Assembly: GCA_028583605.1 (NCBI GenBank)
Contig: CM053331.1
Coordinates: forward strand, 9,904,857 to 9,968,856
DNA length: 64,000 nucleotides
Reading direction: 5' to 3'
From: Dastarcus helophoroides
Lineage: Eukaryota; Arthropoda; Insecta; Coleoptera; Bothrideridae
The notes below the pieces were generated by a model that had not been told where the DNA came from, made no database searches, and saw only the letters and a program-made list of their open reading frames with translations. This document shows positions 1 to 64,000 of this stretch, one piece after another (within the stretch, counting starts at the first letter, position 1; every line of letters begins with the position of its first letter). Both the position numbers and the translations under genes were made by a program.

Positions 1-165
1 TGAAAAAATACAACAGAGGTTGCTGTACCGCGTTTCGATAGCCAAGCTATCATCTTCAGAGAGATACTCATCTCTTGCTCTCTTAGAGCAACCTCTGTTG
101 TGTTTTTTCATTTTTCTTGGTTTTATGGGACAAGTATTGTATTTCAATTTTTAAAGATAACCAAT
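1..165 (-). repeat. Penelope-like element terminal repeat, inverted copy at window edge
   Basis: Positions 87-165 (agcaacctctgttg, then a cttggttt..gggacaag block and tatttcaattt) recur on the plus strand at about 13905-13985, 20345-20415 and 58575-58642. Positions 11-24 are the exact reverse complement of 87-100, so the block is a 14-bp inverted repeat around a loop. The same ends lie next to GIY-YIG endonuclease relics at 13.7-13.9 kb, and a further relic sits at 62.2 kb, which is why I assign them to a Penelope-like retroelement. The element probably continues to the left of the window. Confidence 0.6.
11..100 (-). ncRNA. Hammerhead-type ribozyme motif (type I layout), minus strand
   Basis: Read on the minus strand, CTGAAGA (59-53) fits the hammerhead core CUGANGA. 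It is followed by a 6-bp stem II, GATAGC/GCTATC with a TTG loop, then GAAA (36-33), a very short stem III and a possible NUH site. Stem I is closed distally by the perfect 14-bp pairing of 11-24 with 87-100. Penelope-like elements are known to carry hammerheads with tiny helix III in their terminal repeats, so context and core agree. After GAAA this copy reads CGCGGTAC instead of the CGCGTT seen in the 20.3-kb copy, so cleavage competence is uncertain. Confidence 0.6.
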
Positions 166-319
166 GACAAGTCCGTTCCACCAAAAAACAAAAAAATACA
201 ACCTATGAATTTACAATTTTGAAGTGTTCTCTATAACGCACGCAGTGCCGCCTACCAACCATTAGAAAAAGAAAATATTTTATAATAAAATGGGGGTTTC
301 TTTGGGTATTATTATTGTT

Positions 320-1975
320 ATATCTTATGGGGTCTGTTATCCCTGCAGCACTGAAGCTTTCGCTTAGTGTACCCTCCACGAATATATCATAATAGACCCG
401 TTCTTTTGAAGAATTCCAGAACTTTATTCATGGGTGTCTCCAATATTGCCTTTGGTTCAGTCAGAGCATTCCCAAAGCTGCAATGTCTATCCCCTGCCAG
501 AGTCGGACAATCACATAATATGTGTAAAGGAGTTTTTTCTTCCTCTCCACACATTTTACAAGTAAATTTTTTTATGCCAATTGTTGTAAGATGTTTTATT
601 AGAGCACAGTGTCATGTAAATAGTTCAACTATCCACCCGAGCTAATTTTTGCTCAACTGTAATAGTTTTCCGGTTCTCTTTTCTGATGATCCATCAATGA
701 ACATTTGCGATTGCCTTAGACCATTGACACCCCTCCAGTGAGTGCTGTGCTCTTTTCTTTATTACCTCTTTTGCTGCTCTATAAGCAAGCAGAGAAGGAG
801 TTTTCGATCCTACTAAAGAAAACTCGGCTCCCCTTTTGGTTAGAAAGTCTGCTTTTTCATTTCCTTCAATTCCCCGATGGGCCTCAACCCATCGAAGTAT
901 AACTGTATTGTGCTGTGGTAAGTTACTTAGCTTGTCAACACAATCTTTGACCGTTCTGGAGTTCATTTCATTAGCTGTCAGCGCGTTTAGTGTTGCTTGG
1001 CTGTCGCTATAGATAACAATTCTCTTGTTTTCATAAGACCTCCTAATCATTGCTTCAGCACAGGCTGTTATTGCAGTAATTTTCGCCTGAAATGCGGTTG
1101 CCAAAAATCCCAGGTTTATGCAAAATTCATTTCCTGGTTCTTTGCCGGTGATTTCCGCATCAGTACATATCGTTGTTTTGGATCCATCTGTGAACCAGAC
1201 TGATCGACTCTTTTTTTTTTGGTTTTACTAACTGCACTCCCCTTTCCAGTATTTCTACCTGTTAGGGTTTGTGAAAGTTGGTAATACTTTTTGTTCTCTC
1301 CGATGGCATATTTAGCGTATGGTTCTCACAGATTCGCTTAAATAATTCTGTATGGCATGTTGATCTAGGTGATTCCATTATGTACCCATTTGTTCTTAGC
1401 CTGTAGGCTGTTGAGAGGGCATCCGCCTCCACCACCAGATAAAGTGGGGGCAGATATAGCAGTGCTTTCATGGCTGCAGTGGGCGTTGTTTGCATTGCTC
1501 CTGTTCTTCTTAAGCAAGCTAAACTTTTTACCTTGCTTAGTTTGATAAAACTTTCTTTGTTTCTGGCTTTGTTCCACCAGATCAAAGAACCGTATATTGC
1601 TATGGGTGCTACAACCTTGGAATATAGCCAATGGCCATCGCTGGTCTGAGTCCCCATTGTTTTCCTATCATGCCTTTAGAGGCCCATAGAGACTAAGTAG
1701 CTTTGCCAGTAACATTTTTCCACATGAGCGCCAAAGCTAAGTTTGGCATCTAAGATAAGTCCCAAATATTTAACTTCTTCACTCAGCGGAATTTCTTGTC
1801 CTCCTAAACTAAGTCTCCTTAAATCATTAAGATTCCCTTTTTTAGTAAATGCGACTATTTCGCATGGTTCACTGTTAATCCTTCTGCCAAACACCACCTT
1901 TCTCCAATATTCAGTGCCCGTTGCATTAATGCTGATACGGGCTACCAAATAATCAAGTTTTAATTGGCATATCAT
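320..1975 (-). pseudogene. LINE ORF2 relic: RT C-terminal part, RNase H and zinc-knuckle tail (I/Loa/R1-type)
   Basis: Minus-strand reading, 5' to 3'. 1975-1676 encodes the end of a reverse transcriptase with EEVKYLGLILDAKLSFGAHV, the usual phrase after the palm. 1657-1262 continues through VVAPIAIYGSLIWW and TTPTAAMKALLYLPPL, the thumb/connection of this LINE group. About 1205-800 is an RNase H domain: WFTDGSK (first Asp near 1186), IYSDSQATLNAL, and HRGIEGNEKAD. 645-400 gives the C-terminal HCALIKHL and CKMCGEE...HILCDCP knuckle. The frames are not continuous. An in-frame TGA stands where a Gly is usual just before HCAL, and the 5' part (endonuclease, RT fingers and palm) is missing. The 3' end at about 305-330 has an ATA-rich tail, as in the I group. 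RNase H after RT limits the clade to I, Loa, R1 or Ingi-like; I cannot separate these. Not functional. Confidence 0.85.
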
Positions 1976-2090
1976 TTAAAAAAGCTACCGTTAAGAATCT
2001 TATAACACGTTTTTATAGTTTTTGCTCCAATAGTCTTAAAGATACAAGTCCAAATGTGTAAGACATGGCCATTCCCCCTGATCTTCGAGA

Positions 2091-2690
2091 TTAAACATAC
2101 CTTTTTATAATATTAGTCAATATTGGGTCATAGATTATTGGAAAACTGCAAGTTTTTTCGATATCGTTGTTGAGAAAAAAAATACTATGCAGAAAAATAG
2201 GTGCTTCCATTCCAAGGCTTTTAATCCATATAGTAATATTTTTTAAATAGAGAACTTGATTAAGTCGCAGCATAGAATGGAAATCTTTGCCTTTTACATT
2301 ATTTTATTTAGATGAATATTTTCGGAATTGGTACAGATTCACTAAATTGCACGCAATGCAGTAATTTTGATTAAAATCGAACATTTTAGCGCAAACCGAG
2401 GTAATCACATAAAGTGTGTTAGTCATTAAAAAACTGCGAATGATGCCTTTTACCTGAGGCATCATCAACACAGTTACCAATTCCAAAAATATTACGACTG
2501 TTTGTAGAAAAAAACTGTATTTCAAAATAGATGTTTGTTATTGTTTTTCAATTATATCACAAGAAAATTTGAATGAAATTTCAAAGTTATACATAAGTAA
2601 AAAAAAATGATTTGGTCTATTGACTGTACACTGTAGTAATTGGTACGGAACCCTAAATGTGCGAGCCCGATACGCTCTTGGCTGACTTTT
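2091..2690 (-). repeat. Dispersed insect repeat with agggttccgtacc end, copy I
   Basis: The reverse complement of 2630-2690 reads gtcagccaagagcgtatcgg...agggttccgtaccaa, and the body back to about 2091 aligns in order with the reverse complement of 10150-10650 (shared blocks near ttttccaata, cgatatcg, ggtgcttc/ggcacct, gcgcaaac). The end resembles the cggccaagtgcgagtcgg...agggttccgtacc sequence that is very abundant in Lepidoptera. No protein is encoded. The other end of this copy has been lost next to the LINE at 1975. Confidence 0.6.
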
Positions 2691-2699
2691 TTTTAGGAG

Positions 2700-4790
2700 T
2701 TAGCCTCGATGCTTGTTGAGTGATGGGATAATTTATGTATGCAGTAGTAAAAGCCATTGCTGTTACGATATACATTAGTTCTATAATAATAACAATTTTA
2801 AAATATTTGATCGAAAAAAAAACATTGCGAATAAAAGTGGAATTCGTTTAAATCAACAAGAGTGTTAAATGACCAAACAAATGAATGATAAATACAGAAA
2901 AATAAAAGTATAAATGCAATATTCTGAACATACTTCACTGGCAGGTAATTTAATATTTTGTATTGTTCAAATACTGTACATACGAGAAGCAAATATATTT
3001 GTTTGTTTCTTACCGTCGTATTAACATTAATACTTTAAACTTTATTAATTAAACAATAAACCAACGAAGCTAGTCAAAAACCGATTTTAAGAATTTGTTT
3101 AGTTTTGTAACTACAAGTAGCAAAAATATTTTTTACTTTTCTGACCATCGCGACACATTTCACTGATTTAGTAACAATATTTTGACTTCTTTAAGAATTA
3201 GATCATGAAACTACAACACGATCCAAAAAGTTGTTTTGTTAATCTTTTTAGCTTCGTTTACAACTAGCAATAAGCTCTAGTTTATAGACTAAATCATTTC
3301 AACCATGATGCAGTGATACCGGCATGTCGACGCGCATCTCGTTTTCCAGTGTGACGTAACATGCCACGCAAGTGCCCAATTGTTTGCATTAAATCAGTAC
3401 TTAGTTTTGAGTTCTCAAATGGATTATTTCAGTTAATTTATTTACATTCTTTATTTTAAATAATTCTGATGGTTACATTGTCTTGCAAAGCAGTTTATAA
3501 ACAACTTTTACTGTTATTTATAATCTTATTTATATAGAATGTTTCAATCATAATGGCTTTAATTTAACCTACGTATTGGGAAAGCTGAGTAAAGAAAAAA
3601 ATTTAAAAAAAAAATGTTTATTCGACCTTCTGAAATAGTTCCAAATCAATCTATTCACCACGCAAAGCATGCCGCTACTGACCACGTTAAATGGTTTACG
3701 ACAGCAGATGCTTATTACGTTATCGTTCACTTACCAAGTTGCAATGATAAGATAGGCTGGCCAGGGCAAAACATTGCTAATTAATAAGTTTTATATGTTA
3801 TTAGGCGATATTTGTAAAACTAGAGGATTTACTTTTAAGTAAAAAGCAAAAGCGAAAGGTAGGGATGATAAGTAAAAGTTAGGAGTAAAAGGTTTTATTT
3901 AATTTGTATTTATACTCTTTATCTTTCCTTTGTAAGCAAATCCTTTGAAAAATCAAAGCAACTTCTAATATTCTTTCTTAGGGTTAATATACTGGGCCCG
4001 CGAAGAAGAGAAAAGGTTAATGGGCAAATGCCTTGGGGTCCAGGCTTCATGGGTGTCTTTAGTATCCAACAAAGGGCTAGGATATCATAACTTCTCTGGA
4101 ATTCTCGTCGGGTTTGGTCATCAGATACGGCATTATTCCATATTCACCTAGTAGAACTGGCAGAACTGTGTTTCTTATCCCTTTTGTAACTAGGCACACT
4201 ATATAATTTTTCTATGTATAAAGTTCATAATCTGATCCAGGCCATCTTGAATCATTACTAGTTATGACAAGCTTTGGATTGCGTTTAACTTGAATATTTC
4301 AACTTGTAAGATTTTTATTATTTACATATTCATATCGAAATTCGGCTAGCGTTTCAATATGAACATATGTATACTCAAGATCTTCAATAGCTCTTGGAAA
4401 AGGAAATTTGCCCAACCATCTTTGTTTGGTCACCATTTTCTATCCGTGAAAACCGAATCTATTGATAAGCCTTTTCTACATATACTCCAATACTTTGTAA
4501 AATAGTCCGGATACTATAGGTAGAAGGAATCCCAATTCTTGAGTAGCAAAGATACCCTACGAATTTTTTTATGATCTTCCAGGATATGGTCCACTAACTT
4601 TACAAAATAAACCTCTTCAAAGATAAATAACGTTTTGAAGTCTAATTGACAAAGACATAGTTCTTGGTTTATAATTTTTTATTGCATTTAAATTCACCAC
4701 GTCGGCCATTGCAAACACTCAATTACAACCATAAATTGACATAACTAATAAACAGACAAATGTTGGTTCGCAGTTGGATCGTTGTTTATA
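2700..4790. other. 2.1 kb without a supportable gene
   Basis: A+T-rich sequence with no frame showing a recognisable domain. 3950-4570 has a slightly more complex base composition, and short minus-strand open stretches could be very old coding relics, but no motif is readable. No tRNA, array or clear inverted repeat was seen. Confidence 0.4.
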
Positions 4791-4794
4791 AATA

Positions 4795-4888
4795 AAAGTC
4801 AGCCAAGAGAGAGTTGAGTTCGGACAATTAGGGTTCCGTACCAATTACTACAAAAAACACGAAATAGACCAAATTAAATCATTTTTAC
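4795..4888 (+). repeat. agggttccgtacc repeat, copy II (5' end fragment)
   Basis: gtcagccaagagagagttg...tagggttccgtaccaattac...gaccaaattaaatca matches the starts of copies I and III, then stops at about 4888, where the tRNA-His-bearing repeat begins. Only the first ~95 bases are present. Confidence 0.6.
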
Positions 4889-5683
4889 TTGACGGGTTTA
4901 AGCGTTTTCTTTAAAAGTTGTTCGTTAATTTTTTAAGGAATTTATCTTAGCTCAGTCAAATTGTGCTGAAAAATTATTTACCCTGCAAAAGGTCGAATAA
5001 TGCTGATTTTTTTTATGTTGTTTGGAGTAAAGTAAAGGTGAAAAAAAACCAAGTTTTTAACATTATATTAGAAGCTTTCTGCCTAATTCCCAATCCTCAG
5101 CAAAAGATTATATGTAATTTCGTTCTCTTTTCAGTTTTTTGAGAATAACTTTTTTTAAGCGATGTGGCGTGACAATAGCCATTATCATTTATAAAGAAAT
5201 TGTCTACAATTTGGTATATAAAATAAAGTTTTTCCTGAGTTTAACAGCAAGCGAACTATGCATACTTAATAGTTAAAAGAAAATTCAAAATAATATCTAT
5301 AAGCCACTTATATTATTTGTAAAATAATAATGCAACATTAATACGAGAAGGTTTTGTTACTGACTGTTCAGATATATGTTTTGTTGATAATTACCACTCT
5401 GAGATTTACCTTTTTACCCCTACATGCATTTAAACTATCTAAGGCTGGAAAAGACTTCCTGCACTCTGCTGAAAGACTTAGAAGTAGAAGAGAAGTCTTC
5501 ATATTTCATTATTCTTCTATTATGCCAAAAATATCATCCTCTTCATTATCATTGTTAAACACTCCTGGGACCTTTGTACAGGAGTAAGTATTTTCAAATT
5601 AGAGAAGACTTCAGCCCCAATTTTCTGCAGCTGCAAGATCTGCTGCAGACTCTTTTTATAGATGCCTGAAGTTAACTTGACTG

Positions 5684-5950
5684 AGCTGAATTCTTTAAGA
5701 TTGTAATGGGAGTTAAGTCTTGATTAGTACGTTTCCATTTTCCATCCCCATTCCACAGGATCTTTTGTAACCCCCAACTACGTTTGAACTTGATGATAAG
5801 TTCGGAATGAATGATGGTTGACGGCAATCGTGCTAACCTCAATTTATTTCTGGAGGCAGACTTAACAAAGTTGTGATAACGTAAATCATCGAGTATTTAG
5901 ATACCTATATCACATCCATATAGAATATAGCTACAAAAAACTTTCTCCAG
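5684..5950 (-). pseudogene. Unidentified coding relic
   Basis: The minus strand from 5950 is open except for one stop (after YGCDIGI) and ends at a TAA near 5684. It contains LDDLRYHNFVKSASRNKLRL, then ARLPSTIIHSELIIKFKR and SWGLQKILWNGDGKWKR. Codon-like composition and the phrase LRY..F......RL..LPST...HSE resemble conserved phrases I recall from uncharacterised repeat-associated arthropod proteins, but I cannot name the family. It lies inside the 2.3-kb inverted-repeat element and may belong to its ancestral protein. Confidence 0.35.
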
Positions 5951-6599
5951 CCTCAATTATTTTTGCAAGGGTTTGTTTTAACCTGTTAAAAATTGAAACA
6001 TTTTAAGTTTCAGTACCATTTAAGCATAGAGCAATTTTTTCCCATGCACATACATACAGATAAGGAAAAATTTTCATTGTCCATGTAAAACGCTAACTTC
6101 CATAGTTTTCTACGGCCGCTGAACGTATTCCCCTACTTTGACGCAGCATGCTCGTATCTTCCAGTTTAAATGTTACAAAAAATTCGTCGAGAGTTTTACA
6201 ACAGACTGGAATATTGTTTAGCGCAGTCTGGCGGCCTATTTAAACTCTTTATGTTGTAATGTTTAAAGAGTTATTTTGTTATATTCTTCATTAGAATTAT
6301 TATTTAATTTGTTTAAGAGAACTCGTTTATTTATTTTGGTTATCAAAGAATATCAGTTTTATTTTGCCTCAGATGTTGATTAAATCAACAGACTAAAAGA
6401 ACAAACAGCATGTGGCAGGAAAATTTTAATAAAATTGTTGCCTGTCAGAAGTAATCCCGTAACAAAACACGTTAGGACCTATGATGTACTACTGAAATCT
6501 CCACCAGCACTGATCGCTGCGCTCTGCGTTGAATTGTTTACACCGGTGTAGGAGAATACATGGCGCCGCCCATCTATCCCACCATGAGCTCTAAATGTT

Positions 6600-6770
6600 A
6601 AATCTCTTATTAACATTCTCCCTGTGGACAGTGTTTGACTTTCCTGATGTTCAGCACTCTTGGTACTTTTTCCATAGCAGTTGCGGGAGATTCATTTAAC
6701 CTTATTAAAATATTGTCTCCACGGTGATTTCCAGGGTACCACACGTAAGGTTGGAATATTTTAGTCATAG
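6600..6770 (-). pseudogene. Unidentified 50-residue open stretch
   Basis: The minus strand from about 6770 reads KIFQPYVWYPGNHRGDN, then ILIRLNESPATAMEKVPRVL and NIRKVKHCPQGEC, before a TAA at about 6600. It is richer in G+C and in Gly/Pro/Arg than the surrounding A+T-rich DNA, which suggests a coding past. I recognise no motif. It shares the same inverted-repeat element with the relic at 5.7-5.95 kb. Confidence 0.3.
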
Positions 6771-7260
6771 AAATATTTTGTTTTCAGATGACTTTATGCA
6801 GAAAAATTCATCCATGGAGTACCACAAATTTCTAAATTTGGTGTCTTTAAATGCTTAACACAGATCAACGATATGAAAGCAGTTCAAAAAGCTGACTTTG
6901 TTTCGAAAAAAAATGAAATAAATTGTTGCGTTGTTTAGTACAAAGAAAATGTCTCTTCAAAATTCTGTAACTTAGACGAAATTAAGTTTAGCAAAACACT
7001 TTATACACCAAATTGTAGATTATTTCGTACATTTTATAAATGATAATAACTCTTGTTGCGCTGCGTCGCTTAGAGAAAAAGTTATCCTCGAAAAACTAAA
7101 CAAAGTACAAAATATTAATCTTTTTTTGAGGATTGCAGATTAAGCACAGGACTTCCAATATTGCAAACTTGCTTTTACCTCTACTTACTCCAAACAACAT
7201 AAAAGAAAAATCTGCGTTATTCGACTTTTTGCAAGGTAACAGGAATAATTTGACTGGGCT

Positions 7261-7700
7261 ATCTACCATTTTATGAAATCACGACATAAGAATGAAAGCG
7301 AATGCAATCGGTCGTTACATATACAAGGTATTTTAGAATTGTTCTTATTTACCATAACATAATTAGTTCTTACCTACTTCAGTAGGTTAGTGATGCGGAA
7401 AACAAATAAGATTCGTTTAAAAAGTCGCCTCCCCGTGACAATGCTTTAGCATTGCCGTGACCAGGATTCGAACCTGGGTTACTACGGCCACAACGTAGGG
7501 TCCTAACCACTAGACGATCACGGCTACGGAGACGATGATTAAATTACTAAGCTGCATTCACGCAAGCCCACATTTGCTCTAGATAACTTACTAGATTACT
7601 ATTATTATAAGTGCGCTATGACTGTATGCAGTCAGAGAATTTGCTCTTAAAGCAAAAAATAAATCGCAAAGTTGCGAATTACCATTTTTATATGAAATTT
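7261..7700 (-). repeat. tRNA-His-bearing dispersed repeat, copy 1 (split by the 2.3-kb insertion)
   Basis: With 4889-4947 on the far side of the insertion, this copy matches 28598-28992 and 33083-33540 along its whole length: gaatttatct/acca, gttcttattta.cataacataatta, gcggaaa, then the tRNA, then gacgat..ttaaat and cacatttg.. blocks. Flanking sequence has diverged while the tRNA has not. Confidence 0.75.
7453..7524 (-). tRNA. tRNA-His (GTG)
   Basis: The 72-nt minus-strand cloverleaf has acceptor pair GCCGTGA/TCACGGC, discriminator A, D arm with AGTGGTTA, anticodon stem CTACG/CGTAG around TTGTGGC (anticodon GTG), and T arm CCAGG TTCGAAT CCTGG. The A box (AGTGGTTAGG) and B box (GGTTCGAATCC) are intact. 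The 3' trailer folds into CAATGC/GCATTG and ends at T5 (7423-7419), a pol III stop. No CCA is encoded, as usual in eukaryotes; G-1 would be added after transcription. Identical to the copies at 28844 and 33276. Confidence 0.95.
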
Positions 7701-9300
7701 CTGTAAGAAATTAAAATTCCCAGAAATATTTCTACAAAAGGATATTCAAATTTTTAAAAATTTCGATTTTTTTTGAAATATCTATTTTTTGTCCAAATTA
7801 ACAGTTTCAATTTCAAATTTAAGATTTTGAAAATTATAAATTATCACTCCGAAATTTTCTGTTATAAAGTTGATTTTTTTATATTTTGAATATGATTCCA
7901 AAAATTCAACTTTTTTTTCTAAATTTCGACTTTCAAGTGAAAACTTCCAAAAAAATATGTAAATTTCTTATTTACCAAATTTAAACTTTAATGAAGAATT
8001 TTTTACTTTTAATTAGGAAATTTCAACTTTAAATGCACATTTTAAGAAAAACTTGATATTTAAAATTTACCACTTTTCGAGCTTAAAAATGCCAAGATTA
8101 AAGTCAAATATTTTGAAAAAAATGGGTTGGTAACTGTAAATTTTTTTCAAAATTTTTACATTAGCATTGGCTCCAAATTTAGCCTTTTTCAAAATATGTT
8201 TACCATTTCTCTTGACATATAATTTTTAAATAAATCTCCTGGTAATTTTGAGAAAACACTTAAGTTTTCTGGAAATACCAAAGTTTCCTTTTTGAATTGT
8301 CCTTTAAGACAAAATGTTCAATGTTGTTAATCTTTGGTAATCTTTTGGAAATTTGACTTTCTTTTCTAAAATTTCCAATTTAAACTTTCTTTGCAATATC
8401 TATTGTTTTTCTTTAATTTTTTTGAAAATATTGACTTTAAACCTTTTTTTCCAAAAGTTGTGGCTTCATTTTTCTTGAGATTTAAATAGTAATTCTGAAC
8501 GTTAGCTTATTTCTAAAATTTCGAACCTGAAAAACTAAAAATTTCGAATTCGAATAATTAAATTTGTTAAGAGTTAATTTATTCAATTTTTTGTTTAAAA
8601 ATTTAAATTTTCTAAGAAGGTAATCTTTTCAGAAATATTTAATTATGGGTTTTTTAAGTATAAACTCGATTGTGATAAAAATTTGTCTAACACGTCTTTG
8701 TCCACTCTAAATGCAGACTTTTTTAAACATTTCGAATTAAAATTCCAAATTCAAAAAACTCAAGTTTAATTTCTGAATTTTGATATATGACATTTTTCAA
8801 AAAAAATTTCGTGCGTTTAAAGTTAAAACCAAAATTCTAAACTCTGGATTTTGAGGAAAAAAGTAAACATATTTACATACTTCGCATTTAACAGAAAATT
8901 AAATTTAAACCTAAAATTTCCAATTAAGGTGTATATTTTGAAACTAAAGATGAAACTCAAAAAAAAAGATAATAACTTTTTTTTGAAATTCCGAAGAACT
9001 AAATACATTTCGATATTAAAATTTTAGATAGCAATAATAATTTTAGAAAATATTGACATTTTATGATTACCCAAAATAAACGAAAGAATTTAAGCCAATT
9101 AGAAAAATAATTGGACGCTAAGAGAAAACTTAAACATATAAAGGGAACATCTAATTTGCCAGAATTTAGAAGGAATATCGAAATTCTAAACTTTCGGGTG
9201 CAAAGTTTAAATTTGAGATTAGAGTAAAAATTACGAATTTAAATCGAAATTGGAAAAAAAACGATTTTTCTTCAAACTTTTTTTACCTTTAATTAGAGCA
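7700..9300. repeat. Degenerate T-rich/A-rich array 1
   Basis: About 1.6 kb made of diverged short units around tttcgactttt / aaaattttgaa, each roughly 20-25 bases, with TTGAAA/TTTCAA dyads. No unit repeats exactly. It directly follows tRNA repeat copy 1, as array 6 follows copy 3. Open frames inside (for example 8823-9008, minus) are composition artefacts. Confidence 0.6.
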
Positions 9301-10106
9301 CCTTCTAAAGGTATTTTTCGCCCACAAGTGCAGGTTATAGAAGACAGTTCACAGATAACTTTTGTTTTTCTTTTTTTATTTAGAAATTAAATTAAGATAA
9401 AGGGGCAACTAGATTCAATTGTCCTGCGTCACAATAGCAGGAAAAACTTGAAGGGGACTGGCAGTCGTTAATTGTTGTTAAACTAATTTTCTTAAAAATA
9501 TTTGCTTGATGCTTCTTATTGTTATTGTGATGGTTTAAATTTCTATTTGGTTGCTTTATTTTATTTATTTCTACTCAAATTTTTCAGAAGTGTAAATGTA
9601 CTGGGGTCAACTTTTATAAAAGGATAAATAGGCACAAAACTTTCTGAAAATAGGTTCGAATCATGCATAAAAAGGAAAAAACAAGCAAAATTAAAATTTG
9701 GCCAATACCCACATGAATAACGCCGAAAAAGCTGAAAAAGTAGGATTATAGGATGTTACCTAAAATCCGGTCTCTACTAATAACTTACAAAAATCAAGAC
9801 TTTATCAGAATATGTCGAAAGTTTGAAAGAAAGGTGAAAGTTTAAATAAAGTAGCAATTTTCAGTTTATTCGGGTAAGTTTGAAAAAAACTTAAAATATT
9901 CAAACTTTACAAAAAAGAATTAACATTTTGTAAAGGACGCTGCTATTCCCTAGCTTCCATGGACAATATTCTATTGTAAGAACCTCTGATTGATGCTTCT
10001 TGAATAAGCTTACATTGTTCTTTAATAAAAATTAAATTATATTTGATTAATCATTTCCACAATTGATACATTCTACTTTACTAAAAATTTCGAATCAATA
10101 AAAATA
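9301..10106. other. No gene seen
   Basis: A+T-rich intergenic DNA between array 1 and repeat copy III. No domain-bearing frame, RNA gene or clear repeat was seen. Confidence 0.4.
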
Positions 10107-11033
10107 TTCAGCCAAAAGCGAATCGGGCGAGGGTTCCGTACTAATTACTACAGTGAACAGTCTATGGACCAAATTAAATCATTTTTACTTATGAATGAAT
10201 TTAAAATGTTATTAAACTTTTTTTGTGATATAATTTAAAAAAATATCAATTTTCAGATATTCACACTTTTTTCTAAAATCAATTTAAATATTTATGGAAC
10301 TGATATGTGGCTTAATAATGTCTTACATAAAAAGCATTCATTCGCTATTCGCAATAAGTAGATGACTAACACAATTTATGAGATCGCTTCGGATCGAGCT
10401 GAAAAATGACCAACCGCAATTACTGCGTTGCCTAAGCTAGTGCTAACTTCGAAAATATTCTTCTAAATGAAATAATATACGAAAAATTTAATCCAGCTAA
10501 ATCAAGTTTTTGATTTGAAAAAGATTATTAATATGTGGGTCAAAAGCCTTGAAATGCCGGCACCTATTTTTCATAAAATATATTTTTTTTCTGTTGCGAT
10601 ATCGAAAAAACCGACAGTTTTCCAATAACCTATGTCTTAATATCTGCTTTTTCTATCTTAAGAGTTTTTAGAAACCTAGGCGATTAGAGGAGAACGGTCA
10701 CTTCTAATACATTTCGAACTGTATCAATTAAACCGAAAATTATAAAAAAACTTAAAAAAAGTTATCGTAGGATCCTTAGAGGTAGCTTTTTGAAATAATG
10801 CCTGACGTGATATATTAACTAAGAGTTGATTTTTCTTGGACCAATTTAACCTCCCATTTCATTATAAAATATTTTCTTTTTCTAATCCTTAGCTGACGGT
10901 ATTTGCGTGAGTCATCAAGAAATAAAAATGTGCAAAATTTCAAATTTCTGCGTTACATGGTTACCCTTTTTGTGATAGACAGACGGACGGACACGAAAGT
11001 GTTTCGTTATTTTCTTTTAAGGTACGGAACCCT
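10107..11033 (+). repeat. agggttccgtacc repeat, copy III (both ends)
   Basis: This is the best copy. It begins cagccaaaagcgaatcggg then agggttccgtac, and ends gacagacggacggacac...ggtacggaaccct at 11033, so agggttccgtac is present inverted at both ends. The layout matches the Lepidoptera-abundant repeat that starts gtcggccaagtgcgagtcgg and ends ggtacggaacccta. At about 0.93 kb with no coding frame it is presumably a non-autonomous element. Confidence 0.65.
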
Positions 11034-11657
11034 AGAAATGGATGACTGAGATACGAATTTAAAAAAAATCAATCGTCTTTATGCTCATATCCATCAAAAC
11101 AAATATTATTGTTAATTTGTCATTAATAAGGAATTAAGTTACGTTACGTTTTCAATTTCCTTGTCAAGTTTAATTAAAAATAAATTTCTTTGTCGTGTTT
11201 TTCAAGTAACCACAAATTTCTGGGTATATAACCACCTAGCGATCTGTAAAAAAATCTATATAATAGCTCCAACAACTGTCATGAAAGCAGAATAAACCCT
11301 GACTGCAATAATGCACACGTTTAGAGGGCTGTGTTATTGCAGTCCAGGTCTGTTCTATTTGCAAAATTTCCTGAAAAAAAAAATTTGACATTTAGCCTTT
11401 TCGTGTAGTTTAAAACCATATTTTTAAATCATATTTTTTGATATTATCAAAAATGACAGCAGCATACTTCAGGCCATTTTCTAGAATTTTCAAAAAAATT
11501 AACTCCTTGTATAAAAAAAATAAAGCAGATAATGTCATTTTCAGTGATTTAAGATAAGGCAGAAATTTTTATAAAGAATGAATTTTTTTTCATACATCCG
11601 CAAATTAAAAAGAAGCTCCCTCTTCAGTACTCTCTCTTGGAGGGTACTGTATATGTT

Positions 11658-13043
11658 GGATGGCGCTTATCCAAATGAAACCAACCACCAAATTAGGAAT
11701 TTTGAGTTATGGTCACCAAAATATTGACAAATGAATACTATAATTTCTCTAAAAAGATCCAGCTCCTAAAGTATCTACAGCGTCATTTATTGGTTAACGG
11801 ATTAAGCGCCAAACTGACAAGTTGGTTTTTATATTTTTCTAAAAAGAACCAAGTGGCAGGTTCCATTCGAATAAGTAAAGCGCTCATGCCAGGTGGTCCC
11901 CTTTGACTATTTAATGTAAAGTTTGTTCTTGTTATACATATTTTTAAACGAGATTTTAGTTGGGCCAATATGGACAGAAGTAGAAAAATAATTTTGCTAG
12001 CATTAGAGTCACAAGGAAACATAGCATTTTCCCCGAAAAATAAAAAAATGTTGAACTTTATTTGCCTTCTAACACAGAAGAGCTCATTTTGTGGTCAGGC
12101 TCCTGCAATGGTCAAAATAGAAATATCAAAATTATTTTGATTTTAAAAGCCATACTCTCCGCACATGCAAGTTTGAAAAGGTTTTTTTAATATTTTGTTT
12201 CGTGACATAACTCTCTCCCAAATGACACTAATCTTGGCAAAATCTTGGCAATATTATTTCAGGGTATACACACTAAGAGAGTTGGAAAATATTATTTTAA
12301 GATGGTAGCATAAAAATGGGTCTGTAATGACAGAGATGTAAAGCAAAGATTTTTTCAGATGCGATGAATTAAAAAGGTAATAATAAATAGAAAAAAAGGA
12401 GTGTCCGGAGAAAATGTTGGTTAGCTCAAATGCCACGTAATAAAAATTGAGAAAGATAAGCCTCTTTCTCAAACAAGCACATTAATGTGAAAACTAAAAA
12501 AAAATATTTTAAAACAGGTAAGAGGAAGACCGATAATATTAACAGACTCAAAATAGGAACTTTTTTATCTCGGTGGAAAAAATATATCTGAGAAGAAATT
12601 AGCAGATAACAAAAGCGTTCTGCCATTAAGACCTACTAATATAAAAGACTGTTACATGAATTTAAAGATGCAAATTTTAAAGACGATATTGATAGATTTC
12701 GAAAATATATTGATTGTACTGAAATATTGTTATGTTAATATAATTAATGCATCACGTTCTATGTTCGTTCATCATTATCTTAATATACCCTTTTTTGAAA
12801 ATTGTATTTGTTTAGTTTTATATTTAACAAAAAGAAACCAACCGCCAAAAATATATTACAATACTATCAAATTTCAATATTTTTTAAAAATAAAAAAAAA
12901 TAGTATATGACGATCTGAACCAGTAGATATTAAAATGTGATAAAAATCTAAGATTATTATTTTTTATTGTTAAATTGTAATTTAAACGAAGATTACTCAA
13001 AACTTATAATTAGGACTTGGTTCCGTTTGGATAAGCACCATCC
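11658..13043. repeat. 27-bp inverted repeat pair spanning 1.4 kb
   Basis: 11658-11684 and the complement of 13017-13043 agree at 24 of 27 positions by my reading (GGATGGYGCTTATCCAAAYG, then RAACCAA). Such a pair suggests a DNA transposon or foldback, but I found no target duplication and the interior holds a LINE RT relic, so the boundaries are tentative. Confidence 0.45.
11709..12050 (+). pseudogene. LINE reverse transcriptase fragment (jockey/CR1-like palm), heavily decayed
   Basis: The plus frame reads GLSAKLTSWFLYFSKKNQV then ALMPGGPL, which matches the RT palm pattern GxSxKLxxWFxxYLxxRxQxV...GVPQGSxL of jockey/CR1-type LINEs. A stop follows GGPL. After it, IFKRDFSWANMD and ALESQGNIAFSPKNKKML match the DDxKIFKRI...W...N.M.FNxxKCK stretch that follows the FADD box. 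The catalytic FADD itself is not readable. Only about 110 residues of the ~900-residue protein remain. I am fairly sure this is RT-derived but not of its clade. Confidence 0.45.
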
Positions 13044-13202
13044 TGTTCATATTAAACTCTGACAACATTTAAAATTCTTACTATTTTTTTTTCACATCTA
13101 AGCTTTAAGCGACATAACATCACTTTATTTTAAAATGTAAAATTTCTTAGAATTTCAACTCATTTGTCTAGATTTGAACTTTAAAACTGGATTTTTTATA
13201 TT

Positions 13203-13625
13203 CAGCGTGTCCCATGCTGTACTTATTGGGCTAGGTTAGGTTAATTGAGAAGGTAGAGAAATGAATTTAAAAAATTTTGAATGGCATCAGTTAATCTTAT
13301 ATTACGCTCTCTTCAAACTTTAGTGGTTGCTGCCATCCTGAAACCTGAAACGCGTCCCCCTTTTTTCGCTGAAACTAAATTTTCACTAAATACAGCCATG
13401 GAAAGCAAGTCACCATTGAAGTGACGTGCTTCCCCTAAAAAAAGAAATAGTTTTATATGCAAGGTGTCCGAAGATGTACTTACAGGCGATATCTCAGTTA
13501 GTTAAAAGGATAGAGAGATTAATCAAAAAAAATTTTAAATGGTATCAATTAGTTCATTTAAATGCATTTTTAAAACTGCAGCAGCTGCTACCGCCCTGAA
13601 GAAACCATCTCCTATCCCTTTTTTC
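13203..13625 (+). repeat. Imperfect ~250-bp direct duplication
   Basis: 13205-13345 (gtgtcccatgctgtactta ... ggtagagaaatgaat ... aaattttgaatggcatca ... gctgccatcctgaa) and 13456-13605 (gtgtccgaagatgtactta ... ggatagagagatt ... aaattttaaatggtatca ... gctaccgccctgaa) match in order. Between them, 13406-13434 can fold as a hairpin with GTCAC/GTGAC arms. The ggtgtccc start resembles mariner-type termini, but no TA-flanked ends were found. Confidence 0.5.
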
Positions 13626-13719
13626 AAATTTCTATTTTTAAGAGAGATGAGTGGCCTAAAGGCCCAGCGCAACCATTCATAAAGTTGTCTCCGGCATTAT
13701 GGACAGCTAAGCTTTAACA

Positions 13720-13908
13720 ATCATTTAACATAGAATTCTTATTTACTACTTTCAACAGTTTAATATTATTATCTATCCTATGATCTAATTTAAAAGCATG
13801 TCGAGCAACACTTGACTTCTCAGTTCTTGCGTACCTCAAAAGAGCCAAATGCTCCTTCAGTCGGATTTTAAGAGATCGTCTAGTCTGCCCGATGTACCGC
13901 TGGGCCTT
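13720..13908 (-). pseudogene. Penelope-like element GIY-YIG endonuclease fragment
   Basis: The minus strand reads RYIGQTRRSLKIRLKEHL, ALLRYARTEKSSVARHAF and KLDHRIDNNIKLLKVV, ending NSMLNDC and a stop. YIGQT is the second half of the GIY-YIG signature and R..LK.R..EH is the conserved helix after it. This domain ends the RT-GIY-YIG protein of Penelope-like retroelements and nicks target DNA. The GIY half and the whole RT are missing. At 13908 it abuts, head to head, a plus-strand Penelope terminal repeat, an inverted join typical of these elements. A second relic with nearly the same protein sequence lies at 62183. Confidence 0.8.
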
Positions 13909-13985
13909 TAGAGCAACCTCTGTTGTGTTTTTTAATCTTTCTTGGTTTCAGGGGACAAGATTTGTATTTCAATTTTTTAAAAATT
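13905..13985 (+). repeat. Penelope-like terminal repeat, 3' portion
   Basis: It starts at ttagagcaacctctgttgtg and runs through cttggtttcaggggacaaga to tatttcaatttttt. It matches the 20.3-kb and 58.6-kb copies downstream of the ribozyme cleavage position, but it lacks the CTGAAGA-GAAA core itself. Starting just after the expected cleavage site is suggestive of a processed RNA end. Confidence 0.6.
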
Positions 13986-13989
13986 TATT

Positions 13990-15530
13990 CTCAAAAATTC
14001 GCTTGTTAGCCATATATTTCGGTTTGATTCCCAACATTCATAATATTTTAACTAAAGTTGTAGTTAAAACCTGCTGTTTGTTTATTTGTTTTCTACAATT
14101 TCGTAATTAAAGACTCCTTTTTATGTGATAATAATGTAGCAACTTAAGCATCATGACGTTAAAAGCCGTGACATTTTTATATATACAAACTTCAATTTCA
14201 ATCTGAATTTGTATAAAAAATATCGGGACTTCTAAAATTATGACATTAAAGCGGCCACATTGTCACATAAAAAGAAGTCATAAACAAAAAATGTCTATTC
14301 CCAAAATTTCAACTTTTGCTCAAAATTCAATCTGTACTTAGACTTGAAAGTGTTTTCCCCTTATTCTAAAACGTTGAATTGAAACCCAAATTCTTAACAA
14401 AATGGTATTTTATTAGTTTCGAATCTTGTCAACATTTTGTCTTTATTCTGAAATAGTATCTTAACATGAAAAAGTTTTGATCATTAGCGCTATCTCGACT
14501 AGTATAAATTAGAAACACGAGAAAGTTACGTCATTTCACATTTTAACAATCTATTTGTTAAATCAACAATCTCATTAGACAAGATAATGATTTTATATGC
14601 TTGTATTCTAATTTGCTTGTTAACGTTATCTCCATTTCCTCCTGCTTTCAGTAACCTTTTCAGTAAAGTACTGTAAAGCTGCCAACGCATGAGATTTTAA
14701 CTAAAGAAAATAAGTTCCTGGCAAAGTAGCGTGCACATCAAGATTATCATCAAGCTACCTTTTGAAACATTAAAAGTTTATGCGAAGTAGTTGGGAAATA
14801 TTACTTTTACTTAATCAGGAGCTTCATTCGAGATTCCCATTGAAGCTTAACACGTCGGAAACGATTTTCTAAGCCAACTTTCAGAGAAACATACCCATAC
14901 ATGCAGAGCACTGATTATAAATATTCTTGTTAGCAAGTTTACTGAGCTCCACCAGTTTGATATTTATCAGTGATGTAGCTGCATAATCCATTATACCGTC
15001 TGTTGGTGGAAAGAGAATTGTTGTGTGTTTCGTAAGTTCTGAGCGATTTATCTGGTTGTTCGGGGAAAGATGATGCGAAATATAGAGCTCCAGGCTATAT
15101 TGCAGACAGTTCAGTGGAGTGAAACACAAATGTGGGAAATATCATTATACTGGCCTCGCGGAGCTGAATATTTCAACGCGCATAAAAGAAATCCTCGGAA
15201 AGACAAGAAAAGAAATGAAAATGGATATTTTATAAGAAAATGTATATTAGTGTACACTTTCTCTTGGTTCCTTTGGATTATGAATTGGCGCGGATCCCGC
15301 AATCTACGAAATGACGTTTATAAACGCTGAAATTGGGTAGAAGTCACACGTAATTAAAACTGAGAAGAAGCTTTTAAACTTTTGAAGCCTATCCAATCTA
15401 TCTGTCTAGAAATGAAAAATTGTGGGAGCTTTACATTTCAGGGGCCGTAAAGGCTAACTATAAATAAAGACGATAAAAGTTGCTTACAGATTTCTTGATA
15501 ACTAAAATTATCCTTCAGACATCGTAAGCG
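13990..15530. other. 1.5 kb without a supportable gene
   Basis: Frames of 80-90 codons on both strands around 14881-15330 overlap one another and show no motif. The segment 14640-15350 is less A+T-rich than its surroundings and may be an old element, but nothing is identifiable. Confidence 0.35.
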
Positions 15531-17240
15531 GAAATTTTGAATTTTTGAAAATTCCAACTTTTTTTTGAATATTTTGACTTTTTTTGATAATATCGACATC
15601 TTTTGACAGCTTTGCCTTTTTCTAAATTTCGAATTTTTGCGATCTAGGTGCGTTTTAAAAGTTCAACTCTCTCCAAGTTTTTCATTTATATTATTTCAAA
15701 ATTTCTACTTTTCTCAAAATTTCCTATACGAATACATAAGTATTTTTCCGAAATGGTAACCTTTTCTGAAAATTTCGACTTTTTGTTAACAGTTTAACTA
15801 TTTTGGTTAATGTCGCTTTTGTTGAAAATTTATTATTTTTTTTTATTCCTACTATTTTGAAAAAAACATTTCAAAAATTTGACTTTTGAAAATTTTCCAT
15901 TTTTCTCAAAGCTTTTACTTCTATTGTCTTTTTTTAAGAAACTGGACCTTTTTACGACATTTTCATCTTCTTTAAATGTTGATCTTCTTTACAAAAGTTT
16001 GACTTTTCTGAATATTTTGACTTTTTGAACATTTTGACCCCCCCCGTTGATTTTTTTAAAGAATGTCGACATATTTTGGCAATTGCGCTCTTTTTTGAAA
16101 ATTTTATTCCAAATTTTAAAATATCAACGTTCAAAATTTAAAGTTTTTTTACAAAATTTCCACAACATTTTCGAAATTTTGATTGTATTTTTCAAAAAAA
16201 AACTTTCTGATAATTTCCAATATTTTTCTTACAATTTTAACTTTTTTGTCTTTCCTTGAAAATGTATTAAATTTCGTTAACTGTTTTAAAAACTGTAACA
16301 GTCGTCAAAATATTGACCTTTGAAAATTTTAATTTTTCTCGAAATGTTTACTTTTTTGATTTTTAATAGAAATTTGGGCCTTGATTCTGTACATTTTAAA
16401 ATTCCTCCTGTTTTCAAAATTTTCAGTTTTCTTAAGCTTTTGACCTTTTTCTCAAAATTTTCAGTTTTCTTAAGCTTTTGACCTTTTTCTCAAAATCTTC
16501 TCACTTTCTTTAAATTTTGACCCCTTTTCAAAATGCTGACTTCTCAAAATTTTCACTTTTGAAATATTAATTTTCTTTTTTGGAAATGTAATTCTACATT
16601 TTAAAATTTGCATTTTGGAAAGTTAAAGTTTACAAAATTTCCACAACGTTTTTAAAATTTTGATTGTATTTTTCATAAAAAAGCTTCTTGATAATGGCAA
16701 CTCTTTCTTAAAATGTTCTCTTTTTCGACTTTTTATAAAAAGGTATTACATTTTGTTAACTGTTTCGGAAAAATTTTTACAATTTTCAAAATATTGACAT
16801 TTGCAAGTTTTCAGTTTTTCTCAAAATGTTTATTTTTTTTTTTATTTTTTTAATAAAAACTTGCGCCTTTATTCCCAGCGTTATAAAACTTCTACTGTTT
16901 TCAAAATGTTTAGTTTTTTGAGCTTTTGACCTTCTTCTCAAAACTTTCTCACTTTCAAGTCAAAATTTTGATTTTCAAAATTTTGATTTTTAAAATTTTG
17001 ATCCTGTTTGAATATTCTTTGAGCTTTTGACTTTTTTCTTAAAATTTTCTTACCTTCTCCATATTTTGACTTTTTTTTTTCAAAATATTGTCTTTCAAAA
17101 CTTTGACTTTCAAAATTTTAATCCTTTTTGAAAAATTTCGATTTTTTTTGAAAATTTTATTTTTTGATAATTTGACTTTATTTAAAAATATTGAATTGTT
17201 GGAATTATACATTTTAAAATTTCTACTCTTTCTATAAAGT
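15530..17240. repeat. Degenerate T-rich array 2 with higher-order units
   Basis: Diverged tttcaaaattttgactttt units with clear strand bias (T-rich on plus). Two higher-order copies of about 480 bp are readable: about 16140-16560 and 16622-16960 share acaaaatttccacaac, ttttgattgtatttttca, ttaactgttt and a gcgccttt/gggccttgatt block in the same order. A 38-bp unit is exactly doubled at 16421-16458 and 16459-16496. Small open frames in it are artefacts. Confidence 0.65.
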
Positions 17241-17656
17241 GTGTTCGTGGGATAAGTGTAAGTGGGATAATATAGCTAACTTTGTCCTCAGTAAAGATAA
17301 AAAGTCTGCTAATGGGGCAAAGTAGTTCGGGATTTTATATCCATTAACCCGACATTGATACGATGGGGTATAATATATCCCAACCTACTTTACAACGTCA
17401 TAGACAAAATTTTCTAAGTAATTTAATGTCACATGTCATATGTCAAAAGTGAAGCTTTGTTAGAAATAGTATAGAACTGGCTTTGGATGCCATAGAACTA
17501 TGAAGTACTGTCAATTTTAATAATTGTTCCGTGTCGTTACTGCGTAAAATGTTAATGTTTTAACCTTCAATTAATAAAGTGTTCCTTTTGTCTGCAAGCG
17601 CCGCTCTTCAACAAACTTAAGCGTCACAAAATAATAGCTAATAACTTTTCTAACAA

Positions 17657-18603
17657 GATGGAAGACTGCAAAGGTTATCTTCATTCCCAAGTCAGGTAAG
17701 GGTGGAAAATTTTCTCAAAATTACAGGCCAATAAGCCTCTTTTCCAACTTGGGTAAGGTGACGGAAAGGATTTTAAAGAAGCGTCTGCAGAATATCATCA
17801 GCGATCGCGACATCATTCCTAAGGAACAATTTGGGTTCCAACCTATGCACTCTACCTCAGACCAACTGCTGAGAGTGGTTAAAACAATCACTCAACGCAT
17901 GAACTGGAACTAGGTAGTTGGAGCTATTTTCTTCGATATCTCCAGGGCATTTGACACAGTTTGGCACCAAGGACTAGTCTACAAGATGCACCAGTTTGGA
18001 ATGCCTCTAACAATGGTTCAAATGGTAAGCTCGTTCCTGGACCAGCGCTCATTCAAAGCAAAGGTGGGACAGAAACTATCAAAACAGTTTGGGCTACAAT
18101 ATGGGATGCCTCAAGGCTCTGCCTTGTCACCTCTGCTGTATTCTCTGTTTACAGCAGACATCCCGAGAACCAATCCAACACTCGACCACACCTTTTTGGC
18201 AACTTACGCAGACGACAAAGCTTTGGTGGCGTACTCTTACAGTCGAGAATTGGTCACCAGACGACTTCAGGAGGCAACAGACTAGATTACTTCGGTCAAT
18301 GGAGAATCCAAGTCAACGCAGACAAGACCTAAGCAGTCTTTTTCTCCCGAAGAAGACTCCAACCGTATGGACATGTAAATGTTTATGGGCAAATCGTCGA
18401 CTGGAGACTTCAGGCAAAGCATCTAGGTGTAATTCTTGACAAAACACTTACTTTCCAGGCACACATCGATTATGCAGTGTCCAAAGCCAAAATGCTGAAG
18501 GGACTGCTGCAAGCGATGATTGGTAGAAATAGTAACCTGTCCATTGAACTTAAAATGTTACTATACAAATCAATCATAAGACCAGCAACAGGCTACATCG
18601 CTA
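17657..18603 (+). pseudogene. Jockey-type LINE reverse transcriptase, 5'-truncated and broken
   Basis: The plus strand encodes RT in order: KVIFIPKSGKGGKFSQNYRP and ISLFSNLGKVTERILKKRL (fingers), IPKEQFGFQPMHSTSDQLLR, an in-frame TAG, then GAIFFDISRAFDTVWHQGLV (palm Asp), YGMPQGSALSPLLYSLFTAD, and TYADDKALVAYS (catalytic YADD), followed by a further stop, frameshifts, and LGVILDKTLTFQAHIDYAVS in another frame. The start cuts into the RT, so the endonuclease and ORF1 are absent. It stops at about 18603 after SIIRPA. The Y-A-D-D box and FGF..MHSTSDQL place it in the jockey/CR1 superclade of insect LINEs. At least two stops and one frameshift make it dead. Confidence 0.88.
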
Positions 18604-19692
18604 ATAATCGAGTTGCATTCAAAGATTTATCATATCATTGACAATGATAACATAAAAAAATCAACAAACCTTTAAAACGAAATTTGAATTTAGATTATTA
18701 TGATAGGTAACCAAAGTATTATAATTTTAATTCAGGTATTATGTGCAACTAAGTTATTATGAAGATGCTAAATATTATGAGGTTGATAATTATCAATAAA
18801 TTTTAAGGACTCTTAATTTTCAATGATACCATAAATACATTCATGTTATTTTGTTTTAAATAGTAAGCCACTCAAAAACACATATGCCTTTTAAAATGCA
18901 TAAAATGCAGAAAATATTGAATATAAATAAATACTCTTTCCGATGTGTATGCATAACTCCATTTTAATAATGAATTGATAAATGTAACCTTTAACGTTTG
19001 TGAATTTAATGTGTAATAGGACGTGCAAAGAATTTGAAAATAATTTTAAACGTCGATAAATAATTAATTTTAATTTTCCAAATCGAAAATTTTAATAATG
19101 TGTTTAGACTACTTTAATAATGGGGCAGACTTTCAGAATTAAGACCTGTTTCAAGTTTTCTTTACCACTGACACAAGAACATTGCCCAAGGTAACCAAAA
19201 AGTGATCGACAGCTCCACTGAAAATTAACATTTTAGAACATTTCTTATAGTATTTTGTTGCGTTCACTTCTTTAATTTCGTTAGGTTTATTTCCAATTTT
19301 ACGTTTCAATTTTAATAGCCGGTCTAATCAACGAGCCAATCTAATCCACGGATTTAATCGTAAAGACATATCTCCACACTTGGCTCATCATATACCAAAT
19401 ATATGATTTCCACTAATTTACGTATCTGTACACATATTAGATCTTCCAATTAAATCTGTCAGTTAAAAACTTTACGTTAGTGAGCTAATACTCGTCACTT
19501 TTGTACGAATTGGACTTAGCTCGCGGTATGTTTGCATGCAGCCGAGATTTGGTTTGTTTTATCTGGCATTTTTGAGTGAAGGGTGTCAAAGTCACAACGA
19601 ATCAAAACCTTTAACGGCCACTAACTGAGATTTATATTTAGTCTGTGCAAGATAAATTCTGCCGATTAGCTAAGCGAATTCAAATACACAGG
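18604..19692. other. 1.1 kb without a gene
   Basis: A+T-rich, with poly-TA-like words such as ttattatgaagatgctaaatattatgagg at 18730-18790. No coding frame or RNA gene was seen. Confidence 0.35.
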
Positions 19693-19943
19693 CCAATAGG
19701 TTTGAACATTTATTAGATTCGAAGTTTGGAAACCAAATATCGGTTTCGATCTTGTTAGACCTCGTCATTTTGGTATATCCAACTCGAATGCTAACAAATG
19801 TTCCGACAAGTAAGTACTAAAGGATCCACGGACGTCAAGCGTGTGACTTTTAGTACTGCCACCTATTGGTCCGTAGATAAACTATGGCCATCGCCATATT
19901 TGGTTTCCAAACTTCGAATCTAATAAATGTTCAAACCTATTGG
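19693..19943. repeat. Perfect 48-bp inverted repeat, 251-bp foldback
   Basis: 19693-19740 is the exact reverse complement of 19896-19943 across 48 bases (ends CCAATAGGTTTGAAC). The 155-bp loop contains further short dyads. Perfect arms in an otherwise decayed neighbourhood suggest a recent foldback or MITE, or a palindrome formed in situ. No target duplication was found (flanks acacagg and tcgtgca). Confidence 0.7.
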
Positions 19944-20262
19944 TCGTGCATTACCATCCTTGTCTTCTGGGAACTTTTTCCTAGAGAGCAACCGCTTCGC
20001 TAGGTGGCAGTGTTTCAACTGTTGACAGTTCAGCTACCTATGATTCACTATACACGCCTGAATTTGTGTGCGCTACATGAATTTGTAGTCTAGGTTGCAT
20101 TCTACTTGCATAATCGAATTCAGTTTGTGGCTCGGCTCGGTCCATTAACGTAAAGTTAGTTCCCTTAATTTGATATGTGCCATATCCGATTCGTCGAGTA
20201 ATCCGCTGGTGTATGGCCAGCTATTAGGCGTTTTGGTTAAACGAACTGATCCTTGGTTATCT

Positions 20263-20415
20263 TCAAAAATTAAAATGCAAATCTTGTCCCCTGAAACCAA
20301 GAATCTATGACTCTGAAGATGATAGCTTGGCTATCGAAACGCGTTAAAGCAACCTTTGTTGTGTTTTTAAATCTTTCTTGGTTTCAGGGAAAAATATTTG
20401 TATTTTAATTTCAGC
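20263..20415 (+). repeat. Penelope-like terminal repeat with inverted flanks
   Basis: 20281-20302 (cttgtcccctgaaaccaaga) is the reverse complement of the cttggtttcaggg block at 20378-20392, so the ribozyme core sits between inverted copies of the same terminal sequence. tattttaattt at the right end is mirrored by aaattaaaatgcaaa on the left. Confidence 0.6.
20306..20358 (+). ncRNA. Hammerhead-type ribozyme motif
   Basis: CTGAAGA (20313-20319), stem II GATAGC/GCTATC (20321-20326/20330-20335) with loop TTG, GAAA (20336-20339), then ACGCGTT (20339-20345), which gives the A15.1-U16.1 and C15.2-G16.2 pairs and a GUU cleavage triplet. ACGCGU is self-complementary, so two molecules could share a longer helix III, as known for the mini-hammerheads of Penelope elements. 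Stem I next to the core is poor in this copy. Confidence 0.65.
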
Positions 20416-20419
20416 TATT

Positions 20420-20940
20420 AAGCATACATCTCACAATATCAAGCATCATATTACTGCTTTTTTTTATCATAATGGTTTTTATGACTTTAAAATAAAAGTT
20501 ACTTAAATATGCTTTTTCTGTGACGACGCCTTTAACATAAAACATGTGACGTATCAAATTATTCAAATAATAATGCTGAATTTGAAAATGAGGAAATTCA
20601 ATATGACGTCTATAAGAAAGAACAAAGGAGCCATAATTTTGTCCAAATTTATTTAACACACAAAATAATTAGCTTTGCAACTGCAAAGATTTTTAAAACG
20701 TAAGCAAAAATGATCAAAGGTTTTTGTTTAATCGGACTAAAAATAAAGAAGTTACAGCAGATTTTAAAAAATGACGTTTTTTTTTCTTAATAAAATCTAA
20801 ACATGTCAGCATTCCACTATTAATGAAATGTTTATGAACACAAAATTTTGCACTACTTTGCTTATATAATGGACTTTCTAGCTCCACTAACAAAGAAGTT
20901 AACCATGTTATCCCATGTGCAGTAGAACTCACTGTATATT
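20420..20940. other. No gene seen
   Basis: Frames at 20411-20659 and 20714-20932 (minus) are short and motif-free. Composition is as in the flanking A+T-rich DNA. Confidence 0.35.
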
Positions 20941-22260
20941 TTCCAAAATATTAAGTTTTCTCAAAATTGTGACTTTTTTTGGTAGATTTCGACTTTCTTT
21001 CAAAAATTATACTTGTATATTTTTTTTATTTAGACTGTCTTAAAAATTTTGAATTTTTATGAAATATGAAATGTTTTTTGTTTTTTTTTTCAGATCTGGA
21101 TTTTCTTTAAAATTCTCACTTCTCGTAAATAAAAACTTTTTTGGATATTATGTGCCTTTTGAATATTCCATTTAACAATTTAGCCTTAGACTTTTCTGAT
21201 TCTACATTTTAATATTTCCAATGCTTTTAAAATTTGACGTTTTTTTTTCAAAATTTATACACTTGAACTATATTTTCCGAAATTTTAGCTTTTATGAAAA
21301 TTTCAGCTTTTTTGAAATTTTAAAGTGTTTTGTAAATGTTGATTTTCCTTGGAGAATTAGAACATTTTATTTCAATTTCGACTCTGACAAAATTTTGACT
21401 TTTTTTTAAATTTTGGATTTTAAAAATGTTCACCTTTTCTTAAAATGTTTACTCTTTTCTCATAGTTTTGAATTTCTATTAGGAGATTTGGACATTTTTT
21501 TCAAAATTTTCACTTCCTTTAAATATCGACATATTTTACAAATTATGCTTATAAAAAAAATTCGATTTTTCTACAAATTTCGGTCTTTTAAAAAATAAGT
21601 ACAGACTTATTTCGAATTTTAAGTTATTCCAAGATTTCTACATTTACTCATAAATCTGAAATTTTTTCTATAAGTTTTAGATTTTTTTTTTAATTCTAAT
21701 TTTGTTGGAAGTTGCAATTCATTTTTAAAATTTAAAAATGTATTATGAATGTTTGGAGTATTTCAGTATTTTATTGAATTTCTCCCTTTTTCTCTTCTTT
21801 TCTGAGCTTATATATGCTTTTTTTAAGTTTTTTTCTAATTCTCCTAATTATCCAATTACCCACACACTACTACTAACAACGACTATTTTGAGTTTAATTT
21901 TAAACTATTTTTATTATAAATTCCGAAATTGTTAAACATTTTGTGTCTACATTTTCAATTTCTTAATCTTTACGAAGGTATCTTTTACAGATCTTGTTTT
22001 TTTAAATATTTTTCGAATGCAAAATATGTTTAAATTTTGAGCTTTCTTTTTAAAATCCGAATTTATACATACGTTTATTATCTCTAAACACAAATTATAT
22101 TTTTATATGCATTTTAACTTTTTTCCAAAATATTTATTTTAATCCCTAAAATTTTAAGTTTTTATCAAAATTTTAAACTTAAAGTTAAAATTGTCTTTTT
22201 CCATTTTGACAGATAATGTGCTACTTTAAAAAACTCAAAATCTCACCCCTCATTATCCAT
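20941..22260. repeat. Degenerate T-rich array 3
   Basis: T-rich on plus, with tttcgactttt, aaaattttgaattt and similar diverged units, no exact period. Long F/L/S-rich open frames inside are due to composition. Confidence 0.55.
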
Positions 22261-22885
22261 TAAAAACAGTTGGCATTAAAAAATATATAAAGATGCTTCT
22301 AGAGCGCCATTTAAAATGTCTTGTTCTTTTTTTTAGTAGTAGTAGGAAATATTTTTATAATTATTAATGTGATTAAACTAAATGTGCGCCACAAAAATGA
22401 CCCTTGCCAAATATTGTTATATAAATCAACAAAACTCTGTCAGGTTACTATGTTAATAATAAACAGATAATTTTCTGACTCTTTTATGCTTTCCTATCTA
22501 TGTATAAGTATTTAATTATAATTATCACAAAATGAGAAAAAATAATATAAACAAACTTGTGAGAAAAGCAGTTTTGCTAAATTCATATATCTTTAAGTTA
22601 CGCTATAATGATTTAATAAATCTTTACTTTTCTACACTTATTGTTTAACATCATTATTTCACTTTACATATTTTTTTCTTCTTTATTTATTTAGCACTTT
22701 ATTAGAAATTCGAATAGCGTGGCGTGCATTCGTTTGTACTTATCAATAAAAAAAATAGTGTGGGTTATTTATCAGTGGGAAAGTTCCACTGGTAGCGATT
22801 TTCGTGCATCCCAAATCAGAGCAGATTTGTCCGCGTAGAGTACAATCAGTGGAGCGTAGGCGGCAACGGCAGGTCAAAATAGAAG
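22261..22885. other. No gene seen; left flank of LTR element
   Basis: A+T-rich up to about 22700, then a more balanced stretch to 22885 with short dyads (gggaaagttccactgg). The last four bases before the element, GTTC (22886-22889), are its target duplication. Confidence 0.35.
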
Positions 22886-22889
22886 GTTC

Positions 22890-23230
22890 TGATACCGGAG
22901 CGAAATAAATATATTTTCAATTTTCCCGCTTTTGACGACACTCGCTGCATCAAAGCGCTAGGCACCCCTAATGAGTGAATTGTGATTCACTCAAGTCCCT
23001 CGGGAGTAAGTGCAGTTCCTTCGTTGTCGCCAGTACTCCACCAGCGCGCAAGATTTCTCCAACCGTCGAGAATCTTCAGCCGCCCAGTTCCCATTGCGAC
23101 CTTTGCCCATTTGCCTAGCGCTTTGACCGCAAATTTTCTACCGACGCCGACGTACGACATTGATAGTGCACCGTTGCGACCCGAGCTTAAAAACCGTAAG
23201 TCTTTTTTTTGCATTTTTTTTTCTTCTTTA
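22890..23230 (+). repeat. 5' LTR, 3'-truncated
   Basis: 341 bp collinear with 25346-25686, differing by a few substitutions and small indels (an extra ccgttg here; an extra block near tctgctgtcg in the other copy). It contains AATAAA near the start and a consensus splice donor, ACC/GTAAGT, with GT at 23196. Similarity ends at cttcttta. Confidence 0.75.
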
Positions 23231-23239
23231 TTTAATTTC

Positions 23240-24559
23240 GTGACGGAAGTCGCAACAGATTTTCGCCCCGCGAAAACTCTCAATCCCAAGACTAAGCTAA
23301 CCAGATCTCCAACCTCTAAGACCGAGTTCGAGAATTATTCCAGATCAACGGCTGAGGTCGTAAATTGTTCCAATTCCCCGGCTAAGGTCGCGAAATCCAC
23401 CGATTCCGCTCCAGATCTCGCAAATATTATCGAGACCGTGAATGCAACTTTCAACCAATTTCTTATGTCCTTAGCCGAGATCACGGATGCACGGTTGACC
23501 CCTATTAATAACTCTTTTACTGCTACTGCTCCTATTTCAGCGACTAAAGCTGCGAAATGCGCGGAGTCCGAGACTGGGTTCGCAACATTCTTCAGATCCG
23601 TGACAGAGGTTGCGAGATGTCCTAGTCTCGCGAATACAGTGGAAGACGACGCAATTTCAGCTGCCAAAGTCGCCACCAGCACGACGCCCACCAATTCCGC
23701 GGGTACTGTCCCGAATCGCTCCGATTCCGCGACAGAACTCGTGGATTGCCCCAATTTCGCGACAAAGCTCGCAAATTGCCCTCATTCTGCGACAGAGCTC
23801 GCGAATTGCTCAAATTCCGCGACAGAGCTCGCAGATTGCCCCAATTTCGCGACAGAGGTCGCAAATTGCCCTGATTCCGCGACAAAGCTCGCCAATTCCT
23901 CCAATTCCGCGACAGAGCTCGCGAATTCTCTGAATTCCGCGACAAAGCTCGCGATTTGCCCTGATTCTGCGACAAAGATCGCAAATTATTTCGTTACTAA
24001 GGTTGCGGAATTCTCCGTTTTTGCGGTAGAAGCCGCGAGATCCCCAGCAGTTGCGAATGCTCCCCTTTCTGCAGTCACGAACTCCACCATCGCCAGCTCC
24101 ACGACTTCCAGTTACGCACCAGCGACCTTTGCAACCACGAAATCGACTTGCACGACTGCGAAACCGACTTGCGCGACTGCGAAACCGACTTACGCGACTG
24201 CGAAACTTATTTGCGCGACCGCGAAATTTTCTTTCGCGAGTCCTGCGAAATACTTTTGTTCTAGAGACAGAAACCCACGACAGCATCTAGCTCGAGTTCC
24301 CTTAGCCCCACATTTTCGGCGAAAATTTGGAATTTTGACTTCCGAAGAGGTTGAGCAATCCGCGACTGACTTTGCCAAGAAAGCTCGCCCCAGTTTCGCG
24401 CTTCCAGCTGAACCGCCTCCCCCGGAGCTAGCGCCAGCGGATCCGCCTCCAATTGTCGAACACTACTTTTGTCGTTACAATGCCGACCCTAGCAGACGTT
24501 TCAGGACACCCGACCGACTCGAGCTACCAGATGTTCCCCTACACCTTTTTTTTTTTTAA
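23240..24559 (+). CDS. Long low-complexity open frame inside LTR element (gag-position, uncertain)
   Basis: One frame stays open from inside the truncated LTR (a GTG at 22982) to TAA at 24557-24559. The first in-frame ATG is near 23464, so the true start is unknown. The product would be Ala/Ser/Thr/Asn/Pro-rich. Its middle is nine 10-residue repeats of the type NSATELANCS (23723-23992), and later there are five 7-residue repeats of the type ATAKPTC (24131-24235). There is no zinc knuckle or other gag hallmark. Because the DNA repeats are multiples of three and lack stops, several other frames on both strands are also open here, so the open frame alone is weak proof of coding. The element context favours a gag-like or decoy frame. 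Confidence 0.35.
   Translation: MTEVATDFRPAKTLNPKTKLTRSPTSKTEFENYSRSTAEVVNCSNSPAKVAKSTDSAPDLANIIETVNATFNQFLMSLAEITDARLTPINNSFTATAPISATKAAKCAESETGFATFFRSVTEVARCPSLANTVEDDAISAAKVATSTTPTNSAGTVPNRSDSATELVDCPNFATKLANCPHSATELANCSNSATELADCPNFATEVANCPDSATKLANSSNSATELANSLNSATKLAICPDSATKIANYFVTKVAEFSVFAVEAARSPAVANAPLSAVTNSTIASSTTSSYAPATFATTKSTCTTAKPTCATAKPTYATAKLICATAKFSFASPAKYFCSRDRNPRQHLARVPLAPHFRRKFGILTSEEVEQSATDFAKKARPSFALPAEPPPPELAPADPPPIVEHYFCRYNADPSRRFRTPDRLELPDVPLHLFFF
23723..23992 (+). repeat. 30-bp minisatellite, nine units
   Basis: Units are exactly 30 bp, near aattccgcgacagagctcgc followed by gaattgctca. Variation sits mainly at the same positions (att/ttc, aca gag/aca aag, ctc/gtc). Each unit contains GCGA...TCGC, a short dyad. 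The length keeps every reading frame in phase. Confidence 0.85.
24131..24235 (+). repeat. 21-bp minisatellite, five units
   Basis: Units such as gcgactgcgaaaccgacttac, read in 7-residue steps by the enclosing open frame. Fewer and more diverged copies at the ends. Confidence 0.75.
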
Positions 24560-25330
24560 TGAGCCAACCTTCCACGCCTCATTAGGACATTCGAAGCCAT
24601 AGTGCAGTGAAGTACAGTGAGGTGAAAAGACAAAGTGGAAAAACTCTCCTAGGTTAAGGTAGAATTAGGGAAACATTGTTAATAGGATTAGGCAAACATT
24701 GTTCGTAGATTTAAGTTAGATTAAGAAGTGCAGTGCGCGAGTGTAGTGTAGTGCAGTGCTAGTGACCGCGCATCATCAGCGACCAACTCGACACCAGGAC
24801 CAACTCGACGCCAGGACCCGAACTACGACCGCTTCGTGATCGAGAGGAACCATTTTCTCTTCACCTTCCTCTTGCGAGGACCAACTTTCGTTTCCTTCTA
24901 GCAGTTTCCAGAGGATTCACTTCCTCTCTGGCAGAGTCCGCATTGACTCTCGCCAACCTTTCGAGGACACTTTCCTCGCCATAATTTCTTCTTTTTCGTC
25001 AAGAGGACCCATTCCTCTTCGACAGAGGCCCCATTGCCTCTCCCCGTCTATTCCAAGGACCCATTTCCAAGGAGACGACACCAGCGAAGAAGAAGGAGCA
25101 ACCAGTTCACGAAGCTGTCACTACACCACATCTTTGAAGAAGATGCCCGCGAGGAAGACTGTGGTCACGTCCTTACCCGAGGCGTGACAGCTATCTTCGA
25201 TAAGATAGCCATTTTTATGTTAGGTTAAGTAGATTTAAGACTTTTGTATTTTGTTGTTGGAAAATAAATGCTAGGGGAAGCAGCGTCGCACTATCACCGC
25301 GAAAATTCACTTTCACCAGAGTGTCGTCAC
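24560..25330 (+). other. Internal 3' region of LTR element
   Basis: Non-repetitive and moderately G+C-rich, with many ggaccaac/ctcgac words and a 64-codon open piece (25034-25228) ending CGHVLTRGVTAIFDKIAIFM. A perfect 8-bp hairpin, GCTATCTT cgat AAGATAGC, lies at 25190-25209. Its sequence resembles the non-coding or env-position tail that precedes a 3' LTR, but no domain is recognisable. Confidence 0.4.
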
Positions 25331-25345
25331 CGGAGGGAGGGAGAA
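25331..25345 (+). other. Polypurine tract
   Basis: CGGAGGGAGGGAGAA directly abuts the TG of the 3' LTR: 14 purines in 15 bases, the primer site for plus-strand DNA synthesis in LTR elements. Confidence 0.8.
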
Positions 25346-26169
25346 TGATACCGGAGCGAAATAAATATATTTTCAATTTTCCCGCTTTTGACGACACTCG
25401 CTGCATCAAAGCGCTAGGCACCCCTAATGAGTGAATTGTGATTCACTCAAGTCCCTCGGGAGTAAGTGCAGTTCCTTGTCTGCTGTCGTCGTCGCCAGTA
25501 CTCCACCAGCGCAAGATTTCTCCAACCGTCGAGAATCTTCAGCCGCCCAGTTCCCATTGCGACCTTTGCCCATTTGCCTAGCGCTTTGACCGCAAATTTT
25601 CTACCGACGCCGACGTACGACATTGATAGTGCGACCCGAGCTTAAAAACCGTAAGTCTTTTTTTTTGCATTTTTTTTTCTTCTTTAGTGTTTATCAGTTA
25701 TTTATTTATTTATTTATTTGTTTAATACTGTTTGCGTCATTCACCTTGCCCCCTTTCAGCCTGACAAAATTTCTTTGCGTAAATTTCAAGCCACGTGCTC
25801 GCAGAGTGTCGGCTTTTCCATTAATATTTGAATTTTTTTTTTGCGGTACGTATTCTTAATTTCTTGGCAGTTGTTTCTAATCGACATTCGCAGTGCTTCA
25901 CTGCCAAATTGTCTGGATTTACGGTTAAAACCCTATATTTTCTCATTTTTCAAGCCTTGTGACCGTTATCCGCCATTTTCCTTGTTTGATTTTTAAACGA
26001 CACGTCTTCTTTCGTGCTGCCATCTATGAACGTCAACCACCATCTTTTTTTGTTTGAAAACACTTGGCGATGACGTTCTTAATCCAAAAATTAATTATTT
26101 TCGCCCAAATTGGCCGTTCCTCCCGGTCAATCCTCCTAAAAAAATGTTATCACGACTAACGCGGTATCA
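25346..26169 (+). repeat. 3' LTR, complete (824 bp)
   Basis: TGATACC...GGTATCA ends. Contains AATAAA close to the 5' end, the same ACC/GTAAGT donor (GT at 25651) followed by a pyrimidine-rich stretch, a TTTA run near 25695-25725, and about 480 bp that are absent from the 5' copy. Confidence 0.8.
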
Positions 26170-26173
26170 GTTC

Positions 26174-27228
26174 CTTTTATCCCGTTTCGAAATTTAACCT
26201 ACAAGTACAAGTAGACAAACAAATCTGAATTTGAAAAATAATAATTTAGGAGAGGCGTCACGGACCACCGTCGGTGATTACTTTATCCAAACAACATATC
26301 AGGATATGCAGAAAAATCTATTTTAATAAAGCTACGATAGGTGTAAAACTTTCGGGGATAGTTGAAAAAAGTATATTTTTTTTTTTAATTTTATGCCATC
26401 CTCTAACGAAAACTAAATTAATTAGTCTATCGTAAATTATGAACTGAGCAAAGGCAACCAAGCGAAAGCAAACATTCGCAAATTAAAAAACGAAACGAAA
26501 AAATCCTTCTACATATTTATACCCGACCTTATTAGGTTTGTAAATCATTTCGAATAACAGCCCGCAGTATGATTACTCAGCCAGATATTTGCCGCAAACC
26601 GCGAAAGTTTCCATATGTATTTTAACAGCAAAATTGTAGGATTACAATTATCTCCCGAGTTTTCGGAATTAAAACCTTCGAAAATAATATTCCACCTGCA
26701 CACCGTGGGGCCTACACAATGTGTGCTTAATACCGAAAGGATCAAAAAACACACACCGGGAATTAAGTTGTTTAATTCAATTTCGCTACGTATTCTTGTA
26801 CTCCAGTAAGAATGTTTTTCTCAACGGGAAAAATTTGTTATATTAGCAATTGCTTTATTTAATTAGATATATGAAAACATTACAAAGTTAGAAATTTAAA
26901 AATGTTATCTATTTATTATTTTTGTAACCTAGTAACTTGACACAACTTTGTAGATATACATAACAATAGTTAATAAGTGTCATTTTTGTTAATCAAGTTA
27001 AATTTAAATTACTAAATTACACAATAATATTATAAAAATGAGTCTTGCTACTAAAAAGAATTTAAAAAATTGTGTCCCAGACATTTTAATTTCCACCTGA
27101 AAAGTATCTTTGAACTTATTTTATGCGCAACTGTGTTTGACAGTGACGGTTGCTGTGCGTGAAAATGACGTATTTATATGGTAAATTGCCACTTTATAAA
27201 ATGATTTTCATTTTAGTAACGTAGCATA
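26174..27228. other. 1 kb without a supportable gene
   Basis: 26545-26809 is open on both strands for about 65 codons and less A+T-rich than its flanks, but no motif is visible. The rest is A+T-rich. Confidence 0.35.
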
Positions 27229-28572
27229 CAGGGGGGTCCATAAGTAATGGTACATAGAGCAATGGTGGATTTTTCGAATAAAAATAATGTGCTTTAGCTA
27301 CATTTACCTTATACCAAAAGTTGATATTAACAGAGATACAGTGTGTCAAAGATGAAAAAAAAATTTGATTTTTTCGTATAGTTATGGAATGAAATGTAAT
27401 ATAGACACAAAATTTGGCACAAAGGGGTTTCTTAAGTCGAAAAACTCTAATTTGCTAACATATTACCAATAGATGAGAGAGGGCGCTACCTGCGCTATCT
27501 TGCGTAATTCTAAATTATCATAACTTTTTTGTGCACCCACGCATGTACTTAAAAAAGGTGTACCTTCTGAAAGTTGATACGAGCAACCGTTTCCAAGATA
27601 TTTGCCTTTAAAGCTTGACGTGCCTTGGTTTTAAATTACTAAGATATTAAATTTTCAAAGTAGGCTTGAAAAAAAAGTAATCATATTACAACTTTGAAAC
27701 TAGTTTATGTTAAATATTACTTTGCTGATAATATTAGCACCTAAATTTTGAAAATCTCAATAAAGAAAATCCAAAAAATTAAGACGTAATTTATTTCCTA
27801 ACATAGAGATGTGAGATATGAACTCGGAGTCCGCACAAGAAAATTTTAATAGTCTGAGTGGTCAAAGCAGATATTTGGAGATAAATTTCAATAAAAGAAG
27901 CCAGATTTTTAATTGTTTACAATCGCTTTACACGAAAAGGGTTATTTCCCACATACTTATTTTTGAAAATATATTTTGTTTCGGTATTTTATTTAAATTT
28001 GCTTTAGAAATTTAAATAATATGTGTAATAATAATGTAAGTAGAGCAATATTTGATATAAACTATTTTAGAGTCAGTTTTATTACTTTTATTTTGAAACC
28101 TACTGCGAAAAATTCACATTTACATAACTTAAAATAATCGTACGGCAAACTTTGAAAGCAAATATCTTGAAAACTGTTGCTTGTATCAATATTTAGAAAG
28201 TAGAGCTTCTTTACGTAAAAAATGTAGGTAAATAAAAATATATATTTAAAATAGGTGTACATGTAGGCACAAAAAAGTTATAATGCTTTAGAATAATACA
28301 AGGTAGCGCAGGTGGCGCCCCCTATGAATTTCTGACAATCTGTTAGCAAATTAGAATTTCTTGACCAAAGAAACCCCCCTATGCCAAATTTCTTGTCTAT
28401 AGTAAAATGTGTTCATCAGTTATGCGAAAAAATCACATTTTTTTTTCAACTTTGACACCCTGTATCTCTGTTAATATCAACTTTTGGTATAAGGTAAATG
28501 TGGTTGAATCACGTGATTTTTATACGAATAATCTACTCTTGCTCTATGTACCATTACTTATGGTCCATCCTG
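27229..28572. mobile_element. Foldback Tc1/mariner-like MITE, 1344 bp
   Basis: It starts CAGGGGGGTCCATAAGTAAT (27229) and ends with the near complement (CCATTACTTATGGTCCATCCTG, to 28572), flanked by TA at 27227-27228 and 28573-28574. The arms are very long: order and sequence agree inward for about 500 bp on each side (taccttataccaaaagttga, gatattaacagagatacag, ttctaatttgctaaca, ggcgc.acctgcgct, cataacttttttgtgc). TA duplication and CAGGG..GTCC termini are those of Tc1/mariner-type elements. No transposase is encoded. Confidence 0.8.
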
Positions 28573-28597
28573 TATTATCAATCAAAAACGAAAAAGC

Positions 28598-28992
28598 TTG
28601 ACAGATTTTAGTGGTTTCTCCAAAAGTTGGTTATTAATTTTTAAATGGAATTTATCTACCACTTTATAAAATCACTCCATAAAAATGAAAACGAATGCAA
28701 TCAGTCATTCCTAGACAAGATATTTTAGAATTGTTCTTATTTATCATAACATAATTAGTTCCTATCTAATTCAGTGGGTTAATGATGCGGAAAGTGAAAA
28801 ATATTCTTTTAAAAAATCGCCTCCCCGTGACAATGCTCCGCATTGCCGTGACCAGGATTCGAACCTGGGTTACTACGGCCACAACGTAGGGTCCTAACCA
28901 CTAGACGATCACGGCTATGAAGACGATAATTAAATCACTACGCTGCACGCAAGTAAGTTCACATTTGGCCTAGATAACCTACAAAATTACTA
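28598..28992 (-). repeat. tRNA-His-bearing repeat, copy 2
   Basis: Collinear with copies 1 and 3 from cttgacag.ttttag and ggaatttatctaccac through the tRNA to ttactatta. It is cut at about 28992 by a sequence starting tagagatgcacaaac, a hAT-like start. Confidence 0.75.
28844..28915 (-). tRNA. tRNA-His (GTG)
   Basis: All 72 bases are identical to 7453-7524: same GCCGTGA acceptor, GTG anticodon, and A and B boxes. The trailer keeps the CAATGC/GCATTG stem with a changed loop (28831-28845), then T6 on the transcript strand (28816-28811). Confidence 0.95.
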
Positions 28993-29133
28993 TTAGCTAG
29001 AGATGCACAAACTTTTAAAAACATCGATACTGTATTCAAATGTTGTGTCGAACAAGATATATCGATATGTTTTTCGATACATCCGTAAATTTATTTGATA
29101 TTCGATGTATCATATAAGTCCAATACTATACAG

Positions 29134-30065
29134 CAGAAGTTTTCAACCAGCGAGACGCGCCTTTTTTTCAAAATTTCTACTTTTTAAAACAAGTGTGTAC
29201 TTATTTCAAATTTTTGACTTTTTTAAAAATTTTGACTTTTTCAAAAATCGACATTTAATGAAAAACTTCCGCTTCTGTTTAAATCTTCGGTTTTTTTTAA
29301 TAAACTTCAAAACTTGCAATTATTTATAAAAATTTCAGTTTTTAAGCTTTACCTTTTTTCGAAAATGTCGAGTTAATTGAAAAGTTGATTTTTTTACGAT
29401 ATTTTTCCAGAATTAGGACTTCTTTTTTCCAAAATTTGCGCTCTCTCTCAAATTTCGATGTTTTTTAAAATTTTAATTTATTAACATGTCGACTTCAACT
29501 TTTAAAAGGTTGGATCTTTTCGAAAGTTTCGACATTTTTTGAATATTTAAAAATTTCAGAATTTTTCCAAAAATTCATTTTTTTTGAACATCCCAACCTT
29601 ATACTGATAATTTCGACATTTTTTTTTTCAAATTTTTGATTGTTTATTTCAATTTCAGACTTTTTTCAAAGTTTAGAATTTCTTTGAAAATCTTGATTTT
29701 TCAAGATTTCAATTCTTAAAAATATGTCAACTTTTTTCGCAAATTTTGATTTTTTTCAAACTTTCTTTGAAACTTGTAACTGTTTTTAAAACTTTCGTTT
29801 TTTTTTTTAGAAAATTTTTAATGTCTATTATAATTTTAAATTTTTTTAGAATTTCGACTTTAATTCAAATTTTCGCACTTATTTTCAAAATTTCAAAGTT
29901 TTTTTGAAAATTTCTTAAAATTTTCGACCATTTTTTAAAATTTATCTATTTTTCCATTTGACTTTTTCGCAAATTAAAATTTCTTTTCAAAATATTTTTT
30001 AAAACATTATTTTAATTTTGAGTATTTTTGAAAATTTCTTATAATTTTTTTTAAAATTTAGACCT
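29134..30065 (+). repeat. hAT-like left end followed by degenerate array 4
   Basis: 29134 begins CAGAAGTTTTCAACCAGCG, close to the CAGnGGTTnTCAACC termini of many hAT elements. Within 25 bases the sequence becomes the T-rich array (tttcgactttt, tttcaaaatttc), which runs to about 30060. No right end or target duplication was found. Confidence 0.5.
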
Positions 30066-30519
30066 TTGTGAAGTGCTATACATCCTACTATTTATTACAT
30101 TGCATTTGGTTACTTAAACATAATCATTCCTATTGTTACATTACCAAATCTACAAAATTTTACACGTGTTTTTACAAAATGTTAGGTTAAGTTACAATAA
30201 AATTTGTTTTACCTACATGTGTTTATCTTGCTACATACAAATATCTTATTTATATTTCTATTTTACCAACATTTAGGTCCTTTGGGAATAGGATAGTTCG
30301 TTATTCCTTAGTTTTTATTGTTTATGAAATGTGAACCTTTTTGATACTTCTTTTCTATGGTTATGAGTTTGACAATCAGGGTTGCAATGGTTGGATGTTA
30401 TAAGTTACCAGTTACCAACTCACATTTGAATTTTGGTGGGATAGTTGTTATTTGAAATTAATTGTGCAATTCCCAAAACCAAATTAAATAACATTCCCTA
30501 CGATCATAAACGAACAACT

Positions 30520-30523
<4 letters not shown>

Positions 30524-30555
<32 letters not shown>
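30524..30555. repeat. (AT)16 microsatellite
   Basis: Uninterrupted AT dinucleotides for about 32 bases, between arrays 4 and 5. Confidence 0.9.
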
Positions 30556-30559
<4 letters not shown>

Positions 30560-33082
30560 TTCATACAAATTTTCAGAATTTCTACTTTTTTTTGAAATTA
30601 TTTCTTTTTTGGAAAATTTGGCTTTTTTAAAAATTGCGACATTTGTTAAAAAATCATCTATTTTTCAAAATGTTGAAAATGGTTTTATTTTGTTTCTTAA
30701 AAATTTACATTTTTTTTAATTGCATGGTCTTTTAATACTAAATTTTTCGGAACGTTTTTATTAATTTTTACAATTTCACTATTTTCAATATTTCGACTTT
30801 TTTTAAAAATAAATACATTTCAGAACCTCAATTTTTTTAAAATTTTGATTGTTTTGAAAATTTGTACTTTTTATCCAAATTCTAAAGAAAGTTGAAATTT
30901 TGAAGAAAATGGAAATTCTCTATACAGTCACAATTTCCAAAAGTCAAAATTTTGAAAAATGTCGAAGCTTTCGTAGAAAATTAAAATTTTCATAAAAAGT
31001 TAAGGATTTGAAAAGAACCAACATTTTAAAAAATGACCAAATTTTCGAAAAAAAAAAAATTTAATTTTATAAAATAGTCTGAGATTTAAAAAATATTCAA
31101 AATTATAAAAAAATATTGAAATTAAAAAATAAGAATAATTTTTAGGAAAATCTTCTAAAAACCTAAATTTTTGAAAACCTCAAATTTCGAGAATAAATCA
31201 AAATTATCAATAATTTTAAAATTTCTGTTAATTAAAAGTTTGAGAAAAAAGTTAAATAGTTAAAAATCTTAAAAAAAATTTAATTCAAAAAAATATGTCG
31301 AAATTTTCAACAAAAAAATTAAGATTTTCATAAAACAAGCCAAAATGCCAAAAAAAAAGTTCCGAAATTTTTTGACATTTTTACAGAATGTTATAATTTA
31401 AAATTAACAAACTTTTGAGAAATAATGTCAACATTTTGAAAAAATAGTGTTAAAAGTCGACCTTTACAAAAAATTTAATTATTTTGATAAAATAAAGAAA
31501 TTTTTAAAAAACTTTTAGAAAAATTGAAATATTTAAAAATAACTTTTAAAAAATATGTGGTAAAAATGTTGAGAGAGAATTTTCAGGAAAATCTCCTAAA
31601 AACCTAAATTTTTGAAAACCCCAAATTTCGAGAATAAGTCAAAATTATCAATAATTTCGAAGTATTTGTTGATTAAAAGTTTGAGAAAAGAGTTAAATAG
31701 TTACAAATCTTTAAAAAAAATTTAATTAAAAAAATGTCAAAACTTAACAAAAAAATGAAGATTTTAATAAAACAAGCCAAAATGCCAAAAAAAAGCCAAA
31801 AACTTTAAAATGCAACGAAACTTTCACAACATATTTCAAAATTTTACCAAGCATTGAGTTAAAAAAACGATATTCCTAGATAAAGGCGAAATGTTAAAGA
31901 AAGTGGAAATTTTGGAAAGTCATAATTTTGAAAATTGCACGAAATTCCGAAATTTTTGATATTTTTACAGAATATTATAATCTAAAATAAACAAACTTTT
32001 GAAAAATAATGTCAACATTTTGAAAAAATACTGATAAAAGTCTACCTTTACAAAAAATTTAATGATTTTGATAAAATAAAGAAATTTTCAAAAAAACTTT
32101 TAAAAAAGTTGAAATTTTTAAAAATAAGGCGACTTTCAAAAAATAGGTAGTAAAAATTTTGAAGGAATGTGAAGATATAAAAAAGTGAAGCATTTTCAGT
32201 TAAATTTTCAAAAAAAAGCCGAAATTTTCGAAGAGCCCAAATATTGAAGGAAAGTAAAAATTATCAAAGAATTCTAAACTTTCAAAAAATAAAACTATAA
32301 AAGAAGAGTAGATGTTGAGAAAAAGAAAAACTTCGAAATTTTCCAAAAAGTCAATTTTTTTTAAAAAAAGCTGTAAAAAGTCGACACTTTGATTAAGTTA
32401 AAATTTGTAAAACAAAATATGTAGAAATCTTTAGAAAAGTCGAAATTTAAAAGGAGGTTAAATTTTAAAAAATGGAAATTTGGAAAAACGTCGATATTTT
32501 AAAAAAGTTAAGATTTTCAAAACGTGTCAAAATATTAGACAAAAAATTCTACATGTTTAAAAGCCAAAATTTAAATAAAAAACATTGTTTAAAAAGACAG
32601 ATTTAAAAAAAAATGTTAAAGTCGAAACTCAAATTTTGACCAGAAGTCGAAATTTTGTGAAAAGAGTTCAAATTCTGATGTAAAATCGAAATTTTGAAAA
32701 AATACTATTTTTCAAACAAATGGACATTTAAAAAAATCTTTGGTGTCAAGCTTTCCAAAAAATCTAGAATTTTCGACAGAGAAAGATTTAAAAAAATTCT
32801 AAATTATCAGAAAATTTAAAATTTAGGATAGTTGAAAATTGTGTCAAAACAAATTTTAAAGCATAAGTTTTAAAAGAGTTAAAATTTTAATAAAAAATTG
32901 AAATTCGGAAATAAAATTGGATTTATAGAAAAATTCATTCAAAGAACTGGACATTTTGATTTTCCAGAGAAGTTCAATTTCAGAAATTTTAAATTAAAAA
33001 ATTTGAAATCTTTAAAGAGTTAAATTTTTCAAAAAGGTTAACTGTTTTTTAGGTTGAATAACAACAAAAATCGAAATTTTTT
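30560..33082. repeat. Degenerate array 5 with polarity switch and internal segmental duplication
   Basis: 30560-30885 is T-rich on plus (tttgactttt type). From about 30890 the units are A-rich (gtcaaaattttgaaaa type), that is, reversed. Within the A-rich part, 31138-31577 and 31582-32172 are direct copies in the same order (gaaaatctcctaaaaaccta, tttcgagaata, aaacaagccaaaatgcc, atgtcaacattttgaaaaaa, gtcgacctttacaaaaaa). The second carries about 130 extra bases. Confidence 0.65.
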
Positions 33083-33540
33083 CCAAAGGTGGTTCGTTAT
33101 TTTTTTTTAATGAATTTATCTACCACTTTAAAAAACCACTACCACTACATAAGAGTATAAACTGTTCTTATTTATCATAACATAATTAATTCTTACTTAA
33201 TTCAGTGGGTTAGTGATGCGGAAAGCGAAAACGATTCGTTTAAAAAATTGCCTCCCCGTGACAATGCTTCAGCACTGCCGTGACCAGGATTCGAACCTGG
33301 GTTACTACGGCCACAACGTAGGGTCCTAACCACTAGACGATCACGGCTGCAGAGACGATGTTTAAATCACTGCGCTGCATTCAAGAAAGCTCACATTTGC
33401 TTTAAATAACCTACTAAATTACTATTAATATAAGTGCGCTGTGACTATGCAACCAGGTGCTCGTAGGGCGGAAAAAAATCGCAAAGTTGGTATAATTACC
33501 AATTCAACATTTCAAAGAAATTAAAATTTACAGAAATATT
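33083..33540 (-). repeat. tRNA-His-bearing repeat, copy 3
   Basis: Collinear with copies 1 and 2 (ggttcgtta, gaatttatctaccac, gttcttatttatcataaca, tRNA, gacgatgtttaaatcac, ataagtgcgct, aatcgcaaagtt). Like copy 1, it runs straight into a degenerate array. Confidence 0.75.
33276..33347 (-). tRNA. tRNA-His (GTG)
   Basis: All 72 bases are identical to the other two copies. The trailer stem reads CAGTGC/GCATTG on the transcript strand, so one A-U pair has become a G-U wobble and pairing is kept. T6 (33247-33242) follows. Confidence 0.95.
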
Positions 33541-36120
33541 TATACGAAAGAATACTAAAAATTTTATTTTTTTAAGAATTTTGATTTTTTTAAAATTACT
33601 ATTTCCTTTTTTGTTGTCGAAATTAGCAGTTTAAATTTTAAGTTAAAATTCTGAAAATTATAAATTTGTCTGAAAAATCGAACAAATAGCGACATAGATT
33701 TATAACAAATTTTTTCATGAATGCTTCATCCATTGGACATGTATTTGAAAAGTTCTCTTCTTCGAACCCACTGGTTGTATTCGAAATATAGAAATATATA
33801 TTTTTTAATCGTATGTATGGTGTTATTCTTTGATTGTAATTTTGAGAATAATGGTCTGTTTTTTATAATTATTCTAATAAATAAATTAAATGATATTTAA
33901 CATTACAGTGAAATCTCTCGAACACCTTCGGAACTTCCAAAATATGTCCGTCCAAGGGAAATGTTCGTTCATGAGAAATTGTAATCAATTTTAGTATGAT
34001 TACCGATTATTTAGTTTTATTGAAAATCATCAGAAGTATTTATGGTTTTAACTTGAACAACATTATCATCTTTTAATATTACGTTACTATTGACGTTAAC
34101 AATTTTTTCCATTGTCAACCATATATGTATACAGTGTGTCCCAAAATATAGCATTGAAGATGGATTTCTATTTTATTTGTGGGTTTATGAGAAAAAGTCA
34201 TTTTTTTACAAAAACTGCAAATATTGGGAAGTTAAAAGGACGAATAAGACAAGACAGGACTAATTTCTCCCAAAGTAATTAAAAATGTTCAAAAAAAGTT
34301 TTAATTTTGTTTAGGGTATTGTCACTTAGTAAACGAATAACATTTTTAACATTTATTGAAGAAAGATTATTGAATTGAATCAGATTCCTCCATTTTTCCA
34401 ATTAGTTAACATTTGTTAAATATCTTCTAAATGACAAGAAATAAAAAATTGAAATTTGGTACACATGTGTAACTTCTTTAAGAAGTCAAGAAAAAAATAG
34501 GATTGCTATTTAAAAAAAAATGTCGATGACGTCATATTTTAAATTTGATCCAACATCAAAAAGAGCACAAATTAAAATATAATTTGATGTGTTTGAGCCT
34601 GTTTTCGAAAAAGAAAACTGTCTTTGATTTAAGGATTTATTCCGAGTTACAGATTAGCACTGCATATCGATCAGTGAACAGATGAACCTAAAAGATATCC
34701 ATCTAACAAAAGTAGTGATGCACAAAGCAAGACTTCTTGTCTTGCTGAGCAAGGCAATGAATTGGTTTACTTCTTGTCTTCCCAATTTTTTGCTGGCTTG
34801 ATTCTTGTCCTGCTAGCTAAGGTCTTGTTTTTTTGTTCTTGCTGATTTGTTTGTTTTGCGCATAAGCAACAACAAAACCCAAAACAAAAACCCACCCAAA
34901 ATTTATTTTTAAAAAAATTGAAATTTTTGGAAAAAAATGAAATTACAAAATAATTTAAATTTGAATTTAGACTAGAAATTTCAAGGGAAAAAAGTTGATA
35001 TGTATGTATTTAAAACATTGTTATAACAATAATTTCGTGTTTTTTGTCCTGGAATATCCATCTTGTTCGCAAAATCGGAAGTTCAAATGTCAAGTTATAC
35101 TTAAAATTTCAGTTTTATAACCAAAATTGTCGTCTTTTTAGAAAAAAAACTTAACATCGTTTTAAATAAAGATTCAAAAAATTTTAGATTGCCAGAAAAC
35201 TCTTAATGTTGAAACATTGTATTTGGACATTTTGAACTTTTTCTAATTTATCGAAATCTGATAATTAAATTTAAATTTCTCAGTTTCAATTTTTACTTCA
35301 AAGTCGAATTTCTGGACGCTATACTTAAATTTTAGATTTTGTTTCCAAAAGTGCGATAGTGTGCAGTAAAAATGTTAGTTTCAGAATTTCGAGATAAAAT
35401 TCAAATAGAAAAATTAAAAACCTAAGATTTGTGAAATAAAATGAAAATTTCTAAAAAACTCAAAACGCTTTAGAAACATTTAAAAATGTTAAATCAGAAA
35501 TTTCAGGTTGGAACTAAAAATTTTAATTTTTTGAGAGAAATTCGAGGTTTTTCAAAAAATGTTAACTTCTTTTCAAACTCTAAAATTTTGATTTTAATTC
35601 AGTTCAATGTTTTTACTTAATTTTTTACTTTAGAGTCAATTTTATCAGCTTTAAATTTAAAATTTAGACTTTGTTTCCAAAATTCTTATAAAAGGATGTT
35701 TTTTGAAATTTAAAATGTTTATTGTTTAAACTCTTGAGATTATCATTTAAAGTTTCAATAATAAAACAATGTTGAGCTGAATTTTTTGCCAGAACATTTT
35801 GGAATTAAACTCAAAATATTTTTAAGAAATTAGATTAAATTAAAAATCTTGTGTTTAAAATTCTAATTTTACAAAAAAATTAAAATATCGAAATAAAAAT
35901 TGAAATTGAGAAAATAAAATAAAAAACTTGGAAAAACTTTGAAAATTTTTGAGAAAAACAATGAAAATTTGGGGACAAATTATTTTGTTTTTCTAAATTT
36001 TGGATATTTAATTAATGTCATTTTAAAAAAAGCCTAATACTAACCTTTATCTTTAAATTTTGATGTTTTCTGAAATTTATTACTTGTAAAGAAATTATGT
36101 ATTCAAATGTTTAAAAACGC
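33540..36120. repeat. Degenerate array 6, interrupted
   Basis: Array-like units at 33540-33680 and 34880-36120, with ordinary A+T-rich DNA between. Part of it lies inside the candidate hAT element at 34731-36330. 34131 has tacagtgtgtcccaaaata, a mariner-type terminus without a partner. Confidence 0.45.
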
Positions 36121-36332
36121 TGTTGTAAAGCTTATTTTAAAATAATATTGAAGAAAACAAAAAACCTTGCTTATTGGTAATTTTCTAACAAATCTTACTC
36201 TTGGTCATAGAAGTTCTTGTCTTGTTCTTGCTCACAGATTTCTTGTCTTGCTCTTGCAGCAGAAGCACAACAAGAAAAATAAAACAGGAAAAATAAATTC
36301 GTAAAATACTAAACAAGAGCTGTGCATGGAGG
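34731..36332. mobile_element. Candidate hAT-type element with CTTGT-rich ends
   Basis: It starts tagtgatgcacaaagcaaga with several cttcttgtcttgct words, and ends at about 36332 with aacaagagctgtgcatgg, whose complement resembles the start. Similar gttcttgtcttgttcttgct words flank the right end (36195-36270). Terminal match is weak and no 8-bp duplication was confirmed. Confidence 0.35.
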
Positions 36333-36334
36333 TT

Positions 36335-38590
36335 TAAATTAAAAGTATTCTCTTTGTTTTAACTTAACGACCCCAAAACAAGTTACTGATATAATTCGTC
36401 GAAAAAATTCAACATTTTCAAGATATTAAGGAAATGTTATACTAGATTTTGTTGTATTTATTGTTAAATATAATGAGCTTATGGATCATGCAATAATATG
36501 AATATTTTAACTAAAACTTTAAAAATTTATTGGGTTTGGTTTTTTTTAGTTTAGACGACTTTTTATTTTTTTTATCAATAGGCCAATTAGTAATACATTT
36601 TTCATCGTTATTTATAAGTTTCCAACGTCCAACAAGTTTCTTGGTGCCTCTTCTGTTAAAATTTTCTTGTTTTTACCCAAAAAACCCATCCAACGAAGCG
36701 ATTAACTTACTTAACACGAAAGTTATCCACGCGCGTTCTTTAATTCATCTCATTGTTACCATACATAACACAAATTACCTCAGCAGGATAAGTAGTTTTA
36801 GCGTTTTTCTTGCCCTGATTAAAAACAAAACGGAACAACTGCCGAATATGAACAGTTTTATCAACTTGACATTCCACTTCAAATAAATGACAATTCACAA
36901 AAACTAAATTTACGAAGCAACTAAAATTTCCACCGGATAGGGTAATAAGGCCTCTTTTAAATGGCGTGTCATTTTGACAATAATTCTAATTTGCATATAA
37001 ATATTTTATTTAAATAAAACAGAAATTACTGAGTATCCAACTTAATAAAATATATAAGTTTACTTTTTTTTATCTAAAATGCGAAATATTATTCTTTTTT
37101 GTAAAAACACGAACTAAATCATTATTTATAAATATAGTTCTTATAAAATAAATACTTTTTTATGTCTAAAAAATTAGGACCAGTTTATTCTAAAACGTTG
37201 TAACAAAATCCAAAACAAAAATCAAAATATCCGGATAAATATGTATGATAAATCTTACCTAAGTAAAATAAAAGATGCAAACACCACCACTAATAAACAC
37301 ACCACACAACAAATTCAATCGTTTATTCGACAAACCGGTAAAAGTTCAGAAAACAATTATCGTAACTTTCGAGAGCGCGATCAGCGTTATATGAACGCGA
37401 GCCGGCGAAAGTGCTGAAAATCCGACCGAAAGTCGCGGCGTTTTCAGGATATCTGAAAGCCGTACGCCGAAAGCACATGATAGTAAGACAGGTGAAATAA
37501 TTCAAAATTGGGCATGCGCCTGGGCACATAGCCAAAAAACCAAAACAATGCGAATATGAGAGAACTCCCGAGAATCATCTCCTGCCACAATAGGGGCAAT
37601 AAACAAACTTGTGCCGCGAATTGAAAAACGCTCCGTGACAAATTCTTCTGGTTAAATAGTCCCATTGATTTTCCTATTTGGCTCGCGAGGCACGCACAAT
37701 ATTCATGTTGATTTCTCTCGTTATGCAAATTTACATTGTTTGACTTGCTGAATATTGTGTGTAACTTTATTTATAGTGCTATTATACACTCTAGAAAAAT
37801 GGAAGTTATACTAGCATTGTTTGCAAAAAATATGTATGAATAGGGCAGTAGCTCTAATGTTTTTGCTTAAATTTTCTCTTTGTTTTAATTTAACACTTTT
37901 TAAGCTACAATTTGTTTTTAAAGTCGGTGCAATTTTAACCAGCTTTAGACTAATATTGACATCTTTACTTGAATATGGTGGATGCGCCGGTAACATGAGT
38001 AATTTCACAGTTTGTTCAAATAAGGAGTTTAACTAATGTTATTAATCAGTTACTAGTTTTCAGTTTATCACAATTATTAATTAACATAATTATCTACACT
38101 AAAAAAACTATTTAAAAACTGGAACCAAGACAAAATTCGATGCCATACATGAGTTACCATATGTATTTATGTATAGAATTCCAATCTAGTTGCAAGTGTT
38201 TGTTATTAAGAAATGAATTCTCCGTTGCTGCGTATACTCTTTAAAAATGCTTTGAGATTAAATACTCAGGTGAAAATTTGAAAATTATTCAAAGTTTTAT
38301 CTACACGGTGGCCAAAAATATTTGATTGATTTATATTGTTATTAGTGGGTTGTTTTTCCCAAATGCTTAATAATATGACAATAGCATATAAGCTTTTGGG
38401 TAATCAATTCAAAAGTGTTGCAGCTACAATCAATTTTTATACAGAGGGTCCTAGGTCCTAGGTTCCTCTGGCCGAGGAAGAGAAGGAAGCACATTTAAAA
38501 TATAAAAACACACCAACACAACAAACAGTAATAATTATATAGCAAGCAGGAACAGAACATATTCCAAAATCAGGACCATAAAAGCAGATC
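36335..38590. other. 2.2 kb without a supportable gene; G+C-richer island at 37320-37740
   Basis: 36530-36886 holds a 118-codon open frame with no motif. 37320-37740 is distinctly less A+T-rich (gagagcgcgatcagcgtt, gcgagccggcgaaagtg) and open on the minus strand in two overlapping frames, but no family is recognisable. It could be a promoter, an old exon or a TE piece. The remainder is plain A+T-rich DNA. Confidence 0.35.
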
Positions 38591-38594
38591 ACTG

Positions 38595-39200
38595 GCAATG
38601 ATTCACCAGTGAAAGGGATCATAACCTCTTCAAAGACAGGTATTCTGCACAAATACCACATAAAAATTTCAATAGAGAAAACAAAAACCATGACATATTC
38701 TAAAGATCCGGCGCGATGCAAAATTGAAATTGATGGAAGCAGCATAGAACAAGTAATGAATTTTAAATATCCAGGAACAGAGCCACCATGATCCGACGCA
38801 AGAGCTAAGAACTCAAATAAACAAAGCAGCTGTTACAGCAAGAGGCCTAAAATATGTCATAAGAAACGAATGGATAGCAAAGTGAGAATGTATAAGACAT
38901 GCGTGCGACCTATACTGACGGCTGAGATCAGCAGAAATGAAAACGCTTAAAGCAATCACCAAAAAAATACTTAGAGACAGAGTTAGGAAGATGAAATCAG
39001 AAGAAGGAGGGATCGATGTGGTAAGATGGAGCAGGTAAAGAAGACGCCAATGGTATGACCACATGAGGAGAATGGAAGAAGACCAAGTTGTTCAAAGGGC
39101 CCCCCTGGAGAACACGCCCACAAGACGTAGGCCAAAGGAAAACCACCGAAGATATGGAAAGACAGCTGGCAATCCACATTTCAAGAAAGCCAAAATCCCT
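38595..39200 (+). pseudogene. LINE endonuclease-reverse transcriptase, C-terminal relic
   Basis: The plus strand reads HIKISIEKTKTMTYSKDP, ARCKIEIDGSSIEQVMNFKY (the end of the RT palm with its INxxKTK and FKYLG-type phrases), then in shifting frames LRTQINKAA and the tail RRRQWYDHMRRMEEDQVVQR and WKDSWQSTFQE. The tail motif (W..H..RM...R..........GRR..GRP..RW.D.W) closes the endonuclease-RT proteins of a common insect LINE group. The YADD box and everything before it are missing, and there are several stops and frameshifts. Confidence 0.75.
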
Positions 39201-39299
39201 GAATTCGAAGGAAAACAGACCAATAGGTCTTCAAAAATAAGAAAAAGGAAAAGAATTGCCCTAAAAATATTTGTAATTTTGAGGGTTTCATAAAAAAAA

Positions 39300-39935
39300 C
39301 AAATAATTTGCCTAAATTTTGAAATACTCCAATCGTAGATAATGTTAAGACCACTTTAATGATGCACAATAACAATTACTGCAAATTTCGTGAACTCTTT
39401 TAAATGCTTCTAATTTCGGAACATACGGCTAACAGATGATCTTTTAATACCAAACTTTTTTAAAATAACTTGTGGATTTTTGTCAAAGCATAACAAATTA
39501 ACTGAACTTTGCACATTTTACGAAATAATTTCAATATTTTCTTGCACTTTTACAGATTTTTTTAACAACTTCTTTTGTATGCTCTCCGGTTATCTCCATT
39601 GTTATATTTATTTTTTCTACCAAACGAAACACGGATATTATATATCAACTTTGTTGCGAAATTATATAACAATTTTTCTAGCTTTAATCTCTTTTTCATC
39701 CAAAAATGCTTTGGTTAAAATTCTATCGCACTCGTTCTCTGAAATATTAGAACATTTAAATCAATCTTAACATGGCAATAAAATTATTGCTACGGGCTTA
39801 TCGGTTCGAATTGATTACACGTGATGGATTATACCCACTTTATTACTGAGCTCAACTTGGATCACCACAATTACAATGACAATTAACTCACTTATTATTG
39901 ACTTCTACTAACTCACTAATTACACTGATTCTAAC
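39300..39935. other. No gene seen
   Basis: The open frame 39480-39770 is F/L/Y-rich and motif-free. 39790-39935 may be the transcribed leader of the promoter block at 39930-40046 (minus), with AATAAA on the minus strand near 39843. Confidence 0.3.
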
Positions 39936-40046
39936 TGACTGACTCGAGAGAAACTGACCGCCTTTTATAGTTTTGGCCCCCGGCTTCTAGAGCTTTTCGG
40001 CAGATAAGGCTTATCGTTCCCGAAATTTCTGGAAGGCTTATCTGCC
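39930..40046 (-). promoter_or_regulatory. Promoter-like block: perfect heat-shock element, GATA sites, TATA box, Inr
   Basis: 40017-40034 reads TTCccGAAatTTCtgGAA, four alternating perfect HSF pentamers. It lies between inverted GATA-type sites, GGCAGATAAG (39999-40008) and CTTATCTGCC (40037-40046). A weaker TTCtaGAgctTTTC lies at 39984-39997. On the minus strand TATAAAAGG follows at 39969-39961, and TCAGTC, an arthropod initiator, stands 30 bases further on. Spacing is right for a pol II core promoter. No ORF follows; an LTR or a lost heat-inducible gene are the two explanations. The minus-strand AATAAA about 90 bases downstream of the initiator favours a solo LTR. Confidence 0.5.
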
Positions 40047-40049
40047 ATT

Positions 40050-41060
40050 TGTTTCGTTATCGCGGCCGCTTTCCTCTTATCAGATCCTTCTAAAAACCTT
40101 TTTTTATTTACTAAATTATACAATTCTATTCTAAATTCTATTCCATCTATTTACATTGCGTTACATTATTATTTGATAATTGACATTTTCAACCCTCACT
40201 TCGTGGAATTCTTTAATATTCATGACTATTAAACTTGAATAACGATCAAAAAGCAACATACATTAAAAATTCCGTAATATTTCAAGACAAATTAAAATTA
40301 AAATATTTTTTGAGCGGAATATTGTTAGACCTTATATTCTGCAATACTTTGATCATTTCAGCTTTTTTGCATCTCTAATAGTTTCCGAGTTCCCTGTCGT
40401 GGAAATCAAATTTGGTTCAACCTGTATAAGAACTTACTTTTAAAATTTCAATATTTTAATTATTATTTTTTTATTGTTATTTTTGTTTTTGATAGAAGAA
40501 AGATCATGTCCACTGTAATCTGGATAAAGTCTTTTCAACAAACGATCACAAGACATATCCTTTCTTCATTTCATTAATCAAAAGTTGGTGGTAAATTTTC
40601 GTTCCCCTGTAAGGAAAAAAATACAAAAGCCCCTAAATGAAAATCGATCTGTTTTTAACAATTTTACCAAAAAATGTTGGACAAAAATTCAAAATTAGCC
40701 AAAACGATGAAAGGAATAAATAAATTAATAAATAAATAAAAAATCAGTATCAGTACTAAGGGCGTAGCTATGATGGGGTAGGTTCTGATATGTACCACCC
40801 CTTGTCCATTGCCGTGGAGTAAAATTATTTATTTAGACTAAAATTTTATTCGATACTTCAAACCCTTGTTTAGAAATAAATATTTCTTCCTAAAATGTTA
40901 ATTTTTTCTTAAAATTTCGGCTAATTTCTCAAAAATTCGTCCTTTCTTACACTATTCTAATTTCAAATTTTTGCTTTTTGAGGTCATCTGGAATTTTTTC
41001 AAATTTCACGTTTTTCTAAAAATTTGTCTTCTCCTAATCTTCGTCAAAATTCAGCTTTTA
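40050..41060. other. 1 kb without a gene
   Basis: A+T-rich. 40850-41060 drifts into short array-like tttctcaaaaattcg units and is the target of the Gypsy insertion (ACCA at 41060-41063). Confidence 0.4.
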
Positions 41061-41063
41061 CCA

Positions 41064-41229
41064 TGTAGGCAGATTTACAACTATTTCAAATTTGGCGCCA
41101 GCGGGCGGAAGAGTCCACTCTCGGCAGAGGTATGTCAGAGGTGTAAGAGTGTTGTTGTAGAAGAGTAAGAAATAAATCGTTTTTGATTAAAATAAACTTT
41201 TCATTTAATTATTGGCGGGCCCTCTTACA
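41064..41229 (+). repeat. 5' LTR of Gypsy element
   Basis: TGTAGGC...CTCTTACA, unusually short for Gypsy at 166 bp. Has AATAAA at about 41171 for 3' end formation. No clear TATA box upstream of it within the LTR. Confidence 0.95.
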
Positions 41230-41357
41230 GTTCAGGTGTGGGGTTACAGCGGGGTAACGGGTCTTAGTGTTTAAATAAGTCAGACCACCCTCGCTGAACA
41301 GTTTTTCCCGTTTGTGAGGTTACGTTTCCGTGGTCGCGCCAACGAATTACCGACAAG

Positions 41358-44300
41358 ATGAGTGAAGAACAAAAGGAATCGACCCATATTAACTTCTCCG
41401 TGGAAGATATTGTACAAACTACGGTACGAGCTTTGATGCTCCATGAAGAAGCTCGCCGTCAGCCATCTCCTATGCCGTCAACTTCTCGACAACCTCTGCA
41501 ATACAAAAATAGTGAAATAGCCGCTCTGCTACCCGAATTCAACGGATTTGTGGACGACGTGAAAGGCTGGCTCGACAGAATCGATGCGGTCCAAAGTACG
41601 TATGCCGTACCAGACGAACTAATAAAGTTAATTTCAGTGGGTAAACTACAAGGGGAAGCAAAGAAATGGTATCAGTCAAAAGTTGAGTTCATATCTATGC
41701 CATGGACAGAATTTAAGTACCAAATTAAGGCTATGTTCCGAAGAAGAATAAATAAGGTCGAAGCTGTCAGGCAGTTCGAGAAAAGAAGTTGGCAACGAAA
41801 CGAAGATTTCACGAAATATTACGCAGACAAGGTCCAATTGGGATACAAAGCGGAGTTACCAGAAGAAGACATTTTAGAGTATCTAATCGATGGAATTGAC
41901 AATGTGATGTTGCAGAACTTCGCGAGGATGAATAATCCTAATGCATTGAGTGATATCCTAGATGTCATGAAGGATGTTAAAAATGAAGGGAGGCCTACCC
42001 CAAAGACCGATGTGCCGACTCCCACCAGAAGGCCCCCACAACAAGAAAATAAAAGGGAATTCCGATGCTACAATTGTAATGGCACTGGACACTTAGCCAA
42101 TAAATGCACGAAACCTAAGAGAAACCCAGGGTCATGCTTCAAATGTGGATCAAGCGACCATCAGATACGAAACTGTACTAAGAACAATGGTCGAGATGAG
42201 AAGAAGGTCAATGTAGTGGACGCCTCTAAGAAACCAGAAGTAATGCCAGAGCTAAACCAAACAACAGAACGAGAAGTAAATGTAGCCAAAATAACTGTCA
42301 GTTCAATAGAAAGCGATGGAACTCAGTGCAAGTATGTACTTGACTCTTTAGTAGATACAGGTAGCAAAATCAGTTTTATTAAAAGTAAATATGTTCATGA
42401 ATATAACTTCAATATGCCCATTTGTGATGATGACAAATTTTCTGGTGTTAACAATTCCAAACTTCACATATTGGGGATTTTTTCAACAACAATACTTATT
42501 AATGACAAAAAAGAAATTAAAGTCAAACTTTATGTGGTCCCGAATGAGACAATGAGTTATGGATGTGTCTTAGGTACCGATGTAATTGTTCCATGCTCTT
42601 TCGAATTTAGAGACAGTGTAAATCTAGAAAGTAATTTTATGTCTGAAATATTACATGTTAATTTCGAAAATATCAATCCCTGTGTAACAGATAGCCTAAA
42701 TATTAATGAACGTTTAGATCATGTGACTTGCAACCATCTAAAATCTATGTTTACTGAACTTTATGAAAACAACTACTCCAACAATTATGATAATAGCTAC
42801 GAAATGACAATTCAATTGAAGCACGATCAACCCATTTTCTTTCGACCAAGGCGTTTATCGTTTCATGAAAAAGAACAACTACAAAATATACTGGATGATT
42901 TGTTAAGCAAGGATATTATTAGAGCAAGCAGCTCACCGTATGCAAGCAAAATCGTATTAATCAAAAAAAAGAATGGTGAATTGCGACTGTGTATAGATTA
43001 TCGAGAAATTAACAAAATTACAATTCGTGACAACTTTCCGACTCCATTAATCGACGATAATTTAGATCTGTTGAAAAATAAAAAGTATTTTAGTACATTA
43101 GATTTAAAAAATGGGTTCCACCATATTAAAGTTGCGGAACCTAGTGTAAAATACACCTCTTTTATAACTCCTTTAGGCCAATTTGAATATATTAGAATGC
43201 CGTTTGGCCTAACTAATGCTCCAAGGGTATTTCAACGGTATTTGTACAACATTTTTTCGGATCTTTTAAAATCACACAAAGTCATTCTATACATGGACGA
43301 CATTCTAGTCGCCACAGAAACCCTAGAAGAACATTTTGATATTTTGGAAAACATTTTCCGTATTGCGGCCGAGCGAAGCTTGAAGTTCCGATTAGATAAA
43401 TGCTTTTTCTTGTATTACGAAATCACTTACCTTGGTTACCTAATAAACTTTGATGGCATTAAGCCTAATCCAGCCAATATTGAATCAGTAAAGAATTATC
43501 CTATACCTACCTGTTCAAAAGAAGTTCAAAGATTTTTAGGATTAGCTAGTTATTTTCGTAGATTTATCTCGTCATTTTCACTTAAAGCTAAGCCTCTCTA
43601 TGATTTAATTAAAAAGGATGCACAAATTAAATTCGGGGAAGAAGAACTAATGTCATTTGAAACCCTTAAAGATTCTCTTGTGAATGCCCCTTTGTTGGCA
43701 ATATATTCGCCTATTTTAGAAACCGAAATACATTGCGACGCTTGCGCAAAAGGATTTGGAGCTATCCTGCTGCAAAAGCAAAAAGATGGTAAGTTTAAAC
43801 CTGTCCGCTATCTGAGTAAACGAACTACTGATGGTGAAGCAAAATTACATAGCTATGAACTAGAAATGTTAGCAGTCGTTTATGCTCTTGAAAAATTTCA
43901 TACGTATGTACACGGATTAAAGTTTAAAATCGTCACCGACTGCAATGCTATTAAAATGGCTTTAAATAAAAAAGATATTAATCCGCGTATTACCAGATGG
44001 GCCCTCATCTTAGAAAATTACGATTATACAATTGAACATCGCCCAAATCATCGAATGGCCCACGTAGATGCCCTTAGCCGGTGTAATGGCATCATGATTC
44101 TCGAAGAAAATACATTTAAACAAAATTTATCGATTGCACAAAATTTGGATAGCACTATTAAAGAATTAAAATCAGAATTGGAAACAAAAAATAGCAAACA
44201 TTTTGAACTTAGACATGGTCTTGTATACAGAAAGAGAAAAAATAATCTGTTATTTTATGTGCCGAAATTAATGGAAAAAAATATTTTGATCATGTGTCAT

Positions 44301-45320
44301 GATAATCTTGGTCATGTCGGTGGTGATAAAACTGCTGAATATCTTAGTAGATCTTATTGGTTTCCGGATTTCAGGCAAAAAATAAAAGATCACATAAAAA
44401 ATTGCATAAAATGTATTACGTTTTCTCCCCCTACAGGTAAACCCGAAGGAAATTTACATAATATCGATAAAGGTAACAAACCATTCGCGACTATTCATAT
44501 AGACCATTATGGTCCTCTGGAAAAAACTTCCGGTGGTAAAAGATACATATTCGAAATAATAGACGGATTTACCAAATTTGTTACTTTATTTGCGGTCAAG
44601 TCAACAAAAACTTGTTAAGTCATTAACTCTTTAAAGACATATTTCCGGTTCTATAGTATTCCAAAGCGCATAGTCTCAGATCGTGGTTCATGTTTTAAGT
44701 CAGGAGACTTCCAAAATTTCATTAATGAATATAATATAATCCATACTTTGATCGCCACCAATACCCCAGAAGCAAACGGTCAAATCAAGAGAATAAACCG
44801 AGATTTAACACCGATGTTGTCAAAACTAAGTGAATTATCCGCGAAATGGGATAAAGTAATTCCTGATGTCGAATTCGCAATCAATAATTCCTTTTGTCGA
44901 TCTATAGCGACTTCTCCATCAAAACTTCTATTCGGAGTCAATCAACGCGATAAGAATGACGCGTTACGAGCATCTCTGGAAATTGATGAGGAAAGGGAAA
45001 ATTTTGAGGAGGTGCGACATGAAGCTCGAAAAGCGAATGCAAAGGTCCAAGAATATAACAAAAAATATTACGATAAGAAGCATAAACTTCCTCATAAGTA
45101 TCAAGTTGATGATTATGTCATGATTAAAAATGTTGATGTTACTACTGGAATCAATAAGAAACTGATTCCAAGATATCGTGGACCTTATCAGGTTGTAAAA
45201 TGTCTTGAAAATGATAGATACGTGGTTAGAGATATTGATGGCTTCCAGGTCACCCAAATACCTTTTGAAGGGGTTTGCAGCCCTCACAATATGAAATTAT
45301 GGCTATCTGCTGAAATGTAG
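41358..45320 (+). pseudogene. gag-pol: gag-pol polyprotein, one frame, one internal stop
   Basis: ATG at 41358. Gag fills about residues 1-230, then two CCHC knuckles (CYNCNGTGHLANKC at 237, CFKCGSSDHQIRNC at 260). Protease SLVDTGSKISFI lies at about 330; RT has LRLCIDYREINK at 541 and the catalytic YMDD at 645; RNase H (IHCDACAKGFGA) at 791. The integrase zinc site (H...H...C..C) begins at about 982. Integrase Asp 1 is at 44502 (HIDHYGP). TAA at 44616-44618 interrupts between Asp 1 and Asp 2 (VSDRG, 44679). The frame then continues without shift to TAG at 45318-45320. At the position of the catalytic Glu (QVER in the family) this copy has Lys (QIKR, codon 44787). So two lesions sit in the integrase core, while gag, PR, RT and RNase H look intact. 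Such a copy might make reverse-transcribable RNA but not a working integrase. Confidence 0.93.
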
Positions 45321-45332
45321 ATTTAAGTATTT

Positions 45333-45600
45333 TATGATGTTATGTTATGTTCCGTTTTCGTATCTTATGTCTACTTATGTACTTACGGATTATGTTATGA
45401 ACCTTATGAATTCTGTTATGTACCTTACGATTAGGTTATGTGCTAGGATCTTACGATAAGTCCTTTATGTCCATTAAGTATTTATGTTATGTAACTTATG
45501 AATGTACTTATGTACCTTATGATTACCTTATGTTCCTTATGTTTATGTTCTTATGTTTATGTTTCGGTTACTTACCCGATTATGTACTTATGATTGTGGC
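45333..45600 (+). repeat. TTATGT-rich low-complexity 3' untranslated stretch of Gypsy element
   Basis: Between the stop and the 3' LTR, TTATGT/CTTATG words recur more than twenty times (gttatgttatgttcc, cttatgtacttacgg and so on) without a fixed period. It is not array-like elsewhere in the window, so it belongs to the element. Confidence 0.7.
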
Positions 45601-45631
45601 GAGGACGCCACCAAGGTCAGATTGGCCGAGT

Positions 45632-45797
45632 TGTAGGCAGATTTACAACTATTTCAAATTTGGCGCCAGCGCGCAGAAGAGTCCACTCTCGGCAGAGGTA
45701 TGTCAGGGGTGTAAGAGTGTTGTGGTAGAAGAGTAAGAAATAAATCGTTTTTGATTAAAATAAACTTTTCATTTAATTATTGGCGGGCCCTCTTACA
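45632..45797 (+). repeat. 3' LTR of Gypsy element
   Basis: 166 bp, 4 substitutions from the 5' LTR. The sequence just upstream (gtcagattggccgagt) is only weakly purine-rich, so the polypurine tract is not obvious. Confidence 0.95.
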
Positions 45798-45801
45798 ACC
45801 A

Positions 45802-46600
45802 AAAATTTACTTTTTTTCTTAACATTAGGCTTTTCTCGGAATCAAGACTATTTTCAAATTTCGCTTTTATTCAAAATTGGTTTTATATTTTTATTAATTT
45901 TTTACCTTTTTGAAATTACACTTTCTGGCACTTTTCATTTTATTCTTATTCGGGTGGGTATTTTTCAAAATTTGAAAATGTTGATGGTTTTTGTTAAAAT
46001 TCCCCTTTTCTCCAAAATTGTTATTTGCGGAGATTTTTCTAAATTTCCATTTCGACATGTTTTTTTTCTCGCTTTTATTTCAAAATTTAACTTTTTAACT
46101 CATTTTCAACATTATTCTCAGAATTTAATTCGATTTTCATTAGGAAACGACGGCGTTGTGTAAAACGGGACCTTTTTCTCAAAATTTTGAGTTTATTTAT
46201 TTGTTTTTCGAAATGTTGGCATTATTTCCAAAATTGATTATTTTCCGAAATTTATCTTCTGGTTTTTACCAGCGTTTTTCCAAATTCGATATTTTTCCTA
46301 AATTTATATTTTTTTATTAAAATTTCGATATTTTCTGAAATTTTCATCTTTTAAAATTTGCTCTTTTAACGCAAATTTGACTTTTTCTTAAAATCCGCCT
46401 TTTTTCAATATTTGAAATTTATTCCCAAATTTGACTTTCTCTGAGCTTTCTTCAAATTTTACTTTTTTCGCTAAATGATGATTTATTAAGAAAATTTTTA
46501 TTTATATATTATTTTTTTTAGAGATTTTCGCTTTATTGTAAAATTTTTACCAAATTTTTTGTCTAAGGTTCTAAAGTAACATTGCGGTGATAATAGAACA
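45802..46600. repeat. Degenerate T-rich array 7
   Basis: Same tttttctcaaaattttgac style as the other arrays; continues the sequence broken by the Gypsy insertion at 41060. Includes the motif-free open frame 45780-46163. Confidence 0.55.
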
Positions 46601-46990
46601 AAAAAATGTTTGAAAAGTGTTTTTTTTTAATTCTGAGAGGAGGAACTTTTACCTTTTTTCTTAACATTTTGACAATGTGTCAAAATTTAGATAAAAAAGA
46701 TAACGTTAATATATAATATTTTTGAATTTTTTGGTTTGTGTAATCAGATAAAAATATAAGTGAAAATTATGTCTTTTTTGCCATGCATATAAACATTTTT
46801 GGGAAAATGTATCATTTGCTAGTTTAAATCAGGATTTTTGAAGAAAAATCAAAATCCATCCATACAGTGTGAGACAAAAGCCTGGAATAGCTAAATTGTT
46901 TCGCAAAATATTCTTTTCTTGAAAAAACACTCGAAAGAGTCAAAAGTTATTTTAAATGTACTATTTCTTGAAATACTAAAACTTTATGTA

Positions 46991-48439
46991 CAGAGTGTCC
47001 CATTTCTGGTACTTTTCGGGGGTATTAGACTTATTAATAAAGATAGAATGTTGGGATTTTCACTTTAGCGTCCTATTTTTATAACTGTAGTTTTTAAGCT
47101 ACAGGCTGATTTTGAGAATCTTTACTTTTTTGGCCATGCCTCATATTTCCGTTATGACTTCTTACATTAAAAAGGTAGAAACTGAACTTTATAAAGTTGT
47201 TTACGTTTAGTTTAGTGGCGCAGTCAGTTTTTTCTAGAAGGTCAAGTTTTTGAGGTGTTAACCACTATGATATTTCTTAATTGGAACACCCCATATATTA
47301 TTTTTTATATTGGTTAAACCTAATTTGAGCCTTTCAAAAATATATAGTTGTTGACGTTTATTTTAAAAACCAAGTTCAAAATCCAATATTTTTATAATTT
47401 TTGCTTTGCTTATAGCAGTAGGCTATGATTAATTTATTAGAAACAAATGCAAAATTCATAATTATTCTAAAAATTCGACCCTTCAAAAGTTACTTTAAAA
47501 TTTTTCTATATTTTTAGTTGTGTATTAAAAATTATTGGTATTTATATTTTTTCAAAATTCTTTGATCCTCAAATCTTGTTATAGCATCTAATTTCTCTAT
47601 TTTTCAACGAGATGAGCAAGTTGATAATCCTGCCATAACACTGTTATTTCCTTTTCCCTTCATGTTGCTGAACTTCGTAAAGGAGTTGGTTTGGCGTACG
47701 GAGTCATTCAGCACATACCAATAATTCTGGTAAATTCAGTTAAAAAAGTAACAGAAATATATCAATATTGCATTCAAAAATAAGTTTCTAATTTTGAAAA
47801 TAATCTTTAAAAAATTTTTTGTTTTTATTAGATAGAGCTTTTGTGTTTTTACGATAAAGTGAAATATGCAATATTGATTGGATTTTAATACAGAATTGAA
47901 AATATTGCAATTTGCTTTTAAAGAGTTAAATTCTTTGAATAATTATTAATTTTGCCTTTGTTTCTAGTAAATTAGTCATAGCCTACTGCTATAAATTATA
48001 AAAATATCGAATTTTGAGCTTGTTTTTGAAAATAAACCTTAACAACTATATATCTTTTAAAAGCCCAAATTACGCTTAATCAACATTAAAAGTAATACAT
48101 AGGGTATTCCACTTAAAAAGATATAACGTTGGTTAATATCTCAAAAATTTGACCTTTTAGCAAAAGATTCATTACGCCACTGAATTAAACGTAAACATCT
48201 GCACCAAGATCAGTTTTTACCTTTCTGGTGTAAGTAGACATAATGAAGATATAAGGCATGGTTAAAAAGTGAAGATTTTCAAAATCCCCCTGTAGCTTTA
48301 AAACTAAGACAGCTATGATAAATTTGAGACTGGAATTCTTCATTTGATCAAAAAGTAGGACAGTAAAGTGAAAATCCTAGCACCCTATCTTTAATAAAAA
48401 GTCCAATATCCAGGAAAGTGCAGAAAATGGGACACCCTG
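46991..48439. mobile_element. Foldback Tc1/mariner-like MITE, 1449 bp
   Basis: It starts CAGAGTGTCCCATTTCTGG and ends with the near complement, GAAAATGGGACACCCTG, with TA on each side (46989-46990, 48440-48441). The arms match inward for about 500 bp or more (caccctatctttaataaa against its complement, ctacaggctg, catgcct, gtttacgttta.tt.agtggcg, tagcagtaggctatga). No transposase. The gtgtccc terminus differs from that of the 27.2-kb element, so these are two families with the same design. Confidence 0.8.
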
Positions 48440-48660
48440 TACAGTAATCTACCTTTGGTAACAATTTTTTTTTATGTTCAATCCACTGACAAAATTTAAC
48501 CCTATTTGAGGTAACATACGATAAAAATATGTAGATAAGCGGAGATAACTACCACCCCGTCAGTATATCGCCTTCACCAGGATTTTAGCAAACGATAGGC
48601 CTTAAATGGCTTCTTCAATGTCGGTTATAAATTTCAATTTGATAGGTAAACAATTTTTTT

Positions 48661-49064
48661 TTTTATTTTAGGTTACCGAGCCCAGTTGGTAACATGTTTA
48701 AATTCTTATTTAAATAAATGAATTTTTTTGTTTTTAAAAAACATTTTTGACACATGACAATAAGATATCAAAAATTCTTGAAACGTCACCTCATGACATC
48801 TGTACGAAGATAGGTTAGTAGTTTTCATAAAAACGAAAAACAAAGGACAAATAGAAATGATGAAACAATTAGCTATAAATAAAAAAGTCAAAATACAAAA
48901 GAGTAAAATAATTTGGTATAAAAGTAAGATACAAAAAATAAAAAATGTTCGTAGTATTGGACATAGATATTTTGTTTTCATAAGTACTCGACAGCAATGC
49001 CATAACGTGGAATAAATAAAGGAGTAAACTTTTTTGTACTGGGCTCGGTAAGCTAAAATAAAAA
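48661..49064. repeat. Inverted repeat pair TTTTATTTTAG..TTACCGAGCCCAGT, 404-bp unit
   Basis: 48661-48686 and the complement of 49038-49064 match at all but one or two positions. The 129-codon minus-strand open frame between them (48706-49095) is very hydrophobic and A+T-driven, with no motif, and I do not call it a gene. Probably a small MITE; no target duplication was confirmed. Confidence 0.55.
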
Positions 49065-49099
49065 ATTTTGTCAGACGAGTCAATAAGAATCTCAAATTG

Positions 49100-50750
49100 A
49101 AAAAGAAAAGAAAACGATGGATAAAGTTGTTATAGAGTTATTAACTAAATAATTTTATTTTTTTACCTATTTTAAAATTTTATAACTCGAAAATTAAATT
49201 TTTTTTACTAAGCTTTATTCTGATAATGCCATTTTTTTATCCTCCCATATTTACTCTCAAGCATTGTGGGTGCTTGTTGTACATATATTAGAAATGTAAA
49301 TGCTTTGTTCGTTATCAGGCCAGGTGACGAATTACAATTTTTTTAGAGAAATTTATCCCGTGTACATAAAGTCCATCAGGCTAAAATGCAAACTTGAGTT
49401 AAAGCCATTAGCACTTTTTGTCGATTTCGATTTAGATAAGTATCGTGGCAATCTTTAACAGACATTCACATAGAATTAGCTGTCGTAATCGAATGTACAT
49501 TATTTGAAATTGTCAAGCAGAAAGAAACAAGCATTCAACTTATTCTTACTACCGAAGAATTAGATCACTTGTGTGCCGTCACATAATAAGTTATTTTATC
49601 GTGACAATGGTGAATGTTAGCTTCTTAAAAGAATCATATATTTCGGTGAATTTCTATTATTGAAAGTGGCGTCATATACTTTTTTAATCGCTAATACCCT
49701 GAAAAAGCAAAGGGCCAAGAATTTTGCACATAATATCCGCACAACCTGTCTGCTAAGGTAAAGGAGTTTCTGGTAAATTTTCTTGACACGACTTTATTAC
49801 TTTTAGTATGGTTTATCACTTTTTTCATTAGTAAGTGTGGTCTAGGAAAACCGAGATTTATTAATTTTATTTTAAAGTTGTGTTTCTGTGCCTTATTTTT
49901 ATTAGTTTAGTTACTAACGGAATTTATACTTGCTATATTTTCTAGGAATACCGAAAAGATATTAATATTCCACGCACGTGAAAACTATCGTTAAAAACTT
50001 CAGAAATGTATGGCAATTGACAAATTGTCCTGGTGACTTGTAACAGCCGAGTTCTGTCCCCACTACTTTGACACCGCTTCAGGTGGATTTCAGTGTAGAG
50101 GATGCAAAGTTATATGCAAGATATCCAAAACAACAAGCCCCACCTAGGTGACAACAGACTACTGCGTTTAAATTAGGTTTTGAGTCTGAGGTAGTATTAA
50201 CTTTTGATTGTAACTTTCTGATATGTTTGATAACAAATACTATTTTATTATTATTAAAAATATCAGAAAAGTGACATACAAATTAGTTATTTATAATTAA
50301 TGTGTTGTATTACATAGAGTGACCATTTCAAAAGAACAATCTTTATTCTTTATTATTTGAGTCAACTCGTAACATTTTAAATGGGAAAAGGAGTTAAATG
50401 ATACTTTATTTGAAACGTCGTTTAATTGCCTTTTTAAAAATACAAAATACTTTACCTTTATTTTCAGCACTTTTCGAAAAATCAGGGAATCCTCCCAAAC
50501 AAATCATAGATGCGAAAAACAGTAATTATATCAATATTGTTTAAATTAATTGGTTAAAATTGATGAAACTGAAATCAAATACCCGTTTGAGGCTTTCTTT
50601 CGCTTCTTGCTGAGAGAATATTTAAATCCTTGGTAGAAACAAAAAAGAAAATGATAAGATGGTACCAAATGTTCAGAGGCGAAAAGAAGGTAATGCATTC
50701 TTCAGTTTTTTGTTAAATATTTTATTATTTACCTTCACTGGTAATGCAGT
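49100..50750. other. 1.6 kb without a gene
   Basis: A+T-rich, no recognisable frame. 50300-50640 may be the 5' part of the mariner-like element that follows. Confidence 0.35.
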
Positions 50751-50754
50751 TTTG

Positions 50755-51426
50755 CGAATCTAAGGTTGTGTTTCAAGGAAGAACAGAGATTATTTTCATT
50801 TATGGAGAATCGGAAATATGTGCTAGAAGAATGGGCATGTTAAAAAACAAAACTGCCGATACTTGGAACAATGAAAATCCGCGATATTTAAGGTAAGATA
50901 ATTTACAGTATCCAGACAAAATTAACGTATGGTCTGATACACTTAAAAATGCAGTTGTTGGGCTTATATTCATTGAAGGAAACCTAACTGGTGAGCGCTA
51001 CTTGATGATATAATAGACCCCTTAATAGCAGATAATTTAGAAAATCAAGTTAATGAAGCTAGTATTGTTGTTTTGCAAGAAGATCTTTGCTTCCAACAAG
51101 ATGGAGCTCCACCACATTAATTTCTTCCGTTTAGGCAATGGTTACAGAACAGGTGTCCTGACAGAAGGATTGGTAGAATAGGAGCAATCGAATGGCCACT
51201 ACGATCACCCGATTTACCGCCTCTAATTTTTTTTCTATGGGAATACCTTAAATCGATTATTTATAAAACACACTTTTGAGATTTGGAAGAATTGAAGGAA
51301 AGAATTACAGCTGCGTGTAGAGAAATTGAAGTACAAGTTTCTCAGAACGTTAGGGAGGTATTCGGGAGCAGACTATATCATTGTTTAGAAAGTAATGGAC
51401 AATACTTAAAGAATTTAATTAAGTAA
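50755..51426 (+). pseudogene. Mariner-superfamily transposase relic
   Basis: The plus strand starts with EIIFIYGESEICARR, the N-terminal helix-turn-helix phrase (DMVLVYGE....AARIY) of this insect mariner-like family. In several frames follow YPDKINVWSDTLKNAVVGL, IFIEGNLTGERYL, the FQQDGAPPH catalytic Asp phrase (out of frame), QWLQNRCPDRRIGRIGAIEW-like sequence, and the RSPDLPPL(D) third acidic region with FFLWEYLKS. It ends ...NGQYLKNLIK and TAA at 51426. Many stops and frameshifts; about 220 of ~350 residues can be traced. The transposase would cut and paste at TA sites. Its terminal repeats were not found. Confidence 0.75.
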
Positions 51427-51676
51427 ACTACTTTTTACCAACTTGTTCATGTTTCACTACAATTACATTTATAACCAGGTGGTAGACTGGAACATTCAGT
51501 CGTCCGAGATAGTACCACCCCACGCATCACTAGGAGGCGATGAAATGATGCTTATATCATGTTTCCGTCTCTGACTCGTGAGTCGATTCCTGCTATTCTT
51601 CCTTCCTCATCCTGTGCGTTTCCTTATTTTCTTTCTTCATCTACTTTGATACTTTCTTCTAATTATTAAAAACAAA

Positions 51677-52977
51677 ATGATGGATCCTCTTCGTGCAAAA
51701 AATTCTGGACGTACCCTTTCGTTCGGATGTCTGGGTGGAGAGTGTTCGAGGGAATCCAAAATCGACGAAAAATTTTAATGTACCACGGGCCAAGTTTCTT
51801 TCAAAAAATTCATTTAAAACTCAATTTTGTAACATTCGGGGTCTAAACTCAAATCTAAACTCGGTTCATCAACACCTTCAAAATGAAAGACCCCATGTGC
51901 TGTCTCTGACAGAAACCCAAGTCTCCCCATCCATCATTACAGTTCATTTTCTTTGCCGTAACTACGACTTGCACACAAAATTTCGATACAAGAGGGGAAT
52001 TTGTACTTTTACGCGAAGCGATCTGTCCTGTTAACGAGAAGAAGCACTGGAATCTGCTGATAATGATGTGATTTGACTGAAAATTTGCTCCAAAAGCCAA
52101 GAAATATTCATTTGTTCACTTTATTTATCTCCAAACGATCCCTCATACGGACAGCTTTTCTACTATCTCTCCGTAACCTTTGATCATCTACAGACGAATT
52201 ATCCAAACGCTGAGGTTGTCTTTCTTGGTGACTTCAATGTACACAACATCCCCTGGTTAAGGTTTTTTTCCAAACTGGCGACGCGGGAAGGATGGCAGAG
52301 GCTTTCGCCATTACTTGTGGATTATTCCAATTATTTGAGGAGCCCACAAGATTTTCTTATGTTGATACCGATCAACCTAATCTACTCGACCTTTTCCTTA
52401 CAAATTCACCAAATTCGTATTAAATCTCTGTGACATCACTGCTTGGAAATTCGGATCAAAAGCTTGTAGCAGCCTCTCGCTCGCTTCATATTCCTTTCCA
52501 GACGCAGTCCCGTAGGGCACTTTAACTCTGCAAACTGCTCTCTTGGATTCAACCCAAAGAAGAACGATTCTCCTAATTGATGACGAAAGTCTGACCGATT
52601 CTCTCGAAACATTAGAGCACAAGCGTATGGTTGGTGACTGGTTTCTTTTCTACAGGTAATATCATGGAAGATGCTCGCTGAAACTAATAAGATTGATCCC
52701 CCCAAGGGCAAGGTTCTTGAGGCATACTAGACAGTCGGAGACAGCAAATTCCTGTATGGTCCAGCTTGACACAGTGAGGACTTCTGTCTATGGAGACACT
52801 TTTTTCTATAGAACTTCCAAGTTCTGGAACTTGTTATCGAAAGGAATTTTTCCCAAAAATTACAATCTGTCCTCGTTTAAGAAGGCGGTTCATCGCCATC
52901 TATCCTTTTTCCGCATCCTACTCGCAGTGCTTTCAAAGCATAATGGGTTTTCCCTTTGCGAGTGGATTAAACTTTAA
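51677..52977 (+). pseudogene. LINE ORF2 with endonuclease joined to C-terminal tail, RT deleted
   Basis: 51780-52480 encodes an APE-type endonuclease: FCNIRGLNSNLNSVHQHL, HVLSLTETQVSP, a gap, VVFLGDFNVHNIPWL, EAFAITCGLFQLFEEPT, QPNLLDLFLTNSP and LLGNSDQKLVAASRS (the catalytic SDH-type His is replaced by Gln). The frame changes several times and stops occur (52032). From 52693 the sequence is the C-terminal end of the same kind of ORF2: PRARFLRHTRQSETANSCM, VRTSVYGDTFFYRTSKFWNL and YNLSSFKKAVHRHL. The RT that should lie between, over 500 codons, is absent; the junction is about 52600-52690. 51470-51676 may be its 5' leader. CR1/jockey-like. Not functional. Confidence 0.8.
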
Positions 52978-53299
52978 AAAAAACCTAGCTTGTTTATGAG
53001 TTTTTCCTGATTTTTCGAAAACTATTGAACAGGTCAAATATGTAGTACACCTAAAAACTCAATTAAATGACCTTTCAAATGAGGTATCGCTTAACCCCTT
53101 TTCCATTTAAAATTTTAGGAACTGACTCTTCATCTCAAGGGTTTATGTAATTTAATTGAAAATTACATGAAAAGATGTCTCCCTTAAAAATAAAATTGAC
53201 ATGTTTTTGCCTAGTTTCATATTTTATAAATGCGGTGGTAGGTTTTCAAATGACACAAAGGATAATCATTATTCATGAAAGAAATACTTTGGTCTAGAT

Positions 53300-53962
53300 C
53301 AGAGGTCGGCAACCTTTTTTGGACGGCGGGCCATTTTCAAAATAAAATTTTTTATGCGGGCCGCATTTTCAAATGTAACTTAAATTGTTCTTTTTTATCA
53401 TATACGAGTATAAATATTGTTAAAAATGAATACAGAAAAAATTTATTTTTTATCGACATGCTATAATAGCAATTATGTCAGGGAACAAAAATTTTACAAT
53501 TCTTAAGAGGGGAAAAAAAGAAAATACAATTCCAATTACATATGTATAAATATGTAAATATAAAATATATAATGTATTAAGGAAAATAGTTTATCTTTCA
53601 TTTTATTCGTTCATTAAAGTACAATGCGCCTTTTGTTCTTGAATATTGTTTGATAATTCATTTAAGTCCGGTTGTGTTTGGGATATTGAGATAATCAACA
53701 AGTTTTGTAATTTTCATCCGTTAACCTCGTTCTATATTTTGATTTTATTAAATTCATGGGGAACGGGGATTAAACTTGCGCAGTAAAATAGGTTTCCCAC
53801 TATGCTTCTGTTAGCGCGAATTTTTGTTATCGGCCACATTTCGACACGCTCACGCTCTAAATTTGTTGATTTTTCCTAAAATTATATTAGTACTTTGGCG
53901 GGCTGCGCAAAAAGTTGCGAAGGGCCGCATGCGGCCCGCGGGTCGCAGGTTGCCGACTCCTG
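53300..53962. mobile_element. hAT MITE, 663 bp, with 8-bp target duplication
   Basis: It starts CAGAGGTCGGCAACC and ends with the complement of CAGGAGTCGGCAACC. GTCTAGAT stands on both sides (53292-53299, 53963-53970), an exact 8-bp duplication as in hAT transposition. The subterminal regions are G+C-rich and inverted (gcgggccgc against gcggcccgc). No transposase. The exact duplication points to a fairly recent insertion. Confidence 0.9.
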
Positions 53963-53974
53963 GTCTAGATGAAG

Positions 53975-55490
53975 GAAAATAATCAATTTTACAATCTGGA
54001 GTCAATTTAACATGAAAAAAATTTTGAGATAACTTTCGAAAGAATCTAAACCTAAAAGGTTTACCAAATATATGAAATTTTAATTTAACTGTAGTGTTGA
54101 GCTTCGTAACAGTTCTTCTGTTGTTAAATTCATAGGAACAAAAGTCAATACTCCTAAATTTTACGCTTAAACAAAAACAATCGGAATACATAATAATCCT
54201 AAATGTTTCTCCTCTAATGGAGAATCCCCGTACAAAGGCTATCAGTACACACGCGATATTGGTAAAAACAGAATTGTAATTTTTTACCATTCCCTTTCGA
54301 CCGTGTTAGTATGCTTGTCTGAGCCGCATTTGTAACTTTCATTACATAACAACGGGTATTTACGTTGCGACATGTGGAGCTTTATACAAAATAAAATTTT
54401 ATAATAGTAATAAATCTGCTGTAAAAAGGAAGGTTCTGCACGCTTCGGGCTAAATTTGTACTTTGAATGACAATAATTCCATGATTTGCGGAAATATCAA
54501 CTCGGGCATTGTATATCTGTTTCTCTCCATTTTCATAATATACTATCTGATACGTCTGCAGGACAAAATTCATTAAAGCTACAGATTGAAAAAAAAATGG
54601 GTCTCAAGCTACAAAGGTTATTAACTTTGGATACAATGATAAAAAAAATTCTAGAATATTCCAGGAGTTTTGTATTGACAAGCAGGCTATGCTTTCATAT
54701 GTAAGCTAAAAATTTAATTTCGAGCAACTTTTCTCAACAATTTTGCCCGCAGCGTTAAGTTTTCGGGCGCTTTCTCTTTATTGCTTTAAAATTTGTATTT
54801 TCTTCATCTCGCGTGGTTTTAAAACGTGCAAAAAAAATTATGGAGAATGACTTTTTTTCGAAAATTGAAATCTTTTGTTCATTTATAGTAAAGAAACTTG
54901 AACTAGATACATCCAGTATAAGTACTCCCTCATCAAGAAATCCCCAAAACTATTAAACTTGCAAGTTTTTTATATGAAGTAAGCATGCGCTAATAAAGGA
55001 TTTCTTGAAATTCGACCGCTAAGGGGGTGAAAATGTGTATCAAATTTGAACCAGACTTCGGCTTACTCTCAATAAAGTAAACAACTTGTTGTATTGTGCT
55101 GTCTATATATAGTGATGATTTATTGGTTAACCGATTGCCCGGGGAAAGGGTCACCATTAAATTTACAATTAACAATAAACGAAACACTTAAATACAGTAA
55201 TATGTAAATAATATCTTAGACGAACGGTAATAGAAACCCACAACGATAAAACTCTTAACGCGGGCAAGCTGACAAATGGTTGTCCACACGAATTTATCCA
55301 AGTTTTTCTATTTTCTAAGGAAACGGACCGAAAGTGCCCAATGCAGTTTTTTATTTTGCATATTTCAGGATTTTTTTTCTACACTGGTATGATAAATTTG
55401 TTTCTGTTCAGTTAATACAAAAGCAGTCAAGTTAGATAATTAAGCCCTAATTTGAAATAAGGGTATGTTAAGTCTACATATTTTGTTTTA
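53975..55490. other. 1.5 kb without a supportable gene
   Basis: Open frames 53850-54290 (minus) and 54486-54704 show no motif, and the first overlaps the hAT MITE. 55130-55150 has ttgcccggggaaaggg in otherwise A+T-rich DNA. Confidence 0.35.
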
Positions 55491-55494
55491 TATA

Positions 55495-56656
55495 CAGTAT
55501 GTTCATTAAGAAACGTTCCTCGGTTTTAGGAAAACTATTGAAGATTTTTTGATTTTTTCTTTTTAATTGAAAGAACGTTAAAATGCTAACAGCGCAACTA
55601 CTTATAACATGGTCCAATCCCCATTGCTTTCCAGATTAGCCTATCACCCTTTGAGCATACTTCCTACCAGCTTTTTAGCATATCCTAGGAGTAGTAGGCT
55701 CCATGTCTCTCTGATTTTTCGTGAAAGCTATTTGAAGATGAAAACACGTGTTCCTGCAAGTTTCCTCATTGCAGTGCTCCAAAAAATTTTCATTGGATTT
55801 GCATCAAGAGACTGTGAAAACCAGTTTAAAGTTAAATGCCAGTTTCTACTCTCCATGAGGTACAGAGGCGACTCCAATGTTTTGGATCATTGTCCTCCCC
55901 TAAAATCCAGTCTTCGCTTTTAACACTAAACATCTTCTGAACAAGCTTTAGAAAACCACGTTTATAAATCAAGACGATTTTCTGAGCAGTAAGTTCTGCA
56001 TAAAGAGCTTTAAGCCCCTAAAACCGTGCTCTGAGTAACATCCCCAAACATGGAGTTTTGCTGGGTGTTTGATGGTTCACTGAAGCAATGGCTCACCAGC
56101 ATACCTTATGAAAGCCCATGGCCAGAATGATACTTTGTCAGAAAAAATTACATTGGACCAATCTCAGTCGAGATTCTCGACAGCCCAGATCTTGCATTTT
56201 TTCCTGTAGGTCTTCGAAAACAACGGGTTTTTACCTCGTGCTTCGATATTGTATGCTTTTTTCAGCCAAATGGTGTTTATGCTGACGTCAACTCCTCTCT
56301 TAGCTAGCTTGGCTTTGGTTTCAGGTAACTGTAGAGTAGGATTGCGTCTAAACAGCTGTAAGATGACTTTATCCTGCAATTTTATTGTCATTTCCGATTT
56401 GCCTCTACCGGGAAGATCTTCGTTGGCTTTATAGGATTCAACCCACCTCTTCACGAATGTCTTTGACTTTTTTAAATATTTAGCTGCCGCACTGTAAGAT
56501 ATGCGTGGATCTTTTGGTTGACAGTTCCAAAGATAGTAAAACAATTTAGTATCCGCGACGTGGCAACCGAATGCACTTTTTCATCAACAAGTCTATAAAA
56601 GCCAAATCATGAACAGTTTTTAAAAAATCGAGGAACGTTTCTTGTTGAACCGACTG
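55495..56656 (-). mobile_element. Tc1-like DNA transposon, 1162 bp, inactive
   Basis: TIRs: CAGTATGTTCATTAAGAAAC at 55495, with aacgttcctcg further in, and the matching complement ending at 56656 (cgaggaacgtttcttgttga, then accgactg). TA target duplication at 55493-55494 and 56657-56658. The transposase relic fills the interior on the minus strand. Size and layout are those of a full Tc1-like element. Confidence 0.88.
55608..56584 (-). pseudogene. Tc1-like transposase, broken
   Basis: Minus strand. 56544-56164 is the DNA-binding half: YSAAAKYLKKSKTFVKRWVE (first HTH), GRGKSEMTIKLQDKVILQLF, and a second HTH ending KCIWAVENLD-like KCKIWAVENLD. A stop follows. Then come the catalytic half pieces SNVIFSDKVSF (first Asp), HVWGCYSEHGFRGLK, LTAQKIVLIYKRG, WILGEDNDPKHWSRLC (second Asp, EDNDPKH signature) and, after more stops, SLLMQIQ*KFFGAL, where the third acidic residue should be, and a tail with AKSMPKR-like sequence. 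EDNDPKH and the spacing put it in the DD34E Tc1 group. At least five stops or frameshifts in the catalytic half. Confidence 0.88.
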
Positions 56657-56659
56657 TAC

Positions 56660-57087
56660 GTAGATGTATTCATATTTTCCCTGTCTATTAATCCTTAACA
56701 CCGCAATTGTTTGAAATTTTTTATGAAAACAAATGCATATAAAATATTTTATAATGCATATTTTGCAAGTATTTTAGGGCATATTGCATGCATATTTTTT
56801 ACCTTTTTTGCTGCATATAATCCCAGCTCTAGTAATGAGTAATGTGTAATGTGTGTAATGTGTAGCGACTGCAGTGACAAAGTAGCAAATTGTTATGTAG
56901 CAACTCAACACTAGTGATCAATGCATATTTTATCTTTTTACGAAGTCACTTATTTTTTCTATTTTTTTCATCATTTAAAGCTAAACATTTGAGATCTTGA
57001 GGTGAAAACTTCTTTAGACGCGTTAAACAATTTTTGATAGGGAGAAAATTTATTATTTCACGTCACCATCACGCTAATTCCCATTAC
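56660..57087. other. No gene seen
   Basis: Short A+T-rich gap between the Tc1-like element and the hAT pair. 56830-56860 has a small gtaatgtgtaatgtgtgtaatgtgt repeat. Confidence 0.4.
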
Positions 57088-57095
57088 TACAATAC

Positions 57096-58444
57096 CAGTG
57101 GCGGCTGGTCTTATAGAGCGCAAGAGCGCGCGCACCTCGTGAAATGAGTGATTAATTGTTTTCTGTTTAATGTAAATAGCAAGGATTTATCACATTTTTA
57201 AGTACTAAAAATAATGATCTCTTAATTAATTAGTACTTGTGCGTTTGTATGTTTTCTTCCATTGTGAGGAAATTTAAATAAGTTGGTGCGCTCAGAACTA
57301 AGCACTTAGCGTGCCTGCTGTACGATTCCACTCAACGGCATCCTCGCGTTACGTAGAAACAATAATCTACGGAGCGCTCATTAAAGTTAGCGCAGTACGC
57401 CGCTCCCCCACGGAATGTTGTCGGATGATGAGTACGAGACAGAGTTTGAAGTGAAATATTTATGGTTTATGTATTAAGATTTCTGTTACAACTGTTGTCT
57501 TAATTTTGTTTCGAAATGAAGGATAGATTTTCATATCGTCAACCAATTATATTTCGATTATCTAATTATTAACATAAAGATAACTCATATGAGTTACCAA
57601 TTTTATTACGTATAATACATCTGCAATCAATCTGGCAGCAGCATATCTTGTTACATCTGTCTGCGCTATCTGTTATTGTTGTGATTGGCTGTATCGTATG
57701 ATTTATATATTAAAACAAATTTTAAAATGAGTGACACGGACTGAACACTTTGAAGGTTTAAAACTCTAAATGTTCAATCATTTAAATTATAATGAAAGTT
57801 ACGAGAATGTTTTGTGTATTACTATTATGCATTACTGCTTAACGAGGAAAAAAAAGTAATTAACTCATAAATGCTAAATGCCTACGTGTCGGCTGATCTG
57901 ATTGCGATTGCTAATTGTTCCGCTTACAGGCCTAACTGCTAATAGTACCGCTATTTACAAAAAGGTAACGGCACCCATTCTAGGGCGTAATAATTAATTT
58001 GTTGATCTGGTATTTCATTCTAAATTATAGAAAAAATAGTTCGTTGAATAAACACCCACCACTAATTATTATACATTGTCAGTATGCAAGAAAATTTGAA
58101 GTGTATCTTTGTCAGTGTCAGTATTCTGTTTTAGGTTTTAGAAAATTTATTTGTGTTTTTAAAATGAATAGCATTTTTATTTTAAAAAGCGATTTTGGTA
58201 AGCTTCCACTGAAAGAAAAAGTGAAAGCAAAAGAACTAGGTAGGCGTTTGTCAGTGTTAAAATTGGAATAAAAATGTGAAAAATAAATAAAAAAATAAAA
58301 CACTATTAAATACCGCGCCTTACAAAAAGCGTTTGTTTGTCCTAAAGTTAATACCTTGCTACGGTATTGAAGTCACCTAAACTTTAACTATTAATATTTT
58401 TTACATCTGCGCCCTCCCTGTTAAAAAGTCACCAGCCGTCACTG
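57096..58444 (+). mobile_element. hAT element copy A
   Basis: 1349 bp with CAGTGGCGGCTGGT termini. Shares agagcgcaagagcgcgcgc, gtaaataagttggtgcgc-type and atgagtacgagacagagtttg blocks with copy B in the same order, and has about 300 bp more. Encodes only a short transposase relic near 58164. Confidence 0.75.
58164..58271 (+). pseudogene. hAT transposase N-terminal relic
   Basis: MNSIFILKSDFGKLPLKEKV, then KAKELGRRLSVLKLE and a stop. The pattern (LxxxFxxLPLxxKxxxKxLGRPxPxL) resembles the start of TTF-zinc-finger hAT transposases of insects. Only 36 residues remain, so the call rests mainly on its position inside a hAT copy. Confidence 0.45.
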
Positions 58445-58920
58445 TTTTCTAATATAGGCAATTTTCCCTTACGGAAAGATTGGAAGTAATAATAATCAAA
58501 TTAAAACATAATCTAAACAACTAAAGTATATCCCAGTATCTCTCTGAAGATGATAGTTTAGCTGTTGAAATGCGTTAGAACAACCTTTGTTTTTTTTTAA
58601 TCTTTCTTGGTTTCAGGGGACAAGATTTGTATTTCAATTTTAGTATACACATTTTGGCATATTCAATTTAAATTCAATAGAGTAATCGACTAGTAGTTCA
58701 AAGAGTGTTTTTTGGTAACGCAGTACTGATATATCTGATTACGTATATGGCAATATGATCCATTTTCCCCTATCTTTGGTAGCTTAGTGCCCCTAAAGAA
58801 GTTTTTACTTTAAAAATCTAATTTGTAATACTTAATGCAAATATGAAATATTGCTGCCATTTGCTAAGTAGTACGATTGAACATGGGTTTGTATTGTACC
58901 GTCAACGGTTGCACTACAAC
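58445..58920 (+). other. Cargo between the two hAT copies
   Basis: Holds the Penelope terminal repeat at about 58535-58645. The rest (58650-58920) is A+T-rich with no gene. Confidence 0.5.
58536..58592 (+). ncRNA. Hammerhead-type ribozyme motif, stem II kept by wobble pairs
   Basis: CTGAAGA (58544-58550), then GATAGT TTA GCTGTT, GAAA, TGCGTT, and agaacaacc. Against the 20.3-kb copy, stem II has three changes that all leave G-U pairs, so the helix still forms. Helix III keeps U-G and A-U pairs and the GUU triplet. Upstream CTCT pairs with AGA(A) after the cleavage position. Downstream cttggtttcaggggacaaga is the common Penelope end. Confidence 0.6.
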
Positions 58921-59966
58921 CAGTGGCGGCTGGTCTTAAAGAGCGCAAGAGCGCGCGCTCCTCGTTAAATGAGCGATCTATTTATTCTTTTCGTTTTAAT
59001 GTAAAAGACTTGGATTTATCACATTTTTAAACACAAAATAATAATATACTAATTAACTAATAATTCTAGTGAGAGACTTGGAATAAAGTACGCAAACGTT
59101 TGATTCCACTATATTAAATATTATAAGGAAATTTAAATAAGTTGGTGCGCGCAGAACTATGCACCTAGCGTAGCTGCCTTGCAATGCCTATCTCCACGGG
59201 ATACGGAGAAATAATTTACAGAACACCAACTTAAAGCTAGCCTGGGGTACGCCGCTCCGCGCTTATGCGCTATTGCCAAATGGTGAGTACGAGTCAGAGT
59301 TTGGAGTGTCTATTTACGGTTTATCATGCTAAATGCGCAGGTGCCGGCTGAACTGATTGCGATTGCTAATTGTACCACTTAAACACCTAACTCCCAATAG
59401 AAGCGCTATTCACAAAGAGATAGCAGTACCCATTCTAGAGTCTAATTATTTACTTGTAAATTTGGAGTTAAACAATTTTGATGAGAAAGTAATGAACACT
59501 TTATTTCTTTAAAAGATCGTAGAGCGGATTTTGTTTAAAAAAATATTTTTTGTGTTTTTGTAGAGTTTAATTAGAACTTTGTAATAAAATATATTTTATT
59601 TTCAAATTCAGTTTTTATGAAAAAGTGATATAATTTTATTCCTATGAAAGCAAACAATTTTAATTAAGTAATCCAGAGCCGCAACGACGTGCAACCGTAC
59701 AGAGTACTAAGGGTCTCGGAAATGACGACAATTTTTTTGTACTCGATGAAAATATATTAGAGATGATAACCCAAAAATATTTTAGAGGTTATAAGATGTT
59801 AATTAAATTTAATTCGTAAAAATACTACTAAATATCACACCTTTTGTATCACATTTGTTTTTCTTAAATTTAATACCTTGCTATGGCACTGAAGTCACCT
59901 AAACTCTTAACTACTAATATTTTTGCATCTGCGCACCCCCTGTTAAAAAGTCACCAGCCGCCACTG
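58921..59966 (+). mobile_element. hAT element copy B
   Basis: 1046 bp, termini CAGTGGCGGCTGGTCTT and AGTCACCAGCCGCCACTG. A shorter, diverged relative of copy A with no coding frame. The TACAATAC on its right matches the left flank of copy A. Confidence 0.75.
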
Positions 59967-59974
59967 TACAATAC

Positions 59975-62180
59975 TCTACTGTTAACAGTATTATGTAGCT
60001 ATGAGTAAGACGTGTAATAGAATATAAAAATGCGTGATTGGCACCGCGAATTAGCGACCAATAAGACTTATCATGCGAAATTGTGCTACACAGTCTGAGT
60101 TGACAAATATAAATTTTAACTCGCTTTATATCTATTTTAAGTTAAATTGACTGAAGCATTGTTTCAATTGCGTTTTAGTTTGATTATTATTTTAATTATT
60201 TAATTGTAGAATTACCATGCAGCATTATAGTAGTTTGTAAAACAAGAGGGGAAATGAGGATGATTTTTCTTCATGATGCTAATTTTAATTTACAAATTAT
60301 AGAATTATAAATTTGTATACTAAAATTAATTTGAAAACTAAAAAAAATTACTTCTACTTCCTAGTTTTAAGTTTTCACCTTTGTCGGCAGTCCCCATGGC
60401 TGCTTAATTGTTTTGCCGAACGCCAAAACATATTTTAGTGAGACCACTGCGGACACTAGAAACATTCGTCAAATGCATTGGAGAGCATACAAGGAACGTT
60501 TTCGAGGGTTATTTTAAAGAAAAACACTGGAACAAAGCAGAGGTCATTAAATTGAAAACAACAAAGACCAACCCGTTATGATTTGAATATTAAACATTTA
60601 CATAAGCCTTGGTTATTTTCTGGGTACGTGTCGTATAACGCAATTTTGCTGGCAACAAAGACATTTTAGCTACCAAGTCAACATTCAGCTTATAGGAACT
60701 TTCGCTTTACATAATATCAAGCACTTTCATCAGTCCTGATACCTAGCATATGTTCTCATGAAATGCAATTACGACATAAGAAGCAAATTTTATTACTTGC
60801 ATGTCCAATGAAATTCCGATCCTGGCGGAGAATCGAATTAGTTACGGGTTATACAATTATGTGAAAAGCAGAATATTCTGTCACGGAACACGTTCCTTGT
60901 CCACAATAGAGACAAACAAACGAAACTGATTAGATATATTTAGTTGGCAGTGTGGCAGCTTGACCGTAGCTCGTCAGGACGGAAAACTAGGACGCGAGAC
61001 ACGAAAAGGGGAGACTTGGGAATGGGGTATATGCGGCGACCGACTACAATTAGGTCTGTCATGTCAATCATATTTTAACAGCACCCTCGCCGCCGTGGAA
61101 GATACAAGGTCCTAATGAGACTACTACAAAGCAGAAATTACTTTTGCCCGTCGAGATAGTTATGTAGAAGGACAATTTTTATAGAGGTGCATTAAAATTC
61201 CTTCCCAGTTCCGACTAAAATAAAACTTGGATGTCTTCAAAACAATTTAATTATCGACGTTTTTTTAGTACTTCTCTCTGAATATACTATTTTTACTGAA
61301 GTAAACTAAATTTTAGCTTTACCTCTACTGTCAGCTTTAAGAGTAAATTGGGACTCATGGGTTTTATCATTAAAATTGACTTCTACGTTATCGGCATCTA
61401 CACATACATACCAAAGACGTGCAAAATACAAATGCGTTGCTTATGTTTAAAATCGATTGTCAAACGTTGAGTGTGTCCTGAGCGTCCGACGTAACTAAAT
61501 GTTTGTTACTTATATCAAATTTTCGGTTAGCCAAAGATGTGTTTAGATCCGCACTTTAAATGAGCGATATAATTTCAGTAACGTACACGTCCATCGGTTC
61601 GGAAGTTATTTTTGTATTTAACGTTTCAATTTTAAATGTTCTGCATTAATTTCGAAGCCAACAAACACTTATTTAATGCTACATTCCTCGTGCAGTGTGA
61701 CAAAACCTTCTTTGCAAAATACCAAACAACTGGTTAAGTAAAGATTCTAGAGCTTTGGTGACCAAATCACAAAATTATATCAAATAGAATAGAGATCATA
61801 CGATCCTATGTAATATACACACAGTAACAAACAATGGCAATAAATAACCACCCCAAGATATTTAGAGAAGTAGTTTGTTTCCTTAAAAATTACGCCTCTG
61901 GTGAATTCATAACAAAGAAGTTATTTGGCAAAATTATGGGCACAGACAAACTATGGACGCAGGGGTAAACATTGATGGATAAGCGGCTCCAAAAAATCTT
62001 TGTAGATTAGTCTGACTCCAAACAGACGATTGACAAGAAAAATTAATCTTTAAGGTGCACCCCTATTTAAAAAAACGTCATTGAGTTACTCTTAAATGTA
62101 ACATTGAATTCATTGATTCATCAAATATTTACCTTTCGTGAAATAACCCATATAAAAAAAATGTTAATATGTTAAATCGA
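59975..62180. other. 2.2 kb without a supportable gene
   Basis: Mixed composition. 60950-61130 is more G+C-rich (gacgcgagacacgaaaagggg, cctcgccgccgtgg) and could be part of an LTR or an old exon, but no motif, promoter or RNA gene is readable. Confidence 0.35.
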
Positions 62181-62182
62181 GC

Positions 62183-62551
62183 ATGATATTTTTAAAAAAC
62201 AAAAAAAATCGAGCTGATGAAAACAAAAATTTTAAGTTCGTCTCTCTTCCATTTAAACCCTCGCTTACGCATGGTTTAAGTGGAATTTTCCGAAAACAGA
62301 GCTTTCGAGTTGTTTACAGTTCTAACGGCAAAGTAAATTCGCTTTTAAGCAGTTTAAAGGATAAAGTAGAACAAACGGACAAGTCAGGTATTTATCAAAT
62401 TTTCTGTGAAGATTGTCCTCAAAATTACGTCTGGCAGACCAGACGATCTCTTAAAATCCGACTGAAGAAGCATTTGGCGCATTTGAGGAATGGAAGAACT
62501 GAGAAGTCAAGTGTGGCTCGACATGCTTTTCAATTATATTATAGGATAGAG
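62183..62551 (+). pseudogene. Penelope-like element: linker and GIY-YIG endonuclease, 3'-truncated by a hAT insertion
   Basis: The plus frame first shows the linker FKFVSLPFKPSLTHGLSGIF and KVNSLLSSLKDKVEQTDKSG that connects RT to endonuclease in Penelope-like proteins. Then GIYQIFCEDCPQNYVWQT: GIY followed by YVWQT, where the family has Y(I/V)G, so the key Gly is Trp here. RRSLKIRLKKHLAHLRNG and RTEKSSVARHAF follow; this is nearly the same protein as the minus-strand relic at 13.7 kb. At 62552 a hAT-like end cuts in, and the frame runs on for about 15 foreign residues to a TAA. The RT is missing, as is the part with the catalytic Glu. Confidence 0.82.
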
Positions 62552-64000
62552 CAGGAGTTAGCAAACTTTTAAGCCAAAAGAGCCATCCGCAATGAAAAAA
62601 TTGGTTTCGTGAATTTCAAAGAGCCACAAGTTTTTATTTCTGAATTCACATTTTATTTCATAGTTAAATCAGATAAATCAGACAAAATATGGGACAGGGG
62701 GAGACACCTATGACTCATGTAGTCAAAAGAAAACATATTCAGCCCAAAAGACCTTTCATTTCTCATAATTTGAAGCTTTATTTCAAAATTTTCCTTTTTC
62801 TCGTAAATTCGACTTTTTTAACTCTTCTCTGTATTCGTCTCTTTTTTAACTATGTATTTAAACTTTTTTTCCTAAATCTTCCTCTCTCCTCAAAACTCGA
62901 CAATCTGCGAAAATGTTTACTTTTTTTCTAATTCGACTTACACTGGAAGATTCGACCTATTTCTCAAAAATTCATCTTTTGTCGATTTCGTAATAAAGAA
63001 AAGTAAAAATTTTAAGTAATAATTTGGAAATGGTAAATAAAATAGTTTTTAAAGATTTCGATCTTTTTCTTAAATTTTCTTTTTTCGAAATTTAGATTTA
63101 TTCTTAAATTTGACTTTTTTCCAAAATTATATTTTTGTAACTTTGTGCTAAATTGCGACTTTTTTCTCGAAATTTCTATTCTTTTTAAATTACGTCCTCT
63201 TTTCAAATTTTACCATTTTCCCCAAATATTGACTTTTAATGAATATTTAAACTTTTATTTATTTTCTGGAAATTTCAACCTATTTCGCAAAATTAGGTGT
63301 TTTTCAAAATTTCAACTTTTAATTGAAAATTCAACATTTTATTATGTTTCTCCAAGCTGCGATTTTATCGACGAAATTCACCAATTTTCAGAATGTTTGA
63401 CTTTATCTAAAAATTTGATTTTGTTCTTAAAATTGACTTTCTCTGGGAAATTTTGATTTTTTTTTTAAAAGTTCAACACTTTTCTCGAAACAGGAAGTTT
63501 TACTCACATTCCTTTTTATTTAAAAATTATTTTACCAATTTTCTCATAATTCGAATTTTTCTGAAAATTTGAAGCTTTTTAATTCGTCTTGTTCTCGAAA
63601 TTTTAAATTTATTCTCAAAATTTAACTTTCTCCGGAAAATTGCAAATTATTTATTTTCTTCTTCTCTGAAAAAACTTCAACTTTTTAAAGTTCGACAATT
63701 TTTTCTAAGCTTTGAGTTTTTTACAATTTCTCTTTTCGAAATTTTACAATTTTTCACAAAATTCAAATTTGTCTAAAAATTTTAAATTTGTTCTGGGATT
63801 TAATCTAATGTCAACATTCGACGTTTTTTTCTAAAATTTTGCTTTTTAGAGAATTTTTGACAAATTCATATTTTTCGAAATCTCTTTTTTTCAAAATTTA
63901 AATTTTTCCGAAATTATCAACTTTTATTTCGAATGAAATTCATCTATTTTCAAATCTCAAAATTTGATTTTTTTTTCTTAAAATTCGACTTTCTCTGGGA
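62552..64000 (+). mobile_element. hAT-like left end followed by degenerate array 8, open at window edge
   Basis: CAGGAGTTAGCAAACTTTT at 62552 is close to the termini of the 53.3-kb hAT MITE and is followed by agccaaaagagccat, a common subterminal sequence of such elements. After about 200 bp it passes into the T-rich array (tttcgactttttt, tttctcaaaa), which continues to 64000. The right end would lie outside the window; the expected left duplication is GGATAGAG. Confidence 0.5.

What the first reader, a model, noticed from the sequence alone, without database searches (positions are those of the whole stretch)
1..58645. Hammerhead-ribozyme cores repeated in Penelope terminal sequences
CTGAAGA - stem II - GAAA - short helix III occurs at 33-59 (minus), 20313-20345 and 58544-58567, always next to the same agcaacctctgttg / cttggtttcagggg sequence, which also adjoins a GIY-YIG relic at 13.7-13.9 kb. 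The 58.5-kb copy has three stem II substitutions relative to the 20.3-kb copy and all give G-U pairs, so pairing was kept. ACGCGU in helix III is self-complementary, as in ribozymes that work as dimers. Established: Penelope-like elements can carry such ribozymes. Inference: these copies are of that kind.
Basis: partly seen in the sequence, partly recalled or inferred. Interest (0 to 1): 0.75.

Follow-up and report, generated by a model that had tools for sequence, protein, structure and literature searches.

The report
Decayed Penelope retroelement hammerhead ribozyme copies
The three spots are worn-out copies of a very common Penelope-type jumping-gene end that carries a small hammerhead-type self-cutting RNA motif, a known combination, seen here with a clear layout in which the motif sits where the RNA is predicted to start.

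Summary
The motifs lie in terminal repeats (pLTRs) of a Penelope-like element (PLE, family F1). The 539-Mb genome holds 15,019 matches to CTGAAGA-N10-26-GAAACGCG, 7 to the reversed pattern. Intact copies form a minimal type I hammerhead: stem I CUCU/AGAG, CUGAAGA, an extra U, stem II, GAAA, self-complementary ACGCGU, cut site GUU^AGAG. Rfam misses it even where intact. Best evidence: a second PLE family, F2 (1,444 pattern matches), whose stems have other letters that still pair and whose core is U3-A8, a swap known in natural hammerheads (PMC3088659). The window copies are decayed: none passes a strict descriptor. The "three G-U changes" argument is weak; single stem changes look near neutral. 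In the tandem copy L143 the motif lies about 31 nt after a TATA box and holds the only AUG before the RT/GIY-YIG ORF, out of frame. Cleavage in vivo is unproven: a 5'-end footprint test was positive locally but not genome-wide. New member of a known kind; family well supported, window copies as working ribozymes not.

The parts
26..59 (-). Copy A of the hammerhead motif (CTGAAGA at 53-59, GAAA at 33-36, minus strand; helix III reads ACGCGG). Stem I next to the core is lost (T2.1 faces C1.1).
   Evidence: sequence; alignment; fails strict descriptor
1..82 (-). Left arm of insertion A (inverted pLTR carrying the motif, plus junction bases); continues outside the window to about position -30 (L135).
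   Evidence: by eye
83..185 (+). Right arm of insertion A: pLTR fragment whose homology starts TTAGAGC, 2 nt before the predicted cut site, and ends with the PLE tail.
   Evidence: by eye; tail match at 165-180 minus
197..205 (.). TACAACCTA, possible 9-bp target-site duplication of insertion A (other copy in L135); separated from the element end by about 11 A-rich bases.
   Evidence: by eye
13720..13909 (-). GIY-YIG relic of the PLE ORF (YIGQTRRSLKIRLKEH...), 5'-truncated, with no hammerhead motif at its side.
   Evidence: translation; 84-89% identity to other genomic copies listed; no Pfam hit at E 0.001 for the 64-aa piece
13908..13976 (+). pLTR fragment joined head-to-head to the relic; homology starts TTAGAGC, 2 nt before the predicted cut site, so the ribozyme half is missing.
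   Evidence: break position -2
20218..20229 (.). Left target-site duplication, CAGCTATTAGGC
   Evidence: by eye
20231..20303 (-). Inverted pLTR arm with the PLE tail
20313..20345 (+). Copy B of the hammerhead motif, closest to the family consensus: core, stem II and ACGCGU intact; stem I keeps 1 bp next to the core (5' strand replaced at the insertion junction). Predicted cut after 20345.
   Evidence: fails strict descriptor
20346..20411 (+). pLTR 3' part, short (no tail) end
20412..20423 (.). Right target-site duplication, CAGCTATTAAGC (11 of 12 as on the left)
   Evidence: by eye
58535..58640 (+). Short PLE insertion C: starts AGTATCTCT at the usual 5' end and stops at the short 3' end
58544..58576 (+). 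Copy C of the hammerhead motif: three G-U pairs in stem II, AUGCGU in helix III, 3-bp stem I. Predicted cut after 58576.
   Evidence: fails strict descriptor

Best explanation
The three motifs are decayed copies of a minimal type I hammerhead that belongs to the pLTR of a Penelope-like retroelement (F1). In the tandem copy L143 the order is: end of the RT/GIY-YIG ORF, TATA box, predicted transcription start (AGTTTCTC), hammerhead, rest of pLTR, tail, ATG of the next ORF. Shown by sequence: the core, the three helices in intact copies, the pLTR anatomy, an inverted-pair insertion with a target-site duplication, and the place of the motif. Inferred: the RNA starts 9 nt before the core; two motif copies in one tandem transcript can pair through ACGCGU and cut after GUU; cutting would remove the cap and the only upstream AUG and leave an RNA beginning AGAGCAACC; short genomic copies are pLTR-started or 5'-truncated insertions, often made when both target strands prime reverse transcription. 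The confidence given is for the shown part; for cutting in this genome I would put it near 0.55.
For: 15,019 pattern matches against 7 for the reversed pattern. Anatomy in L132, L142 and L143; RVT_1 and GIY-YIG in the plus copy of L132; named relatives among beetles, a lacewing and mosquitoes. Two recurrent 3' ends, with and without tail, by eye in the 70 copies, as published for PLEs (PMC3846280, PMC11167929). An 11-bp repeat brackets the L132 inverted pair. F2: stems I, II and III all differ from F1 and pair, U3-A8 core, same extra U and AUG; 1,444 pattern matches against 0 for the control. U3-A8 is reported in natural hammerheads. A strict descriptor, written after F1, F2 and F3 had been seen, gives 0 hits in 3.84 Mb of Markov-1 sequence (one strand) and finds F1, F2 and F3. 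Stem II pairing in F1 exceeds all 1,000 column shuffles (0.925 against mean 0.906). 97 of 197 distinct 5' ends fall at -44 to -38, next to the TATA-placed start.
Against: No Rfam hammerhead hit at E 10 in the window copies, in intact F1 or in F2. One extra base disturbs the usual 10.1-11.1 contact. Stem I shows no covariation within F1 (0.824 paired; 973 of 1,000 shuffles reach it), and the stem II excess rests mainly on one T-A/C-G column. Genome-wide junction counts show no excess at the cut site: 24 at -4 to +1 and 24 at -1 to +4 (overlapping), against 42 at -25 to -21, 39 at -15 to -11 and 31 at +7 to +11. The lowest-energy two-strand fold of F1 leaves ACGCGU unpaired. PMC11167929 reports that hammerhead mutants of a lizard PLE still insert in vitro and that no RNA-seq ends were found at its cut site. 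The 811-aa copy L142 carries A at G12 in its direct motif.
Confidence: 0.85

Rival explanations
1. The motif is hammerhead-derived but does not cut in this genome; the same letters are kept because they serve as start region, AUG and protein-binding hairpin of the PLE RNA. (This rival disputes only the cutting step of the best explanation.)
For: No excess of insertion 5' ends at the cut site in genome-wide junction counts; extra U next to stem II; insertion by PAc does not need the hammerhead in vitro; single stem changes near neutral.
Against: F2 keeps all three helices and a pair at positions 3-8 with different letters, which a start site or AUG would not require. Local sample: 26 of 197 distinct 5' ends at -2 to +4, 7.7 expected.
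Confidence: 0.3
2. The repeats are retrozymes: small non-autonomous tandem hammerhead elements moved as circular RNA.
For: Tandem arrays with motif-bearing units of 170 bp (L136) and 271 bp (L137), inside the published 150-450 bp range (PMC7229834, passages); two more runs by eye (L053, L056-L060).
Against: The units contain inverted pLTR, motif and pLTR, i.e. tandem copies of a PLE insertion; in L136 the AGAGC side of stem I is gone. Only two such runs are seen by eye among the 100 places listed.
Confidence: 0.08
3. Chance hairpin in a repeat, no relation to hammerheads.
For: No Rfam hammerhead hit.
Against: 0 descriptor hits in 3.84 Mb of simulated sequence but hits in F1, F2 and F3; PLEs are known to carry such motifs.
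Confidence: 0.03

Closest known systems
Hammerhead in Poseidon of Anolis carolinensis (PAc), PMC11167929 (main-text section read in two parts; passages)
   Same: PLE pLTR; AUG at the start of stem II with C3 and G8 before it; [quoted passage not shown] tail between two RT start sites; both DNA strands cut and extended, which fits head-to-head pairs here.
   Different: In PAc the hammerhead AUG starts the ORF. Here it opens a 57-codon frame, out of frame with the ORF and overlapping its start. Helix III is palindromic here. Activity untested here.
Minimal dimeric PLE hammerheads (Cervera and de la Pena 2014; Lunse et al. 2017; papers not held; known to me from citing passages and from recall)
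   Same: Type I, very short or missing helix III, pLTR location, tandem copies, dimer action proposed.
   Different: Letters could not be compared with their consensus, because neither paper is held.
Penelope families of Adineta vaga, PMC3846280 (passages)
   Same: pLTR with TATA box and initiator, inverted pLTR, optional tail, TSD, palindromic head-to-head junctions.
   Different: The word hammerhead does not occur in its main text. Here one inverted pair has arms of at least 2,071 bp that are 100% complementary.
Core variants of natural hammerheads, PMC3088659 (section 8; passages)
   Same: U3-A8 in place of C3-G8; a mismatched first pair of stem II tolerated in one case.
   Different: F2 also has the extra U and a palindromic AUACGUAU helix III.

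Membership tests
Type I hammerhead ribozyme | Core C3 U4 G5 A6 N7 G8 A9 / G12 A13 A14 | tested here: met
   F1: each core position has its expected letter in 128-146 of 146 copies (copies were picked for at most 7 of 43 mismatches to the consensus). F2 has U3-A8 instead, a known natural variant.
Type I hammerhead ribozyme | Three helices around the core, 5' end in stem I | tested here: met
   Intact F1, F2 and F3 copies pass a strict descriptor. The three window copies do not.
Type I hammerhead ribozyme | A15.1-U16.1 pair and H17 at the cut site | tested here: met
   A15.1-U16.1 in 118 of 125 distinct F1 rows; H17 is T, C or A in 146 of 146 copies.
Type I hammerhead ribozyme | Stem II starts directly after A9 with a 10.1-11.1 pair | tested here: not met
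   One extra base (T 136, C 9, G 1 of 146) lies between A9 and stem II. [quoted passage not shown]
Type I hammerhead ribozyme | Reaches the Rfam gathering score | tested here: not met
   No hammerhead match even at E 10 in the window copies, intact F1 or F2. F3: 32.6 bits with RF00163, cut-off 34; 34 bits with RF02275, cut-off 52.
Type I hammerhead ribozyme | Self-cleavage | not testable with these tools
   Needs a bench assay.
Penelope-like element | ORF with RT and GIY-YIG | tested here: met
   RVT_1 E 7.8e-11 and GIY-YIG E 4.1e-05 in the plus copy of L132; open frames of 811 aa for L142-L144.
Penelope-like element | pLTRs in tandem, inverted pLTR, optional tail, TSD | tested here: met
   L143 tandem; inverted pair and 11-bp repeat; two 3' ends.
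Retrozyme | Tandem 150-450-bp units with hammerhead, mobilised as circular RNA | tested here: inconclusive
   Arrays of 170 and 271 bp seen; circular RNA not testable.

The most novel reading that the evidence does not exclude
The hammerhead is a switch between translating and copying the PLE RNA. It sits at the RNA start and holds the only AUG upstream of the ORF, out of frame, so uncut capped RNA would be poorly translated. Cutting would remove cap and upstream frame together, while the copying start lies downstream of the second motif, so cutting there would split template from copying start. The extra U, which makes the AUG in both F1 and F2, would then be selected. Short genomic copies starting at or just after AGAGC would be insertions of cut RNA.
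Probability: 0.15. Interest if true: 0.65.

Novelty: new member of a known kind. Interest (0 to 1): 0.35.

Why it matters
The role of PLE hammerheads is open in the papers read: PMC7761336 (passages) calls their in vivo activity and role "still a mystery". This genome gives 16,463 pattern matches in two families, with tandem copies that fix the motif against the promoter, the AUG and the copying start. That makes concrete tests possible, including counting insertion ends at the cut site; the count made here is mixed and is no proof of cleavage. For annotation it shows that Rfam's hammerhead models miss this abundant motif.

Tried and rejected
(1) Footprint of cleavage in insertion 5' ends. Local sample: 420 BLAST hits, 253 unique copies after filtering, 10 dropped as internal deletions, 243 kept, 197 after merging look-alikes. 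26 fall at -2 to +4, against 7.7 expected from positions -37 to -3 and +5 to +24 (Poisson P 2e-7). The exact bounds -2 to +4 were set after seeing the histogram, and microhomology or palindromic centres such as GGTTGCAACC can favour +3 and +4. Genome-wide counts of one junction class (inverted start end, 0-4 bases, then a fixed 15-mer): 91 places start-to-start; 42 at -25 to -21; 39 at -15 to -11; 24 at -4 to +1; 24 at -1 to +4 (overlaps the last); 31 at +7 to +11. No excess at the cut site; the 15-mers may decay at different rates and some places belong to arrays. I therefore do not claim in vivo cleavage.

(2) Covariation inside F1 as proof of selection: one stem II column carries the double change; the other single transitions look near neutral.

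(3) Motif AUG as ORF start, as in PAc: rejected for F1; the ORF starts at ATGGCTTCC after the tail, out of frame with it.

(4) Folding two F1 strands together: the lowest-energy dimer fuses stems I and II and leaves ACGCGU unpaired, so it does not support the dimer reading. The single strand of intact F1 folds stems I and II.

(5) TATA distance: the script measured to an earlier TATATAA (829); the 31 nt is counted by eye (1288 to 1319).

(6) Retrozyme reading: see rivals. (8) Host species not identified; named PLE relatives point to an insect. (9) How many F2 copies keep C3-G8 is unknown, because the F2 pattern fixed U3 and A8.
Full report
What was checked. The window is part of a 539-Mb genome of 50 contigs with no name given.

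Abundance. CTGAAGA-N10-26-GAAACGCG has 7,596 forward and 7,423 reverse matches in the genome, against 4 and 3 for the pattern read backwards. A 38-base piece of the downstream pLTR has 4,800 exact matches, 0 in the control. The window therefore holds three members of a large repeat.

Structure. The copies listed (30 loci and the window) mostly share TCTCT before the core and AGAGC after CGCGTT. This gives stem I CUCU/AGAG, core CUGAAGA, one extra base (T in 136 of 146 copies, C in 9, G in 1), stem II GAYAGC/GCURUC with a 3-base loop, GAAA, and the self-complementary ACGCGU, with cut site GUU^AGAG (copies picked without gaps and with at most 7 of 43 mismatches). Pairing in 125 distinct rows is 89-97% per pair in stem II and 72-91% in stem I. 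Stem II pairing exceeds all 1,000 column shuffles (0.925 against a mean of 0.906); stem I does not (0.824, reached by 973 of 1,000). Stem II covaries mainly at one column (T-A 57, C-G 38, T-G 19, C-A 7). Outside that column single transitions keep pairing in 29 of 48 cases in stem II and 40 of 66 in stem I, so the "all G-U" argument for the 58.5-kb copy is weak.

Rfam. No hammerhead match at the gathering score in the window or at E 10 in any of the three copies, in an intact F1 copy or in F2. The one genome match with RF00163 at E 0.001 was L001 (32.6 bits, cut-off 34), with 73 of 91,202 first-look candidates scored. L001 also scores 34 bits with RF02275 Hammerhead_HH9, cut-off 52. It is a third type, F3: CTGACGA, stem GATCT/AGATC, GAAA, helix ACCGGT, then C.

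The element. A GIY-YIG fragment from 13.7-13.9 kb finds 150 genomic matches, with 150 of 3,408 candidates scored. L132 holds two copies head to head, with arms of at least 2,071 bp that are 100% complementary, 458 bp apart; the arms reach the edge of the stretch fetched. The plus copy carries RVT_1 and GIY-YIG. ATCTTAACCCT stands on both sides of the pair, which argues for one insertion rather than an assembly fold. L143 shows the tandem order: ORF end, TATATAA, AGTTTCTC 31 nt on, hammerhead, pLTR, tail, ATGGCTTCC of the next ORF. The genome search reports open frames of 811 aa for L142-L144. The best-scoring relatives have no source name; named ones include beetles, a lacewing and mosquitoes (120 of 2,424 listed), which points to an insect host. 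By eye in the 70 copies, 3' ends recur in two forms, with and without a tail of about 33 nt, as in published PLEs.

Second family. A search with 106 residues of the ORF N-terminus found a PLE family 43-48% identical there. Six regions around three of its copies were fetched. The four that contain a pLTR (L145, L146, L148, L150) hold TTGAAAATGCCAGTTCTGCTGGCGAAATACGTATC at the matching place; L147 and L149, two 5' sides, show none. The pattern has 1,444 matches and 0 in the reversed control. Stem I (GCGC/GCGU), stem II (GCCAG/CUGGC) and helix III (AUACGUAU) all differ from F1 and all pair; C3-G8 is replaced by U3-A8. PMC3088659 reports that C3 and G8 covary to U3 and A8 in several natural hammerheads and that such ribozymes are active in vitro (section 8). 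Of 27 F2 copies read (4, 23 chosen by the pattern), 11 have GUGCGC and 8 GUACGC on the 5' side of stem I, both pairing; the other 8 differ. A strict descriptor, written after these families had been seen, had 0 hits in 3.84 Mb of Markov-1 sequence made from the window and finds F1, F2 and F3. I regard the F1-F2 comparison as the strongest evidence that the motif is a hammerhead by descent and structure.

The window copies. None passes the strict descriptor. Copy A (26-59, minus) has ACGCGG and no stem I at the core; copy B (20313-20345) lost the 5' side of stem I at the insertion junction; copy C (58544-58576) has three G-U pairs, AUGCGU and a 3-bp stem I. Copy B is a complete short insertion with CAGCTATTAGGC/CAGCTATTAAGC on its sides. 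The 13.9-kb fragment lacks the motif; its homology starts 2 nt before the cut site.

How it probably works. RNA would start at AGTWTCTC: 97 of 197 distinct insertion 5' ends lie at -44 to -38, and the TATA box fits. The motif then lies at the RNA's 5' end and, in tandem transcripts, again near the copying start. Dimer pairing through ACGCGU is inferred from its self-complementarity and from published dimeric PLE motifs; predicted two-strand folds do not show it. In L143 the motif's AUG opens a 57-codon frame that is out of frame with the ORF and overlaps its start, and no other AUG lies between. Head-to-head pairs fit the published finding that a PLE protein cuts and extends both strands.

Limits. 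Two footprint tests disagree (detailed under tried and rejected), and work on PAc found insertion independent of the hammerhead and no RNA ends at the cut site. Cleavage here is unproven. The papers that define PLE hammerheads were not held, so a letter-level comparison with their consensus was not done. Paper searches behind statements on the literature. PMC6155905, PMC7229834, PMC7761336, PMC10085705 and PMC3846280 were seen as passages only.

Noticed in passing
7453-7524, 28844-28915, 33276-33347 (all minus): Three tRNA-His (GTG) genes with the same letters in the alignments shown.
   Followed up: no
41298-45320 (+): Two adjacent long frames (1,106 and 233 aa) that read by eye like the gag-pol of a Ty3/gypsy retrotransposon.
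   Followed up: no
694-1224 (minus): 176-aa open frame that reads by eye like the RNase H domain of a LINE.
   Followed up: no
L132 (C2:25945300-25949900); L133; L134: PLE insertions as head-to-head pairs with palindromic junctions. In one search a number of hits come as minus/plus pairs from a few hundred bases to a few kb apart.
   Followed up: partly
L136 (C1:1593700-1594800), L137 (C1:2044200-2045500), L053, L056-L060: Tandem arrays of motif-bearing units: 170 bp by spacing (L136), 271 bp by tandem repeat finder (L137), and two more runs by eye.
   Followed up: partly
L001 (1507, minus) and, by eye, L073: A third hammerhead type with canonical core CTGACGA and helix III ACCGGT in another repeat of the same genome; copy number not obtained.
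   Followed up: partly
13224-13620: Two similar stretches (gagagattaatcaaaaaaa... text) beside the GIY-YIG relic, probably another repeat, by eye.
   Followed up: no
L142 direct pLTR: A copy with an 811-aa open frame whose own direct motif has A at G12, so an ORF-bearing copy need not have an intact motif.
   Followed up: no
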